Made by a program: the position numbers and the translations under genes. From Deroplatys truncata (lineage: Eukaryota; Arthropoda; Insecta; Mantodea; Mantidae): 64,000 nucleotides of DNA. The first letter of the stretch is position 1. Every line of letters starts with the position of its first letter. Shown here one piece after another: positions 1 to 64,000 of this stretch. The notes below the pieces were generated by a model that saw only the letters and a list, made by a program, of their open reading frames with translations, did no database searches and was not told the origin of the DNA. The stretch covers positions 48,420,067 to 48,484,066 of the forward strand of contig CM060983.1 in assembly GCA_030765065.1 (NCBI GenBank). The letters run 5' to 3'.

Positions 1-361
1 GAATTATGAGCAGACAAGCTCCATATTTTATTATACCATGGATGGGGAATGCACATATATAGGGAAGAAATTATGCATATTCGGAATACAAAAATACTTA
101 TAGGCAGAAATGTATTCTCATAACTATATAAACATCCCTGAATAATACTGTTGCACTATACTTTGAAAGTGAATTCTTTTCTCCAAAAAGCAAGGCTAAG
201 GACACCCCTACCCCAGAATAATTCATCTCCCTATGTTAGACCACATTTAAGTTACAAGCACATGTTACAGCACTGGATATGCTCCGCTCGATGCGCCAAC
301 CTGCTCCCTTTCATCTGCTCAGTTCATGGCAGTCGCCTTGCCACTGTATAATTTAAATAAT
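1..361. other. Unassigned intronic sequence
   Basis: AT-rich sequence with no open frame I can support and no terminal structure I recognise. It lies downstream of the minus-strand exon at 1710-1881 and is therefore probably the next intron of that gene. Confidence 0.4.
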
Positions 362-362
362 T

Positions 363-885
363 TTATGTCTTGCATTCACATGACTTTCTCTACTCACTCA
401 CAAACTATTCTTACAAAACTTTTTCTTCTATCTACTTCATGTTAATCAAGATAAAGTTTCATTAATATTTCACTGTGATAAAAGTAACTATTTGAAAATT
501 TAAACCAACAACAAAGAATATCTTGGAGATGGTTAACAGCAAAAAAAATATTTTATGAACTATTTGCTTGAATGAGATGTAAATTTTTTGTTGAATAAAA
601 TTTTCTCTCTTGCAGTTTATACATTACACAAAAGTCATTCAGAGGACTTCACAGCTATTTGAAGAAATTTAAGATATATGTATTGCAAATGTCTTAAACA
701 TAAGTATTTTAATCAAAATCATTAAGAACCATTTTTTATTTTCTCAAAAACAATGAAAATTTTTCCATGTAAAGCACAATTTGTGGTGGGGATATTCTCT
801 TGTAAATCTTTGTTTCGCATACTTGGAAGATGCTGAACTGAAATGCTAAGTTTCGAATTTAACCATATTATAGTTTTTGGGTTAT

Positions 886-934
<49 letters not shown>

Positions 935-1072
935 ACACACGCACGCGGATATGTTTTCAAACATGCTTTATTTGGATTCAGGTGGCCTCAAAATGCGTAT
1001 TTCCTGTGAAATCTCGGTATCGAATTTTTGGGTGGCATACAATACATACCTTCTCTGCCTACTAAGCATCTA
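363..1072 (+). mobile_element. Family X copy, old and diverged
   Basis: Diverged member of the interspersed family that dominates this window. The 5' end keeps TTGCATTCACATGACTTTCTC, close to the family start, and the interior keeps the usual order of blocks: ATGTTAATCAAGATAAA, then CTTCAACTGAA-type homology, then a dinucleotide tract, then GTGAAATCTCGGTATCGAAT and GGGTGGCATACAATAC. The dinucleotide tract here is (GA)n followed by (CA)n at 886-939, instead of CA only. The 3' palindrome is decayed (CCTACTAAGCATC). No coding potential is claimed. Confidence 0.75.
886..939. repeat. (GA)n(CA)n microsatellite
   Basis: A run of GA dinucleotides followed by a short CA run with an interruption (GCACGCG). 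It occupies the position of the (CA)n tract in an old family X copy. Confidence 0.9.
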
Positions 1073-1629
1073 AAATCCCCAATACAAATTCTAGGAAAGC
1101 TGAAATTTTGTCATGGGTCCAAAGCAAGAATATCTCTCATAATCTACATACACAATAGCTGGTTAATAAATAATTTTAAAACAGCCGACTAATTATTATT
1201 GTTAGTGCGTACATTCACATATCAGCTGGCCGCGGTTGCACTTCACTTATATCATTTAACTTCGTTATCACGCGAACTTTAGCTACGTATAAGGAAGGCA
1301 ACGCCGCTAGTGAGGTAAACCTACTGAGCTTTCCCCTTGAGTATGGTCACTCTGGACGTTCCAACAGGAAATGAGACATACACCTACTCGTCCGGTATGC
1401 CAAACGGAATGGTCCGAGAGAGGCCCGTATGTAGGAGCTGATTTGTGTTCGGAGGCATGAATGGCACAAAATAACGACCAAAACTCGTTCGATGGACAGC
1501 TTTAATAATGTCTTCCTCTACTTACTATGTAAGAAGTGAAGGAGTGGAGAAAGTAAAAAGCGAAGAAATGAGTGAAATCAAAATGAAAAGAGTGGTGAAA
1601 AAACGCGATAAAATATTAAAGAAATGGGC
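1073..1629. other. Unassigned intronic sequence
   Basis: Moderately GC-rich sequence downstream of the exon ending at 1710. I see no open frame, transposon terminus or RNA gene. The phrase GAGAGAGGCCCGTATGTAGG near 1420 and a CG-containing stretch at 1230-1440 make it look like an older insertion, but no boundary is visible. Confidence 0.3.
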
Positions 1630-1630
1630 T

Positions 1631-1668
<38 letters not shown>

Positions 1669-1680
1669 GAGAGTGAGAGT
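1631..1680. repeat. (GA)n microsatellite
   Basis: About 36 nt of uninterrupted GA, then GTGAGA-type imperfect units. It lies within 30 nt of the splice donor of the host exon, so on the sense strand the intron begins with GTGAGT and soon becomes a long pyrimidine-rich (TC)n run. Confidence 0.9.
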
Positions 1681-1709
1681 GAGTGGTAGTAATACCATAT
1701 TCCACTCAC

Positions 1710-1881
1710 CTGCCTCTGTATAACGCGCTCCAGGCCTTGAGGTAGCGATATTTGCTGTCTCGGCTGCCGCGGAGAATCCTAGAGGGCTTGAGGGCGGCCA
1801 TGCTACAGCTGTGAGTCGTCCTGGGGTTGGTGGAGCTGCAGCTGGAGCTTCGGCATGTGACCAATAGTACATCAGATCCGG
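1710..1881 (-). CDS. Host gene exon (downstream of the two seen), unknown protein
   Basis: A 172-nt exon. On the minus strand it is preceded by TTATGTTGCAG and followed by GTGAGTGG, both good insect splice signals. It is open in the frame that begins PDLMYYWSHAEAP, contains PPTPGRL and AVAWPPSSP, and ends in phase 1 (GCA G|gt). The start is phase 0, which matches the phase-0 end of the exon at 30313-30488, so the joined reading would run ...EPLFR|PDLMYYW... The proline/alanine-rich tail looks like a linker after a folded domain. A second frame is also open across the exon, so frame choice rests on the phase match. I do not recognise the gene. No other gene lies near it, and the exon is flanked by microsatellite and repeat DNA. 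Confidence 0.7.
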
Positions 1882-2122
1882 CTGCAACATAACACATTAC
1901 GAACATTATACTGCACGGGAATACTATCCATATGAGAAAATATGTTCATATTTCATTGTTTTGGAAACAATTTTTACCTTTCCTGATATTGCTTTGATAT
2001 TATATTGTCTGCCGAATTATACTTATTTCTTATACAAGTGAATAAAGTTAGATTTTATCCAAGAGTAGGCTATTTAGTTTACGAGATGCAGTCGAATGGA
2101 TCAAATCTATTAATCTCTTGTA

Positions 2123-3430
2123 CAGGGTGATTTATGAAGAACTGACACATTTATTTCTTTAATTGTTTCAAAACGAGTTATACTAGCGACAACTTATTAT
2201 ACCTGAAATGCAGAGGAATTTTGGAAAATTATTTACCTCTATAGCAAATGTTGAAAATGTCCTCCATCCTGCATAAGACACAACTCAACACGTCGTTCCC
2301 TGTTACTGGCCACTCGTTGAGGTCTCTGTTGTCAATAGCTTGAATCTCCTGTATAATGTTGTGCTTCAGATCGTCCAATGTCTGGGGACGTGTGGCATAA
2401 ACCCTGTCTTTTAAGTGACCCCAAAGAAAGAAGTCCGGCGATGTCAAATCCGGAGATCTTGGGCCACAGGTTCTTGGAAATTATACGGTCGTCAAAGAAA
2501 CTTGCAATTAGTGCCGTCCTGCTGAAAATATCCTTGACTCAGCTCTACATCGTCTAGTTGCCTAGCAAACTCCATGAAATTCCGTCGGTACTCTGCAGTG
2601 TTCATATTGTTTTCAAAAAAATTGGTCCCACTATTCTCTCTGCGGATATTGTGCATCAAACTCCGATTTTAACCGGGTGCATAGGTGGTTCAGGAATAAC
2701 ATGTGGATTTTCGCTGGCGCAATAGTGAGTTATTTGATTTCACATAGCCGGATAAATGGAACAATCCTTCATCTGTGAACCATGTAATGGACAATATGGC
2801 AGGATTTTACACAATGAACGTCTGAAACCAACGACAATATTCAGTCGTCTATCCTTATGTGGTTCCTGTAACTGATGGACAACAGTAACCCTATACGGTT
2901 TTAGGCCTGCACTTTTCACAGCTCTCTGACACATTGAGTAGCTGTACCCTGTCTCCTGCGACAAACGTCTTAATGATTTTTTGGGTGACTGATCTAGTTG
3001 TGCTCTTACGTCAACAACAACCGTGGGAAGCCTAGATGAACGCGTTTTGCCTTTTTCACTTACCAGAGATTCAGTTGTTTCCGTTTGTTTACCAGTCCCA
3101 GTATTGTGTTTCTTTACGGAGGATTCCGAACACCAAATTTTCTCTGGTATGCCCTTTGAGTTGCTGTAATTGAATTAGTAATCCAGTATTGCTTTACAAG
3201 CAAGAGTCGTTCATTTAATGTGTACTCCATTTTCATGTTGACTAGAACAAAATCTCAAAAACAATAAAACTAACAATTACGAATAAAACATGAACATCTG
3301 CGCATCTAGTGACAGGCAATCGAAACTCCAGAACATTCTGCTTAATTTGGTGTTAAAATTGGGGCATTGAGAAAATTTTGAACAGAATAATTAAAGAAAG
3401 AAATGTGTCAGTTCTTCATAAATTACCCTG
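2123..3430 (-). mobile_element. Dead Tc1/mariner-superfamily transposon (DDE_3-like type)
   Basis: A complete 1308-bp element with terminal inverted repeats (CAGGGTGATTTATGAAGAAC at the left; the right end reads as CAGGGTAATTTATGAAGAAC on the other strand). The repeats extend about 45 bp and are flanked by TA on both sides (2121-2122, 3431-3432), as expected for this superfamily. The transposase is on the minus strand. It starts at 3230 with MEYTLNERLLLVKQYW, a helix-turn-helix-like N-terminus, and is broken by stops and frameshifts. Later pieces include FQQDGTNC (second catalytic Asp) and PDFFLWGHLKDRVYA (third catalytic region). The C-terminal part (QTLDDLKHNIIQEIQ) is like that of other insect DDE_3 transposases. 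It is a non-functional fossil inside the host intron. Confidence 0.88.
2229..3230 (-). pseudogene. Tc1/mariner-superfamily transposase remnant
   Basis: The coding remnant inside the element at 2123-3430. Recognisable blocks in order are the N-terminal helix-turn-helix (3230 to about 3115), a middle block including ETGYSYSMCQRAVKSAGLKP (about 2905-2960), the FQQDGTNC motif (about 2505-2545) and PDFFLWGHLKDRVYATRP with the C-terminal helices (2229-2450). A stop follows FGVRNPP, and at least one frameshift separates the second and third catalytic residues, so no full protein can be made. Upstream of the start there is only the terminal repeat. This family normally encodes a single 330-360-residue DDE transposase. 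Confidence 0.8.
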
Positions 3431-3432
3431 TA

Positions 3433-3897
3433 CATTCTAATTATAACAGTTATTTTAAATTAGATATTGTATTACATACTAATCCTCTGGAATAGTTATA
3501 GTTGATTTATATTGTATTGGTGACTTTGGTCTAGTACGTTAGGACATGCCTGTACCCAGAAAAAAAATTTCGGGGGCGGGGGTTTCCATAACTAGATCTA
3601 AACTTAACAGTACCCTACACAGTTGTTCTTGTAGCTATATATAGATGCTATATGGACATGAAAATTGCTTGGAGATATTATATAAACAGGAATAACTCAC
3701 CAGAATGAGGATATTCCACCTTACTGCACAAAACGTTGAGACTGCTTCGGAAACCGGGATGTATGGCACCTTAGCTATATAAGGCGACACACTAAGCTCT
3801 ATGGCTACCAGGCTCATTTGAGCATGAAATCACCCATTTCATTCATTCATCGTCCGAAATGACCTACTAGGTTAAATGCCGTTAAAATAAAAAAAAA
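3433..3897. other. Unassigned intronic sequence
   Basis: AT-rich, with a short G-rich interruption (GGGGGCGGGGG near 3573). No gene or element boundary was recognised. It ends in the A-tract into which the first family X copy of the 3898-6430 array is inserted. Confidence 0.35.
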
Positions 3898-4560
3898 TCT
3901 GATGTGTTACACTCACATGACTTTCTCTACTCTTGTACGAAATACTTTTACAAACTCTATATGCTTCATGTTAATCGAGATGTTAATCTTATTGCTAATT
4001 TTCTGATAGATGCAAGGGACATTGGTATGTTTTAAACGATAATCAAATATTTTAAGAGCTGGTTGCTATGTGGAGTATTCCATTCTCTTTGCATTACCAG
4101 GATCCCCCCCCAAATGAATAACGAATTTGCATTTGAGAAAAAGTGTAAGTATTGAAAAATTTAAGGGAATAACAAGCAATATCTCGAAAATGGTTCACAC
4201 AACAAAAAAAAATGTATATACGTAAACTGTGTATTTTAAAGCGATCTACATTTTTTGTGTAGTAAAATTTTGTCTATCTCTTATGGTTACCAGTTATGCA
4301 AAAGTCGTTCACAATGAAGAATACTTTTGGAGACATTCCCAGAAAATTCGAGATATACATCTTAAACATATGATATTTTAATCAAAATCGTTCTCGAAAT
4401 CATTTTTGAGAAAATTAAAATTTTGGAAAAATGTTCCATGTGAAGGGTAATCTGGGGAGAGGGGATTTTCTTGAAAACCATCGTGTCGCATCTCTGGAAG
4501 ATACTGAATCTAAATACCAAGTTTGGTATTTATCCGACTGTTCGTTTCTGAGTTATGCTG

Positions 4561-4600
<40 letters not shown>

Positions 4601-4729
4601 CATGTTTCCAAAAATGCTTTTTTTGGATTCAGGGTGCCTCAAAACATATATTTCCGGTGAAATCTTGGTACCGAATTTTTGGGTGGAATACAATAAATTC
4701 CCCTACTTACTATACGTAGTAAAGAAAGT
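3898..4729 (+). mobile_element. Family X copy 1 of a three-copy tandem array
   Basis: A full-length copy from TCTGATGTGTTACACTCACA to the 3' end TATACGTAGTAAAGAAAGT. It is followed by exactly AAAAA and then the start of the next copy. The (CA)n tract is at 4564-4597. It shares ACTTTCTCTACT with the family near its 5' end; the matching inverted sequence at the 3' end has one change. From about 4308 onward it is nearly identical to copy 2, while its left half differs from copy 2. Confidence 0.92.
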
Positions 4730-4734
4730 AAAAA

Positions 4735-5401
4735 TCTGATGTGCTACACTCACATGACTTTCTCTACTCTTGTGCAAACTATTTTTACAAACGTTTATTC
4801 TCCATATGCTTCATGTTAATCGAGATATCGAGATGTCAATCTTATTGCTAATTTTTTTGTAGATGCAAGGGGAATATGGTACGTTATAAGCGATAGTCAA
4901 ATATTTTAAGCGTTGGTTGCTATGTGACGCATTCCAATCTCTTTGCATGTTCAGGACATAAAAAAATGAATAACGAATTTGAGAAAAAGTATTATTGGAA
5001 AATTTAAGTGAATAACAAGCAATATCTCGTAAATGGTTGACTCTACAAAAAAAATGTATACGACATAAATTGTGTATTTTAACGCGATCTATATTTTTGT
5101 GCAGTAAAATTTTGTCTATCTCTTATGGTTTACCAGTTATGCAAAAGTGGTTCACAATGAAGAATACTTTTGGAGACAATCCCAGAAAATTCGATATACA
5201 TCTTAAACATATGATATTTTAATCAAAATCGTTCTCGAAATCATTTTTGAGAAAATTAAAATTTTGGAAAAATGTTCCATGTGAAGGGTAATCTGGGGAG
5301 GGGGGATTTTCTTGAAAACCATCGTGTCGCATCTCTGGAAGATACTGAACCTAAATACCAAGTTTGGTATTTATCCGACTGTTCGTTTCTGAGTTATGCT
5401 G

Positions 5402-5465
<64 letters not shown>

Positions 5466-5594
5466 CATGTTTCCAAAAATGCTTTTTTTGGATTCAGGGT
5501 GCCTCAAAACATATATTTCCGGTGAAATCTTGGTACCGAATTTTTGGGTGGAATACAATAAATTCCCCTACTTACTATACGTAGTAAAGATAGT
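4735..5594 (+). mobile_element. Family X copy 2 of the array (chimeric)
   Basis: Starts directly after the AAAAA junction with TCTGATGTGCTACACTCACA. The left half, up to about 5151, matches copy 3 in diagnostic changes (repeated ATCGAGATATCGAGATGTC; GGTACGTTATAAGCG; AAAAGTGGTTCACAATGA). The right half matches copy 1 (GTTCTCGAAATCATTTTTG; GGTGCCTCAAAACATATAT; TACCGAATTTTTGGG). The CA tract (5403-5462) is about 30 units, far longer than in copy 1. It is best explained as the product of unequal crossing-over between copies 1 and 3. Confidence 0.92.
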
Positions 5595-5599
5595 AAAAA

Positions 5600-6430
5600 T
5601 CTGATGTGCTACACTCACATGACTTTCTCTACTCTTGTACAAACTATTTTTACAAACGTTTATTCTCCATATGCTTCATGTTAATCGAGATATCGAGATG
5701 TCAATCTTATTGCTAATTTTTTTGTAGATGCAAGGGGAATATGGTACGTTATAAGCGATAGTCAAATATTTTAAGCGTTGGTTGCTATGTGACGCATTCC
5801 AATCTCTTTGCATGTTCAGGACATAAAAAAAATGAACAACAAATTTGAGAAAAAGTATAAGTATTGGAAAATTTAAGTGAATAACAAGCAATATCTCGTA
5901 AATGGTTGACTCTACAAAAAAAATGTATACGACATAAATTGTGTATTTTAACGCGATCTATATTTTTGTGCAGTAAAATTTTGTCTATCTCTTACGGTTT
6001 ACCAGTTATGCAAAAGTGGTTCACAATGAACACTTTTGGAGACATTCCCAGAAAATTCGAGATATACATTTCATTTGTCATGAAAATATCTTAAACATAT
6101 ATTTTAATCAAAATCGTTAGAGCCATTTTTGAGAAAATTAAAATTTTCGAAAAATGTTCCATGTAAAGGGTAGTCTGGGATGGGGGGATTTTCTTGAAAA
6201 CCTTTGTGTCGCATCTCTGGAAGATACTGAACCTAAATACCAAGTTTGGTGTTTATCCGACTGTTCGTTTTTGAGTTATGCTGTTCACAGACACACACGG
6301 ACATGTTTCCAAAAATGCTTTCTTTGGATTCAGGGGGATCTCAAAACATGTATTTCTGGTGAAATCTCGGTATCGAATTTTTTGGTGGAATACAATACTT
6401 CCCCTACTTACTTTACGTAGTAGAGAAACT
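5600..6430 (+). mobile_element. Family X copy 3 of the array
   Basis: Begins after a second AAAAA junction. It ends TACGTAGTAGAGAAACT, then AAAAA, then unrelated sequence. The CA tract is almost lost (CAGACACACACGG at 6287-6300). It differs from copies 1 and 2 on the right side in having TTAGAGCCATTTTTGAG and GGTATCGAATTTTTTGG. Confidence 0.92.
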
Positions 6431-6560
6431 AAAAATGCAAGTCAGTTGGGGGCTTCAATTCGTACCGGCATGTTGCCATGGTGCACTCGGTTCTATTTAT
6501 GCCATCATCGCAGCCTCAGGCAGCATTCTACTGACCTTCACAGGTGGAGTGTGGAAGAGG

Positions 6561-6589
6561 TGTGTGTGTGTGTGTGTGTGTGTGTGTTT
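6561..6589. repeat. (GT)n microsatellite
   Basis: About 14 uninterrupted GT units in the left arm of the fold-back element. The opposite arm has only a remnant (ACACACACC near 7562). Confidence 0.9.
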
Positions 6590-7039
6590 ATCTTTTCGCG
6601 CATGCAGTGGCGACCTGTTTTACGTGCACAGTTCTAGATTATTCACATATGAATATATAAAATTGAGCAATAGCCTTACTCATATAATAACCCTGTTTTG
6701 CACAATATGTCCACGAAAAATATTTTTAATGATAACATAATGTAAAACTGAAATGCATTATACTTATTACTCTCAAAAAGAGCACATTTACTAAATATTT
6801 ATTGGAATCATCTGTTCAGTCTAAATATAAAACTAAATAAAACACTGTTTCGCACAATTTCTCCATGAAAAAGCATTTTTAATGACAATATAATGTAAAT
6901 CTGAAGTAAATTACACTTTTTGCTCTCAAATAGGACACATTTACTAGACATTATTTTAATAATCTGTCCAATCTTCATTCTTGTCCAATACCTGATTTAG
7001 CCGCCTAAGCACTGAATCTAAATTAAATTGAGTTTTGTT

Positions 7040-7300
7040 TATGGACGCTCTTTAACTGCTATGGTCCTTAGCGTCCCATTCTATATTGGGCGTGAAATAC
7101 CGGTAATTATTCTCAGAGGTCTCTTTATCAGGCTTGAGGTTCTTTTACGTGCCGTAAATATACGACACGGGACCACCGGCTTTACTTCCCTTCCGAAGGA
7201 AGCTATGCTAAGGATTTTTACGCCCGAAAAAATCCATCGCCCTCCGCTGAGTTTGAACCCGCGACCTCGGGGAGGACTGGCACTGAATCGCTTAGGTGAT
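7040..7300 (-). mobile_element. tRNA-derived SINE, family S2, copy 1
   Basis: Closely related to 60912-61190. On the minus strand it has a box-B-like GGGTTCAAACTCAGC segment near its 5' side. It then has a conserved body with TTCCTTCGGAAGGGAAGTAA, GGTGGTCCCGTGTCGTA and ACGGCACGTAAAAGAACCTC. A core with 'ggtcccgtgt...acgtaaaagaacc' is common to many invertebrate SINEs as I remember them. The tRNA-like head is partly replaced (GGAGGACTGGCACTG). It lies inside the fold-back element. Confidence 0.65.
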
Positions 7301-7654
7301 GGAAGAACTCTAATATGTAATGTTCCCACATTTCATGTCTGTTTCCAGAGGGCGACGAGTTGCCCTTGAGAGAGAAGCCATTATGTTGCCATTAAAATAC
7401 TTTTCGTGGATATATTGTGCAAAACAATGTTTTATTTAGTTATATATTTAAACATGGTTATTATAAGTGATGACGAGTAAAAGTTATATATTCATATGTG
7501 AATAATCTAGAATTGTGCACGTAAAACAGGAAGCCAATGTATGCACGATAAGGAAAATCGATACACACACCTCCTTCCTTCTACACATACTCCACCTGTG
7601 ACGGCCAGTAGAGTACCTCCCAAAGCCACGGAGACGGCATAAATGGAACCGAGC

Positions 7655-7735
7655 GTACCTCAGTTGGTTAGAGCAACCGCATGAAAAGCTAAAGATCCGT
7701 AATTAAAATGCAGGATATGGCATTGGACTTTTTAG
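7655..7735 (+). repeat. tRNA-like SINE head fragment
   Basis: GCGTACCTCAGTTGGTTAGAGC is a good internal-promoter A box. The region where a B box is expected (GATCCGTAATTAAAATGC) is degraded. It is adjacent to the right arm of the fold-back element. It is not a functional tRNA gene. Confidence 0.5.
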
Positions 7736-7812
7736 TCTGTTCTTGCATATCAAAACCTGTGTCAGTTGTTGAATAAAGAGCAGTGAAAGACATACTGGTA
7801 AGTAAAAAAAAA

Positions 7813-8649
7813 TCTGATGTGTTACACCCACATGACTTTCTCTAATCTTGTACAAACTATTTTTACAAACGCTTATTCTCCATATGCTTCATGTTAATCG
7901 AGATGTTAATCTTATTGCTAATTTTCTTGTAGATGCAAGGGGAAATGGTAGGCTTTAAGCGATAGTCAAATATTTTAAGAGCTGGTTGCTATGTGAAGTA
8001 TTCCATTCTCTTTGCATTACCAGAACCCCCCCAAAATGAATAACGAATTTCCATTTGAGAAAAAGTATAAGTATTGCAAAATTTAAGGGGATAACAAGCA
8101 ATATATCGAAAAGGGTTCACTCAACAAAAAAAAATAAAAAAAATGTATGACATAAATTGTGTATTTTAACGCGATCTACACTTTTAGTGTAGTAAAATTT
8201 CGTCTATCTCTTATGGTTTACCAGTTATGCAAAAGTCGTTCACAATGAATACTTTTGGAGACATTCCCTGAAAATTCAAGATATACATTTCATTTGTCAT
8301 GAAAATATCTTAAACATGTGATATTTTTATCAAAATCGTTAGCCATTTTTGAGAAAATTAAAATGTTCGACAAATGTTCCATGTAAAGGGTGGTGGTGGT
8401 GGGGGGATTTTCTTGAAAACCTTCGTGTCACATCTCTGGAAGATACTGAACCTAAATACCAAGTTTGGTGTTTATCCGACTGTTCGATTCTGAGTTATGC
8501 TGTTCACACACACACACACGGACATGTTTCCAAAAATGCTTTTTTTGGATTTAGGGGTCTCAAAACATATATTTCCGGTGACATCTCGGTATCGAATTTT
8601 TGGGTGGAATACAATACTTCCCCTACTTACTATACGTAGTAGTGAAAGT
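7813..8649 (+). mobile_element. Family X copy
   Basis: Inserted in an A-tract (left flank AAAAAAAAA). It starts TCTGATGTGTTACACCCACA and ends ACGTAGTAGTGAAAGT, followed by ACAAAA. It has a short CA tract (8505-8519). It belongs to the subfamily with GCTGGTTGCTATGTGAAGTA and CTTTGCATTACCAG in the left half. A G-rich expansion (GGTGGTGGTGGGGGG) replaces the usual CTGGGGTGGGGGG. Confidence 0.92.
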
Positions 8650-8913
8650 ACAAAAGTGTGTATGAAAGTAAGAGCATAAATATTGTAGCAAACATTCAGG
8701 TATGGAATGTACCCATAACCTCAGTTAATATGAACTATAATTTCTCATTGATAATACAATTCTAAATGAGATTATATATGTATATTCGTCTAACCATGTC
8801 AGAAAATTGAAGAACATAGCGATGCCCTACCACCTAACCTGTTTGACTGAAGTTGCAGGCTTGTTTCTAGAACAAGTGAGGAGTGGTATTTGAGGTAAGA
8901 TTTTTTCTAAAAA

Positions 8914-9753
8914 TCTGATGTGATACATTCACATGACTTTGTTACCCTCTATCGTTTATTAGTGGGTATACAAACTATTCTTACTAAAGGTTATTTTTAT
9001 ATCGACTTCATTTTAATCCAATTAAACCTTAGTAGAAATAGCTACATTACACGTTTCGTTACAGATACAAAGAGAACAGCGATAGTCACATGTTTAACAA
9101 CTGAATGCTATATGCTGGCCGTAAAATTCCATACTGTTCCATGACATCGCGAGAATGTTGAAAGGACTAAGAGAATGACCAATAACTGGACAATTTGTAC
9201 CTGTAATAACGGATATCTCAGAAACGGCTTATGCCACAAGAATTTATTTTAAATAAATCGGGTATTTTAAAAATACCTACATGTTTTTGTGTACTGCGTT
9301 TTCGTCTATCGCTTAACGTCTGCCAGTTATACAAGATTATACAAAACTCTTCCCGGACGATAGGATTTCATAGGTTATTCCTCGAAAATTCAAGATATAC
9401 ATTTTACTTTTCATGTAAATAGATGTATTATAGGTATTTTAATTTAAATCTTTAGAACAATTTTTAGATCAAAAATGTTCTATATAAAGGGGGGTTGGTG
9501 TGGGGGGTTATGTTGAAAATTTTGGTGTCCATCTTTGGAGGATATTGAACCTAAATACCAAGTTTGGTATTTATCCAATTTTTCATTTTTGAGTTATGCA
9601 GTTCACAGACACACACTTGTACGGACCTTTTTCTAAAAATGATTTGTTTGGATTCGGGGCCTCAAAACATGTATTTCCGGTAAAAACCCGGTATGGAATT
9701 TTTGGGTGGAATGCAATACCTTCTCTACCTTCTATGTATGTGGTAGAGAAAGT
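8914..9753 (+). mobile_element. Family X copy, older subfamily
   Basis: Starts TCTGATGTGATACATTCACA and ends TGTGGTAGAGAAAGT. It has the older-subfamily markers CTATCGTTTATTAGTGGGTA after the first inverted motif, CCATACTGTTCCATGACATC in the middle and CAGACACACACTTGTACGG near the dinucleotide site. The 3' palindrome is ACCTTCTATGTATGTGGTAG rather than the ACTATACGTAGT form. Confidence 0.88.
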
Positions 9754-9758
9754 AAAAA

Positions 9759-9877
9759 GTCACGTGTGTTCACTTACAAGACTTTCTCCAAGTATATTTC
9801 CGATGAAATCTCGTTATCGAATTTTTGGATAAAATACCATAATTATCCTACCTAATAAAGTAAGCAGTAGGGAAAAT
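9759..9877 (+). mobile_element. Family X miniature (internally deleted) copy
   Basis: Only about 120 nt. It keeps a degenerate left end (TGTTCACTTACAAGACTTTCTC) joined directly to the right end (TATTTCCGATGAAATCTCG, then ATCCTACCTAATAAAGTAAG and GGGAAAATAAAAA). It abuts the preceding copy after a five-A junction, in the same orientation. Confidence 0.7.
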
Positions 9878-9883
9878 AAAAAT

Positions 9884-10268
9884 TCTACGCGCCCTCGAAG
9901 AAGCGACCAAGGAAGAGGATAGATACTGGAGAACTGTATATTGCGAGTCTATATTGTATACAGGCTACCCCCTTCTCCCAAACATCCGTCTCTCCCTAAT
10001 GAACGCAGTAATGACAAAGCATCAACAGCTAATGAAGTGGGATGTTCTGTTCACAGGCGTTATTTGACGTGGTACCACACCAGCACACAAATTGTATGTA
10101 AATGCGGTGCGAATAGGCGGAAGAGAAGGTCGTCTTCAGCTTGTTGATCGATTCCTAGAACTCTCATTTTCGATACGATGTAAGAAATGTCATCGAAGCA
10201 TTTGGACTTGCACAAATGCATTCATTTCGTGTCTCAGCTTTAATTGACATCCACTAAACGAGAAAAAA
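9884..10268. other. Unassigned intronic sequence
   Basis: Slightly GC-richer stretch (GCCCTCGAAGAAGCGACC near 9890; GGTGCGAATAGGCGGAAG near 10104). No recognisable domain in any frame and no element ends seen. Confidence 0.3.
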
Positions 10269-11137
10269 TCTGATGCGTTACACTCACATGACTTTCCCTA
10301 CTCTTGTACAAACTATTTTTACAAACGCTTATTCTCCATATGCTTCATGTTAATCGAGATGTTAACTTATTGCTAATTTTCTTGTAGATGTAAGAGGAAT
10401 ATGGTAGGTTTTAAGCGATAGTCAAATATTTTAAGAGCTGGTTGCTATGTGGAGTATTCCATTCTCTTTGCATTACCAGGACAAAAAAAAAACTGAATAA
10501 CGAATTCCCATTTGAGAAAAAGTATAAGAATTGGAAAATTTAAGGAAATAACAAGCAATATCTCGAAAATGGTTCACTCAACAACAAAAAATGTTTATGG
10601 CATAAATTGTGTATTTTAACGCGATCTACATTTTTTGTGTAGTAAAATTTTGTCTATCTCTTATGGTTTACCAGTTATGCAAAAGTCGTTCACAATGAAG
10701 AATACTTTTGGAGACATTCCCAGAAAATTCGAGATATACCTTTCATTTGTCCTGAAAGTATCTAAAATATATGATATTTTAATGAAACTCGTTAGAACCA
10801 TTTTTGAGAAAATTAAAATTTTCGAAAAATGTTCCATGTAAAGGGTAATCTGGGCTGGGGGGATTTTCTTGAAAACCTTCGTGTCGCATCCCTGGAAGAT
10901 ACTGAACCTAAATACCAAGTTTATTGTTTATCCGACTGTTCGTTTCTGAGTTATGCTGTTCTCTCTCTCTCTCTCTCACCCACACCCACCCACACACACA
11001 CACACTCGGACATGTTTACAAAAATGCTTTTTTTTGGATTCAGGGGGTCTCAAAACATATTTCCGGTGAAATCTCGGTATCGAATTTTTGGGTGGAATAC
11101 AATACTTCCCCTACTTACTATACGTAGTAGAAAAATT
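10269..11137 (+). mobile_element. Family X copy
   Basis: Starts TCTGATGCGTTACACTCACA and ends ACGTAGTAGAAAAATT. The dinucleotide site has turned into (CT)n followed by CACCCACACCCACCCACACA (10962-11008), showing how this site changes repeat type between copies. Confidence 0.92.
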
Positions 11138-11479
11138 AAAAAGTGATCAATAAAGGCAGAGCTGCAGGTTATCTTAAAGAAAAGCGTAGATTCGACAAAC
11201 AGACTCCCTTCTGAACATTTAGCTTGATACGTAAAGCAAGTTCACAATAACTGGGAACGGGAACGATACGTGTATTTTACAACGTGAACATAGGCACCGA
11301 CCTGTTATACATTTTGGAGGGGCAGGATTGTACACTCCATCAAACTAAAAGCGGCCGGCCTCTTGAGCAGTTAATTTTTTTCAAAGTCTCTTCGAGCGCG
11401 CGGTTCATAACCCTCAACTTCTGTGCATCCTTTGGCTAACTATATAATACAAGCTTTAAGGCACTGATTTGGTCTACCT

Positions 11480-12565
11480 TCATACCGTATTTGGAGTGAC
11501 GATGACGACTTGATGGCAGGCTGAGGTGTGTTAAGCCTGCCCTAATTAGGGCTTAACCACGTAATGACGGGATGTGGGGTTTACAGGATGACTGGTGAAA
11601 TATATGTAAGGGAGTGAAAAGAGGTAGCCAGTTTTGCTCCTCAACGGTTGCCGGTCATGGTACAATGGCCCTTGTGCACCAATGATGTTTAAGTATTTTC
11701 GAGACTTTTTATGTAGGGGTTGTAATTTTGAAAATCCAAGCTACTCTCGAGGGATTATAATGGAGCTCAGCCTTGGAGTGGACTGGGACTTCAATCTGGT
11801 AGGCTCGTGGTGAGCCTAGGTGGGTTTTTCCATGTACCTACCCTTGAAGGGCTTAATCATGGGGATGATGGATCTATTGTAGGGTGGCGGTTTGGTGTTT
11901 ATGTTGTGGTTGTGATGGGAGGTAGCGCTATGTTTTTATAGGCTCCTCAGTGGCTGCCCTTTCAGGAGCAGCGCCAGTGCCCTGCTCCGCTGGTGTTTAT
12001 TCTTCTTTAAATTGTGATTGGTTTAATTTTGGTTGACCACTCCCATGGGGAGGGGGAGTACTTAGTGACAGCATTTTTGCTGTTGGCAGGTTTAAAGCCT
12101 TCGTTACCGGTGGTGCCCGCAAGCCATGCGAGGAACACGGTAGCGTCTGTAATGACGTTCTTGTGGTAAGTATCCCCAGGGATCTGACATGATATGTTCA
12201 ATCTGAAGTAGAATTTTTTAGCCCGGAGCCTAATCCTATCCTCCACATATGGGAGGGCCGAGGTCTCGTGCAGTAGCCTGAGTTGAAAGCTACGGCAGAC
12301 AGAATAGATGGACCGAAGTCCTCTATTCTGAATCTGCTACCATGCTCCATACCTCACAGGCATAGAGCATCACAGGTAAGATAAGTGCTATATAAAGGCC
12401 TAACTTTAAGTGAACCGGCATAGTGGAAGCTAGAACCGGGTATAAGGCGGCTATCGCCCCCTTAGCCCTGTTCAGTGTTCCTCGCACGTGTTCACGAAAG
12501 GTTAGACCCTTATCCAGAGTTACGCCCAAGTAACGAATGGAAGTCCCCCACTCTATTCTTTGGCC
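11480..12565 (-). mobile_element. 5'-truncated LINE (Jockey-like), 3' part
   Basis: Minus-strand remains of a non-LTR retrotransposon. From about 12560 the frame reads RYLGVTLDKGLTFREHV, then GLYIALILPVMLYACEVWSM. This is the thumb/C-terminal part typical of Jockey-clade reverse transcriptases ('YLGVTLD...LTF..H' and '..PVMLYA..VW'). A stop/frameshift follows, then RIRLRAKKFYFRLNI and FLAWLAGTTGN in another frame up to about 12007. The remainder, down to about 11480, looks like 3' untranslated sequence rich in CCTACC/GGTAGG. The 5' end is abruptly lost at about 12565, as is usual for LINE copies. The exact 3' end is uncertain. Confidence 0.8.
12323..12560 (-). pseudogene. Reverse transcriptase fragment (Jockey-like)
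   Basis: The best-preserved coding block of the truncated LINE. It holds the LGVTLDKGLTF motif and the LYIALILPVMLYACEVW motif that in Jockey-type proteins follow the polymerase palm. The catalytic FADD motif would lie upstream and is absent because of the 5' truncation. An in-frame stop comes after VADSE. Confidence 0.78.
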
Positions 12566-12574
12566 CTGATAGGT

Positions 12575-12652
12575 GAATGTTGAGTGGAGCAGTGGTTAAA
12601 CTACCTAACATTTACGCAAGCACCTCGAGTTCTATTCTCCGCAGTTGATTGC
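12575..12652 (+). repeat. tRNA-like SINE fragment
   Basis: GAGTGGAGCAGTGGTTAAAC resembles a tRNA A box and CTCGAGTTCTATTCTCCG a B box, 37 nt apart. It sits directly at the 5' truncation point of the LINE. Low-to-moderate support; not a functional tRNA. Confidence 0.4.
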
Positions 12653-12924
12653 TACCTTTTATTTTTTTACAACTCGTTTTACTGTAATATAGTTAAATAA
12701 TACGCTTGTGTTACTTCGTTTTACTTACAAATATAATTACAATAATAGTGAAATTTTGTTATAAAATTAAATTGACTGAGTGTGACACCTCCTCCCGATC
12801 GATAAATTAATGTCATGGTTACCATCTACCGGTATTACGGACTACTAAATAAACGCCAGATACATACAAAATGTATGTTATATGTATTTTTACTCATATA
12901 TTTAAAATGTAAGGGGAAAACGAA

Positions 12925-13008
12925 GTTGAGTAGCTCCACGGAGATTTGAATTTGCAACTTCAGGAACAGTAAGCTAACTCTCTAGCACTGAGCTAAGAGT
13001 GCTGTAGT
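12925..13008 (-). repeat. tRNA-derived SINE head
   Basis: On the minus strand it has GCACTCTTAGCTCAGTGCTA (A box), and later GCAAATTCAAATCTCCGTGG (B box). Box order and spacing fit a tRNA, but a folded cloverleaf with paired acceptor ends is not evident, so a SINE head is more likely than a gene. Confidence 0.55.
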
Positions 13009-13359
13009 AAGCGTGGCATTATAACGAACTTTAGTTATACTCCACTAGAGAACCATAAATCAAAAAAGTGTGTTTTGGTTACAAATATTCAGTGTTGAAA
13101 CACAATGAAGCATTTGTCTGTTTGAAATTTCGTATATTTGTGTTCCCCATTATAACTACTACAAGAATGTATGCAATCTTGTGAACAAAGCCAGGCTATC
13201 TCGGGCTATCCGATTCGAGCTCCTCCTCTCATACGTCGGCCAGTTTTAAATAGATCGAGTGTACAATAAAGTCGGGTATTAATAAAATAGTTGTTGCTAC
13301 TTCTAAAGTAGAATGTGTTTAACCATACTACAATACAGCTGATGCTTTGTGACGTTAGT

Positions 13360-13399
13360 CGTGGGGCTAGTAATTTTGTAACGTTGATCTAGCCCCACG
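13360..13399. other. Inverted repeat next to an LTR-element primer-binding site
   Basis: CGTGGGGCTAG (13360-13370) and CTAGCCCCACG (13389-13399) are perfect 11-nt inverted copies around an 18-nt spacer. The right arm overlaps the primer-binding site. See the LTR remnant entry. Confidence 0.85.
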
Positions 13400-13409
13400 C
13401 TGGGCGCCA
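13392..13409 (-). other. Primer-binding site of an LTR retroelement (tRNA-Lys type)
   Basis: On the minus strand this reads TGGCGCCCAGCGTGGGGC. It differs at one position from the classical tRNA-Lys(1,2) primer-binding site TGGCGCCCAACGTGGGGC. The sequence upstream on the minus strand (13410 upward) would be the end of a 5' LTR (…AAGTCACAAAT). I could not find a gag/pol frame or a second LTR in the window, so only this junction is supported. Confidence 0.7.
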
Positions 13410-14080
13410 ATTTGTGACTTTCTGTATATATTCATTGATGTTATCTGGCGCCTATCTCGTTGTGTTTGTTACCCAAATTATTAATTAGTATTGTTGATAC
13501 TTGTGAATTTTCTGTTTCTTTCTTGACTCGACTAGTTCAATTTTGATGTGGTAGAGCATGTATAACTTAGCAGGGGTGGAGATGGGAAAGAATGATAATT
13601 CTGAGTAATACAAAATTTAAAAAAACAGGCGAGTTTCTGAATAATACTCTAACTTTAATGCACACGTGATCATGGATGAAACACTTTGCACTGTTGCATG
13701 ATTATTTAACTTGTTCGTTGAAGCTGTGTTGTGTTACATATGTATACGCTGTCGCTAACAGAAAAATCTAAGTTCATACTTAATAAGTTACAGATTCAAT
13801 ATCTGCGTACTAGTACAGATAAGAACTTTACAAATCCGGTATAATTACTGAGCAATCTACATTTTATCCTTTCGTTTAGCATTTCGTCTACATTAACACT
13901 GTGCGGCAATACGCTTGATTCAACTGTACAGGTAACCCTTTCGTTGTAAACAGTCGACTACAGGACGCCCCTAAACAAACGTAACGACTCCGATGTCGCA
14001 GCCATAGAAATTGGTAAAAAATTATGGTCCTCAAGATGCCCTCATTTAACTGTTATTTTTATTTATGGGAAACTTGAAAC
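13410..14080 (-). other. Possible LTR remnant plus unassigned sequence
   Basis: The part adjoining the primer-binding site (13410 to perhaps 13700) is the expected place of a minus-strand 5' LTR. It carries no obvious matching direct repeat elsewhere in the window, so its far boundary cannot be set. The rest, including GGTAACCCTTTCGTTGTAAA near 13931, is unassigned. Confidence 0.4.
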
Positions 14081-14084
14081 ATAA

Positions 14085-14360
14085 GGTGTATGTAACAAAC
14101 CCTCATACACTGGAAGAACTAAAAGAAAACACCACGTGAGAAATTCACTCAATTTCGGCTATTGAACTCTGGAATATGAGTGCAAATTTCCTGAGAAGGT
14201 ACCAGAAATATGTGGACAGAGAACAACATTTCCAACATATCTTATAAGGTATGTGATGATGATGATGATGATTATTATTATTGTTGTAACTCTGCGAACG
14301 TGAGCGGTTGCGGGGATATTATAACTGTTTCGGCGGGAAGTATTTGCGTCAATAGCAGTT
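14085..14360 (+). pseudogene. Transposase C-terminal stub (DDE_3-like), copy 1
   Basis: Reads PHTLEELKENTT, stop, EIHSISAIELW, NMSANFLRRYQKYV, DREQHFQHIL and a final stop at about 14237. This resembles the C-terminus of Tc1/mariner-superfamily (DDE_3) transposases such as that at 2229-2450. After the stop come (TGA)n/(TTA)n triplets and GAGCGGTTGCGGGGATATTA, a motif shared by the two related stubs at 22235 and 23875. The upstream transposase is missing. Confidence 0.65.
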
Positions 14361-14725
14361 CATATTCAATGAGACTTTTCTGTGCTATAATTACAGACAT
14401 TTGTGGTTCTAGTTTTGTGCTGCTTATTCATCAAAATAGAATCTAAATATATATATAAGTCATAGCAGACGTTTATTTTAATTTGACATATTGATTTTTG
14501 AAAATGTTTTTACACAGATATTAAGTTTTTCGAATGACAAAATACGCCACTCAGCAGACAGCTGTAAAAATCAACTAAATTAACTTCTATTTGTTCTTCA
14601 GAAGCTCATTATACTATACATCAAATAAAAATCTGAGCACTTAATTTTATAAATCGCTCGAAATTCGTATAAAGTACCTAATACAGGCGCACAGTTTCTT
14701 TTTATTTATATATTTTTTGAAGTTT

Positions 14726-14792
14726 GTAGGCGGGTCAAACAAAAGCAGCTTGCAGGCCGTGTTTGGCCCTCGGGTCGTAGTTTGGTAAACCC
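14726..14792 (+). mobile_element. hAT-like transposon terminus
   Basis: The stretch GGCCGTGTTTGGCCCTCGGG followed by TCGTAGTTTGGTAAACCCTG reads, on the other strand, as CAGGGTTTACCAAACTACGA and then CCCGAGGGCCAAACACGGCC. This is the typical 'CAGNGGTT..CAAACT..GGCCCG' end of non-autonomous hAT elements. The other terminus was not found, so the body to the left is unassigned. Confidence 0.6.
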
Positions 14793-15300
14793 TGTTTTAG
14801 GAGAGGTTTTGCTTTACAAATTGGAACTACTGTTTGCACATCTGTGATATCAAGCCGTGTAGTTTGTTTCTTTGCAGATATATGCAAGTTTGTTTGCTCC
14901 GTTTTTGCATTGAAAAATTTTTTCTATAAATTAAATTTTCTGGTATAAATGAACCGTTTTCTCAGAAACTATTGAATATAAATAAATTTAGGGATGATAA
15001 AAGCAGCCTCTAAGTACCGTTATGGATTTAATGGTGTTAATTGCATGGTTTTTATTCTTAAAATGCTAACAAATTTGAGTCAAAGGACGGTATATTAAGA
15101 AAATATCATATTCTTCCTAATAAACAAAGTAGTTGTATAAAGATGGATCAGTGAACTTAAAAGGCCTGCATCTACATCCTGGTAAAATTAAATCGCTTGA
15201 GATTATGGGCCATGAATTTAACATTGATGGTATAGGGTTTTAATCTCTCCTTAATTAAAGTAGGTGAAGACAATAAAATTTTAGTTATATGTATTACACT
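14793..15300. other. Unassigned intronic sequence
   Basis: AT-rich, with no domains or element termini recognised. It ends at the probable target duplication of the SINE beginning at 15308. Confidence 0.35.
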
Positions 15301-15307
15301 TTAATGT

Positions 15308-15822
15308 GTTAGGATAGGATAGGATAGGATAGGATTCGGCGCGCAGAGGCACTTAGCGCGTCGGCGTACATAGATCTTTTGTACCTATGCCCCTGACAAG
15401 GTATCCCCGGGAGGAGGGACGAGGCTGGACCAGGGGGCACGACAGGCAGAGGGCACGGCCCCTACCATTTAGATTTGAACTCCCCGTATGGTGGCTGCTG
15501 CATCCGACTCCCATGCCCCCGTAGGCTTACATATCCCTTGGGGGGCCTGAATCCGGGAGACCGCCCTCATTCAGGGGGTCCACAGAGCATCCTTTTCCCC
15601 TACCATGCACACGCCGAGACCTCTCGCCGACGCTTGCAACCCTTAAAGATACTAAGCGGTCGAAAGGTGAAGCGAAATGAAAATGGAGGTGAAATGAACG
15701 GACAGGACATTCGCCTAGCGCCCCGGGGAAACCCACGAAAAAACGCATGCGTCAGAAAGGTTGGTCACGGGTATCGAACCCACGACCTTCCGAATGCAGT
15801 TACCGCTGAGTCATCCCTCGGT
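15308..15822 (-). mobile_element. tRNA-derived SINE, family S1, copy 1
   Basis: On the minus strand: head ACCGAGGGATGACTCAGCGG (A box region) and GTGGGTTCGATACCCGTGAC (B box). A body of about 430 nt follows with GGTTTCCCCGGGGCGCTAGG and CCTTGTCAGGGGCATAGG, and the tail is (TCCTA)n at 15309-15335. Related to 51721-52241 and 61921-62412. Flanks TTAATGTGTTA (15301-15311) and TTAATCCGTTA (15822-15832) look like an eroded target duplication. Any frames in it are incidental. Confidence 0.85.
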
Positions 15823-15832
15823 TAATCCGTTA

Positions 15833-16476
15833 ACTCCATATCTTCAGAGAAACTGAGAATGTGCTAAATATATTTAAATGTGGAAATAAAATTTTATACT
15901 CTTTTGTTTTTAACAATCCTTAGTGAAAGAAGGTAACTTTCTAATGTGGTAATAATTGTTCTGCAGTGTGTCACCTACAGGCTGAAACATATGTTACAAT
16001 ATTCTACATGACCATTTAGAGTCACTTTCTCCAGCTGTTTCGTGATCTCTCCAAAGAAAAACGTGCTCAGCTTAGGTATACTTGGCCGTTGTTTGAACTA
16101 CTACAGGTTTCTACTAGGGAAAGAGCAATTAAATACTTTTTTCTGTCACTGTACCTTACTCTAGAAAAAAAACTGTCATCCACGCAGGCACCATGTACGA
16201 GATTTTCAACATAGGTGCATGCTTCGAGAACTTTTAAAAAAAATCCTATACACACACGAATTTATTTACCCTAACATATTCACTTATGCTGTAGTATTCA
16301 TATAAAATTGATTCATCTATTAAATTATAATGCGATATATTTTTGCTCAGAAATTGTATGAAATAATGCAATAATTGCTTCATTGCACACAACTTCGCAA
16401 ATGTTATTAAAATGTTTATGCGTGATAACGAGCTCTTGCTATACAAAGATAAAGTAAGAATGAAGAAAGAAAAAGT
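15833..16476. other. Unassigned intronic sequence
   Basis: AT-rich. No recognisable gene or element end. Confidence 0.35.
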
Positions 16477-17902
16477 TCTGATGTGTTGCACTCACATGAC
16501 TTTCTCTACTCTTATACAAACTATTTTAACAAACGCTTATTCTCCATCTACTTCATGTTAATCGAGATAAACATTTGCAGAAACTGTCTAATTGCTAACT
16601 TTCTTGGAGTGTTCCATTCTCTTTGTATGTACAGGACATAAAAAGAAAGAAAGAAAAAAAAAAGAATAACGAATTCCCATTTGAGAATATTGGAAAATGC
16701 AAATAAATAACAAGGAATATCTCGGAAATGGTTCACTCGAAGAAAAAAAAAAAGGGTTACCAGTAGTAGAAACGTTATTAAAAATGAAGGACTTTTAAGA
16801 TTATTCCCAGAAAGTTCAAGATATACATTTCATTTGGCATAAAAATATCTTAAACATATCGTATTTTAATCAAAATTGTTGGAGCCATTTTTGAGAAAAA
16901 AAAATTCGAAAAAGTTTCGATGTAAAGGGTAGTATTTTTTACTTTCTCTACTACGTATAGTAAGTAGAGGAAGTATTGTATTCCACCCAAAAATTCAATA
17001 CCGAGATTTCACCGAAAATACATGTTTCGAGACCCCCTGAATCCAAAAAAAGCATTTTTGGAAACATGTCGTGTGTGTGTGTGTGTGTGTGTGTCTGTCT
17101 GTGAACAGCATAACTCAGAAACGAACAGTCGGATAAACACTAAACTTGGTATTTAGGTTCAGTATCTTTCAAGGATGCGACACGAAGGTTTTCAAGAAAA
17201 TCCCCCCACCCCAGAGTACCCTTTACATGGAAGATTTTCCGAAAAGTTTAATTTTCTCAAAAATGGCTATAACGATTTTGATTAAAATATCATATGTTTA
17301 AGATATTTTTATGAAAAATAAAATGTATATCTTGAATTTCCCGGGAATGTTTCCAAAAGTACTCTTTACTGTGAACGACTTTTGCATAACTGGTGAACCA
17401 TAAGAGATAGACAAAATTTTACTACACAAAAAAATGTAGATCGCGTTAAAATACACAATTTGTATATACATTTTTTGTTGTTGAGTGAACTATTTTCGAG
17501 ATATTGCTTGTTATTCCCTTAAATTCTTCAATACTTATTTTCTCAAATGGGAATTCGTTATTCAATTTTTTGTCTTGGATATGCAAAGAGTATTAATCTG
17601 TGGCAAAGGGAATGGTGCTGCACCTAGCAACCAGCTATTAAGGGATATGTATGTGCTTAAAGGCTACTGTATTTCTATATTGCCCTTTTAAATATATATT
17701 CCCCTTACATCTACAAGAAAATTAGCAATAAGATAGAGCCTGCAAATGTTTATCTCGATTAACATGAAGTAAATGGAGAATAAGCGTTTGTATAAATAGT
17801 TTTTACAAGAGTAGAGAAAGTCATGTGAGTGTAACACATCATATTTGTTTTGGGGTGGAATGCAATACCTTCTCTATCTACTATGTACGTGGTAGAGAAA
17901 GT
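16477..17902 (+). mobile_element. Family X copy interrupted by a reverse copy
   Basis: The left part (16477-16934) begins TCTGATGTGTTGCACTCACA and ends at GTAAAGGGTAGTA. The right tail (17847-17902) resumes with TTGGGGTGGAATGCAATACC and ends ACGTGGTAGAGAAAGT. Between them lies a complete reverse X copy (16941-17843). About 200 nt of the outer copy, between the GGGTAG block and the GGGTGG block, is missing, so the insertion came with, or was followed by, a deletion. Confidence 0.82.
16941..17843 (-). mobile_element. Family X copy, reverse, nested
   Basis: Reads on the plus strand from ACTTTCTCTACTACGTATAG (its 3' end) to GAGTGTAACACATCATA (its 5' end), flanked by T-runs. GT tract at 17072-17094. 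It carries the subfamily block with GGCAAAGGGAATGGTGCTGC and CACCTAGCAACCAGCTATTA, shared with the copies at 22952, 24423, 26567, 48300 and 56598. Confidence 0.9.
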
Positions 17903-18008
17903 AAAATGAATAGCAAACTTTCAAGCATTCCTTCAGATGAAATACTTTGGAAAGCAGAAACATGCAACCCAGAGTATTCCGAAAACGGCTAACGCTATGA
18001 AAAAAGTT

Positions 18009-18597
18009 CTTATTTATTACATTTACAAGACTTTTCCAATTAACTATCGTTAATGCTTTTGTGGCTTCTATAAACTATTCTTACAAACCTTAGTTTTCTA
18101 ATATGCTTCATGTTTATTCAATAAACGCTTGCAGAAATTGTTTCATTATACATTTCGTTGTATGAACAAAGAAGTTACAGAATACTAAAGCGATAGTAAA
18201 ATGTTTAAAAATGGTTCGCCTTGAAATGCCATACTGTTTCCATGACATCGCGAGAAACAAGTGATTCAAAAAATAACAAAGCATTGAAGCAACCAAAGCA
18301 ATACAAACGACTAGTTCGAAAATGGCTGATACCACAAAAAGTTATTTGGAATAAATTCTGTATTTTAAGGATATGCAATTTACATTTTTATGTAGTAAAA
18401 ACTTCTGTTTCTCTCTTGTGATTTGCCAGTTTATACCTATTTCCTTCAGAATGAAGAGGACTTCACAGGATAATTCCAGAAAATTTAAGATAAAATTTTT
18501 ATTAGCCATTAAACATAATATATTTTAATCAAAATTATTAGGTCCATTTGGGAAATTCAAAGATAATGAAAATTTTTATAGTAAAGGGAATGAGGGG
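18009..18597 (+). mobile_element. Family X copy, old, 3'-truncated
   Basis: Starts TCTTATTTATTACATTTACA, an eroded family start, and follows the older-subfamily order (CTTCATGTTTATTCAATAAA, CATACTGTTTCCATGACATC). It stops at about 18597 where a second, 5'-truncated copy begins. Confidence 0.75.
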
Positions 18598-19093
18598 ACA
18601 TAAATTGTGTACTTAAACGAGATCTGCATTATTTTTGTAATAAGATTTTGTCCATCTCTTACGGTTTACCAGTTATACAAAAGTAATTTAGAATGAACTG
18701 GATTTTACAGGCTATTCGCAGAAAATTCAAGATATGCATTTTATTCGGCAGAAAATATCTCAAACATATGGTATTTTAATCACATTCGTTAGAGCCAGTT
18801 TTGAGAAAATAAAAAATAATGAAAAATGTTCCGTATAATTAATAATTTGGGAGTGGGGGAATTTTCTTGAAAATCTTCATGTCGTATTCTTTGAAGACAT
18901 TGAACTTAAATACCAAGCTTGGTATTTATTTTCGCGAGAGATATCCTGCTCGCGCGCACCAACTTTTTTTTCCAGAAATGCTTTTTCTTTATTCAGAGGG
19001 CTTTAAAACTGTATTTACGATTAAATTCCATCTAATTTTTCGGTGCAATGCAATTCTTCCTCCTACCTACTGCGTGTAGATGGTAGAGAAAGT
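18598..19093 (+). mobile_element. Family X copy, 5'-truncated
   Basis: Begins in mid-element (ATAAATTGTGTACTTAAACG) and runs to the 3' end GTAGATGGTAGAGAAAGT. The dinucleotide tract has been reduced to CGCGCGCACC. Confidence 0.75.
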
Positions 19094-19107
19094 AATAAAC
19101 GATGCTG

Positions 19108-19137
19108 CGTAGAGAAAGTCATGTGCATGTAATACAC
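19108..19137 (-). mobile_element. Family X 5'-end fragment, reverse
   Basis: TAGAGAAAGTCATGTGCATG then TAATACACCC is the reverse of a family 5' end. It directly abuts the 3' end of the next reverse copy through a T-run. This makes another head-to-tail junction, this time on the minus strand. Confidence 0.65.
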
Positions 19138-19145
19138 CCTTTTTT

Positions 19146-19885
19146 ATTTTCTCTACTAGATACGAAATTACGTATTGTATTCCACCCTAAACTTCAATGT
19201 CGATTTCTAATCGTAAATACATCCTTTGAGGCCCTTGAACGCAAAAAAAGCATTTTTAGAAAATGGTTCCTGTGTGTGTGTATGCGAGTAGATAACTAAA
19301 AACGAAAAAGGCCAGTTAAATGACTAAATTGGTATTAAGTTCAGGACATTTAAAGGATGTGACACTAAGATTTTGAAGAAAATGACCCACCTTCAAATGG
19401 AAAATGTTTCGAAAATGTTTTTTCTCTCTCAAAAATAGCTCCAATGATTTTGATTAAAATGTCACATAGTTAAGATATTTAAATGAAAAATGTATACCTT
19501 GAATTTTCACTCTTCACTCGGAAGGGATTTTGTATAATCTTGTAAATATAACTGGCATACGTTAAGCGATGTACGAAAACGTACTAACAAAAAATGTAGA
19601 TCTCTTTAAAACCCAATATGTATTTCAAATAACTATTTCCGAGATATACGTTATTAATGTTTCGAATTGTCAATACTTTTGTCATTCGTTTTAAGTCCTG
19701 TGGATTTTCATTTGTTTACAGCGATGTCATGGAAGCAGTATGCAATTTTAATGCCAGCATATAGCGTCCAGTTGTTAAACATTTGACTATCGCTGTTCTC
19801 TTTGTATCTATAACGAAATGTGTAATGAAGCTATTTCTGTAAAGGTCTGTTTGGATTAAAATAAAGTTGATAGAAAAATAAGTTT
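19146..19885 (-). mobile_element. Family X copy, old, reverse
   Basis: Reads on the plus strand from ATTTTCTCTACTAGATACG to TTAAAATAAAGTTGATAGAA. It is an older-subfamily copy with TTCGAATTGTCAATACTTTT and GCAGTATGCAATTTTAATGC. The 5' end is lost. Confidence 0.75.
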
Positions 19886-19889
19886 TAAA

Positions 19890-20805
19890 TAATCTCGTTG
19901 TTTAAGCAGCGGAAAGCTTTAGCTGCTTCTCTACTCACAAGTATGCTATGTTGTCGTTTTTGCAATGCACCCTAAGGGTTTTCCTGTGTTGCAGAGTTAC
20001 TTTACATATCCGGATTTACAAGTTATCCATGAAGGACTGGGAATACGCTTGTCGAGTTTTAATCACAGTGCTTCAAGTCCGCTTCTTTAAGAGCAATTAG
20101 CAAGGTTAGGTAAGAAGTTGGCTATTAAAATGGAATCAGGTGCAGATGCAGAAAATTATACGGGTGTACCCTAATATCTACAGCATCTCAAGGAGAAACC
20201 CAACCAGATAATTTAAGGACATATCCCAAAGAAAGTTTCAGTTCATGGCCATCCACAATTATTTCACTAATTGTACGATACTGTGCAAAAATCTGCATAA
20301 CGCCCTTCATGGTGCCGTATAAATATCACATTATTAAAGATTTGCTGGCGATGAGCATGCGCAGATGTTAGCAAAGGCGGAGTGTTGGGTTCTGTATTTG
20401 TGCAATGCTTGTAGGGCAACACTTCCCACGTCAGTTTTGAAATCCGACATGCTACCTTTTAAAGCCGTGCTTCAGTAGGCGGGGCAACTGAAGTTTCTGG
20501 GGTCTTGTACTTGACATTTTTATTTTGTTAGTTTACAAACATCCTGGTGTCTTTCATCGTATTATTTTTTGGAAAATAATATCTGTTCATTTCTGTTACT
20601 CCCCAAATAAGCTTGAGGACACTAAAATGTTGCGTTGCTTAGTGCTGTCTTATGATGGAAAAGAAGTAGTGAGTGGCCTCTTTATAGACGTCTGCACATA
20701 GGCTCTTAGAGCCCTTTGTGCTTCTTAATCTGTACTTCAAATCCAGTGGTCCCAATGAAACGAAGCGCGCTTTTACTTCTTATAGCCTCAGGTTCCAAGA
20801 ATACA
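19890..20805. other. Unassigned intronic sequence
   Basis: Mixed-composition sequence without recognisable frames or element ends. GTAGGCGGGGCAACTGAAGT near 20476 stands out in composition. It ends at the TA target of the mariner element. Confidence 0.35.
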
Positions 20806-20807
20806 TA

Positions 20808-22084
20808 CGAGGGCAGTCCCAGAAGTATGCGACCTGATGCATGATAGTGGTTGTTGTTTCAAACAAATGACTATGGTAGGAAGTACCAACCTTATAAAGT
20901 TTAAGTTTGAAGTTTGACGATGCTATGTTGTTTAATAATTGTTTGGCAGCCATCAATAGTGAACGCTCTCAGCGAATTTGTAAACATGGATAAATCTGGA
21001 CATCGTTATGTGATACAATACTTTCATTTGAAAGGTCTTAGTCCAACTGATATTAAAGCTGAGCTGGATTCTGCTCTGGGGGAGTCTGCTCCTTCGTTTA
21101 CAACAGTGATATATTGGGTGGCAGGGTTTAAGCGAGGCCGTACGAGCTGCCAAGACTAACTTCGCAGTTGTCGACCAAATGAGGTGACCACGCCAGAAAT
21201 TGTGAAGAAAATCCACAAAATGGTATTGGATGACCGTCGACTGAGTGCGCGAGCTAGCAGACATCGTAGGCATTTCAAAAAGTGCTGCACATCGCACACT
21301 AACTGAAAATTTAGACATGAGAAACCTGTGCACAAGATAGGTGCCGCGTTTACTCGCAAAGGAACAAAAGCAGCATCGTGAAGATGTTTCAGTCGAGTGT
21401 TTGGCGATGTTTCGCTGCAATAAAGCCGAGTTTTTGTGTCGGTTCATAACCATGGATGAAACATGGGTCCATCACTTCACACCTAAGATGAAGGAACATT
21501 AAAACAGTGGATTGAAAGGGAAGAATTGGCTCCAAAGGAGGCGAAGACAGTTCCATCTGCAAGCACGGTCATGGCGTCAGTTTTTGGGATAAGTTTCATT
21601 GATTATCTTCAAAAAGGAAAGGCAATCAATGGCGAGTATTATGCAAACTTATTGCAGCATTTGAATTATGAAATCAAGAAAAAACGACCGCATTTAGCGA
21701 AAAAGAAAGTTCTGTTTCATCAAGGCAATGCACCAGTTCACACATCCATTATCGCCATGGCCAAAATCAATGAGTTCAAGTTCGAATTGCTTCCTCATGC
21801 ACCCTATTCGCCAGACTTAGCCCCCTCTGATTATTTTCTGTTTCCAAAGTTGAAGAAATGGCTTGGTGGTAAAAGATTTGCCAACAGTGAAGAGGTGGAG
21901 TCTGCAGTTGATGGCTGTTTTGCAGAACTCGATGGTTCTCACTATAAACAGGTTATCGAAGCTATTGAACACCGCTGGGAAAAGTGTACCGAGCTGAAAG
22001 GAGACTATGTAGAGAAATAAATGTTTTTTCCCCAAAATTTTTGTGTTTTCTCTGTTAGGTCAGGTATTTCTGGAATAGTCCTCG
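20808..22084 (+). mobile_element. Mariner element 1, full length, inactive
   Basis: A 1277-bp element flanked by TA (20806-20807, 22085-22086). Terminal inverted repeats of about 30 bp: left CGAGGGCAGTCCCAGAAGTA, right reads CGAGGACTATTCCAGAAATA on the other strand. The transposase runs on the plus strand from ATG 20986 and is broken by a stop at 21157 and frameshifts. It is about as long as a full mariner, so it is mutationally dead rather than truncated. It lies in the long host intron. The copy at 54758-56008 is a close relative. Confidence 0.95.
20986..22020 (+). pseudogene. Mariner transposase pseudogene 1
   Basis: The N-terminal helix-turn-helix region starts MDKSGHRYVIQYFHLKG. The first catalytic Asp is in TMDETWVHHFTP (GAT at 21455-21457). 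The second catalytic site reads LFHQGNAPVH, with GGC (Gly) at 21724-21726 where mariners have Asp. The third is APSDYFLF (GAT at 21829-21831). The second and third sites are exactly 35 codons apart, the DD34D signature. The first Asp is in a different frame from the rest, and MKEH is followed by a stop. The C-terminus, GDYVEK, is intact. Both frameshifts and the Asp-to-Gly change prevent activity. Confidence 0.93.
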
Positions 22085-22234
22085 TATCTGTGCATGGTAA
22101 AACCTTCGTACTCGTCTAGTATATGCTGGGAGGTTTAATTTTCCCTTCCACATTTCCTGCGTAAAGGGTCTTATACAATGTTTTTCCCTCGCTGTGCGGC
22201 CACCGCTCGGCGGCTCGCACGCCAGCGCCCGCGG

Positions 22235-22485
22235 TTTGGTCTACCACCGAAAGAAGTATAATATCCCCGCAACCGCCTCATGTTCTCATTTTTGCAATTA
22301 CGATAATAATAAGTAGATACCCTACCATAAGAGATGTTGGAAATGTCCTTTTGTGTCCTTTTCTGGCATCTTCTGAGGAAATTGCATACACACTCGAGAG
22401 TTCAATATCCGAAACTATGTGAATTTTTTGCCCAATGTTTTCTTTTAGTTCTTTCAATGTATGGGATTTGCTGCACACATGTTTT
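22235..22485 (-). pseudogene. Transposase C-terminal stub (DDE_3-like), copy 2
   Basis: On the minus strand it reads HTLKELKENIGQKIHIVSDI, then ELSSVYAISSEDARKG and RTFPTSLMVG. This parallels the stub at 14085. It is followed by GAACATGAGGCGGTTGCGGG and GATATTATAC, the same downstream motif as the other two stubs. Beyond that, at 22190-22245, a GC-rich run (GGCGCTGGCGTGCGAGCCGC on the minus strand) has no match in the other copies. Confidence 0.6.
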
Positions 22486-22951
22486 CAAGTTTCCACATAG
22501 ATAAAGTCGCATAGTTAAATAAGAGAATCGCTAGGGCTACTGTCGTTTACTCATTATCCTATCTTCAGAAATTTCCTGTATTAAATTTAACGACTCATCA
22601 GGTGTATATATGCGCGGTAGAGGAGGCTTTCTGGAAAAATCCGGACTGACATTCAATGTCAGTTCCCTGTTCGAAACTGGTGTTTGACATTGCTGTATGT
22701 CTCTGCATTTATTGTTTACCCAAAACTACTGGTCTTATTATTCTGCATGCATTTATTGCACACAAATTTTCGCGTCATGCAAGGGAATGTTGTGTGTAAA
22801 ATCGAGTGTCTCTGTTCTCCAATATCTGTTGTTTTACGACGAAACATACCCATACAAATAGAACCATGCTTCGTCAGAGAAGAATATTAAGCGTGTGTCA
22901 ATTGCTCTACCATTTCCCAAAATTCAATTACAGAAATCACAAGAAAAAAAA
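22486..22951. other. Unassigned intronic sequence
   Basis: No recognisable domains. Short frames here lack homologous motifs or splice context. Confidence 0.35.
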
Positions 22952-23682
22952 TCTGATGTGTTACACTCACATGACTTTCTCTACTCTTGTACAAACTATT
23001 TTTACAAACGCTTATTCTCCATCTACTTCATGTTAATCGAGATAAACATTTGCAGACTCTATATTATTGCTAATTTTCTTGTAGATGTAAGGGGAATATA
23101 TATTTACAAGGGCAATTTGGAAATACAGTAGCCTTTAAGCATATACACATCTCTTAATAGCTGGTTGCTAGGTGCAGCACCATTCCCTTTCCCACAGATT
23201 AATACTCTTTGCATATCCAAGACAAAAAAATGAATAACGAAATCCCATTTGAGAAAATATTGAAAAATTTAAGGGAATAACAAGTAATGTCTCGTAAATG
23301 GTTCACTCAACAAAAAAAATATGACATAAATTGTGTATTTTAACGCGATCTACATTTTTTGTGTAGTAAAATTTTGTCTATCTCTTATGGTTTACCAGTT
23401 ATGCAAAAGTCGTTCATAATCAAGAATACTTTTAGAGACATTCCCAGGAAATTCAAGATATACATTTTATTTGCCATAAAAATATCTTAAACATATGATA
23501 TTTTAATCAAAATCGTTAGAGCCATTTTTGAGAAAATTAAAATTTTCGAAAAATCTTCCATGTAAAGGGTAATCTGGGGTGGGGGGATTTTCTTGAAAAC
23601 CTTCGTGTCGTATCCTTGGAAGATACTGAACCTAAATACCAAGTTTGGTGTTTATCCGACTGTTCCTTTCTGAGTTATGCTG

Positions 23683-23721
<39 letters not shown>

Positions 23722-23862
23722 ACACACACACGGACCTGTTTCCAAAAATGCTTTTTTTGGATTCAGGGGGTCTCAAAACATATATTTCCGGTGAAATCTC
23801 GGTATTGAATTTTGGGGTGGAATACAATACTTCCCCTACTTACTATACGTAGTAGAGAAAGT
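22952..23862 (+). mobile_element. Family X copy
   Basis: Full length, from TCTGATGTGTTACACTCACA to ACGTAGTAGAGAAAGT, in an A-tract (left flank GAAAAAAA). It carries the GGTGCAGCACCATTCCCTTT subfamily block (about 23170-23215). CA tract at 23686-23730 with one GA interruption. Confidence 0.93.
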
Positions 23863-23874
23863 AATAAAGTGAAT

Positions 23875-24130
23875 GCCACAAACCCCTGCATTGTAAGAAC
23901 TAAAATGAAACATCAGGCGAAAAATTCACTCATTTTCGATAATTGAACTCTGGAGAGTGAATGTAAATTTCCTGAGAAAATACCATGTGTAGATAGAGAA
24001 GGAAATTTCCAAAATCTCTTATGATAATGTGTGTTATTATCATCATTCTGATTGTAACTATGAGAATGTGAGGCGGTTGCGGGGATATTACAACTGTATC
24101 GGCGGGACTCCGAGCTGCGGTGGCCAGGTG
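23875..24130 (+). pseudogene. Transposase C-terminal stub (DDE_3-like), copy 3
   Basis: Aligns by eye with 14085-14360 (GAAAAATTCACTCATTTTCG, ATTGAACTCTGGAGAGTGAA, TAGATAGAGAAGGAAATTTC), with frame-disrupting changes. It shares the downstream GAGGCGGTTGCGGGGATATT and TCGGCGGGA. It begins immediately after the X copy at 22952-23862. Confidence 0.6.
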
Positions 24131-24420
24131 TGAAGGAAATGCACTGTTTAAGTTCCATTATGTGCAAATGTCTAGCAGTGTGTTGTGACCCGTAAGACCG
24201 GCGACAACACCTCCATTTTGGATGTGGTTAAATTCGAAAGACTCTTACTCTACTTGCCGCCTGAACCCGAAATTAAATCATAGACTTGTCTGGCAGTGGT
24301 TTGTCTATCCCAATATTTAAGGTGAGCCCTACTTGTAAACTGACTTATCTCATATACTTGATACTTTTGGCAGGCACGACACAGACACCTAACTTATGAA
24401 TTCCTACTTTCATAAAAAAA
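24131..24420. other. Unassigned intronic sequence
   Basis: No element end or reading frame recognised between the transposase stub and the next X copy. Confidence 0.3.
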
Positions 24421-24422
24421 TA

Positions 24423-25153
24423 TCCGATGTGTTGCATTCACATGACTTTCCCTACTCTTGTACAAACTATTTTTACAAACGCTTATTCTCCATATGCTTC
24501 ATGTTAATCGAGACTCTTATCTTATTGCTAATTTTCTTGTAGATGTAACGGGAATAAATATTTACAAGGGCACTATAGAAATACAGTAGCCTTTAAGCAC
24601 ATACATATCTCTTAATAGCTGGTTGCTAGGTGCAGCACCATTCCCTTTCCCACAGATTAATACTCTTTGCATATCCAAGACAAAAAAATGAATAACGAAT
24701 TCCCATTTGAGAAAATAAGTATTGAAAAATTTAAGGGAATAACAAGCAATATCTCGAAAATGGTTCACTCAACAAAAAACGTATACGACATAAATTGTGT
24801 ATTTTAACGCGATCTACATTTTTTGTGTAGTAAAATTTTATCTATCTCTTATGGTTTACCAGTTATGCAGAAGTCGTTCACAATGAAGAATACTTTTGGA
24901 GACATTCCCAGAAAATTCGAGATATACGTTTTATTTGTCATGAAAATATCTTAAAAATATGATATTTTAATCAAAATCGTTAGAGCCATTTTTGAGAAAA
25001 TTAAAATTTTCGAAAAATGTTCCATGTAAAAGGTAATCTTAGGTGGGGGGATTCTCTTGAAAACCTTCGTGTCGCATCTCCGAAAGATACTGAACCTAAA
25101 TACCAAGTTTGGTGTTTATCCGACTGTTCGTTTCTGAGTTATGCTGTTCACAG

Positions 25154-25184
<31 letters not shown>

Positions 25185-25311
25185 CATGTTTCCAAAAGTG
25201 CTTTTTTGGATTCAGGGGGTCTCAAAACATGTATTTCCGGTGAAATCTCGGTATCGAATTTTTGGTTGAAATACAATACTTCCCCTACTTACTATACGTA
25301 GTAGAGAAAGT
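24423..25311 (+). mobile_element. Family X copy
   Basis: Starts TCCGATGTGTTGCATTCACA after an A-tract and ends ACGTAGTAGAGAAAGT. CA tract at 25154-25180. It has the GGTGCAGCACCATTCCC subfamily block. The following AAAAAGCATTTTTAG is the interior of a reverse X copy, so this copy may be inserted in that one. Confidence 0.92.
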
Positions 25312-25316
25312 AAAAA

Positions 25317-25879
25317 GCATTTTTAGAAAAAGGTCCGGTGTGTGTCTGTGAACAGCATAGCTCAAAAACGAATTATGCTCCCACCCCAAACTAACCCTTT
25401 ACATGGAACACTTTTCGACATTGTTTATTTTCTAAAAATGGCTATAACGATTTTGATTAAAGTAGCATATGTTTAAGATATTTTCATGGCAAATGAAATG
25501 TATATTTTTAATTTTCTGGGAATGACCCCAAAAGTCCTCTTCATCCCAAACAACTTTTGCAAAATGATAAACCGTAATAGATAGGCAATATTTTACTACA
25601 CAGAAATGTAGATCTCATTAAAACACACAATTTATGTCATCCTTTTTTTTGTGTGGAGTGAACAATTTCCAAGATATTCCTTATTATTTGTTTGAATTTT
25701 GCAATATTCTCAAATGGAATTTCGTTATTCGTTTTTTATGCCCTGGACATGCAAAGAGAATGAAATTTTCTATTTTTGCAAATGTTTATCTCGTTTAACA
25801 TGAAGCATATGGAGAATAAGCGTTTGTAAAAATAGTCTGTACAAGAGTAGAGAAAGTCATGTGAGTGCAACATATCAGA
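25317..25879 (-). mobile_element. Family X copy, reverse, missing its 3' end
   Basis: Begins at the GCATTTTTAGAAAAAGGTCC site next to the dinucleotide tract and runs to the 5' end GTGCAACATATCAGA. Its 3' terminal ~110 nt are absent. The loss starts exactly at the A/T run where other X copies are interrupted by younger insertions. Confidence 0.85.
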
Positions 25880-26566
25880 TTTGTTTATATAATTTCTACA
25901 GACTATTCTTACAAAACTTATTTTTCTATCTACTTCAGCTTAATTCAGATAAAGGTTTGCGTAAATAGTTTAACTGCAGATGTTGTTGCAGGTACAAAGG
26001 AAATATCGATAGTCATCTATGATTTTAAACATAGATGTTTAAAAGCTGGCCGTCATATACTGGCCTTGAAGTTCCATCTTCTTTCCATGACATCGCGAGA
26101 AACAACTGGAGTTTGGCGGTACCTCGGAAAATTAAATAATGGTACTAAAAATTCAAACCAATAACAAGGGATATCTCGGAAATGGCTTATGCGACAAAAA
26201 AGCTATTTGAAATAAATTGTGATTTTTAAACATCTTTGGCTTATCTATTATAGTTCATTGGTTAAACAAAACTGCACAAAATTCCTTCCGAATGAAGTGG
26301 ACTTCAAAGGCTATTGCCAGAAAATTCCAGATATACATTTTATATGCCATGTAATAGTATTTTAATCAAATCATTAAGAACATTTTTGAGGAAATAAAAA
26401 AATGTCCAACAATTGCCCATGTAAGGGGTAGATGGAGTGGGGAAGTTTCTTGAATTTTTTCCTGCCACATCTTTCAAAGACGTTGAACTTAAATAACAAG
26501 TTTGGTATATATTCAAAATTTCCGTTTTGAGTTATGCTGTTAGACACAAATACACGGACTTTTTTT

Positions 26567-27405
26567 ACTTTCTCTACTACGTATAGTAAGTAGGGGAAGT
26601 ATCGTATTCCACCCAAAAATTCAATACTGAGATTTCACCGGAAATACATGTTTTGAGACCCCCTGAATCCAAAAAAAATTCTTGGAAAACATGTCCGTGT
26701 GTGTGTCTGTCTGTGAACAGCATAACTCAGAAACGAACAGTCGGATAAACACCAAACTTGGTATTTAGGTTCAGTATCTTCCAGAGATGCGACACGAAGG
26801 TTTTCAAGAAAATCCCCCACCCGAGTACCCTTTACATGGAACATTTTTCGAAAATTTTAATTTTCTCAAAAATGGCTCTAACGATTTTGATTAAAATATA
26901 TGTTTAAGATATTTTCATGACAAATAAAATGTATATCTTGAATTTTCTGACTTTTGGTAAACTGGTAAACCAATAGAGATAGACAAAATTTTACTACACA
27001 AAAAATGTAGATCCCGTTAAAATACACAATTTATGTCATATATATTTTTGTTGTTGAGTGAACCATTTTCGAGATATTGCTTGTTATTCCCTTAAATTTT
27101 TCAATACTTATTTTCTCAAATGGGAATTCGTTACTCATTGTTTTGTCTTGTATATGCAAAGAGTATTAATCTGTGGCAAAGGGAATGGTGCTGCACCTAG
27201 CAACCAGCTATTAAGAGATATGTATGTGCTTAAAGGCTACTATATTTCTATATTGCCCTTGTAAATATATATATTCCCCTTGCATCTACAAGAAAATTAG
27301 CAATAAGATTAACATCTCGATTAACATGAAGCATATGGACAATAAGCGTTTGTAAAAATAGTTTGTACAAGAGTAGAGAAAGTCATGTGAGTGTAACACA
27401 TCAGA
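26567..27405 (-). mobile_element. Family X copy, reverse, complete, part of a composite insertion
   Basis: Reads ACTTTCTCTACTACGTATAG to GTGTAACACATCAGA between T-runs. It carries the GGCAAAGGGAATGGTGCTGC subfamily block. Its 5' end (27405) abuts, through a T-run, the interior of a second reverse X fragment (27413-27811). Confidence 0.9.
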
Positions 27406-27412
27406 TTTTTTT

Positions 27413-27811
27413 GTTGAGCGAACGATTTTCGAGATATTGCTTGTTATTCCCTTAAATTTTTAAATACTTATTTTCTCAAATGGGAATTCGTTATTCATTT
27501 TTTTGTCTTGAATATGCAAGGAGCATTAATCTGTGGCAAAGAGAATGGTGCTGCACATAGCAATCAGCTATTAAGAGAGATGTCTATGCTATTGCCGTTG
27601 CAAATACAAAACAAGGGGAACATAGTACGCCTTAAGCGATAGTCAAATATTTTTGGAACTGGTCGCTATGTGTAAAATGTAATTCTCTTTGCATGTCAAA
27701 AGATCGTTTCTGCAAATGTTTATCTCGATTAATATGAAAAGATGGAGAATAAGAGTGTGTAAAAATAGTTTGTACAAGAGTAGAGAAAGCCATGTGAGTT
27801 TAACACATCAG
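27413..27811 (-). mobile_element. Family X 5' half, reverse, part of a composite insertion
   Basis: Only the 5' half of an X copy, from the position TTGAGCGAACGATTTTCGAG to the 5' end AACACATCAG. Its 3' half is missing on both sides of the neighbouring complete copy. It lies between that copy and the resumed outer copy at 27819. Confidence 0.85.
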
Positions 27812-27969
27812 TTTTTTTTCTTTCTAAGAATGCATTTTTTATTAAGGTCCTCAAAACATGTATTTACGGTGAAGTCTCGAAATACTGTACTTGCTCTATT
27901 ACTAGGTACTGGAAGATAAAGCCTCCCCCAAAAGATTAAGTGAATAACAAATAAAAAGCTGAAGATACA

Positions 27970-28404
27970 ATCACTTCTTTAAAAATCGGTTCGGTGTATG
28001 TTGGATTTAAAATTCCATACTCTTTACACAATATTCGTGAGAAACAAGAGAATAATTTACTTTAGCTCTTTGAAAATATACAAAGTATTCGAAAATTCAA
28101 AATAATAAGGATTTTTTTTGGAAATGTTTAATAACAAAACATTTACTTCACATAAATTGTGTTTTAACGAGATCTACAGTGTTCATATAGGTTTAGTCTG
28201 TCGCCATTTATACGAAATTATACAAAATTCATTCAGAATGTAAAATACTTCACAGGCTCTTCGCAGGAAATTCAAGATATGCATTTTATTAGTCTTACAA
28301 ATATCTGAAACATACGGTAATCTAAAAGTAACGTAAAGTGTAATTTTTGGTTGGGGATGATTTTCTTGAAAATCTTCAAGTCACATCTTTGGAAAATATC
28401 GCTG
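27970..28404 (+). mobile_element. Family X copy, very old, both ends lost
   Basis: Recognisable by order of blocks: AAAATTCCATACTCTTTACA, GAGAAACAAGAGAATAA, ACATAAATTGTGTTTTAACG, AAATTCAAGATATGCATTTT, TTTTCTTGAAAATCTTCAAG. It ends in the region before the dinucleotide tract. Confidence 0.65.
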
Positions 28405-28820
28405 TTCCCTCCCTTCCCTTACAGTCCTCCCACATTGTCCTCAATTAACTGTAGCGAGCGAGGTAGCCGGGCCAGCCCGCATGTTATCAGAAGCGGACTA
28501 GCAAGTACGTAACGTTAAACTGTGATGCAATACCGCATCTTTTGATTGATTAACGTTTTAAGCCTATAACTTGAGAACTGCTAATATTTAGAATGTGTGT
28601 GACAATTTTCTTTTTTATTTCCAAAATGTGTGTAGAATGGGATTAAGGAGAGTTAGTCCCCGAAAATTCGTGGGCCATCTGCATATAGACACAGTAAAGG
28701 TATATTTTGTGTTGTGAACAGGTGGTGTAAGTAATGTATTTGTTAATAAACAAGTAACTTACAGATTATAATAAATCTTGCACTTACAGATAAACAGCAA
28801 TTAGCTTAGCGGTAAAAACA
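28405..28820. other. Unassigned intronic sequence
   Basis: Contains a short GC-rich patch (GAGCGAGGTAGCCGGGCCAG near 28457). No gene or element end recognised. Confidence 0.3.
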
Positions 28821-28825
28821 ATATA

Positions 28826-29624
28826 TACAGTGTTTCAGGACCTCTACGACAAACTCTGAGGAACGATAGATCTCGCAAAGAGGAACATTTTTTGCCAAGC
28901 AACCACCACCCCCCGACGCATCGTTACGGAGTTATTCATCCCTGTTTGAAGCTTATCCAGTAGGATAGGTTTGAGAGGCACAACCAGTACACTTTGATTC
29001 TCTGTTTACAACCGTTGAATCAAGTGACATCGCCTTTTTCTTATCCCTTACGTCTGGTTAGGTTTGGTAGGTCTGAGACGCACAGCCCAATTTAACTCAA
29101 AGGAGTGGCAAAACGAAAGTTCCCAGCAGATGATCACCAGCGATTCCAGCCAAGATGTTTACGGAATACTTTTGTTGGTGATATATAACAGACACTGCAT
29201 GAGGGTTCTCAGTCCTCCTTCGTGGTGTAGTGGTTATCATGCTGCCTCTAGTTCCCGAGGTCGCGTGTTCAAACCCGGTAGGATCTGCCATACTTCGTTG
29301 CAGAAACCACTGGGCACATTGAACACGAGGTATCAATCGTTCGGCTCCAGTCCCTGTACTTTCTGGAGGTGGTATACTGGGAGCTATTGTTCCCTAACCA
29401 GACGTAAGGGACGTGTCATTTGATTCAGGGTTGTAAACAAACAGAGTCAAAGTGTATTGGCTGTGCCTCTCAAAGCTATCCTACCGGATACGCTTCAAAC
29501 ATGGGTGAATAACTCCGTAACGATGTGTCGGAGGATGGTGGTGGTTGCTTGACAAAGAGTGTTCTCCTCTGCGAGATCTATTGTTCCTCAGAGTTTGTCG
29601 CAGAGGTCCTGAAACGCTCTGTGT
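28826..29624. mobile_element. Fold-back element with ~235-bp inverted arms
   Basis: The left arm (28826-29061) and right arm (29392-29624) are near-perfect reverse complements. In common orientation both read GTTTCAGGACCTCT, GACAAACTCTGAGGAAC, AGATCTCGCA, CAAGCAACCACCACC, CATCGTTACGGAGTTATTCA and finally TTACGTCTGGTTAGG. The loop of about 330 nt contains a tRNA-like SINE head (29213-29290). No coding sequence was found. The family is unidentified; no target duplication is certain. Confidence 0.85.
29213..29290 (+). repeat. tRNA-like SINE head inside the fold-back loop
   Basis: TCCTTCGTGGTGTAGTGGTT (A box) and GGTCGCGTGTTCAAACCCGG (B box), with tRNA-like spacing. The ends TCCT...AGGA can pair, so it resembles a Glu/Asp/Gly-type tRNA. 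Its position at the loop of a repeated element argues for a SINE relic rather than a tRNA gene. Confidence 0.6.
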
Positions 29625-30019
29625 AAAATATAATTACTTGGATATCTAGCTCTATACACGGTGTTAACGAATCGCCGTCCGCTTTGTTCGAATAGGCAAT
29701 CCAAATGACAACATCAGGGGTGGTAACTATCACTACATTTCATCATTACATTACATAGTCTACTTGCTTGTATTTCAGTTATTTTATGTAAAAGCGTTCT
29801 GGTATTGCTAACACTATCACCGCGTACGAGACAGGTGTATTTGGTGTACTAACATTTGATTGTTACATCGATCTAACAGACATACTGTTTGCGTATTATT
29901 AACTTACACTTTGTATAGTACGATGATGTTTATTTTATGAATATTAATTTAATATTATGTAATACATTACAGTATAATAATAATAATGATAATAATAGAT
30001 CCGTCGTCATGAATCAGAC

Positions 30020-30112
30020 ATACCTGCAGCTGTGGTTTGTCTACAAGTGTTTAGGATGGCTTGAAGAGGTTCCGAGTTCGAATCCCGCTGCCGTCTGCAG
30101 AGTTTTTAAGTG
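30020..30112 (+). repeat. tRNA-like SINE fragment
   Basis: GGTTCCGAGTTCGAATCCCG is a near-canonical B box. The A-box side (TGTGGTTTGTCTACAAGTGT) is poor. It is probably a SINE remnant in the host intron. Confidence 0.45.
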
Positions 30113-30312
30113 TAATACATACTATACTGCACGTATAAAGAACCACACCTTGAGTAAATTTTGACCAGCCCTAAAACTTCTGCAACATACACCACGCGCT
30201 GTGCATCACCACGAAATATCATTCAAGAAAAGGATGGAGATTCGGAAACACCGTGTTTAAACTCATAAAAGATGCTGTAAACTAGTTACGGACATCTATT
30301 AACTGTACTCAC

Positions 30313-30488
30313 CCTGAAGAGTGGTTCAATGGTGACATCTTTGTCTGGAATTTGTCTAAGGACTCCTGCAGCCAGAAGGTGCGTGCAGAACTGCGCTGCC
30401 AGGATGCGAAGGTCCTGCGACGTTAGCAGCAAGCGGAGATAGTGCTCCTCCGGGAAAGCCGACACAAACCAGTTGATGAGCATCTGGC
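30313..30488 (-). CDS. Host gene exon (upstream of the two seen), unknown protein
   Basis: A 176-nt exon. On the minus strand the acceptor is TTTTCGTCTGTGCAG|GC and the donor is CTCTTCAGG|GTGAGTACAG. It starts in phase 1 and ends in phase 0. It encodes, in order, QMLINWFVSAFPEEHYLRLL, LTSQDLRILAAQFCTHLLAA, GVLRQIPDKDVTIEPLFR. The hydrophobic/helical pattern and 'LLAAGVLRQ' look like the last helices of a compact helical domain; a DEP-like fold is possible but unproven. The next exon downstream would be 1710-1881, about 28.4 kb away, giving LFR|PDLMYYW. The gene's start and its other exons are outside what I can identify. Confidence 0.72.
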
Positions 30489-30499
30489 CTGCACAGACG

Positions 30500-31260
30500 A
30501 AAACCACCGGTCTTGAAAACGACATCGTTAAGTTTTCCTTCACCAAAAAATCCATGGTATCACAGCTTATCGCCATTCTCTTCCACTCTGTTTGCACCAG
30601 AGTTTAAGTAATGTCTGAATAAGTCCATCACGAAGACAACATTAGGATATTAGCAGCCACTGAAATGTCGGATGGTGTTCATTGACACTGTTATTTGGGT
30701 TAAAGCACCACATTGTAAACATCAAATCAGTTTTCAATAATTTCGTTCTTTCACAAAACTGTATTCAAGTTGTGAGATACATATGAATCGAAAAAATTGT
30801 TTATACTTCTTTGGAACTCCAAATATAGTATGCACGGGGAACAAAGTATTTTCGAATATTAAAATATAACTGTATTTTAAAACAGTTCCATATATTTCTC
30901 ATGCCTATATTAATTTTCACCTGTATTTGAAGAGAATTTCAAATGAACTTTCTTCGTTAATCACGGACAAAATCGGTTCAGGTTAAACTTCTCCAATGAT
31001 CCTGTAAGAGCAAGATTTAAGCACCTCATATTACGGATGCAAAGCTTTCCAGATTAGTTGAACATTCTTGGTATTATTTGTTCACGAAAGAGTAGAAAAG
31101 CAATACCAAACTAAGCACTTTGAGGTTAGGAGCAGGGGGGTCGCAGATACAGTATACTAACAGAAGCGCTGCATTAACTTAATTCAAATCTGATTTTATG
31201 AAACATCTTCATTTGGCATTCAAAATGAAATGTTACTGGCACGGCAAGTGTATACACACG
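30500..31260. other. Unassigned intronic sequence upstream of host exon
   Basis: AT-rich, with no domain matches. The preceding exon of the minus-strand gene should lie at higher coordinates, but I did not find a convincing phase-1 donor. Confidence 0.35.
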
Positions 31261-31261
31261 A

Positions 31262-31340
31262 ATTAAATGTTCTTCCATACAAGCCTTGTGTTGGACAAGG
31301 TTGGAAAGGTAGAATTAGACAACTGCAAACAATTCAATGC
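31262..31340 (-). mobile_element. SINE 3' part, family S3
   Basis: On the minus strand it reads TCTAATTCTACCTTTCCAAC, CTTGTCCAACACAAGGCTTG and TGGAAGAACA. This is the same tail sequence as in the copies at 58245-58395 and 58555-58675. The tRNA-related head is not present. Confidence 0.65.
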
Positions 31341-32130
31341 CAATGCCTATGTACTGTCTCAACTAATGAGTACGGGTACGAAATGAGAAACTAACCATTA
31401 CATGCGCGTACTGTACTGACAAGACGGTATTGTCGTACCATCCAGCAGGCTTCACATCAGACACACATAGTAACAGTGACTAGTTTGTACAAAAGTGTGT
31501 TTTGTTTACATCCGATATGCCACAAAACAGGTATCGAAGATTCTAACATTTAATGTTGAAGCATGTAGTAAAAAACACCCTAACCATAAAATGCTTATTT
31601 TGGTACTCCTTTATATTCTACAATTTTCTGTATTACCAATCTGTGAGCTTTGGAAATTCTACATTTCATAAGCCATTAGTATGATTTCTCTTTACCAGAT
31701 TGTGATACGTTCTGTAAAAGCTTTGAAATTTTCCGTTCAATTCCTTGAATATTTCCTGGGTGAGGATCTGCTTTTTTTTAATGATCTAAAGGAAAGTCTC
31801 CTTGTGGTCTGGTTTTCAAAATATTTTAATCCAATTTCAATTTTGTGATTTCCAAATAGCTATATCTGATATAACTGTCTTACAAGCTTATCACATAATT
31901 TGCAAATAAAACATGAATTACTTTAAACAACTTCAAAGCTTATATTGCTCGCTTTTTATGCTTTTTAATACATATGTTCTAAAAGGATGTACTTCATTAT
32001 TTTTACTTTCTTGAAAACTTCCAGCGATGTGAATAATTAGCAAACGTTTGTACTCCAAGGAGCAATTTAAGTGATAATGAGCACCCTCCCCCAACCCCCA
32101 CCCCCCAAAAACAGAAAAAATACTGTTAAT
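31341..32130. other. Unassigned intronic sequence
   Basis: AT-rich, with no coding signal. A C-rich run (CCCTCCCCCAACCCCCACCCC near 32085) is the only compositional oddity. Confidence 0.35.
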
Positions 32131-32297
32131 GTAAAGGTGAGTCCACACTGTTCAACATATCAACAGTTAACATTCAACAATCAAAAAAAGTCTCATTCAA
32201 CATGTTAAATGCCTTCAACATGTTGTAACTGTGAACGTTTAACATTCTATCCACACCAGTTGACTTGTTGGGACAACAAAATCTAACTAAAAGCAAA

Positions 32298-32580
32298 ATG
32301 GACTCCAGTGATTAAGATTTGACTATTGCTATTTGTATCTGTGTTTGATATGTAATAAAAAGAAAAGTGGAAGGTGATGAGGCTCTATCTTGTTAATCGG
32401 CACAGGAGTGAAAATATTTTAAATGAGTTTAAAATTCGGAGCAGGTTTGACTTCAATTTCTTGAGAACAAGTCAAAGTGACTTCAACTTTGTTTTGAGCA
32501 AAGTTTCTAACCTATAATTCACAAAAAGGACACACATTTGAGAGCAGCCATTCCAGCTGCCAGACTTGAGCCGTTTTTGT
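32298..32580 (+). pseudogene. Harbinger transposase N-terminal remnant
   Basis: Starts MDSSD, stop, DLTIAICICV, then VNRHRSENILNEFKIRSRFD and FNFLRTSQSDFNFVLSKVSN. After a frameshift it continues KKDTHLRAAIPAARLEP. The pattern 'R...N.F....FR.D...F...LR.....F..LL..V...I.K.DT..R.AI....RL' is the N-terminal region of PIF/Harbinger DDE_Tnp_4 transposases. It stops before the catalytic domain. Premature stops show it is dead. Confidence 0.72.
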
Positions 32581-32639
32581 AATTCTCTAGCAAAGTGAGG
32601 TTTTTTTTCCCTATATTGCCTCTGGAACAACAATAAATT

Positions 32640-32755
32640 GCACATAGTTTAGTATATTTGTCCATCCTTTTTATTACATATATTACTATGTTCCATAATG
32701 ATAGCCTCAACAAAGATTTTATTAATGAAAGTGTCTTTTCTTTCGTCCATTCCAT
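32640..32755 (-). pseudogene. Harbinger Myb/SANT-like protein remnant
   Basis: From ATG at 32755 on the minus strand it reads MEWTKEKTLSLIKSLLRLSL and WNIVIYVIKRMDKYTKL. The W..E.TL.LI......LW spacing is that of the Myb/SANT-MADF-type DNA-binding protein encoded next to Harbinger transposases. The remainder is lost. It converges on the transposase remnant, as in intact elements where the two genes are separate. Confidence 0.6.
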
Positions 32756-33092
32756 AACTTCACATGAAGCAAACCAAATCAAAGACATAAGCACAGAACG
32801 AGTCAACATGGAACTACCGAACACAATAACATGAAGGAATCACAATAGCTGCCATGTTTATAGTCTGGAAACTTCCAAAGTTCACCCAATCACATACACC
32901 GATAGCGAATAGGTTTAACAAGTTTTCCATTAAAAGCGGAAAACATCCAACATGTTAAAAGTGTCGAGCACAACTGTTTCGGTTAACATGTTAAGTCAAT
33001 TCTGCAATCGAAATTTGGCCAACATGCAAACTGTTAACATGTTGCACATGACAAGTTTTGTTAAATGTTAATCAGTGTGGACAGGGCTTTAA

Positions 33093-33648
33093 AGAGGTGA
33101 TTTTAGATTTCAAAACTGAACCCCTGTCTTGGCTGACACATTAATGATTTTAGTGAATACACCATTATACATCCATCGCTACTAAAAATTAGTAAAATCT
33201 ATCATTGAGCAAAATCTGTATTTTACAGAATTTTTGACAATGTTGATTCTCTCAAGGTACTTGGCTTGTGTAAAATCGCCAAAAAGTGATTTTTATTCAT
33301 TAGTTATGTGTTTTTTTTGCATCCAACACCAACAAGGTAACAATTCTGAAGATTTACACGCCTCAAACTGAGTATAGTGCAGAGAGCTTTAAGACTGAGT
33401 GAATGGCACAAAGATGTACTTTTCAGTTTTTTTTCCTTTAAAATATCTTTAAAATCAACGAAGTGACTTTATTCTGAAATAATACAATTTAATTTAACGC
33501 AATTTTAAGTAAACCCTTTTTACCTACACGTTTGAAATGCTATAAAATTCGTCAAATTAATTAATAAATAGCTATACCATTTATTTAGTCAAATAACATC
33601 TAGTCTAGTGCGGAAAATGAAGAACATAGAAGCAAAATTATGTCAGAA
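33093..33648. other. Unassigned sequence
   Basis: AT-rich. No frames, element ends or RNA genes recognised. Confidence 0.35.
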
Positions 33649-33651
33649 AAA

Positions 33652-34346
33652 TCTAACATGTTACATTCGCATGACTTTCTCTACTATTCCACATACTATT
33701 CTTACAAAAGCTCATTTATTCATCTAGTTCTTTTAATAAAGATAAACGTTCAATATACACACATTTCGTTGTATGTATAACACGAATACATAGGCTAAAG
33801 CGATAGTAGCCAGGTGATGGATTTGAAATTTCACGCTCTTTGCACGATTACGATAAAAGAAACGAATGACTTCCTAGTTGAGAAAAGTCAAACTAATAAC
33901 AAAAAATACCTCGGAAGTGGTTAGCTCCATAAAAAGATGTATATGGCATAATATGTATGCTTTAATGAGATCTACATTGTTTGTGTAGTAAAATTTTGTC
34001 TATCTCTTAACCGGTTATGCAAAAGTCTTTGAGAATGAAGAGAACTTCAGAGGCTATTTCCAGAACATTCAAGATATGCGTTTATTCGTCATGAAAATTA
34101 TCTTAAAACATGCGATATTTTAATCAAAATCATTAGAGCCATTTTTGAGAAAATAAAAAATTTCGGAAAATGTTTCATGTAAAAGGTAGTTCGTTGGGCG
34201 GATTTTCTTCAAAATTTTGTTTCGCTTTCATGGAAGGTTCTGGAACTTAAATACAACGTTTGATATTTAACTGACTTTTCGTTTTCGAGTTATGCTGTTC
34301 ACAGACACACATACAAACACAAAGATACGAAGACCTTTTCCTAAAA
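33652..34346 (+). mobile_element. Family X copy, 3'-truncated by another X copy
   Basis: Starts TCTAACATGTTACATTCGCA and runs to ACCTTTTCCTAAAA just after the CA-type tract (CAGACACACATACAAACACA). There a second forward X copy begins. The missing 3' end was not found beyond the inserted copies. Confidence 0.8.
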
Positions 34347-34347
34347 T

Positions 34348-35065
34348 TCTGATGTGTTACATTCACATGACTTTCTTTACCTTCTATCGCTTATTAGTGG
34401 GTATACAAATTATTCTCACCAAATTTTATTTTCCATCTACTTAATTTTTAAAAAGATAAACCTTTCCGGAAACAGTTCTATTACACATTTCGTTATGTAT
34501 ACAAAGGGAACAGCGATAGTCAAATGTTTAAGAACTGGACGCTATGATCGCGAGAAGCAGTTGAAAATCGATAGCACTTGAAAAGAATGAACGTATTGAA
34601 CAATTCAAACTACTAATAATGCCTATTTTGGAAATGGTTGTCAAAAAAAGTTATTTAAAATAAATTGTGTGTTTTAAAGAGATCTACATTTTTTTTTGCA
34701 TAGTATGCTTTTGTCTATTGCATAACGCTTACCAGTTATGCAACATTGTATAAGTTTCCTTCGGAATGAAGAGGACTTCATAAGTTATTTGTTGAAAATT
34801 TAAGATAAACATTTTATTTTATATGTACATATTTTTAATACATGGTATTTTAATCAAAGTCGTTGGACCTATTTTTCAGAAAATGAAAAAAAAAATGTAA
34901 AAATGTTCTATATAAAATAGTTGGGAATGGGAGGGGGATTTTCTTGAAAGTCTTCGTGTTGCATCTTTGGAAGATACTGAACTAAAGTACCAACTTTGGT
35001 ATTTATTCGACATTTCGTTTTTGAGTTTTTCGTTTCACACAAGCACAGATATTTTTCAGAAATGA
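34348..35065 (+). mobile_element. Family X copy, older subfamily, 3'-truncated
   Basis: Begins TCTGATGTGTTACATTCACA immediately after the A-run of the previous copy, with the marker CTATCGCTTATTAGTGGGTA. It ends at TTTCAGAAATGATTTTT where a reverse X copy is inserted. Confidence 0.82.
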
Positions 35066-35070
35066 TTTTT

Positions 35071-35907
35071 ACTTTCTCTACTACGTATAGTAAGTAGGGA
35101 AAGTATTGTATTCTACCCAAAAATTCGATACTGAGGTTTCACCGGAAATATATGTTTCGAGACCCCCTGAATCCCAAGAAAAGCATTTTTAGAAACATGT
35201 CCGTGTGTGTGTGTCTGTGAACAGCATAACTCAGAACGAACAGTCGGATAAACACCAAACTTGGTATTTAGGTTCAGTATCTTCCAGAGATGCGACATGA
35301 AGGTGTTCAGGAACATCCCCCCACCCCAGATTACCCCTTTACATGGAGCATTTTGCGAAAATTTTAATTTTCTTAGAAATGGCTCTAACGATTTTGATTA
35401 AAATATCGCATATTTAAGATACTTTCATGACAAATAAAATGTATATTTTGAATTTTCTGGGAATGTCTCCAAAAGTATTCTTCATTGCGAACGACTTTTG
35501 CATAACTGGTAAACCATAAGAGATAGACAAACCTTTACTACACAAAAATGTAGATCGCGTTAAAATACACAATTTATGTCATACACATGTTTTTTGTTGA
35601 GTGAACCATTTTCGAGATATTGCTTGCTATTCCCTTAAATTTTTCAATATTTATACTTTTTCTCAAATGGGAATTCGTTATTCATTTTTTATGTCCTGGA
35701 TATGCAAAGAGAATGGAATGCGTCACATAGCAACCAGCACTTAAAATATTTGACTATCGCTTAAAACCTACCATATTTCCCTTGCATCTATATGAAAATT
35801 AGCAATAAGCTTAACATCTCGATTAACATGAAGCATATGGAGAATAAGCGTATGTAAAAATAGTTTGTATAAGAGTAGTGAAGGTCATGTGAGCGTAACA
35901 CATCAGA
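35071..35907 (-). mobile_element. Family X copy, reverse, nested
   Basis: Plus-strand reading ACTTTCTCTACTACGTATAG to GCGTAACACATCAGA, between T-runs. GT tract at 35202-35218. It is the young subfamily without the GGTGCAGCACC block. It interrupts the copy at 34348. Confidence 0.92.
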
Positions 35908-36475
35908 TTTTTTAATGTCGGATTCTCTAAGAAGGTTTTTGTTATTCCACCGAAAATCAGGGAGTTACGTGATGACTTAAATACCCCTCAGCAAAGGGTG
36001 TGGTAGCTCCTTTAAGGCTTTTGTGTCGTTTCCCACATTTTTTCCAAATTTCTAAAAGTGCCTTGTAAGATTCAAGCACATTTGTTAACCGGTTTCTCAG
36101 ATATGGATTTTAGCTAAAAGTATAAGATATACAGCAGAATTTCAGACTATCAGATTTTACAGTACATTTTTCTCGATTCTAAGACATTTTTCAGCACTTA
36201 AAGTGCTCTTTATGATGTAATTTTTGATTGTCAGAGTCAAAGTAGTTTCCCAACAATATGATTACTAAAATTTTTATGTAGTTATTAGTTGGGGACAAAT
36301 GTGTTACGCCTATAAACTCATCCAAGTTTGGTAAGTGTATATCTTTTTGGAAATCCGAAACTCACAAATGAAGAAAAACTATTTTTAAAATCAATTAATT
36401 TAAAAGCATATTATTGTTAACAAACTCATTTTTAGCCCAGCAACAAATTGGGAATGATGTTTAAAAATTATGGCT
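35908..36475. repeat. Spacer repeat 'S', long form
   Basis: About 570 nt of non-X sequence lying between the 5' end of one reverse X copy and the 3' end of the next (36476). Its start (TCTCTAAGAAGGTTTTTG) and end (GTTTAAAAATTATGGC) match the short forms at 38972-39091 and 40890-41000. No coding sequence was found. Confidence 0.5.
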
Positions 36476-36945
36476 TTTTTCTACTGCTTACTTACAGTAA
36501 ATGGAGGAGTATTGAGTTCCACTTAAGAATTGATACCGAGATTTCAGCGGAAATGCATGTTTTGAGGCTGCTTGCATAACAAAGCATCTTTTTTTAGAAA
36601 AGATGTGCACGCATGCATGTGAATAGCATAAATCAAAAACAAAAATCGCTTAAATACCAAATTTGGCATTTTCAAGATCCCCCATCATAAACCTTCCTTT
36701 ACAACGAACAATTTTTATTTTTTAATTTTCTAAAAAATTACCTACGATTTTTTATTAAAATCCATATCTTTAAGATATGTGCATGATCAATAAAATGCAT
36801 ATATAGAATTTTCTGCGAATAGCCTGTGAAGTCCTGTTCATTCTGAATGTATTTTTATAACTCATATACCCTACCAGATGGACAAAAGCTTACAGAAATG
36901 TAGATCTCGTTAAAATACAGAGTTTATGACAATTTTTTGTGGCAT
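36476..36945 (-). mobile_element. Family X copy, old, reverse, 5' part lost
   Basis: Begins CTACTGCTTACTTACAGTAA, a decayed 3' palindrome, then GGAGTATTGAGTTCCACTTA, GATACCGAGATTTCAGCGG and TGTTTTGAGGCTGC. The GT tract is reduced to GCACGCATGCATGTG. It ends near TTTATGACAATTTTTTGTGG. Confidence 0.78.
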
Positions 36946-37102
36946 TAACCTTCAGACTCCTATGCGGGGTCCAGCTGACCTCTGTGTTAAACTTCTTAGT
37001 TTTTGAGTGAAATGTCTAATTTAGAATGTGTTACAAATATAATCATATTTATTACCATAAAATAGTTCCGTAAAATGTTCAATAAATACAATTATAAAAT
37101 AA

Positions 37103-37927
37103 TCTGATGTGTTACACTCACATGACTTTCTCTACTCTTGTACAAACTATTTTTACAAACGCTTATTCTCCATATGCTTCATGTCAATCGAGATGTTAAT
37201 CTTATTGCTAATTTTCTTGTAGATGCAAGGGGAATTGGTAGGTTTTAAGCGATAGTCAAATATTTTAAGAGCTGGTTGCTAAGTGGCGCATTCCATTCTC
37301 TTTGTATGTCCAGGACATAAAAAAAATGAATTAACGAATTCCCATTTGAGATAAAGTGTAAGTATTGGAAAATTTAAGGGAATAACAAGCAATATCTCGA
37401 AAATGGTTCACTCAACAAAACATTGTATATGACATAAATTGTGTATTTTAACGCGATCTACATTTTTTGTGTAGTAAAATTTTGTCTATCTCTTATGGTT
37501 TACCAGTTATGCAAAAGTCGTTCACAATGAAGAATACTTTTGGAGACATTCCCAGAAAATTCGAGATATGCATTTCATTTGTCATGAAAATATCTTACAC
37601 ATATGATATTTTAATAAAAATTTTCGATTAATGTTCCATGTAAAGGGTAATCTGGGGTGGAGGTATTTTCTTGAAAACCTTCGTTTCGCATCTCTGGAAG
37701 ATACTGAACCTAAATACCAAGTTTGGTGTTTATCCGACTGTTCGTTTCTGAGTTATGCTGTTCACAGACAGACAGACAGACAGACACACACATGGACATG
37801 TTTCCAAAAATGCTTTTTTTGGATGATTCAGGGGGTCTCAATACATGTATTTCCAGTGAAATCTCGGTATCGAATTTTTGGGTGGAATACAATAATTCCC
37901 CTTCTTATTATACGTAGCAGAGAAAGT
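37103..37927 (+). mobile_element. Family X copy
   Basis: TCTGATGTGTTACACTCACA to the decayed palindrome TTATACGTAGCAGAGAAAGT. It is flanked by A-rich sequence on both sides (ATAAAATAA | AAAAATAAAAT), showing insertion into an A-rich target. The dinucleotide site is (CAGA)n then CA (37766-37790). Confidence 0.92.
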
Positions 37928-37932
37928 AAAAA

Positions 37933-38639
37933 TAAAATACAACTTGGGGTCTACTTGGGTCCCTCATAACAGTTCATGTCTCATAAAATTTTCTACATCT
38001 TGAGAGTTTATGTTGGCTGCCTTGTGTTTTTCAGTTATTCTAACAAGTATTGTTGGTTTGTAGGTGTTTGGAAACAGTTCAGTACTCTCCTAGTGAGCAT
38101 TGTAAGGTGTAGTCATGTAGAAACGGAAAGGTGAAACTTTTAAAAGGCCGATATCAGTTTTATGTCCAAGAAAAAATGATAGAAAAACTAGAACAAAGTG
38201 CGAGAGTTGCAGGAAACTTATTTGTGATATCCACTGTAAGAAAATGCAGAGAGTAATGTGTCTTAGATGTTACACTTAGTGATCATGAATTGTAAAACTC
38301 CATGTAAAAAACTTAAACGGTACTGGCAGTACATTATAAAAATGTTAAAAATGGAGTTGTGAATCCCAGTGAAAAATATAACATAAAATAAAGTGAAAAA
38401 TAAAAAAATAAATAAAAAACAAATTATCTAATACGATAGTGATGTAAAATAAAAATAATGTTGTAATTTTTAATTCGACTGCTGCTTGACAGTGCTAATT
38501 TTGAGGTACATTGTCGCTAAAAAAGGTTGAGATATCAGAAATGTTGTTTTAAAATGAATATAAGATAATTATATTGTGTTAATTCATGTTTTCTGCCTAG
38601 AGTTTAAGGAGGTAAAGAAGCATAGCAGTCTGAAAATTG
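37933..38639. other. Unassigned sequence
   Basis: AT-rich, ending near an A-rich patch (AAATAAAAAAATAAATAAAA at 38400). No gene seen. Confidence 0.35.
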
Positions 38640-38971
38640 TTTTCAGAGATATGTTTTATTATTGGTTTGAATTTTCAAATACTTATACTTTTTCAACTGC
38701 AAAACCGGTAATCATTTTACATAGATTACCGGTTGATGCATAGAGAACAAAATTTCTAAGGCCTCACATAGCAACCCGCTCTTAAAAGATTTGACTATCG
38801 CTTAGTCTACAGTATTCCCCTACTCCTATTGTACCTACAAGGAAATATGTAATAAAATCATTTCTGCAAACGTTTATCTCGATTAGCATGAAACACATAG
38901 AAGAATAAATTTTGTAAGATTACTTCGTTGAAGAATGGGTTCAGAAAGTCATGTGGATGTGACACACAAGA
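38640..38971 (-). mobile_element. Family X 5' half, reverse
   Basis: Contains GCTCTTAAAAGATTTGACTA and CTGCAAACGTTTATCTCGAT, ending GTGACACACAAGA at the 5' terminus. It carries an unusual local inverted repeat, AACCGGTAATC and GATTACCGGTT (38703-38732). Confidence 0.75.
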
Positions 38972-39091
38972 TTTTTTTTTAAAAAAATTAAAAGCATATT
39001 TCTTAGAAGACTTATTTTTTACCTCGATAAAGAAAATAAGCAGAAAATACTGTTTAAAAATTATGAAAAACGCATTGTAAAGAGTCTTTTT
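38972..39091. repeat. Spacer repeat 'S', short form 1
   Basis: TAGAAGACTTATTTTTTACC, GATAAAGAAAATAAGCAG, CTGTTTAAAAATTATGAAAA. It lies between the 5' end of one reverse X copy and the 3' end of the next, as at 35908-36475. It matches 40890-41000. Confidence 0.6.
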
Positions 39092-40647
39092 ACTTTCACT
39101 ACCACGTAGAGAAGGTATTGCATTCCATCCATAAATTCTATCCCGGATTTCACTGTAAATACATGTTTTGAGGTCACCTTAATTAAATAAAAACATTTTT
39201 AATTTCTCTACTACGTATTGCATTCCACCCAAAAATTGATACCGAGATTTTAAAGGAAATATATGTTTTGAGGTACCATAATCCCAATAAAGCATTTTTG
39301 GAAACATGTTCGTGTGTGTATGTGAACAGCATAATTCTAAAACGAAAAGTCGGATAAATACCAACCTTGGTATTTAAGATTAGCATCTTCCAAGGATGCG
39401 TCACGAAGATTTTCAAGAAAATCCCCCCCCACCCCAGACTACATGTAACATGGAACCTCTTTCGAAAATTTTGATTTTTTAAAAAATGGCTAACGATTTT
39501 GATTAAAATGTCGTATTTTAAGATATTTTCATGATAAATAAAATGTATATCTTGAATGTTCTGGGAATGTCTCCAAAAGTATTCTTCATTGTGGACGACT
39601 TTTGCATAACTGGTAAACCATAAGAGATAGACAAAATTTTACTACACAAAAATGTAGATCGCGTTAAAATACGAACCATTTCCGAATTATTCCTTGTTAT
39701 TTGTTTACATTTTCCAATACTTATACTTTTTCTCAAATGGCAATTCGTTATTCCTTTTTTTATGTCCTAGATATGCAAAGAGAATGGAATACTCCACATA
39801 ACAACCAGCTCTTAAAATATTTGACTATCGCTTAAAGTCTAGCAATTCGCCTTGCATCTACAAGAAAATTAGCAATAAGATTGACATCTCGATATCTCGA
39901 TTAACATGAAACATATGGAGAATAAGCGTTTGTAAAAATAGTTTGTACAAGACTAGAGAGTGCAACACATAAGCTTTTTACAAAAAGGTCCGTGTGTGTG
40001 TGTGTGTGTGTGAACGGCATAACTCAAAAACGAAAAGCCGGATTAAATACCAAACTTGGTATTTAAGTTCAGTACTATTCAAAGATGCGACGCGAAGTTT
40101 TTCAAGAAAATCTCCCACCCCAAATTACCCTTTACATGAAAGATTTTTTAGAAATATTATATTTTCTAAAACATGTCTCTTTTCTGGCATAAGCTTGTGA
40201 AGTCCTCTTCATTCGGAACGAATTTTGTATAACTAGTAAACGTTGGGCCAAAACGTATCACACACAAAAAATATAGTTATCTTTAAAATGAACAATTTAT
40301 TTCAAATATCTTTGTGGCATTGGAAATTTCCGATATAACCGTTATTAATGCTTCAATTTGTTCAATACTTTTATTTTTCTTTATAAACCTCATTGATTTT
40401 CAATTGTTTTTTTACGATTGCATAGAATCAGTATGGGATTTTAAGATTAGTACATAGCGTCTTAAACGTTTGACCATCGCTGTTCTCTTTGCATTAAGTG
40501 TACATGCGTTATATAGCCGTTTCCGTCAATGTTTATCTCGATTAAAATGAAGTAAATAGAAAGATAAACTTTCGTAAAAATAATTTGTATACTCACTAAT
40601 AAACGATAGAGGGTAGAGAAAGTTATGTGGATGTAAAATATCATAAA
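39092..40647 (-). mobile_element. Family X copy, reverse, split by a nested reverse copy
   Basis: The 3' end is at 39092-39197 (ACTTTCACTACCACGTAGAG to ATAAAAACATTTTT). The remainder at 39979-40647 begins ACAAAAAGGTCCGTGTGTGT and ends at the 5' end GTAAAATATCATAAA. The older-subfamily markers (TAATAAACGATAGAGGGTAG) are present. The two parts are continuous when 39202-39973 is removed. Confidence 0.85.
39202..39973 (-). mobile_element. Family X copy, reverse, nested
   Basis: Inserted in the GCATTTTT|AGAAAAAGG site of the outer copy. Its own 3' end has a small deletion (TCTCTACTACGTATTGCATT lacks the AGTAAGTAGGGGAAG part). Its 5' end reads GTGCAACACATAAG. Confidence 0.85.
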
Positions 40648-40679
40648 TTTTTTCACTCTTTTCTGGTGGTCATACATAG

Positions 40680-40889
40680 AGAACTATATTTAGCTCTCAC
40701 AAGCTCTTAAAAGGTTTGAATATCGCTCAAGCTAATTGTATTCCCTTATTTTCAGTGTATCTATAAGGTAATACGTAATAAAATCATTTCTGCAAATGTT
40801 TATCTCGATTAATTTTTTAAGAACAGTGAGTTGAAGAATGGGTCAAAGTCATGTGAATGTGTTATAAGACTTTATAAAAAATTAATTAA
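40680..40889 (-). mobile_element. Family X 5' part, reverse, old
   Basis: TTAGCTCTCACAAGCTCTTA, GTTTGAATATCGCTCAAGC and GCAAATGTTTATCTCGATTA are family blocks. The 5' end is TCATGTGAATGTGTTATAAG. It is the counterpart of 38640-38971. Confidence 0.7.
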
Positions 40890-41000
40890 AGGTACATTTC
40901 TAAGAAGACTTATTTTTTACCCCGATATGGAAAATAAACAAGAAATTCTGTTTAAAAATTAGAAAATCGCATTCTAAGGAGTATTTTTTATAAAATTCCT
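40890..41000. repeat. Spacer repeat 'S', short form 2
   Basis: TAAGAAGACTTATTTTTTAC, GATATGGAAAATAAACAAG, CTGTTTAAAAATTAGAAAAT. Same sequence and same position relative to the X 5' half as at 38972-39091, but without an X 3' end following it. Confidence 0.6.
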
Positions 41001-41861
41001 TAAATTCGTGTTCTAAAATGCATCATCCAGGAACGATTAATAACAAACTTTACAATCGCACTTTTTAAAAAGCTCAGTATAGTACTTCAGCTTTTGAAAA
41101 ATTCACAGATTGGTCTCCTTTAAACAGAGGTGTGTTTTTTAAACTTTTTCACACACATACGTCTTCACTGTTGTGTAAACATCACATTACTTTCACACAG
41201 AGTTTACAAAGAACGAATATTTCAAACGAACTTTCTTCGTCAAACACATACTACAACTGGATTAGGTTATAAGAATCTCCGGTGAGTCACAACACGAAGA
41301 AATTTAACAATGACACCATTTTCCACGTCACACCTCATGGAATATACCGGAATACACAAGAACAGCAGCCACCAGAGATATTGCAGATGCAATGCGCAAG
41401 CCAAGTGCATCGAAAACGTGGTAGCTGCTGTTGATCGAGATGAATCGCGATATCGAACGCTGGGAAAGTACAGCGCAGCGCAGGTACGATACTTCTTGCC
41501 TTGCGTGCGGCATTAGTCACCTTCTCGGCGAACACTGTCTCTTGAGGGGGCAGAGCAGCCTTACCAATACTGGTGACACCCACTACTGGGGCCGTGTGTA
41601 CGCACAAGGCGGAGCTGTTTGCATTACATAATATAGAGCGGTGTCGGAAATTCTCGCGACTGCAACGTGAGATTATAGCATAGCATATATAAGCCGTGAA
41701 GCGTGCAATCGTGTGGAAAATATTGTGGTCTTATTTCCTTATTGTCCCGCCAGGGATTCGAGCCGTAACTATTCGCTCTCACCGCACAGATAACTTTTGA
41801 ATGTCCTAAGTTTTCCACTTAGCTTATTATGAAACTTAACGAGACCAAAGAAATAAAATTA
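41001..41861. other. Unassigned sequence with GC-rich block and SINE relic
   Basis: 41290-41640 is richer in GC than its neighbours and open in several frames, but no known motif or splice context is visible. 41745-41800 on the minus strand has a B-box-like GGCTCGAATCCCTGGCGGG, probably a SINE relic. Confidence 0.35.
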
Positions 41862-42528
41862 ATACAGTATTACATTCACATGACGTTCTCTACCCATTAT
41901 TCTACAAACTATTCTTATAAAAATCTTTTTTTTTCAATCCACTTTTTTGTAAATCGAGATATACATTTGTAGAAATGCTTTGATTACATGCTTCGTCACA
42001 GGTAAAAGAGAAATACAGAGGCTGAATTGATAGTCAAAAATCTTTAAAGAAAGAAGACAAAAAAATCGATTTAGCACTTTAAAAACTATAACAGTTTAAA
42101 AATTCAAGAAAATAACCAAAAATAACTCGGAAGAGGTTAATGCCACGAATATTTTACTTTGGCATTAATTGTGTGCTTTAGCGAGATCTATATTTTATCA
42201 TTAGCAAGTTTTTGACTATCTCTTATCAATTATACAAAATTATGCAACATTCATTCCGAAAGAAGCGGGCTTCACAGAGTATTTGTAGAAAATCCAAGAA
42301 AGGCATCTTATTTGTTATTTAAGTATCTTAAACATGTGGTATTTTAACAAAGAAATTTTGAGATATTTTGAGAAAATAAAAAATAACAAGAAATGTTCCA
42401 TGTAAAGGTATGAGGGGAATTTTATTCAAAATTCTTCTTGTTACATCCCCGGAATATGTTGAGCTTAAATACAAAAATTGGTATTTAACCAAATTTTCAT
42501 TTTTTAGTCATGCTGTTCACACACACAA
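41862..42528 (+). mobile_element. Family X copy, old, 3' end lost
   Basis: TATTACATTCACATGACGTT at the 5' side, AGATATACATTTGTAGAAAT, GAAGCGGGCTTCACAGAGTA, ending at the dinucleotide site (TTCACACACACAACTGG). Confidence 0.75.
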
Positions 42529-43020
42529 CTGGTCAAGTTAGGAGATAGACGAAAACGCACTATAAAAATGTAGATCTCTCCAAAACATGCAATTTATTTC
42601 AAATAACTTTATTGTGGTGTAAACCATTTCCGAGATATTCGTTGTTAATGGTTCGAATTGTTCAACACTTCGTCATCCCTTTCAAGTCCTGACAGTTTTC
42701 ATTTCTTTCTCGCAATTGCATGGAAAGAATGTGGAATTTTAAGGCCAGCATACCGCGTCCAGTTCTTAAGCACGTGACTATCGCTGTTCTTTTTGTATCT
42801 GTAATGAAATGTGTGAAGTAGCTGTTTCTGCAAAGGTTTATCTCGATTAAAATCAAGAACTTAGATAGAAAAGTAGGCTATCTTAACAATAATGTGTATA
42901 CGTATTAATAAACGATAGAGGGTAGAGAAAGTAACACATCAGATTTTTTACTTTCTCTACGACCGAAAAATTCGATATTGAGATTTCGCCAGAAACACCT
43001 TTTTAGGTCCCTGACTGATT
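42529..43020 (-). mobile_element. Two reverse family X pieces joined head-to-tail
   Basis: The first piece (42529-42943) is an older-subfamily 5' half ending GAGAAAGTAACACATCAGA. It lacks the GTCATGTGAGT segment between the inverted motif and the terminus. After six T residues the second piece (42950-43020) begins with a 3' end, ACTTTCTCTACGACCGAAAA. On the minus strand this is a 3' end–A-run–5' end junction, as in the 3898-6430 array. Confidence 0.72.
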
Positions 43021-43404
43021 GTCAGATATGAGTTTTCATGAGGAAAGAAATATTTTAATAATTTTAAGCTGCTACTGTAGTTGCAAAACTTAGCAAGGAA
43101 AGCGCCAGCTGCGAAAGTTTGGAAACCATTGATTTATGAGAATAGTAATAATTGTTTCACCAATTTTGAAGGGTGCAAATGAAAATTGAGCAGCTTTAAA
43201 ACTAGCACTATAAGGCTGTACATAATATTAACAACATAAATGCATCAATTCCTTAAAAGAAAACATACTAAACTGTCAATTAAACGCAAAACAAGGGTGT
43301 TCCATGTACTCGGAAATACTGAAATGGCAAACCTGCTTTAATGTTTTGCTTTTAAACGTTTATTTGACAAAACTTAAACCTGTAAAGTACAAATACATGC
43401 TACA
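43021..43404. other. Unassigned sequence
   Basis: AT-rich. No recognisable feature. Confidence 0.3.
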
Positions 43405-43757
43405 CGGGTTACATTCGCATGACTTTCTCTACTTTGTATCTTTATTTTTATATACGTTCTTCAAACTATTCTTACAAAAGCTTATTTTCCTATCTACTTT
43501 ACGTAAATCGAAATAAACGTGTGCATAAATAGTTTCAATACTCAATTCGTTATAGGTAGAAGGGGGGCACAGGTGACCGAAGCGATAGTCAAATGTTTAA
43601 TAGCGGGTCGTTATATGCTGGCCTTGAAATTCCACTCTTTCCAAACATTGCCAATAACAGTTGAATGAAGACAGCACTTAACAGAAAACTATTGAACACT
43701 TCCAACCAATAATGACAGAAAAAGTTGTTTTAAATAATTGCATGTTTTAAAGAGATC
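43405..43757 (+). mobile_element. Family X 5' half, old
   Basis: TTACATTCGCATGACTTTCT at the 5' end, ending at ATTGCATGTTTTAAAGAGAT-CTA, where a reverse X copy is inserted in the following T-run. Confidence 0.75.
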
Positions 43758-43766
43758 TATTTTTTT

Positions 43767-44706
43767 ACTTTCTCTACTACGTATAGTAAGTAGGGGAAGT
43801 ATTGTATTCCACCCAAAACTTTTGATGTCGAGATTTTGCCAGAAATACATGTTTTGAGGCCCCTGAATAAAAAAATCTGATGTCTTACACTCACATGACC
43901 TTCTCTACTCTTGTACGAACTATTTTTACAAACGCTTATTCTCCATACGCTTCATGTTAATCGAGATGTTAAACTTATTGCTAATTTTCTTGTAGATGTA
44001 AGGGGAATATGGTAGTTTTAAGCGATAGTCAAATATTTTAAGAGCTGGTTGCCATGTGGAGTATTCCATTCTCCTTGCATTACCAGGACAAAAAAAATGA
44101 ATAACAAATTTGAGAAAAAGTATAAGCATTCGAAAATTTAAGGGAATAACAAGCAATATCTCGAAAATCGTTCACTCAAAAAAAAGTATGTGACAAATTG
44201 TGTATTTTAACGCGATCTATATTTTTTGTGTAGTAAACTTTTGTCAATCTCTTATGGATTACCAGTTATGCAAACATCGTTCACGATGAAGAATACTTTT
44301 GGATACATTCCCAAAAATTCAAGATATACATTTCATTTGTCATGAAAATATCTTAAACATATGATATTTTAATCAAAATAGTTAGAGCCATTTTTGAAAA
44401 AATTAAAATTTTCGAAAAATGTTCCATGTAAACGGTAATATGGGGTCGGGGATTTTCTTGAAAACCTTCGTGTCGCATCTCTGGAAGATACTGAACCTAA
44501 ATACCAAGTTTGGTGTTTATCCGACCGTTCGTTTCTGAGTTATGCTGTTCACAGACACACACACACACACACACACGAGCATGTTTCCAAAAATGCTTTT
44601 TTTTGGATTCAGGGGGTCTCAAAACATATATTTCCGGTGAAATCTCGGTATCGAATTTTTGGGTAGTGGAGAAAGTAAAAAAACATTTTTAGAAAAAGGT
44701 GTATGA

Positions 44707-44745
<39 letters not shown>

Positions 44746-45397
44746 TGTGAACAGCATAACTAAAAACGAACAGTCGGATAAACGCCAAACTTGGTATTTA
44801 GGTTCAGTATCTTTCAAAGATGCGATACAAAGATTTTCAAGAAAATCCTCCCACTCTAAGCTACCCTTTACATTGAACATTTTTGGAAAGTTTTGATTTT
44901 CTCAAAAATGGTTCTAACGATTTTGATTAAAATATCATATATTTAAGATATTTTCCATGACAAATAAAATGCATATCTTGAATTTTCTGGGAATATCTCC
45001 AAAACTATTCTTCATTGTGAACGACTTTTGCATAACTGGTAAACCGTAAGAGATAGAAAAATTGTTCTACACAAAAAAATGTAGATCTTGTTAAAACACA
45101 TAATTTGTCACTTTTTTGTTGACTGAACCATTTCTGAGATATTCTTTGTTATTTGTTTGAATTTTCCAATACTTGAACTTTTTCTTAAATGGGAATTTAT
45201 TACTCGTTTTTTGTCCTGGACATACAAAGAGAATGAAATACTCCACATAGCAACCAGGTCCCCTTGCATCGATAAGAAAATTAGCAATAAGATAGTTTCT
45301 GCAAACGTTTATCTCGACGAACATGAAGTAGATGGAGAATAAATGTTTGTAAAATAGTTTGAACAAGAGTAGAGATAGGTGAGTGCAACACATCAGA
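43767..45397 (-). mobile_element. Family X copy, reverse, split by a forward copy
   Basis: The 3' end piece (43767-43868) reads ACTTTCTCTACTACGTATAG to GGCCCCTGAAT. The rest (44682-45397) begins ACATTTTTAGAAAAAGGTG, carries a long GT tract (44711-44743) and ends GTGCAACACATCAGA. The two pieces are contiguous at the CCTGAAT-A(n)-CATTTTTAG site after the forward copy is removed. Confidence 0.87.
43876..44676 (+). mobile_element. Family X copy, forward, nested in a reverse copy
   Basis: TCTGATGTCTTACACTCACA to GGTAGTGGAGAAAGT. It has lost about 35 nt just before the 3' end (GGTGGAATACAATAC through the palindrome). CA tract at 44556-44575. It sits in the A-run of the reverse X copy. Confidence 0.88.
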
Positions 45398-45799
45398 TTT
45401 TTTTGTTTTGTTTTTTGTTCATTTTATATGCCACCTTTAACATCTAGAGTCATATCGGAGGCTTTGCCTTTGGAATAATTCCTCATCGGCAATGATGTTG
45501 ATTTGTTTACTTTTATATTAATCTTTAGGTTTGTTTACTTTGGAGTTTCTATTTAAACATCAATTTCACAGACACACATTTACATTCACACTCATACCTC
45601 CAGACTCTCTACGTATAGAAGAAAAAACTCGTAAACCACATAAGAATATAAAACAAAATATTAACATTATTGTTTTAATAGTTTATAATAAAACATTGGT
45701 CTTGTAAACCAAAAATAAGAATAAATTAGCTTTAAAATTTCAAAGGAAAGAAAATTTATCATTAATTTCCATGGGGAACATTAATGGCTAAAGAAAAGT
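45398..45799. other. Unassigned sequence
   Basis: AT-rich. It starts with a G/T-run that may be a remnant of the target T-tract. Confidence 0.3.
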
Positions 45800-45886
45800 T
45801 CTCATCCTCGAGCCGGGAATCTACCCGGGACCTTTGGATTTGAAGCCTAGCATGCTAACTACCAGATCATAGAGGCAGTCCTGCAT
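45800..45886 (-). repeat. tRNA-derived SINE head
   Basis: Minus strand: ATGATCTGGTAGTTAGCATG (A box) and CGGGTAGATTCCCGGCTCGA (B box), with tRNA-like spacing. No SINE body is evident. Confidence 0.55.
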
Positions 45887-45902
45887 CTCTGTGCAGTAAG
45901 CT

Positions 45903-46427
45903 TGGTCTATCTTTTATGGTTTACTAGCGGTATAAAATTATACAAAATCATTCCGAATAAAATATTTTCGCAACCTACTCACAGAAAATGCAATATACAC
46001 ATTCTCTTCTTCTTTCTCTTCTTCTATCTTCAAGGATTAGGCCAATCACTTGCATCAAACCACCTCTTGCGAAATCTACCGAAACTTCTTATCAACTTTG
46101 GTAATATATCATTTGGCATTCTTATCTTATAAAATTGAATTTGTGTTGCTTTTCTGTATTTTTTTTCCTTCTTCAAGTTCTAATTGTCCACAATTGGTTT
46201 GAACATTTTGTTAGTATGTAAATATCTTAAATATATGGCATTTTAATCAAAATATTAGAGCCATTTTTGAGAAAATTAAAATAATTATAAAAAGAAGTAT
46301 ATCATCTAAAGAGTAGTTGATGTAAGGGATTTTCTAGAAAATATTATATTGCATCTTTGGAATATACTGAACTTAAACACCAACTTTGGTATTTATTAAA
46401 CATTTTTGTTTTGCAGTTATGCTGTTT

Positions 46428-46489
<62 letters not shown>

Positions 46490-46622
46490 GCGGACCTGTT
46501 TCTAAAAATTCTCTGCTTTGATTCAGGGCTTCAAAATTTTATTTCTGGAGAAATCTGAATATCAAATTTTTGGGTTCAATACAATACTTCCTCTACCTAC
46601 TGGGTATGTGGCAGAAATTGTA
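45903..46622 (+). mobile_element. Family X copy, 5'-truncated, with a 200-nt insert
   Basis: Begins TGGTCTATCTTTTATGGTTT, in mid-element. At 45998-46200 an unrelated pyrimidine-rich insert starts (TCTTCTTCTTTCTCTTCTTC). The X order then resumes with GTAAATATCTTAAATATATG. The dinucleotide site is (CT)n(CA)n at 46430-46487. The 3' end is ACTGGGTATGTGGCAGAAA. Confidence 0.78.
46430..46487. repeat. (CT)n(CA)n microsatellite
   Basis: About 13 CT units followed by about 16 CA units at the family X dinucleotide site. Confidence 0.9.
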
Positions 46623-47599
46623 ACAAAAGTATCCTTTTTGGCTTTTGATCAAAATCTCACCCATGGCTCTCTTTAATCCAGAATTTTAAAAATTAAAGAA
46701 GAAACAACCAGCATAGTGGCCTCAGATCGTTCGCTGTATATCCTATCATTTCAGTAACTTTTGTGCTTTTTAGAACTGTATCTTCTTGCCGTTCGCCTCA
46801 AGAACGTGCCCAACTTATATGCTATGCTTTGGAATCTTAAGTCAGAACTAGCTCGTGTGCACAAAATGAAAGAGTTTAATATATTTTGAAAGACGTTCGG
46901 TGATTTCAAGGGCACATTATGATGTAAAAGCTGGAGACTTCGATGCGCGTATAAGACCCGAACTTATAGATGTATAAAGGCATGTGTTAAGGTGCGGTTT
47001 TAGCCAGTAGTTATATAAAGCTGGTGATGTCAAGGTTAGCAGGAACTAGAAGGGCAGCCAGGCAATCTGAAGAATCGCTCCTGACGGTACAGAAAGCATT
47101 CTCCAAGTTTGGAGACACACTTAAGGTGATATAAGAAATGCAAACCTGAATCAAGGGTCATTTTTCTAAGTGTCGGGGACATAACAGCACTCGTAAATCA
47201 TGTGACGCAATTGTCCTATTTATATGAACTACTTCAGAATCCGGTAGCACTGATATTACATTTGCATAATCTATTCTCTTCGATTTTTATAATGTTGCCG
47301 ACATCTTAATGGAGGAACAAAAACATTTATGTGATACATTAATACGACTTTCTCTACCAACGGAAAATTCACATTACAGAATGGATATAAAAAGTGATTC
47401 TTCCATTCACTTTACGTTACTCACGATATATTTTTTGTTAAAACACGTGGAAACAGCATTCAAATTCTTATGCGTGGTAACATGCTCTTGCGTTGGAAAA
47501 AAAGTGAGAAAAGGCAAGAATCGTGACCATTTGGTGAAGCTTAGGAAGAACGTTCTAAAATTACTACACAGTTATTTCGAAAGGAAAAAAGGAAAAAAC
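46623..47599. other. Unassigned sequence
   Basis: Nearly 1 kb without recognised elements. The frame at 47309-47614 is lysine-rich and of low complexity at its end, has no known motif, and I do not accept it as a gene. Confidence 0.35.
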
Positions 47600-48299
47600 G
47601 AAAGAAAAAAATGATAAAGTGTGTATTTTAATGAGCTCTGTGCTTTTTCTTGTAGCAAAAGTTTATCTGCTAAGATTTGTTTGTTAGTAAAAAATTACAC
47701 AAACTTCACTCAAATAAGACAGACTTTATAGGCTGTTCAGAAAGATTTCTAATATGTATTTTATTAGTCATACAAATATCCTATACAAAACCAAATCCAT
47801 GGATCCCCGGTTCGATTCCAGGAATTTTTCTTTGGCCCTAGAGTCTAGAAATATGAGCGAGAGTGTAAAAGTGTGTGTGAACTTAATGTCTATAAATAAA
47901 ATCCAATATAAACAAACCAAAGATACACAAGTGAATATAATTGCCGATGAGCAATTCTTTCCAAACGCAAAGCCGCAGATATGACTTTAGAAGTTAATTG
48001 CAGTATATAAATGGGGAAAAATATCTTACACATTAAGTTATTTTAATCAAAATCGTTAGATTAGTTTTTGAGGAAATACAGATTGTCCATGTAAAGGATA
48101 GTCTGGGATGGGGGGGGATTTTCCTGAACATCTTCGTGTTGTGTCTTTGAATTTAAATTGTGTTTTTGCAGTTCTCTCTCTCTCTCTCCCTCTCTCTCTC
48201 TCCCTCACATACACACACGCAAACGATTTCTAAACATTGCTTATTTGGGTTCAGTGATCCTCAAAACATGTATTTTCGATGAACTCTGGGTATCTAATC

Positions 48300-49190
48300 A
48301 CTTTCTCTACTACTTATAGTAAGTAGGGGAAGTATTGTATTCCACCCAAAAATTCGATACCGAGGTTTCACGGAAATATATGTTTTGAGTCCCCTGAATC
48401 CAAAAAAAACATTTTTGGAAACATGTCCATGTGTCTGTGTGTGTGTCTGTGAACAGCATAACTCAAAAACGAACAGTCGGATAAACACCAAACTTGGTAT
48501 TTAGGTTCAGTATCTTCCAGAGATGCGACACGAAAGTTTTCAAGAAAATTACCTCACCCCAGACTACCCTTTACATGGAACATTTTTCAAACATTTTAAT
48601 TTTCTCAGAAATGGCTCTGGCGATTTTTATTAAAATATCATATATTTAAGATACATTCATGACAAATAAAATGTATATCTTGAATTTTCTGGGAATGTCT
48701 CCAAAAGTATTCTTCATTGTGAACGACTTTTGCATAACTGGTAAAACCTAAGAGATAGACAAAGTGTTACTACACAAAAATTTAGATCGCGTTAAAATAC
48801 ACAATTTATGTGATATACATTTTTTTATTGAGTGAACCATTTTCGAGATATTGCTTGTTATTCCCTTAAATTTTTCAATATTTATTTTCTCAAATGGGAA
48901 TTCTTATTCATTTTTTTGTCTTGGATATGCAAAGAGTATTAATCTGTGGCAAAGGGAATGGTGCTGCACCTAGCAACCAGCTATTAAGAGATACGTATGT
49001 GCTTAAAGGCTACTGTATTTCTATATTGCCCTTGTAAATATATATTCTCCTTACATCTACAAGAAAATTAGCAATAAGATAGCGTCTGCAAATGTTTATC
49101 TCGATTAACATGAAGTAGATGGAGAATAAGCGTTTGTAAAAAATAGTTTGTACAAGAGTAGAGAAGGTCATGTGAGTGTAACACATCAGA
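48300..49190 (-). mobile_element. Family X copy, reverse, complete, part of a composite insertion
   Basis: ACTTTCTCTACTACTTATAG to GTGTAACACATCAGA, with the GGCAAAGGGAATGGTGCTGC block. Its 5' end abuts another X fragment across a T-run, as at 27405. Confidence 0.9.
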
Positions 49191-49197
49191 TTTTTTT

Positions 49198-49416
49198 ATT
49201 GTAACTAGACATGCAAACAGAATGGAATGCGGCACATAGCAACCAGCTCTTAAAAGATTTGACTATCGCTTAAAGCCTACCATACGCACCTTGCACCTAC
49301 AAGAAAATTAGCAATAAGATTAACATCTCGATTATCATGAAGCATATGGAGAATAAGCGTTTGTAAGAATAGTTTGTACAATAGTAGAGAAATTCATGTG
49401 AGTGTAACACATCAGA
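49198..49416 (-). mobile_element. Family X 5' quarter, reverse, part of a composite insertion
   Basis: Runs from GACATGCAAACAGAATGGAA to the 5' end GTGTAACACATCAGA. The rest of this copy is absent. It belongs to the subfamily without the GGTGCAGCACC block, different from the complete copy joined to it. Confidence 0.85.
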
Positions 49417-49460
49417 TTTTATTTTTGCTGGAATACAACACACTGTAGGCGTGCAAAAAC

Positions 49461-50353
49461 TCTGTTGTAAACGGTACGTTATGAATTCGTGCGGGTAATA
49501 ATAAGTGATGAGAGAGGTGAGAAAAGAGAGGAGCGCATAGTTGCGCATCCATTGGTCTTTCTAAATAAAAACCATTATAAAGGAAATTTATTACAAATTT
49601 AAGCATTTTCAATTAAGATTACCTGTAGCATACACGTTTCATTTTAAAACTAACATTGTGATGCACAGCAAAGCATCAAGAAGAGAATTCGTATGAGTTG
49701 TTTTGTGCAGAGAATTTATAGCAATGAATGAATATAAAACCAAAGTCGTGCTAAAAGCCTGAACATGAACTGGCTACTGGAACTAACTAGCGAGGGCAAT
49801 AAATTCACTTCCAGTGAACACAGGCAATGGCCTGAATAATCCCAAACCAGAGCAACTGACCTTTTAAAAACACACTATAACTCAGCAAGAGAATGTTGCT
49901 TGCATTTCTACATTTCTCACTCCGTGAACTGGAAAAATGTGCAGTGCTGCAAGAATGCCGTTCTCTATAGAGCTTTAAATTTCCCAGTCTTTCTACAAGC
50001 AAGTTCAAGACTTTTCCTTCCCGGTATTCTGGCTGGAATTGAATTTATTAATGCAAATTTTGTTAAAAGGTAATCATCAGAGGAAGTTAGCATCAAGTTA
50101 TTTACACTCAAACTATTATAACTACAAAGAAAGCAAAACGACAGAGGCCAAGGGTCACTGACAGGCAGGAAAAACCGGTCCGAGTGCTGTCAGCAAATAC
50201 TAAAAGGCTGTACTAGGGGTGGAAGATGGTTTGTTATATGAGACCTCCCTGCCTATAATCCAGTTACACTTCAATCTTATTTCCTTCCGTCCTGATTTTA
50301 ATGCTTAGAAACCTCTATGCTTGGTAATCATAGTTAAGCTTCTGTTTAAAAAA
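49461..50353. other. Unassigned sequence
   Basis: About 0.9 kb with no recognised element or coding motif. It ends in the A-tract of the next X insertion. Confidence 0.35.
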
Positions 50354-51078
50354 TCTGATGTGTTACACTCACATGACTTTTTCTACTCTTGTACAAACTA
50401 TTTTTACAAACGCTTATTTTCCATATGCTTCATGTTAATCGAGATATCGAGATGTTAACCTTATTGCTAATTTTCTTGTAGATGCAAGGGGAATTGGTAG
50501 GTTTTAAGCGATAGTCAAATATTGTAAGAGATGGTTGCTATGTGGAGTATTCCATTCTCTTTGTATTACCAGGACAAAAAAAAATGTATAACGAATTCCC
50601 ATTTGAGAAAAAGTATAAGTATTGGAAAATTTAAGGGAATAACAAGGAATATCTCGAAAATGGTTCACTCAACAACAAAAAATGTATGTGACATAAATTG
50701 TGCATTTTAACGCGATCTACATTTTTTGTGTAGTAAAATTTTGTCAATCTCTTATGGTTTATCAGTTATGCAAAATTCGTTCACAATGAAGAATAATTTT
50801 GGAGACATTCCCAGAAAATTCGAGATATACATTTCATTTGTCATGAAAATATCTTAAACATATGATATTTTAAACAAAATCGTTAGAACCATTTTTGTGA
50901 AAATTATAATTTTCAAAAAATGTTCCATGTAAAGGGAAATTTGGGGTGTAGGGATTTTATTGAGAACCTTCGTGTCGCATCTCTGGAAGATACTGAACCT
51001 AAATACCAAGTTTGGTGTTTATCCGACTGTTCGTTTCTGAGTTATGCTGTTCACAGACACACACATACGCACACGCGT

Positions 51079-51118
<40 letters not shown>

Positions 51119-51190
51119 GGACATATTTCCAAAAAATCGAATTTTTGGGTGGAATACAATACTTCCCTACTTACTATACGTAGTAGAGAA
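50354..51190 (+). mobile_element. Family X copy with deletion before the 3' end
   Basis: TCTGATGTGTTACACTCACA to ACGTAGTAGAGAAAAAT. A segment of about 55 nt (normally TGCTTTTTTTGGATTCAGG through GAAATCTCGG) is missing between CCAAAAA and TCGAATTTTTGGG. Long CA tract at 51055-51117. Confidence 0.9.
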
Positions 51191-51191
51191 A

Positions 51192-52262
51192 AATGTTATT
51201 TGAAATAATTTGTATATTTTAAAGAGATCTACGTTTTTTGTGTGGTGCGTTTTCGTCTATAGCTTAACGTTTACCATCTAAGCAAGATTATATTAATTTT
51301 CTTCCGATTCAAGACGACTTGACAAGCTATTCCCAAAAATCAAGATATACATTTTTCTTTGTCTTATAAACATCTTTAATATATATTATTTTAAACAAAA
51401 TCGTTAAGAGCTATTTTTTTAGAAAATCAAACATTTCGATAAATGTTCCACGTAAGGGGAAGTTGGGATGGAGGAATTTCTTGAAAATCTTCGTGTCACA
51501 TCTTTGGAAGATAATGAGAATAAATACCAAGTTATTATCCGATTTTTCGTCTTTTAGTTATGCTCTTCACAGGCATGTACACATAAACACACTCCCACAC
51601 GGACCTTCTTCTAAAATTTTTTTTTTCGGTTTAGGGGCCTCAAAGCATATATCTCTGGTGAAATCTCGACATCAAATTTTTAGGTGGAATACAATAGCTA
51701 CCCTACTTACTATACGTAGTACCGAGAGGAATGGCTCAGGCGGTAACGTCTGTGGGAGTTCGGGAGTTCGTGGGTTCGATTCCCGTGGCCAACCTTCCTG
51801 ACCCATGGATTTTTTCGGGGTTTCTCCGGGTCGCTAGGCAAATGCTGGAAAGGTTCAGTACATCCCCGAATTTCCTGTCCCTTCATTTCACCTCCGTTCT
51901 CATTTCATTTGACGTTTCACCTGCTTGGTCTGTTTCAGGATTGAAAGTGTCGGCCGGAGTCTCGACGTTGCATAGCAGGGGAAAAGGGCGTTCTATGTAA
52001 CCCTTTGTCCCCCGGAATGGAGGCGGTCTCCAAGTCTAGGGGTCCCTCAGTAGGATGCGTGAACCTGCAGGGGGAGGGGAGCCAGTATCACCAGCTGCCA
52101 TCTGGGGAGTTTGAATCTGTAAAAGGTGACCATGCCGCCTGGTCCGGCCGCCCTTGTCTGCTCTCACCTCGTCAGAGGCTGAGGCACAAAAGATGTTGCA
52201 ATTCGAGGTGCTAAGTGCCCCTCCGTAACTATCCTACTCCTACTATACTTAGTAGAGAAAGT
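51192..52262 (+). mobile_element. Old family X copy, 5'-truncated, split by a SINE
   Basis: X blocks from ATTTGAAATAATTTGTATAT to CTACTTACTATACGTAGT (51720), resuming at 52242 with ACTATACTTAGTAGAGAAAG. The interruption is exactly one SINE plus a 12-nt target duplication placed in the 3' palindrome. Confidence 0.85.
51721..52241 (+). mobile_element. tRNA-derived SINE, family S1, copy 2
   Basis: Head ACCGAGAGGAATGGCTCAGG, B box GTGGGTTCGATTCCCGTGGC, then GGATTTTTTCGGGGTTTCTC and a body of about 430 nt, ending with TAACTATCCTACTCCT. Flanked by ACTATACGTAGT (51709-51720) and ACTATACTTAGT (52242-52253), a 12-nt target duplication with one mismatch. Same family as 15308-15822 and 61921-62412. The head shows the internal polymerase III promoter boxes. 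Confidence 0.92.
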
Positions 52263-52399
52263 AAAAATCATTTGGACGTAGCAAAACGGTTATGCACGTC
52301 CCTAACATCGAATGAATCTAATTTTGCTTTCCATTACACATCCGTTAAAGACAGTTTTCAACTTAAGTTAACGTGAAGATCCAACAATTCTTCAACGGA

Positions 52400-52620
52400 T
52401 TACCCTCCTCTCTACAAGCCAATGTCTTGGGTCAGTAGCCTGTCGAGGAGCAAGCAAACTCTGGATCATAGCATATCCAGGATGGACAATCACCCAATGC
52501 CTGGTATGGCCCAACCCCAACATTTGGGTAGCGACCGAGAAAAACCGCTAAAACACGTCGATCAGGTTGATCGGCCCCGGGGTTTGAACCCAACTAAATG
52601 GAGCTATCTAGGGTTGACTT
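52400..52620 (-). mobile_element. tRNA-derived SINE fragment, related to S1
   Basis: Minus strand: GTTGGGTTCAAACCCCGGGG (B box), then GCGGTTTTTCTCGGTCGCTA and CCCAAATGTTGGGGTTGGGC. The first part of the body resembles S1 (TTTTTC..GGTCGCTA..CAAATG). The A box region (GATAGCTCCATTTAG) is decayed. Confidence 0.6.
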
Positions 52621-53177
52621 AACATGTCTTAGGGCCCACTCACAGTGAAACTTGGACATAAGCATAACGCAAGCGTAGAAGGTTGTTCCATGTTATCTTA
52701 GCGCAGTGTTCACATTGACTGACATTGCCATAAACTTATAGGAGGAGTTAGGAGCAAGCAGACGTGGAGGCATCTGATAGCTGGAGCACAACACTGTAAG
52801 TGTGCCAAGTGAACCCTTTTTACTTCTTAGGACGAAGGGAAGAACCGAAAGGAGATCAGAACCGGATGACGATGTGCGCTAGTGAGGGCGGGTTCCTAGG
52901 AATTCCAACATGGCGCCAATCCTGACGCCGGCTAGCTGCCCAAGCTCCGCGCCATCGGGGATCCCATGGCAATCGAGACAGCTCCCAGGAAAGGAGAACC
53001 ATTAAATAGACCCACCAAACTCCAGAGAGAAATATTTCCAGAGTGCAAATTCCACCATCCTGGCGCAACACACGATGATTCTCACACAGGGCGCGTTTTT
53101 ATAGATTAAATAGTGTTCAACAAGCACGTGGGAGGGGGGAAAGGTGCCATTATGGGCGGGGATGGCGAACTACTTTC

Positions 53178-53212
53178 GTGCGGATAATACAAAGGGTTTG
53201 TATTATCCGCAC
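53178..53212. other. Perfect 16-bp inverted repeat with 3-nt loop
   Basis: GTGCGGATAATACAAA (53178-53193), GGG loop, TTTGTATTATCCGCAC (53197-53212). All 16 positions pair. Confidence 0.95.
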
Positions 53213-54196
53213 TCTGGTTTGGAATGGACAGTAGTTCAAGTGCCGCGCGGTCTCGCTGTAGGCTACAGTTCCTACTTTTCAATTGCGCTGTTAAAAGTTG
53301 CTAAATACTCATAATTTATAGCATTATAACTGAGAAGGGCTAAACATTTTGAATCAAACTGTCCAAACACCGTGTCTCTGCGATGTTTGGTTCTTTAGTT
53401 GTGTGTCAAACAGATATTTATGAGGGTTGCTGAAAGACTTTGACAATCATCAGCAGTGTTGTGTTTACGTTCGATCTATTTGCAACTACTTAGAGCAATT
53501 GATTTCTGAGATTAACAAAGTGAAGACGTGTCAACGTCAGTTCTTAATTTGTTGCTTGTAATTCACCCTTTAGACAGTGTATTTACACGCGAAAGTATTC
53601 TTCATATACGATTAAATTTAGTGTTATAAGTGTAGTGGTTTTAATTAAGTGTTTAACAATGATAAAAGCATGCCCTCTGGACTCCGCGTCAAGTGATTGG
53701 AGTGAATGTGTACGCTACACTGGCTGTATCTTGCTTCACGCTCACAAATCATCTGCCAACGCAACGCTCCTGCTGGCGCTTCATTGTTTGGATTATACCA
53801 ACATAACAAGCATGTTAACTGGACATGGGAAGCTGCGAACATATTATGGCGTATTGATAATTTGAGGGGTTACATTATCGTTCCTCGTTGTCATTATCAG
53901 ACACATTGTTGTTTACGTCCCTCTTGACTGGTAGCTTTGCTAGCCACGAGTAGTGGGGGACTATAGCGTCTGTCTCAGTTAGGATTCCGTGAGGAACGGA
54001 CCGCGTGTGTAAGCCGGGCTTTGGATCGTGCGGACATCTCCTCCCAACTTCCATTTTATAATGTAGGAACCCCAAACGGTTGGGAAATAAATCTAGGAAT
54101 GTGTGCGTAGGTTTGTGTTATGGATTTTGTACAGTAAAAACCCACGCCTTCCTCTTTCGGTCCTCCGCAGCCAAGCAAGTATACGCCCCCTCAATG

Positions 54197-54263
54197 TACG
54201 TGCTGGGTACTCAAAATTAATTTAATTTTTATGTGAACTTTCAGGCCATGTACCCAGCATGTA
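54197..54263. other. Inverted repeat near a LINE 3' end
   Basis: TACGTGCTGGGTAC (54197-54210) and GTACCCAGCATGTA (54250-54263) pair at 13 of 14 positions around a 39-nt AT-rich loop. Confidence 0.8.
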
Positions 54264-54284
54264 ACAATATTACCATCAATTTAA

Positions 54285-54650
54285 GATAGCAGACAGCCGA
54301 AGATGTCCCTGTGATACTCGACAAAAAACGGTAGACCACATTCTCTACGATTGTAAAGGCTGAAATGTGAAAGAGAAACATTTGTAAAAATCTCAAGAGG
54401 TGGAAAGCGGCCAGTGCAGGAGGAAATGGTTAAAAAGAGCTTTCAAAAAATTGTTAATTCTATAAACTTTGAATTACTGTAGAACTAGCTATAGATATAG
54501 ATAAATTGTAAGTCTTATAACCTTATAGATCACAAAATGTAAATGCAAACTTAAAAGCATTTTGTAAATCATGTATCGGAATCTATCAAGCATGTAGTAT
54601 TACAAAGTCTATAATGGAATGTGCGCTAATAAAGGCTTTAAAAACACGCG
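54285..54650 (+). mobile_element. LINE 3' end (non-LTR retrotransposon)
   Basis: Reads FKIADSRRCPCDTRQKTVDH and ILYDCKG then a stop. This is the cysteine/histidine-containing C-terminus ('CPC......TVDHIL..C') of Jockey/RTE-type polyproteins. The 3' UTR follows, with GCTAATAAAGGC as a possible poly(A) signal. Everything upstream of the last ~30 residues is absent. Confidence 0.7.
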
Positions 54651-54757
54651 CGCGCGCGGACCTTTCTCTAAAAATGCTTTTTTGGATTCAGGCAGCTTCA
54701 AAACATGTATTTCCGGCGAAATCTCGGTATCAGATGCAATACTTTCTCTACCTACTA

Positions 54758-56008
54758 CAAGGCAGTCCCAGAAGTACCCGACCTAACGTACATATAGCGG
54801 TTGTTGTTTCAAACAAATGACTATGGTAGAAAGTACCACCCTTATAAAGCTTAAGTTTTAAGTTTGACAATGCTACATTGTTCAGTAATTGTTTGGCAGC
54901 CATTAATAGCGAATACTCTTAGTGAATTTGTAAACATGGATAAAACTGTCATCGTTATGTGATACAATACTTTCATTTGAAAGGTCTTAGTCCAATTAAT
55001 GTTAAAGCTGGGCTAGATTCTACTCTGGGGGAGTCTGCTCCTTCGTTTACAACAGTAAAATATTGGGTGATAGAGTTTAAGCGAGGCCGTACAAGACAAG
55101 ACGAACATCACATGAGGTGACCACGCCAGAAATTTTGAATAAAATCCACAAAATGGTATTGGATGACCGTCGACTGAAAGTGCACGAGTTAGCAGACATC
55201 GTAGGCATTTCAAAAAGTGCTATACATCGAATACACTGAAAATTTATGCATGAGAAAGCTGTGCGCAAAATGGGTGCCGCGTTTACTCACAATGGAACAG
55301 AACTAGCGTCGTGAGGATGTTTCGCTGCAATAAAGCCTAGTTTTTGCGTAAATTCATAACCATGGACGAAACATGGGTCCATCACTTCACACCTGAGATG
55401 AAGGAACGGTCAAAAAAGTGGACTGAAAGGCGAGAATCAGCTCCAGAGATGACGAAGACAGTTCCATCTGCAGGCAAGGTCATGGCGTTAGCTTTTTTGG
55501 GATGCATGTGGGATAATTTTCATTGATTATATTCAGAAAGGAAAAGCAATCAATGGCGAGTATTATGCGAGCTTATTGCAGCGTTTGAATGATGAAATCA
55601 AGCAAAAATGGCCGCATTTAGCGAAAAAGAAAGTTCTGTTTGATCAAGACAATGCAGCAGTTCACACATCTATTATCGTCATGGCTAAAATCAATGAGTT
55701 AAAGTTCGAATTGCTTCCTCATGCACACTATTCGCCAGGCTTAACCCACTCTGATTATTTTCTGTTTCCAAAGTTGAAGAAATGGCTTGGTGGTAAAAGA
55801 TTTGCCAACATTGAAGAGCTGGAGTTTGCAGTTGATGACTATTTTGCAGAACTAGACGGTTCTCACTATAAACAGGTTATCGAAGCTCTTGAGCATTGCT
55901 AGGAAAAGTGTATCGAGCTGAAAGGAGACTATGTAGAGAAATAAAGATGCCTTTTCCCAAATGTTTGTGTTTTCTTTGTTAGGTCGGGTACGTCTGGGAC
56001 AGCCCTCG
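54758..56008 (+). mobile_element. Mariner element 2, full length, inactive
   Basis: 1251 bp, flanked by TA (54756-54757, 56009-56010), inserted in the 3' palindrome of a family X copy. Terminal repeats: CAAGGCAGTCCCAGAAGTAC and, on the other strand at the right, CGAGGGCTGTCCCAGACGTA. Both run on as CCCGACCTAAC, so they are better conserved than those of copy 1. Closely related to 20808-22084 over its whole length. Confidence 0.95.
54936..55944 (+). pseudogene. Mariner transposase pseudogene 2
   Basis: The N-terminus (MDKTVIVM in a shifted frame) is disrupted. The first catalytic Asp is at 55365-55367 (TMDETWVHHFTPEMKER). The second is LFDQDNAAVHTS at 55648-55650, with Asp intact, unlike copy 1. 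The third is THSDYFLF at 55753-55755, again 35 codons on. SPGLTHSD replaces the usual SPDLAPSD, and EALEHC is followed by a stop where copy 1 reads EAIEHRWEK. Several frameshifts and stops make it non-functional. Confidence 0.92.
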
Positions 56009-56035
56009 TATCTACGTGGTAGAGAAAGTAAAAAT

Positions 56036-56597
56036 ACAGCTTGCAATCTATAATCTTGCGGAACGTGGAATTTCTTGAAGCTTAGTGAGACTGAACCTTG
56101 TATCTCATGTTATTACACACATGGCTTAACGAAAGGTTATAATATACTTTATGGTTTAACACTCTTGTTATCTTGTAGTACAAACAAGCTGATAATTCCA
56201 GCGGAACGTCGAGAGGCAGAGAGGCTCCCACTTCGCACACAGTGCAATACAGTGAAGTTAAAACTTTAACAGCACTGGGCTGGCAAACAACATCGTGATA
56301 AGTGCTCGAGGTTTCCATGCTTTTTGTTTATATTTCACAAGTTGAGCAGCACTGTCTTATTTCGTCTATGACTGTCAGAAAACCGCAATGCGGCAGGCAG
56401 GTTTCGAGATATTATGTTTTGCAAATGCTGTATTACCGTAAAAAAGTTATTTTTAGACACTTGGTTCTAAAAGTAGGGTTTTTAACACGAGCCGCTCGTA
56501 CTAGAAATTGAAGATTATAATACTGTGCAATACAAGTTTTATAACACTCCATTGTTATCACCAGGGCCAGGTTTTATTGGCGTTTGTTTTAAAAAAA
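56036..56597. other. Unassigned sequence
   Basis: No element ends or domains recognised. It ends in the A-tract of the next X copy. Confidence 0.35.
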
Positions 56598-57473
56598 TCT
56601 GATGTGTTACACTCACATGACTTTCTCTACTCTTGTACAAACTATTTTTACAAACGCTTGTTCTCTATCTACTTCATGTTAATCGAGATAAACATTTGCA
56701 GACTGTTTTATTGCTAAGTTTCTTATAGATGTAAGGGGATAATATATTTACAAGGGCAATTTGTAAATACAGTAGCCTTTAAGCACATGCATATCTCTTA
56801 ATAGCTGGTTGCTAGGTGCAGCACCATTCCCTTTCCCACAGATTAATACTCTTTGCATATCCAAGACAAAAAATGAATAGCGAATTCCCATTTGAGAAAG
56901 TATTGAAAAATTTAAGGGAATAACAAGCAATATCTCGAAAATGGTTCACTCAACAAAAAACTGTATATAACATAAATTGTGTATTTTAACGCGATCTAAA
57001 TTTTTTGTCTATCTCTTATGGTTTACCAGTTATGCAAAAGTCGTTCACAATGAACACTTTTGTAGACATTCCCAGAAAATTCAACATATACATTTTACTT
57101 GTCATGAAAATATCTTAAACATATGATATTTTAATCAAAATCGTTAGAGCCGTTTTTGAGAAAATTAAACTTTTCGAAAAATCTTCCATGTAAAGGGTAT
57201 CCTCGGGTGGGGGGATTTTCTTGAAAACCTTCGTGTCGCATCCCTGGAAGATACTGAACCTAAATACCAAGTTTGGTGTTTATTCGACTGTTTGTTTCTG
57301 AGTTATGCTGTTCACAGACAGACACACACACAGACACACACTCGGACATGTTTCCAAAAATATTTTTTGGGATTCAGGGGGTCTCAAAACATGTATTTCC
57401 GGTGAAAACTCGGTATCAAATTTTTGAGTGGAATACAATACTTCCCCTACTTACTATACGTAGTAGAGAAAGT
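56598..57473 (+). mobile_element. Family X copy
   Basis: TCTGATGTGTTACACTCACA to ACGTAGTAGAGAAAGT, in an A-tract (left TTTTAAAAAAA). It has the GGTGCAGCACCATTCCC block. A small deletion removes part of the GTGTAGTAAAATTTTGTC block (about 57000). CA tract interrupted by GA (57316-57340). Confidence 0.93.
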
Positions 57474-57479
57474 AAAAAG

Positions 57480-58240
57480 AACACCGTGAAAAAATATATA
57501 AAATATCGTATTTATTGCTTAAAATATTGTTGAAATGTTGTGAGAAGTTCTGCGGCGTGATGTTTTGAAATTCGGCAGAAGACAAGCTTTCAGTTGTTAT
57601 CGATTGTTGATCACGTGCACTGTTTATGTTCGCATTTCCGTCGGGATATTTCTGTTACTTTCAACGCATCAAATTATTTTACTTCAATTACTTCAAGAAC
57701 CTAAAACGTAAGCATTTCTAACGGAATGTTACAAAAGCTCTGAAAAACCCTATCTGCTCATGGATGATCCTGCAGGTCATAAAATAGAATAATAACATAG
57801 TCTATAATGTACCTTTCCCAAATGAATTCTCTTTCCTTTATAGCCAACGTCTTCAAAATACAATTTTTGTATATCGTAAAAATAAAGTTTTTCGCAGCAA
57901 CGATCAATTTTCGTGAAGATTCGCGAAAAAATTATAGCCATAAATCGCTTATATTTGTTACAAGTGGTGCATGTACTTGTTGCAATCTCTCCAGTTACAT
58001 TTCGCGTTTATCGTTAATAACAAAACCCGGCCCTGGTTATCACCCTTGTTTCTGGCGATTATTTGAATGATTCTTCCAATGAATTCAACTGTTACCAATC
58101 CAAACAACGTAATAAATTATGTCCTCAATAACAATGCTGTTTCCTATGCGCAAGGAATTAGTATTACTAATTGTAACAAAACTGCACAATCAACATCAAA
58201 GGAATGATAATAACAATGTTAAATAAAATACATATGTTTA
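57480..58240. other. Unassigned sequence
   Basis: No recognised element. The frame 57807-58070 has no motif or splice context that would support coding. Confidence 0.35.
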
Positions 58241-58244
58241 TTAA

Positions 58245-58395
58245 TAAAATAATTAGAAGGGTAGAATAAGACGACTGAAAAATTGAATGCCATCCCCGGG
58301 ATTTGAACCACGGATCTCCCGGTCTCCGTCTGGTCGCTCTAACTACTGAGCTACCACGGCAACATGCCGGCACGACATGAAATTCTCCAACTGAT
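58245..58395 (-). mobile_element. tRNA-derived SINE, family S3, copy 1
   Basis: Minus strand: GCCGTGGTAGCTCAGTAGTT (A box), then CGTGGTTCAAATCCCGGGGA (B box), then TTCAGTCGTCTTATTCTACC. The head is a very good tRNA match, but the body continues as in 58555-58675 and 31262-31340, so it is a SINE. Confidence 0.82.
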
Positions 58396-58554
58396 TCGTA
58401 TTTTTCCCGGTAAACCACAAGGAGATCTCATATTGTATTGAGATGACATACCCCAATGGCGACTTACAATGCTGTAAGTACTTTAAGTCCCGGGCTTCAT
58501 AGTTTCGACCACTATTAGGTCAATTAATAGAATGAATTGATATATTGATTAATA

Positions 58555-58675
58555 ACCGGACGGAGACTAAATGATCCGTGGTTGAAATCCCGGCGATGGC
58601 GTTGAATTTTTCAGTCGTCTGATTCTACCTTTCCAACCTTGTCCAACACACAGCTTGTGTGGAAGAACAATTAAT
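58555..58675 (+). mobile_element. SINE family S3, copy 2 (5'-truncated)
   Basis: Begins CCGGACGGAGACTAAATGAT, B box CCGTGGTTGAAATCCCGGCG, then TTTTTCAGTCGTCTGATTCT, CCTTTCCAACCTTGTCCAAC and GTGTGGAAGAACAATT. Opposite orientation to the copy 160 nt to its left. Confidence 0.75.
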
Positions 58676-59297
58676 TCCAATAAAATGATTGTTACACTTA
58701 TTCTGTTGATTTATTTTTATCATAGACATCTATATGTTAAGAATGTTATGATTGGGTAAGTGATTGTGTATCAGCAATGGTACTGGGAAGGTAAAAAACA
58801 ACGAAGGCCAAACAACAACAGACTAGAGCTCACCATTGCGCATGTCCGAATGTATACTGCTATTTCGACATAAATTTCAGCTGGATACTTTTTAGTTTAG
58901 TATTCAGAACTGTCTAAACATAGTATATGACAACACACGTTAAAAGCGGTTTTACTTTGCTCATAAAATTACTACACTCGTCTTTCAACCTCGTTTCGCA
59001 AACATTCCTGATCGCAAAATAAAACTGAACTTTGAAAATGTGTATCGTAAACGTTATTTAATAGTGTAACAGCTATAAAACATCATATTAGTTAATATCA
59101 GAAATTACTAAAAAATGAAAAATGATTTACAAAGCCCTTGTACTTGAATACAAACCCATTGGAGCTATAAAAGAACACGCTTGCGAAGAAGGCCTCGACC
59201 TTTAGTTGAGAATGCCATGGAGTAGAAAACAGTTGTTACTGCACAGAATACGCATGTAAAATAAGAAATGCGCGGATATTTTATTCCGTGCAACATA
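58676..59297. other. Unassigned sequence
   Basis: AT-rich, with no recognised features, up to the TA target of the Tc1-like element. Confidence 0.35.
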
Positions 59298-59299
59298 TA

Positions 59300-60534
59300 C
59301 ACTACGTGATCAAAAGTATCCGGGCACCTGGTTGAAAATGACGTACAAGTTCGTGGCGCCCTCCATCGGTAATGCTGGAAGTGAATATAGTGTTGCCCAC
59401 ACTTAGCCTTGATGACAGCGTTCACTCTCGCAGACATACTTTCAATCAGTTGCTGGAAGGTTTCTTGGGGAATGTCAGCCCATTCTTCACGGAGTGCGGA
59501 ACTGAGGAGAGGTATCCATGTAGGTCGGTGAGGCCTGGCACGAAGTGGGCGTTCCAAAACATCCCAAAGGTGTTCTATAGGATTCAAATCAGGACTCTGT
59601 GCAGGCCAGTCCATTACAGGGATGTTATTGTCGTGTAACCACTCCGCCACAGCCCGTGCAGTATGAACAGGTGATCGTGTTGAAAGATGCAATCGCCATC
59701 CCCGAATTGCTGTTCAACAGTGGGAAGCAAGAAAGTGCTTAAAATATCAATGTAGGACTGCGCTGTGATCGTGCCACGCAAAACAACAAGGGGTGCAAGC
59801 TACCTCCAGGAAAAATGCGACCACACCATAACACCACCACCTTCGAATTTCACTGTTGGCACTACACACGCTGCCAGATGATGTTCACCGGGCATTCGCC
59901 ATATCCACACCCTGCCATCGGATCGCTACATTGTGTACCGACATTCGACACTCCACATAACGTTTTGCCACTGTTCAATCGTGTAATGTTGACGCTCCTT
60001 ACACCAAGCGAGGCGTCGTTTGGTATTTTCCTGCGTGATGTGTGGCTTATGAGCAGCCACTCGACCATGGAATCCAAGATTTCTCACCTCACTCCTAACT
60101 GTCATAGTACTTGGAGTGGATCCTGATGCAGTTTGGAATTCCTGTGTGATGGTCTGGATAGATGTCTGCCTATTACTCTTTACGACCCTCTTCAAATGTC
60201 GGCGGTCTCCGTCAGTCAAAAGATGAGGTTGGCCTATATGCGTTTGTGCTGTACATGTCCCTTCACGTTTCCACTTCACTATCGCATCAGGACCCAGGGA
60301 TGTTTAGGAGTGTAGAAATCTCGCGTACAGACTTCTGACACAAGTGACACCCAATCAACTGACCACGTTCGAAGTCCGTGAGTTCCACGAAGCGTCCCAT
60401 TCGGCTGTTTCACGATGTCTAATGACTACTGAGGTGGCGGATAATTAGTACCAGGCAGTAGGTGGCAGCACAATGCACCTAAGATGAAAAACGTATGTTT
60501 GTGGTGGTGTGCGGATACTTTTGATCACATAGTG
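59300..60534 (-). mobile_element. Tc1-like transposon, full length, inactive
   Basis: 1235 bp, flanked by TA (59298-59299, 60535-60536). Short terminal inverted repeats: CACTACGTGATCAAAAGTAT and CACTATGTGATCAAAAGTAT on the other strand. The transposase lies on the minus strand from 60400 to about 59340 and is broken by frameshifts. It belongs to the Tc1 (DD34E) group, distinct from the mariner copies here. Confidence 0.94.
59340..60400 (-). pseudogene. Tc1-like transposase pseudogene
   Basis: Starts MGRFVELTDFERGQLIGCHL, the paired-type helix-turn-helix, then frameshifts after LLNIPGS into AIVKWKREG. The second helix-turn-helix contains LTDGDRRHLKRVVKSNRQTS and NLGFHGRVAAHKPHIT. The first catalytic site reads WSVE (GTC at 59947-59949), with Val where Tc1 has Asp. 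The second block (VHTARAVAEWLHD) follows a frameshift. The third is DWPAQSPDLNPIEHLWDVL with Glu intact (59573-59575). The length matches a 340-residue Tc1 transposase. Confidence 0.92.
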
Positions 60535-60536
60535 TA

Positions 60537-60910
60537 TGTAGGTGGTCACGATTTAGAAATTAACACGCAGCAAAACAAAATAGAATCAAATATGTTTGTA
60601 ACGTTACGATACGCATGTAATACGAATACCAAAATATTTGAATAAACTAAGAAATTTTGTTTTTGTTTTTTAATTAACAACTGAAAAAATCGTTTTTCCT
60701 GATGGTCGCACACTTTTCTAAAAAGGTTCATTTTGTGGCTTGGGAGTACAGAATCTACATACTCACTAGCTTCACCTCCATTTCGTTGTATATATTGAGG
60801 GTTTCTTTTATATAATATTCAATAATAACATGTTATTAAATGTTATGTACCTTTTATGTTATTAAATAACTGGGGAACCAAAGAGGAGATACAAAATTTA
60901 AAATTAGTTT
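60537..60910. other. Unassigned sequence
   Basis: AT-rich, between the Tc1 element and the S2 SINE. Nothing recognised. Confidence 0.3.
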
Positions 60911-60911
60911 T

Positions 60912-61190
60912 ATTTATAGTCACTCAACTGCTGTGATCCTTAGCGTCACATTCTATATTAGGCGTGAAAGACCGGTAATTTTGCTCAGAGGTTTCCTTAT
61001 CAGGCATGAGGTTCTTTTACATGCCGTAAATCTACGACACGGGACCACCGACTTTAGTTCCCTTCCGAAGGAAGCCATGCTAAGGATTTTTACGTGCCAA
61101 AAAATCCATCGCTCTCCGCCGGATTTGAATCCGCGACCTCGGGAACTAGCGGCTAGCATGTAGCCACTATACCACGGAGGACGACATAGT
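60912..61190 (-). mobile_element. tRNA-derived SINE, family S2, copy 2
   Basis: Minus strand: CCTCCGTGGTATAGTGGCTA (A box), GGTCGCGGATTCAAATCCGG (B box), then GGATTTTTTGGCACGTAAAA, GGCTTCCTTCGGAAGGGAAC, GGTGGTCCCGTGTCGTAGAT and ACGGCATGTAAAAGAACCTC. It is the complete counterpart of 7040-7300. Confidence 0.85.
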
Positions 61191-61912
61191 TTAGAACTTC
61201 CTCTGCCGTTAATTATCTAACAAATTACTCGACCATTCCGGTCGATGATCGTTCCACAGCCAAAGGGTAACGTATAGGCTATGCAGCATTTTCAGAAAGT
61301 GAGACGTTCTGATACTGTTTAACATCCTTTTGTGTGAATAACAGGAGATTATTCATCCGTTATTAGGAATAAGTGTGGCTGTAGGAAAATACAAAGATCA
61401 TTACACAATACTGGGAGAGGTAAATGAAATGAATTCATCATTCGAGGTTAAAAATCCACCCGTGCAACGTCAGGCAGCTAGCTAGTTGTTGTAATCTAAT
61501 ATTTTTCCGGCTTTCTTTTAAACCTCTTGAAAAAAAGATGTAAATGGAATATTTGAAAAGAAGAACAAGCAACAGCAGCGTATTACTCACTCTTAAGGTT
61601 AACGACGGAAAGCTCAGAAAAGTGTTTTACCTCACTTATGACTACCATGTACATCATCGTGACCTTTAGTATGAGCTGGAACATTCATATCTTTCTTAGA
61701 CGCTGGATTTAACCTTTACACCCTCTTCTGGCTTGCAGTGCCAGGACATTTAAAAAGGAACCACGTACACTGACGTGAATAAAAAGTGGCTCATTTCCCT
61801 AAATCAGCATAGTGGTTTTTCCTCCGTAAAGTTTCTACCTTCAGGTAACCAACGTTTGACTCCACCCATACGGTATTAGATCTTTATGTCACACCTCTAT
61901 GAAAGAGTTTCG
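61191..61912. other. Unassigned sequence
   Basis: No recognised element or gene. It ends at the target duplication of the next SINE. Confidence 0.35.
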
Positions 61913-61920
61913 CTACGATT

Positions 61921-62412
61921 ACCGAGCGGGATGGATCAGGCGGCAACGTCTGTGGCCCGCATTCGGGAGGTCCTGGGTTCGATTCTTGGTGACCGCCCAC
62001 TCTGTTCATAGGTTTTTCCAGGTTTTCCCTGGTTGTCAAGGCGAAATGTGGTGTCTTCTACTAAGACTCTCCTCTCTCCCCCATTTCCTCCCATTTCATC
62101 TTATTTTACGTTAGAGGTTGACTCTGTGGTTGCGTTCCGAACGTCGGCGGACAGAGACTTGTGCTTTGGAACTCCTTTTCGGCCCGTCAGGTGGCAGCCT
62201 TCCATTGGAGGGGAGCCTGTGACCCGCCGAACGCCTTCCAGCCGGGTGGTCAAGCCAGTAATTATTAGGGAACCCTGCTCATCTCTGTCATCTAAGCCGG
62301 CCAGTCCTGCAGCTCCTTCATCTTATCCGTTCCTCTAAAGATGTATGCACAAAAGATCCCTTGCGGGTCGAGGTTCTAGGTGTCCCCTCCGCGACCTAAT
62401 CCTAATTCTACA
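61921..62412 (+). mobile_element. tRNA-derived SINE, family S1, copy 3
   Basis: Head ACCGAGCGGGATGGATCAGG, B box TCCTGGGTTCGATTCTTGGT, then GGTTTTTCCAGGTTTTCCCT and the S1 body, ending CGCGACCTAATCCTAATTC. Flanked by CTACGATT on both sides (61913-61920, 62413-62420), a target duplication. Its body is the most diverged of the three S1 copies. Confidence 0.9.
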
Positions 62413-62420
62413 CTACGATT

Positions 62421-62845
62421 GATATATGAAACGCTAGGCCAATACGTCATAATTCGGCATTCTAGATGAAAGCATGGAGAATTATTTGCGTGTACCGTTA
62501 TCTGAACGACAGCTACCATTTACATATATGAGAGCTCTTATCAGCAACATGGAGACAAAGGTTAAACATGTTTTTTAATTTATTTATTTTGACAGATAGG
62601 TTTTATCGCGACTATACAATATTTAAAACCATTCAGGTGATTACATCACAAACAAAAAATGTTAACACAAAATTAAACAAAGGATTGTTAACAAGTATAT
62701 TAAAACTTTAAATCAAGTTTTATACTTCTGAGGAAGAGGAGAACTTGCTTGAATTTTGATGAACTATTTAGTGTTGTGGATAGATATTCAATGATGCCGT
62801 AGAACTGTCGTTCTGTAGTATACCGTTTGCATTCTGTGAAAATAC
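62421..62845. other. Unassigned sequence
   Basis: AT-rich. Nothing recognised before the TA target of the third mariner. Confidence 0.3.
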
Positions 62846-62847
62846 TA

Positions 62848-64000
62848 GGGCGGATCGAAAAGTAACGCACAAAATTTTTTTTTCTGACTTGGTATTGCAG
62901 CTGGAATGTTGCAATTCACACAGATATAGTTTGAAGTTTTCACTACAGGGTATTTTTGTTTCATATGCAGCTCTATCGTGCGAAGCGTGAACTACGCAAC
63001 AAAGATGGCGCGCATGTTACTGTCGTCCACCTGTGAAGAGCAGAGAGGTGTGGTTCGATAATTGTGGGCCAAAGGGCATAAACCGAGAGATATTCACAGG
63101 GACATGCGTGGCGTGTATGGGATGATTGCATGTACCGTAGCGATATCTTCAGGTAGTGTATGTTCTTCCCAGAGGGCCGTGTGAACCTTAGTGATTCGCC
63201 ACGCTCCGGGAGGCCGGTAACAGCTGCAACCCCGCAGAATGTCAGGGGCCTTGAGGCGTCAATTTTGAACAACCGGCGTGTGCAACTGCGAACCTTATCG
63301 CAACAGTTCAACATTTCCTATGATGCAGTGTACGATATTGTTTATGACACGTTGAAATTTCGTAAAGTTAGTGCTCGCTGGGTGCCTAAGAACCTGACAG
63401 ATAACCACAAGGGCCAGCGAATGATGACGAGCTTGGATCAAACGCGGCACACCGCAGAAGGGCATGACTTTCTGAAAGGAATCGTCAATGATGATTCGTG
63501 GTCATACCACTACACGTCCGAAACCAAGCAGGCAAGTATGGAGTGGAAACATGCTGGTTCCCCAGTGAAGAAAAAATTAAAAGTGACTCAATCTGCTAGG
63601 AAAGTCCTTGTGACGGTGTTCTGGGATATGTATGGTGTTGTATTGGTGGACTTTGCTGAATACGGGACCACTGGGAATGCTGTAGCAAACCTGAAAACTA
63701 TGGTGAAGTTGCGTCGTGCCCTTTGTGACAAACACAACATGAATGCTGACGATGTCAAAATTCTTCATGACAATGCTCGCCCCCATGTTCTGCTGCTGTT
63801 CGTCAGAAAATCACCAAATTTGGTTGGGAGGTGCTCCAGCATCCACCACACAGTTCGGACCTTGCACCGTCGGACTTTCATCTGTTTGGTCCCATGAAGA
63901 AATTCCTGGCCGGGCAACGCTTTGCGACAGATGTGGAAGTGAAATCAGAAGTCCGCAGATGGCTATACTCCAAGGAAACGGACCTCTACGAACAGGGCAT
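62848..64000 (+). mobile_element. Mariner element 3 (different subfamily), cut by the window end
   Basis: Begins after TA (62846-62847) with GGGCGGATCGAAAAGTAACG, a mariner-type terminal repeat. The transposase is on the plus strand. The right terminus lies outside the window. It belongs to a different mariner subfamily from copies 1 and 2, as shown by the LHDNARPH motif and FHLFGPMKKFLAGQRF. Confidence 0.92.
63005..64000 (+). pseudogene. Mariner transposase pseudogene 3, 3' end outside window
   Basis: Starts MARMLLSSTCEEQRGVVR, followed by a stop (TAA 63059-63061) in the first helix-turn-helix, then LWAKGHKPRDIHRDM. A frameshift near 63130 leads into FFPEGRVNLSDSPRSGRP. Catalytic sites are NDDSWSYHYTSETKQ (about 63488), ILHDNARPH (GAC 63769-63771) and APSDFHLFGP (GAC 63873-63875). 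The last two are 104 nt apart instead of 105, so a single base is missing between them (near 63790). The C-terminal part (WLYSKETDLYEQG) runs to the window edge. The order of domains is complete but the gene is dead. Confidence 0.9.

Follow-up and report, generated by a model that had tools for sequence, protein, structure and literature searches.

The abundant repeat family of about 0.85 kb described here, which we call X, is almost certainly a Helentron-associated non-autonomous element (HINE), judged from its sequence to be a deletion derivative of a Helentron of the same genome, one that inserts into T-runs and nests in its own copies. The window, i.e. the whole stretch analysed, comprises 64,000 nucleotides of Deroplatys truncata (assembly GCA_030765065.1, contig CM060983.1, positions 48,420,067 to 48,484,066 of the forward strand), and all results on X and its partner were read from this single assembly of a 4.29-Gb genome.

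A profile built from 16 near-full-length copies assigned 42.1% of the window to X, in 58 pieces, against the 43% and about 40 pieces counted in the first-pass annotation, and found 0 matches in one shuffled window. Identity to the majority sequence was 92.5-95.2% in 15 of the 16 copies and 71.7% in the copy at 8914-9753. The exact 27-mer of the true X 5' end occurs 146,881 times across the 4.29-Gb genome, and the reversed 27-mer, used as a control, 0 times. At ≤3 mismatches, the window held 22 matches to the 5' motif of the first-pass annotation, 20 to its 3' motif and 16 to the 20-nt palindrome. The internal microsatellite that it had reported was also recovered, as (CA)n arrays at that site in at least 6 copies. 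Scans of viral and genome contig collections with X-end patterns yielded 0 loci. Copies and pieces in the window are listed in the table; the tandem X-A5-X-A5-X spans 3898-6430.

Table. Features of the X family in the window; strands of X rows are given in the true (Helentron) polarity
Feature	Coordinates	Strand	Basis
X copy (HINE) opening a head-to-tail tandem joined by 5-nt oligo-T/A linkers	3898..4729	-	X profile
X copy, tandem member	4735..5594	-	X profile
X copy, tandem member	5600..6430	-	X profile
X copy	7813..8649	-	X profile
Diverged X copy, 72% to majority	8914..9753	-	X profile
X copy	10269..11137	-	X profile
X copy within an older X-related copy (16477-16933 + 17848-17902)	16941..17843	+	X profile
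Older X-derived fragment	18597..19093	-	X profile
X reference copy, 911 bp; TTTATT replaces T5 on the left flank	22952..23862	-	
Reference copy, true 3' terminus: subterminal inverted repeat AGTAGAGAAAGT, then ATGTG...CACAT arms, then CAGA	22952..22985	-	
T7 site 2, X positions 633-639, target of same-orientation nests	23224..23230	-	
T7 site 1, CCAAAAATGC-T7-GGATTCAGG, target of opposite-orientation nests	23752..23758	+	
Reference copy, true 5' terminus: inverted repeat ACTTTCTCTACT, which overlaps the 5' hairpin	23836..23862	-	
X copy	24423..25311	-	X profile
X copy within the internal T-tract of a second X, whose remainder is 27406-27811	26567..27405	+	X profile
Two older X-derived pieces	33657..35048	-	X profile
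X copy	35071..35907	+	X profile
X copy	37103..37927	-	X profile
Cluster of older X-derived pieces	39203..40860	+	X profile
Older X-derived pieces, both orientations	41867..43014	.	X profile
X copy, opposite-orientation nest in X 43767-45397 at the AAAAATG-T-ATTCAGG site	43876..44676	-	X profile
X copy without T's at the left side	48300..49190	+	X profile
X copy, first bases TTTTTCTC instead of ACTTTCTC; adjoins X-derived piece 51190-51728	50354..51193	-	X profile
X copy	56598..57473	-	X profile

In its true polarity X reads (T)5-6-ACTTTCTCTACT ... AGTAGAGAAAGT - ATGTG...CACAT - CAGA. The shared fixed ends had been recognised correctly at first, with the polarity reversed, the end then taken as 3' being the true 5' end. 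The asymmetry noted for the inverted repeats stands, ACTTTCTCTACT occurring about 22 nt in from one end and, in inverted form, right at the opposite end. The canonical Helitron ends (5'-TC, CTRR-3', no terminal inverted repeats) were not found in X, which starts with (T)n-ACTTTCTCTACT, finishes with CAGA and carries inverted repeats. A clear hairpin is present at the 5' end (folding z -3.2, 3 of 200 shuffles folding as well); the 3' arms ATGTG/CACAT are present and fold weakly (z -0.9, equalled by 39 of 200 shuffles). In true polarity, five or more consecutive T's adjoin at least one side of all 16 copies and both sides of nine, and the copies at 48300 and 50354 are without the usual T5-ACTTT left end.

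The Rep/helicase-encoding partner sharing X termini, predicted to lie outside the window, was found by searching the same genome. Ten Helitron_like_N loci (R1 to R10) were examined. Each of the four Helentron-type loci (RGSPHxH; R1, R2, R9 and R10) is bounded by X ends, located about 5 kb on each side of Rep, which makes elements of about 10 kb; R10 has one 5' end only. None of the four canonical loci that served as control (R3-R6, RGLPHAH, RGLPHxH type) is bounded by X, and the Rep motif scan gave no match in R7 and R8. The Rep motif of the four partner loci, YYQRVEFQMRGSPHEH, fits the Helentron signature (F/Y)xR...ExQxRG-S-PHxH, as opposed to RG-L-PHxH, given in the available part of PMC4067079. 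Helitron_like_N, PIF1, Herpes_teg_N and DUF6570 domains were detected in the one frame searched, with Rep (PF14214, E 4.5e-28) and a PIF1-type helicase (PF05970, E 2.8e-28) in one protein, the helicase part of which matches Helraiser (7lcc, E 4.8e-22). The protein also carries an array of 21-aa repeats and, at its C-terminus, a putative AP-type endonuclease (Exo_endo_phos_2, PF14529) scoring 28.3 bits, just above the cut-off of 27.4; a PDB search with this domain gave no meaningful match, so that the assignment gains no support there. With all four Helentron-type loci X-bounded, and with Rep, PIF1 helicase and putative endonuclease domains in the one frame searched, the initial proposal of a Helentron-associated non-autonomous element is well sustained.

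X positions 1-762 align with the 5' end of the partner at 87-91% identity in R1, R2 and R10 (in R9 the alignment is limited to X 1-314); the final 33 bp of X align with the 3' end of the partner at 94-97%. The 5' inverted repeat ACTTTCTCTACT of the partner is identical to that of X, and its 3' repeat TGTAGAGAAAGT has 11 contiguous bp in common with X, the minimum asked of a HINE being 11 bp. In composites R1 and R2 the outer 3' ends match that of X at 58-60 of 60 positions; the partner's own 3' ends (R1in, R2in, R9, R10a, R10b) match it at 38-39 of 60, including 31-32 of the last 34. Because the latter likeness is confined to 38-39 of 60 positions, simple deletion does not account for the 3' part of X. 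By these alignments X is a non-coding deletion derivative, with its 3' part explained only partly. A short, high-copy, non-coding element with inverted repeats might also be a MITE or foldback-type element driven by a DDE transposase, and remnants of mariner/Tc1-type DDE transposases do occur within the window. We regard this origin as extremely improbable and rejected it, since the repeats of X are asymmetric, one lying about 22 nt inside, the X-internal sites studied showed no constant target duplication, and no DDE element with X ends came to light in the loci examined, the coding elements found with X ends being Helentrons encoding Rep, helicase and endonuclease.

Flank-joining BLAST over 264 kb gave few usable empty sites, and two paralogous T7 sites inside X were therefore used for the study of junctions. 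The paralogous empty site of the R9 copy is an imperfect T-rich stretch, in which the position of the junction is ambiguous. Site 1 has the empty form CCAAAAATGC-T7-GG; among the 100 matches listed on each side, its left linkers were T5 in 56 and T6 in 33, and its right linkers T7 in 44 and T6 in 19. At site 2, likewise among the matches listed, T5 made up 81/100 left linkers, and T7 56/100 right linkers and 65/100 empty sites. At both sites the right side keeps the complete target T-run, and the left side gains 5-6 T's. A constant target duplication, one of two observations that had been named as speaking against a HINE, was sought at these two paralogous sites and not found; pure T-runs alone do not discriminate, and their counts (T5 left, T7 right) are just as compatible with a duplication of 5 bp. 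In favour of a 5-6 bp target site duplication as the source of the left oligo-T, a left linker TTGTT (1/100), such as a duplication could leave, occurs at site 2 along with TTTGTTT in 2/100 right linkers, among the matches listed. At site 1, however, G-interrupted runs were present in 8/100 right and 0/100 left linkers listed, and the TTG-interrupted run was found genome-wide in 24 right and 0 left junctions. Fewer original events, since copied, may lie behind these 24 right junctions. At site 2 the run began with A in 4/100 empty sites and 0/100 left linkers among the matches listed, and TTTATT, an odd left linker, is found repeatedly at unrelated sites (4 of 34 5' ends, and 4 of 100 matches listed), as an inherited end would be. 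Duplication is thus an unlikely source of the left T's. The oligo-A/T flanking X is probably not a target duplication, the T's being mostly borne by the element. Of the A residues first described as a flanking duplication, the presence of oligo-T/A beside all 16 copies holds, whereas the T's are better explained as carried by X. As far as these junctions indicate, X has T-rich targets with no target site duplication found, as do HINEs.

Both X and the Helentron insert into X copies, because these contain T7 tracts. Genome-wide, nests at the site 2 T7 comprise 4,609 right junctions, compared with 39,736 sites that are empty, and same-orientation nests at this position-633 tract lead to elements with several 5' ends. 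Left junctions exceed right ones 4.9-fold (2.9-8.1) in same-orientation nests, with no such excess (0.87, 0.42-1.84) in opposite-orientation ones, after a correction based on 11 to 57 sites per estimate. One nest junction, a 36-mer with an unusual T4 linker, occurs at 30 places genome-wide. At 15 of these a Helentron Rep row follows 4.6-5.7 kb downstream, and among the 18 listed Rep rows whose frame reaches 2,000 aa or more, 12 have the junction. R1 and R2 both have this junction, with different flanks. The presence of this junction in most long-frame autonomous copies, and in two copies at unrelated sites, indicates that the nest moves as a unit. Repeated independent insertion into T7, a frequent target as the 4,609 junctions attest, or segmental duplication could also produce recurrent junctions, and the flanks of the T4 junction are known for 2 of its 30 places. 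We hold this quite improbable, given that the same T4-linker 36-mer is common to 30 places and to 12 of 18 listed long-frame copies, that R1 and R2 have an identical junction in different flanks, and that the left/right excess is restricted to same-orientation nests. Composite mobilisation is preferred: X and the Helentron insert into the T-runs of X, and the nests can move as units.

The 7,844 head-to-tail junctions, in which T5 is the commonest linker (50 among 100 listed), might suggest that tandem X-T5-X arrays arise by rolling-circle read-through or from circular dimers rather than by insertion beside X. An element inserting at the left edge of a T-run located behind an existing X would yield the same T5 linker, so that the array data do not separate the two, and we give read-through a somewhat smaller chance than its converse.

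A transposition cycle may be proposed in which the partner Rep would nick the oligo-T upstream of the 5' end, T5-6 being carried along, the helicase would peel one strand off as far as a 3' end, and the endonuclease would open target T-runs. X would then come to sit at the 5' edge of T-runs left whole, as seen at the two X-internal sites. Mobilisation would begin at the outer 5' end and often stop at the first 3' end. We lean towards the view that the internal T7 of X is a docking site for both the Helentron and X, and that the dominant intact Helentron lineage is a composite with an X-derived second 5' end; with nests mobilised from the outer 5' end, the autonomous lineage would keep gaining fresh termini from X.

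Comparison with known systems, as far as the available parts of the papers cited extend, places X among the HINEs, a kind already known. Like DINE-1 (INE-1) and other HINEs with Helentron partners (Thomas et al. 2014, PMC4067079), X shares 12-bp (sub)terminal inverted repeats with a partner of the Rep/helicase/AP-endonuclease type and has hairpin arms, a microsatellite, T-rich targets, no duplication found and an apparent origin as a deletion derivative. It differs from them in that the target T-run is kept whole with T5-6 on the left, in its abundant nesting in its own T7, and in the tegument-type deubiquitinase domain and 21-aa repeat array of its partner. Helentrons with Rep/helicase/AP-endonuclease and a herpesvirus-tegument-like deubiquitinase (VTD-containing Helentrons, PMC9741609) resemble this partner at the level of domain matches. 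The oyster Cg_HINE (PMC7492417) likewise has subterminal inverted repeats, a microsatellite and T-rich sites without target duplication, but it carries satellite-like tandem arrays, of which X has none. Helitron2 with asymmetric terminal inverted repeats (Bao and Jurka 2013, PMC3627910) shares with X a 5' inverted repeat at the very end overlapping a hairpin, a 3' repeat 20-30 bp from the end before the hairpin arms, and insertion after T's; the C-terminal endonuclease match of the X partner sets it apart from Helitron2 and places it with Helentrons.

These results tie a repeat of very high abundance in a 4.29-Gb genome to an identified Helentron partner, a family whose many long open frames offer a practical start for assaying Helentron transposition. 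The available text of PMC4067079 (2014) left open the side on which the extra T's are placed and whether these represent a duplication, a question to which the thousands of insertions into a single known sequence are relevant. What is new here is the frequent insertion of X into its own T7 and that the nests can be mobile as units, the counts of self-nesting giving a genome-scale, internally controlled case for the origin of multiple-terminus Helitrons by nesting and composite movement. In the passages available for Fusarium FoHeli (PMC5148889) and maize Helitrons (PMC3288121), extra termini are attributed to nested insertion followed by composite mobilisation; in X, by comparison, nesting takes place at one defined internal T7, for which genome-wide counts were obtained, and most of the listed long-frame autonomous copies have one composite junction in common.

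X, a non-coding repeat family of about 0.85 kb, covered 42.1% of the window (C9:48420067-48484066) in 58 pieces when searched with a profile built from 16 near-full-length copies, and the same profile gave no match on one shuffled window. Identity to the majority sequence was 92.5-95.2% for 15 of these 16 copies and 71.7% for the remaining one. An exact 27-mer of one X end occurred 146,881 times in the genome assembly (4.29 Gb, 818 contigs), its reversed control never. The seven occurrences in the window correspond to one per 9.1 kb, versus one per 29.2 kb genome-wide, and the window is therefore approximately 3-fold enriched in X; scaling the 42% by this ratio roughly suggests a genome share of the order of a tenth.

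The first-pass annotation correctly described the X ends, asymmetric inverted repeat, palindrome, microsatellite and oligo-A flanks. The polarity that it assigned has to be reversed, as the Helitron2-type layout fits X only in the opposite direction, in which X reads TTTTT-ACTTTCTCTACTACGTATAGTAAGTAG ... AGTAGAGAAAGTC-ATGTGAGTGTAACACAT-CAGA-TTTTTTT. The passages of PMC3627910 on Helitron2 termini place an inverted repeat at the extreme 5' end or close to it, overlapping a 5' hairpin, and its partner 20-30 bp inside the 3' end, followed by a 3' hairpin. Mite HINEs (non-autonomous Helentron derivatives) are described in part of PMC4067079 with the same end layout, but at 38-60 bp, and with T-rich targets. 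The 5' hairpin of X had a z-score of -3.2, only 3 of 200 shuffled sequences folding as well; the 3' hairpin was unremarkable (z -0.9; 39 of 200). The Rep gene of the autonomous partner runs in the direction of the true polarity of X.

This partner, a Rep/helicase element outside the window, had been proposed from the sequence and was found. The Helitron_like_N domain gave at least 152 matches in the same genome (150 of 291 candidates scored), and ten loci (R1-R10) were inspected with 20 kb around each. In R1, R2, R9 and R10 the Rep carries YYQRVEFQMRGSPHEH, which fits the Helentron signature as given in the relevant part of PMC4067079, and in all four, Rep is flanked at a distance of about 5 kb by an X 5' end on the upstream side and an X 3' end on the downstream side. 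R3-R6 carry the canonical Rep motif RGLPHAH, and no X 5' end upstream paired with an X 3' end downstream was found there with up to 4 mismatches. The Rep motif search gave no match in R7, which has X copies on the upstream side only, or in R8, where bracketing by X ends is uninformative because X pieces are abundant in both orientations. This canonical Helitron lineage (R3-R6, L013-L020), present beside the Helentron, has stops inside the Rep domain in its best matches.

X 1-762 was 87-91% identical to the innermost 5' end of the partner in R1, R2 and R10, X 1-314 was 89% identical to that of R9, and the last 33 bp of X were 94-97% identical to the partner 3' end. The remaining 3' section of X matches the outer 3' ends of composite elements; with the partner's own 3' end, just 38-39 of the last 60 bp agree. 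X is a HINE of the identified Helentron. Of the 2,387-aa partner frame, 2,354 aa were searched (P0001), revealing Herpes_teg_N, DUF6570, Helitron_like_N and PIF1 domains. The C-terminal 236 aa matched Exo_endo_phos_2 barely above the cut-off (28.3 versus 27.4 bits), and a PDB search with them gave no meaningful match. A long stretch of the frame consists of charged 21-aa repeats in tandem (63-bp period), and multiples of 21 aa separate several partner frame lengths (2324, 2345, 2387, 2408) but not others.

Since X has T7 tracts of its own, X copies represent thousands of known targets. At site 1 (empty form CCAAAAATGC-T7-GGATTCAGG, from X copies in 264 kb of sequence), 2,420 left and 914 right junctions were counted; among the matches listed, left linkers included T5 (56/100), T6 (33/100) and TTTATT (4/100), and right linkers T7 (44/100) and T6 (19/100). 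Site 2 (GTTATTCA-T7-GTCTTGG) gave 39,736 empty sites, 18,928 left and 4,609 right junctions, with T5 in 81/100 left linkers, T7 in 56/100 right linkers and T7 in 65/100 empty sites among those listed. Insertion thus leaves the T-run of the target intact on the right and adds 5-6 T's on the left. Where the run is pure T, these additional T's could be a target duplication. However, at site 1 a G-interrupted run was present in 8/100 right and 0/100 left linkers listed (Fisher p = 0.007), the TTG form occurred genome-wide at 24 right and no left junctions, and one of 19 distance-matched left-right pairs had TTGTTTT on the right and T6 on the left. This evidence is weaker at site 2, where the run began with A in 4/100 empty sites and 0/100 left linkers, but one left linker of 100 was TTGTT, with TTTGTTT in 2/100 right linkers (all among the matches listed). 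The evidence against duplication is good but not final, because the 24 right junctions may include copies of one event. TTTATT was also found at unrelated sites, at 4 of the 34 5' ends in the sequence examined, as expected for an oligo-T belonging to the element; two X copies are exceptions (table). Section 6 of PMC4067079 presents HINEs as carrying variable T's without target modification; our data agree, and add the side and number of T's.

Head-to-tail X junctions numbered 7,844 in the genome, with a T5 linker in 50/100 of those listed. Either rolling-circle read-through or insertion beside an X, at the border of the T-run that follows it, could have produced such tandem arrays. Four junctions on C1 with an exact 2,481-bp period are perhaps a young higher-order array.

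Multiple 5' ends, spaced by 622-685 bp, are present in three of the four partner loci (two in R1, four in R2, two in R9), and R10 has a single one. R1 and R2 additionally carry supernumerary 3' ends with a spacing of 222-231 bp. Every extra 5' unit consists of X 1 to 636-638, terminating at the T7 tract, and the extra 3' units contain X 764-911; the extra ends are therefore same-orientation insertions into the X T7 at 633-639, to a depth of three in R2. R10 has a plain X-in-X nest at this tract, X 632-762 resuming past the inner 3' end, and a second 3' end (15321) not of the nest kind. R1 and R2 have an unusual T4 nest junction in common, within a composite that is flanked by different sequences in the two loci: this composite moved as a unit. 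The 36-mer of the junction occurs at 30 genome places, of which two are separated by 1.4 kb. Compared with 42 listed Rep matches, 15 of the 30 are followed on the same strand by a Rep at a distance of 4.6-5.7 kb (~0.0007 expected by chance). Of the 18 listed Rep matches whose open frame reaches 2,000 aa or more, 12 have the junction; a single composite is thus the ancestor of most of the long-frame autonomous copies listed, and it probably moved as a unit in the remaining T4-junction copies as well.

Mobilisation would begin at the outer 5' end and halt at the first 3' end. Once anchor conservation was corrected for (11-57 sites per estimate), left junctions exceeded right ones 4.9-fold (2.9-8.1) at site 2, which represents same-orientation nests, with no excess at site 1 (0.87; 0.42-1.84), which represents opposite-orientation nests, as this model predicts. 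R9, which has one 3' end but two 5' ends, is an element of this kind.

At four places among the matches listed, doublets of X 5' ends with a spacing of 443-478 bp are arranged as mirror images; these are possibly a recurring long inverted-repeat element that contains X ends. The window also contains transposase remnants of mariner/Tc1 type, the PF01498 match at 2740-3174 being weak (E 0.0012, under the family cut-off). A marginal tRNA match, at which ARAGORN found no tRNA, is perhaps a tRNA-derived repeat.

Coordinates of X-related and other features
Feature	Location	Strand	Remarks
X copy without left T's	window 48300-49190		
X copy with variant start	window 50354-51193		starts TTTTTCTC, not ACTTTCTC
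Transposase remnants	window 21487-22020, 55492-55902, 63157-63897, 2740-3174, 59165-60303		PF01359, PF13358, PF01498
Marginal tRNA match	window 58288-58360	-	29.2 bits vs 29
Outward-facing X 5'-end doublets	G000:C1 8177204-8187678; 13833720-13843072; 22028069-22033235; 26123580-26132928		middle 4.3-9.5 kb
Periodic head-to-tail X junctions	G000:C1 19824423-19831895		
X-in-X nest	R10 167-1385		
21-aa repeat array	R2 7786-8962 (L012/L011)		
Deubiquitinase domain	P0001 residues 67-212 (L009:2-7063)	-	PF04843, E 1.3e-8

In the open-licence literature searched, no match was found for the target rule at genome scale, the use of a single site for self-nesting or the prevalence of one composite. Nesting has been proposed as the origin of multiple termini in maize (part of PMC3288121) and Fusarium (part of PMC5148889). 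The HINE/Helentron class to which X belongs is known, and the herpesvirus-tegument-type deubiquitinase domain near the N-terminus of the partner is a feature common to it and the Helentrons already described in part of PMC9741609.
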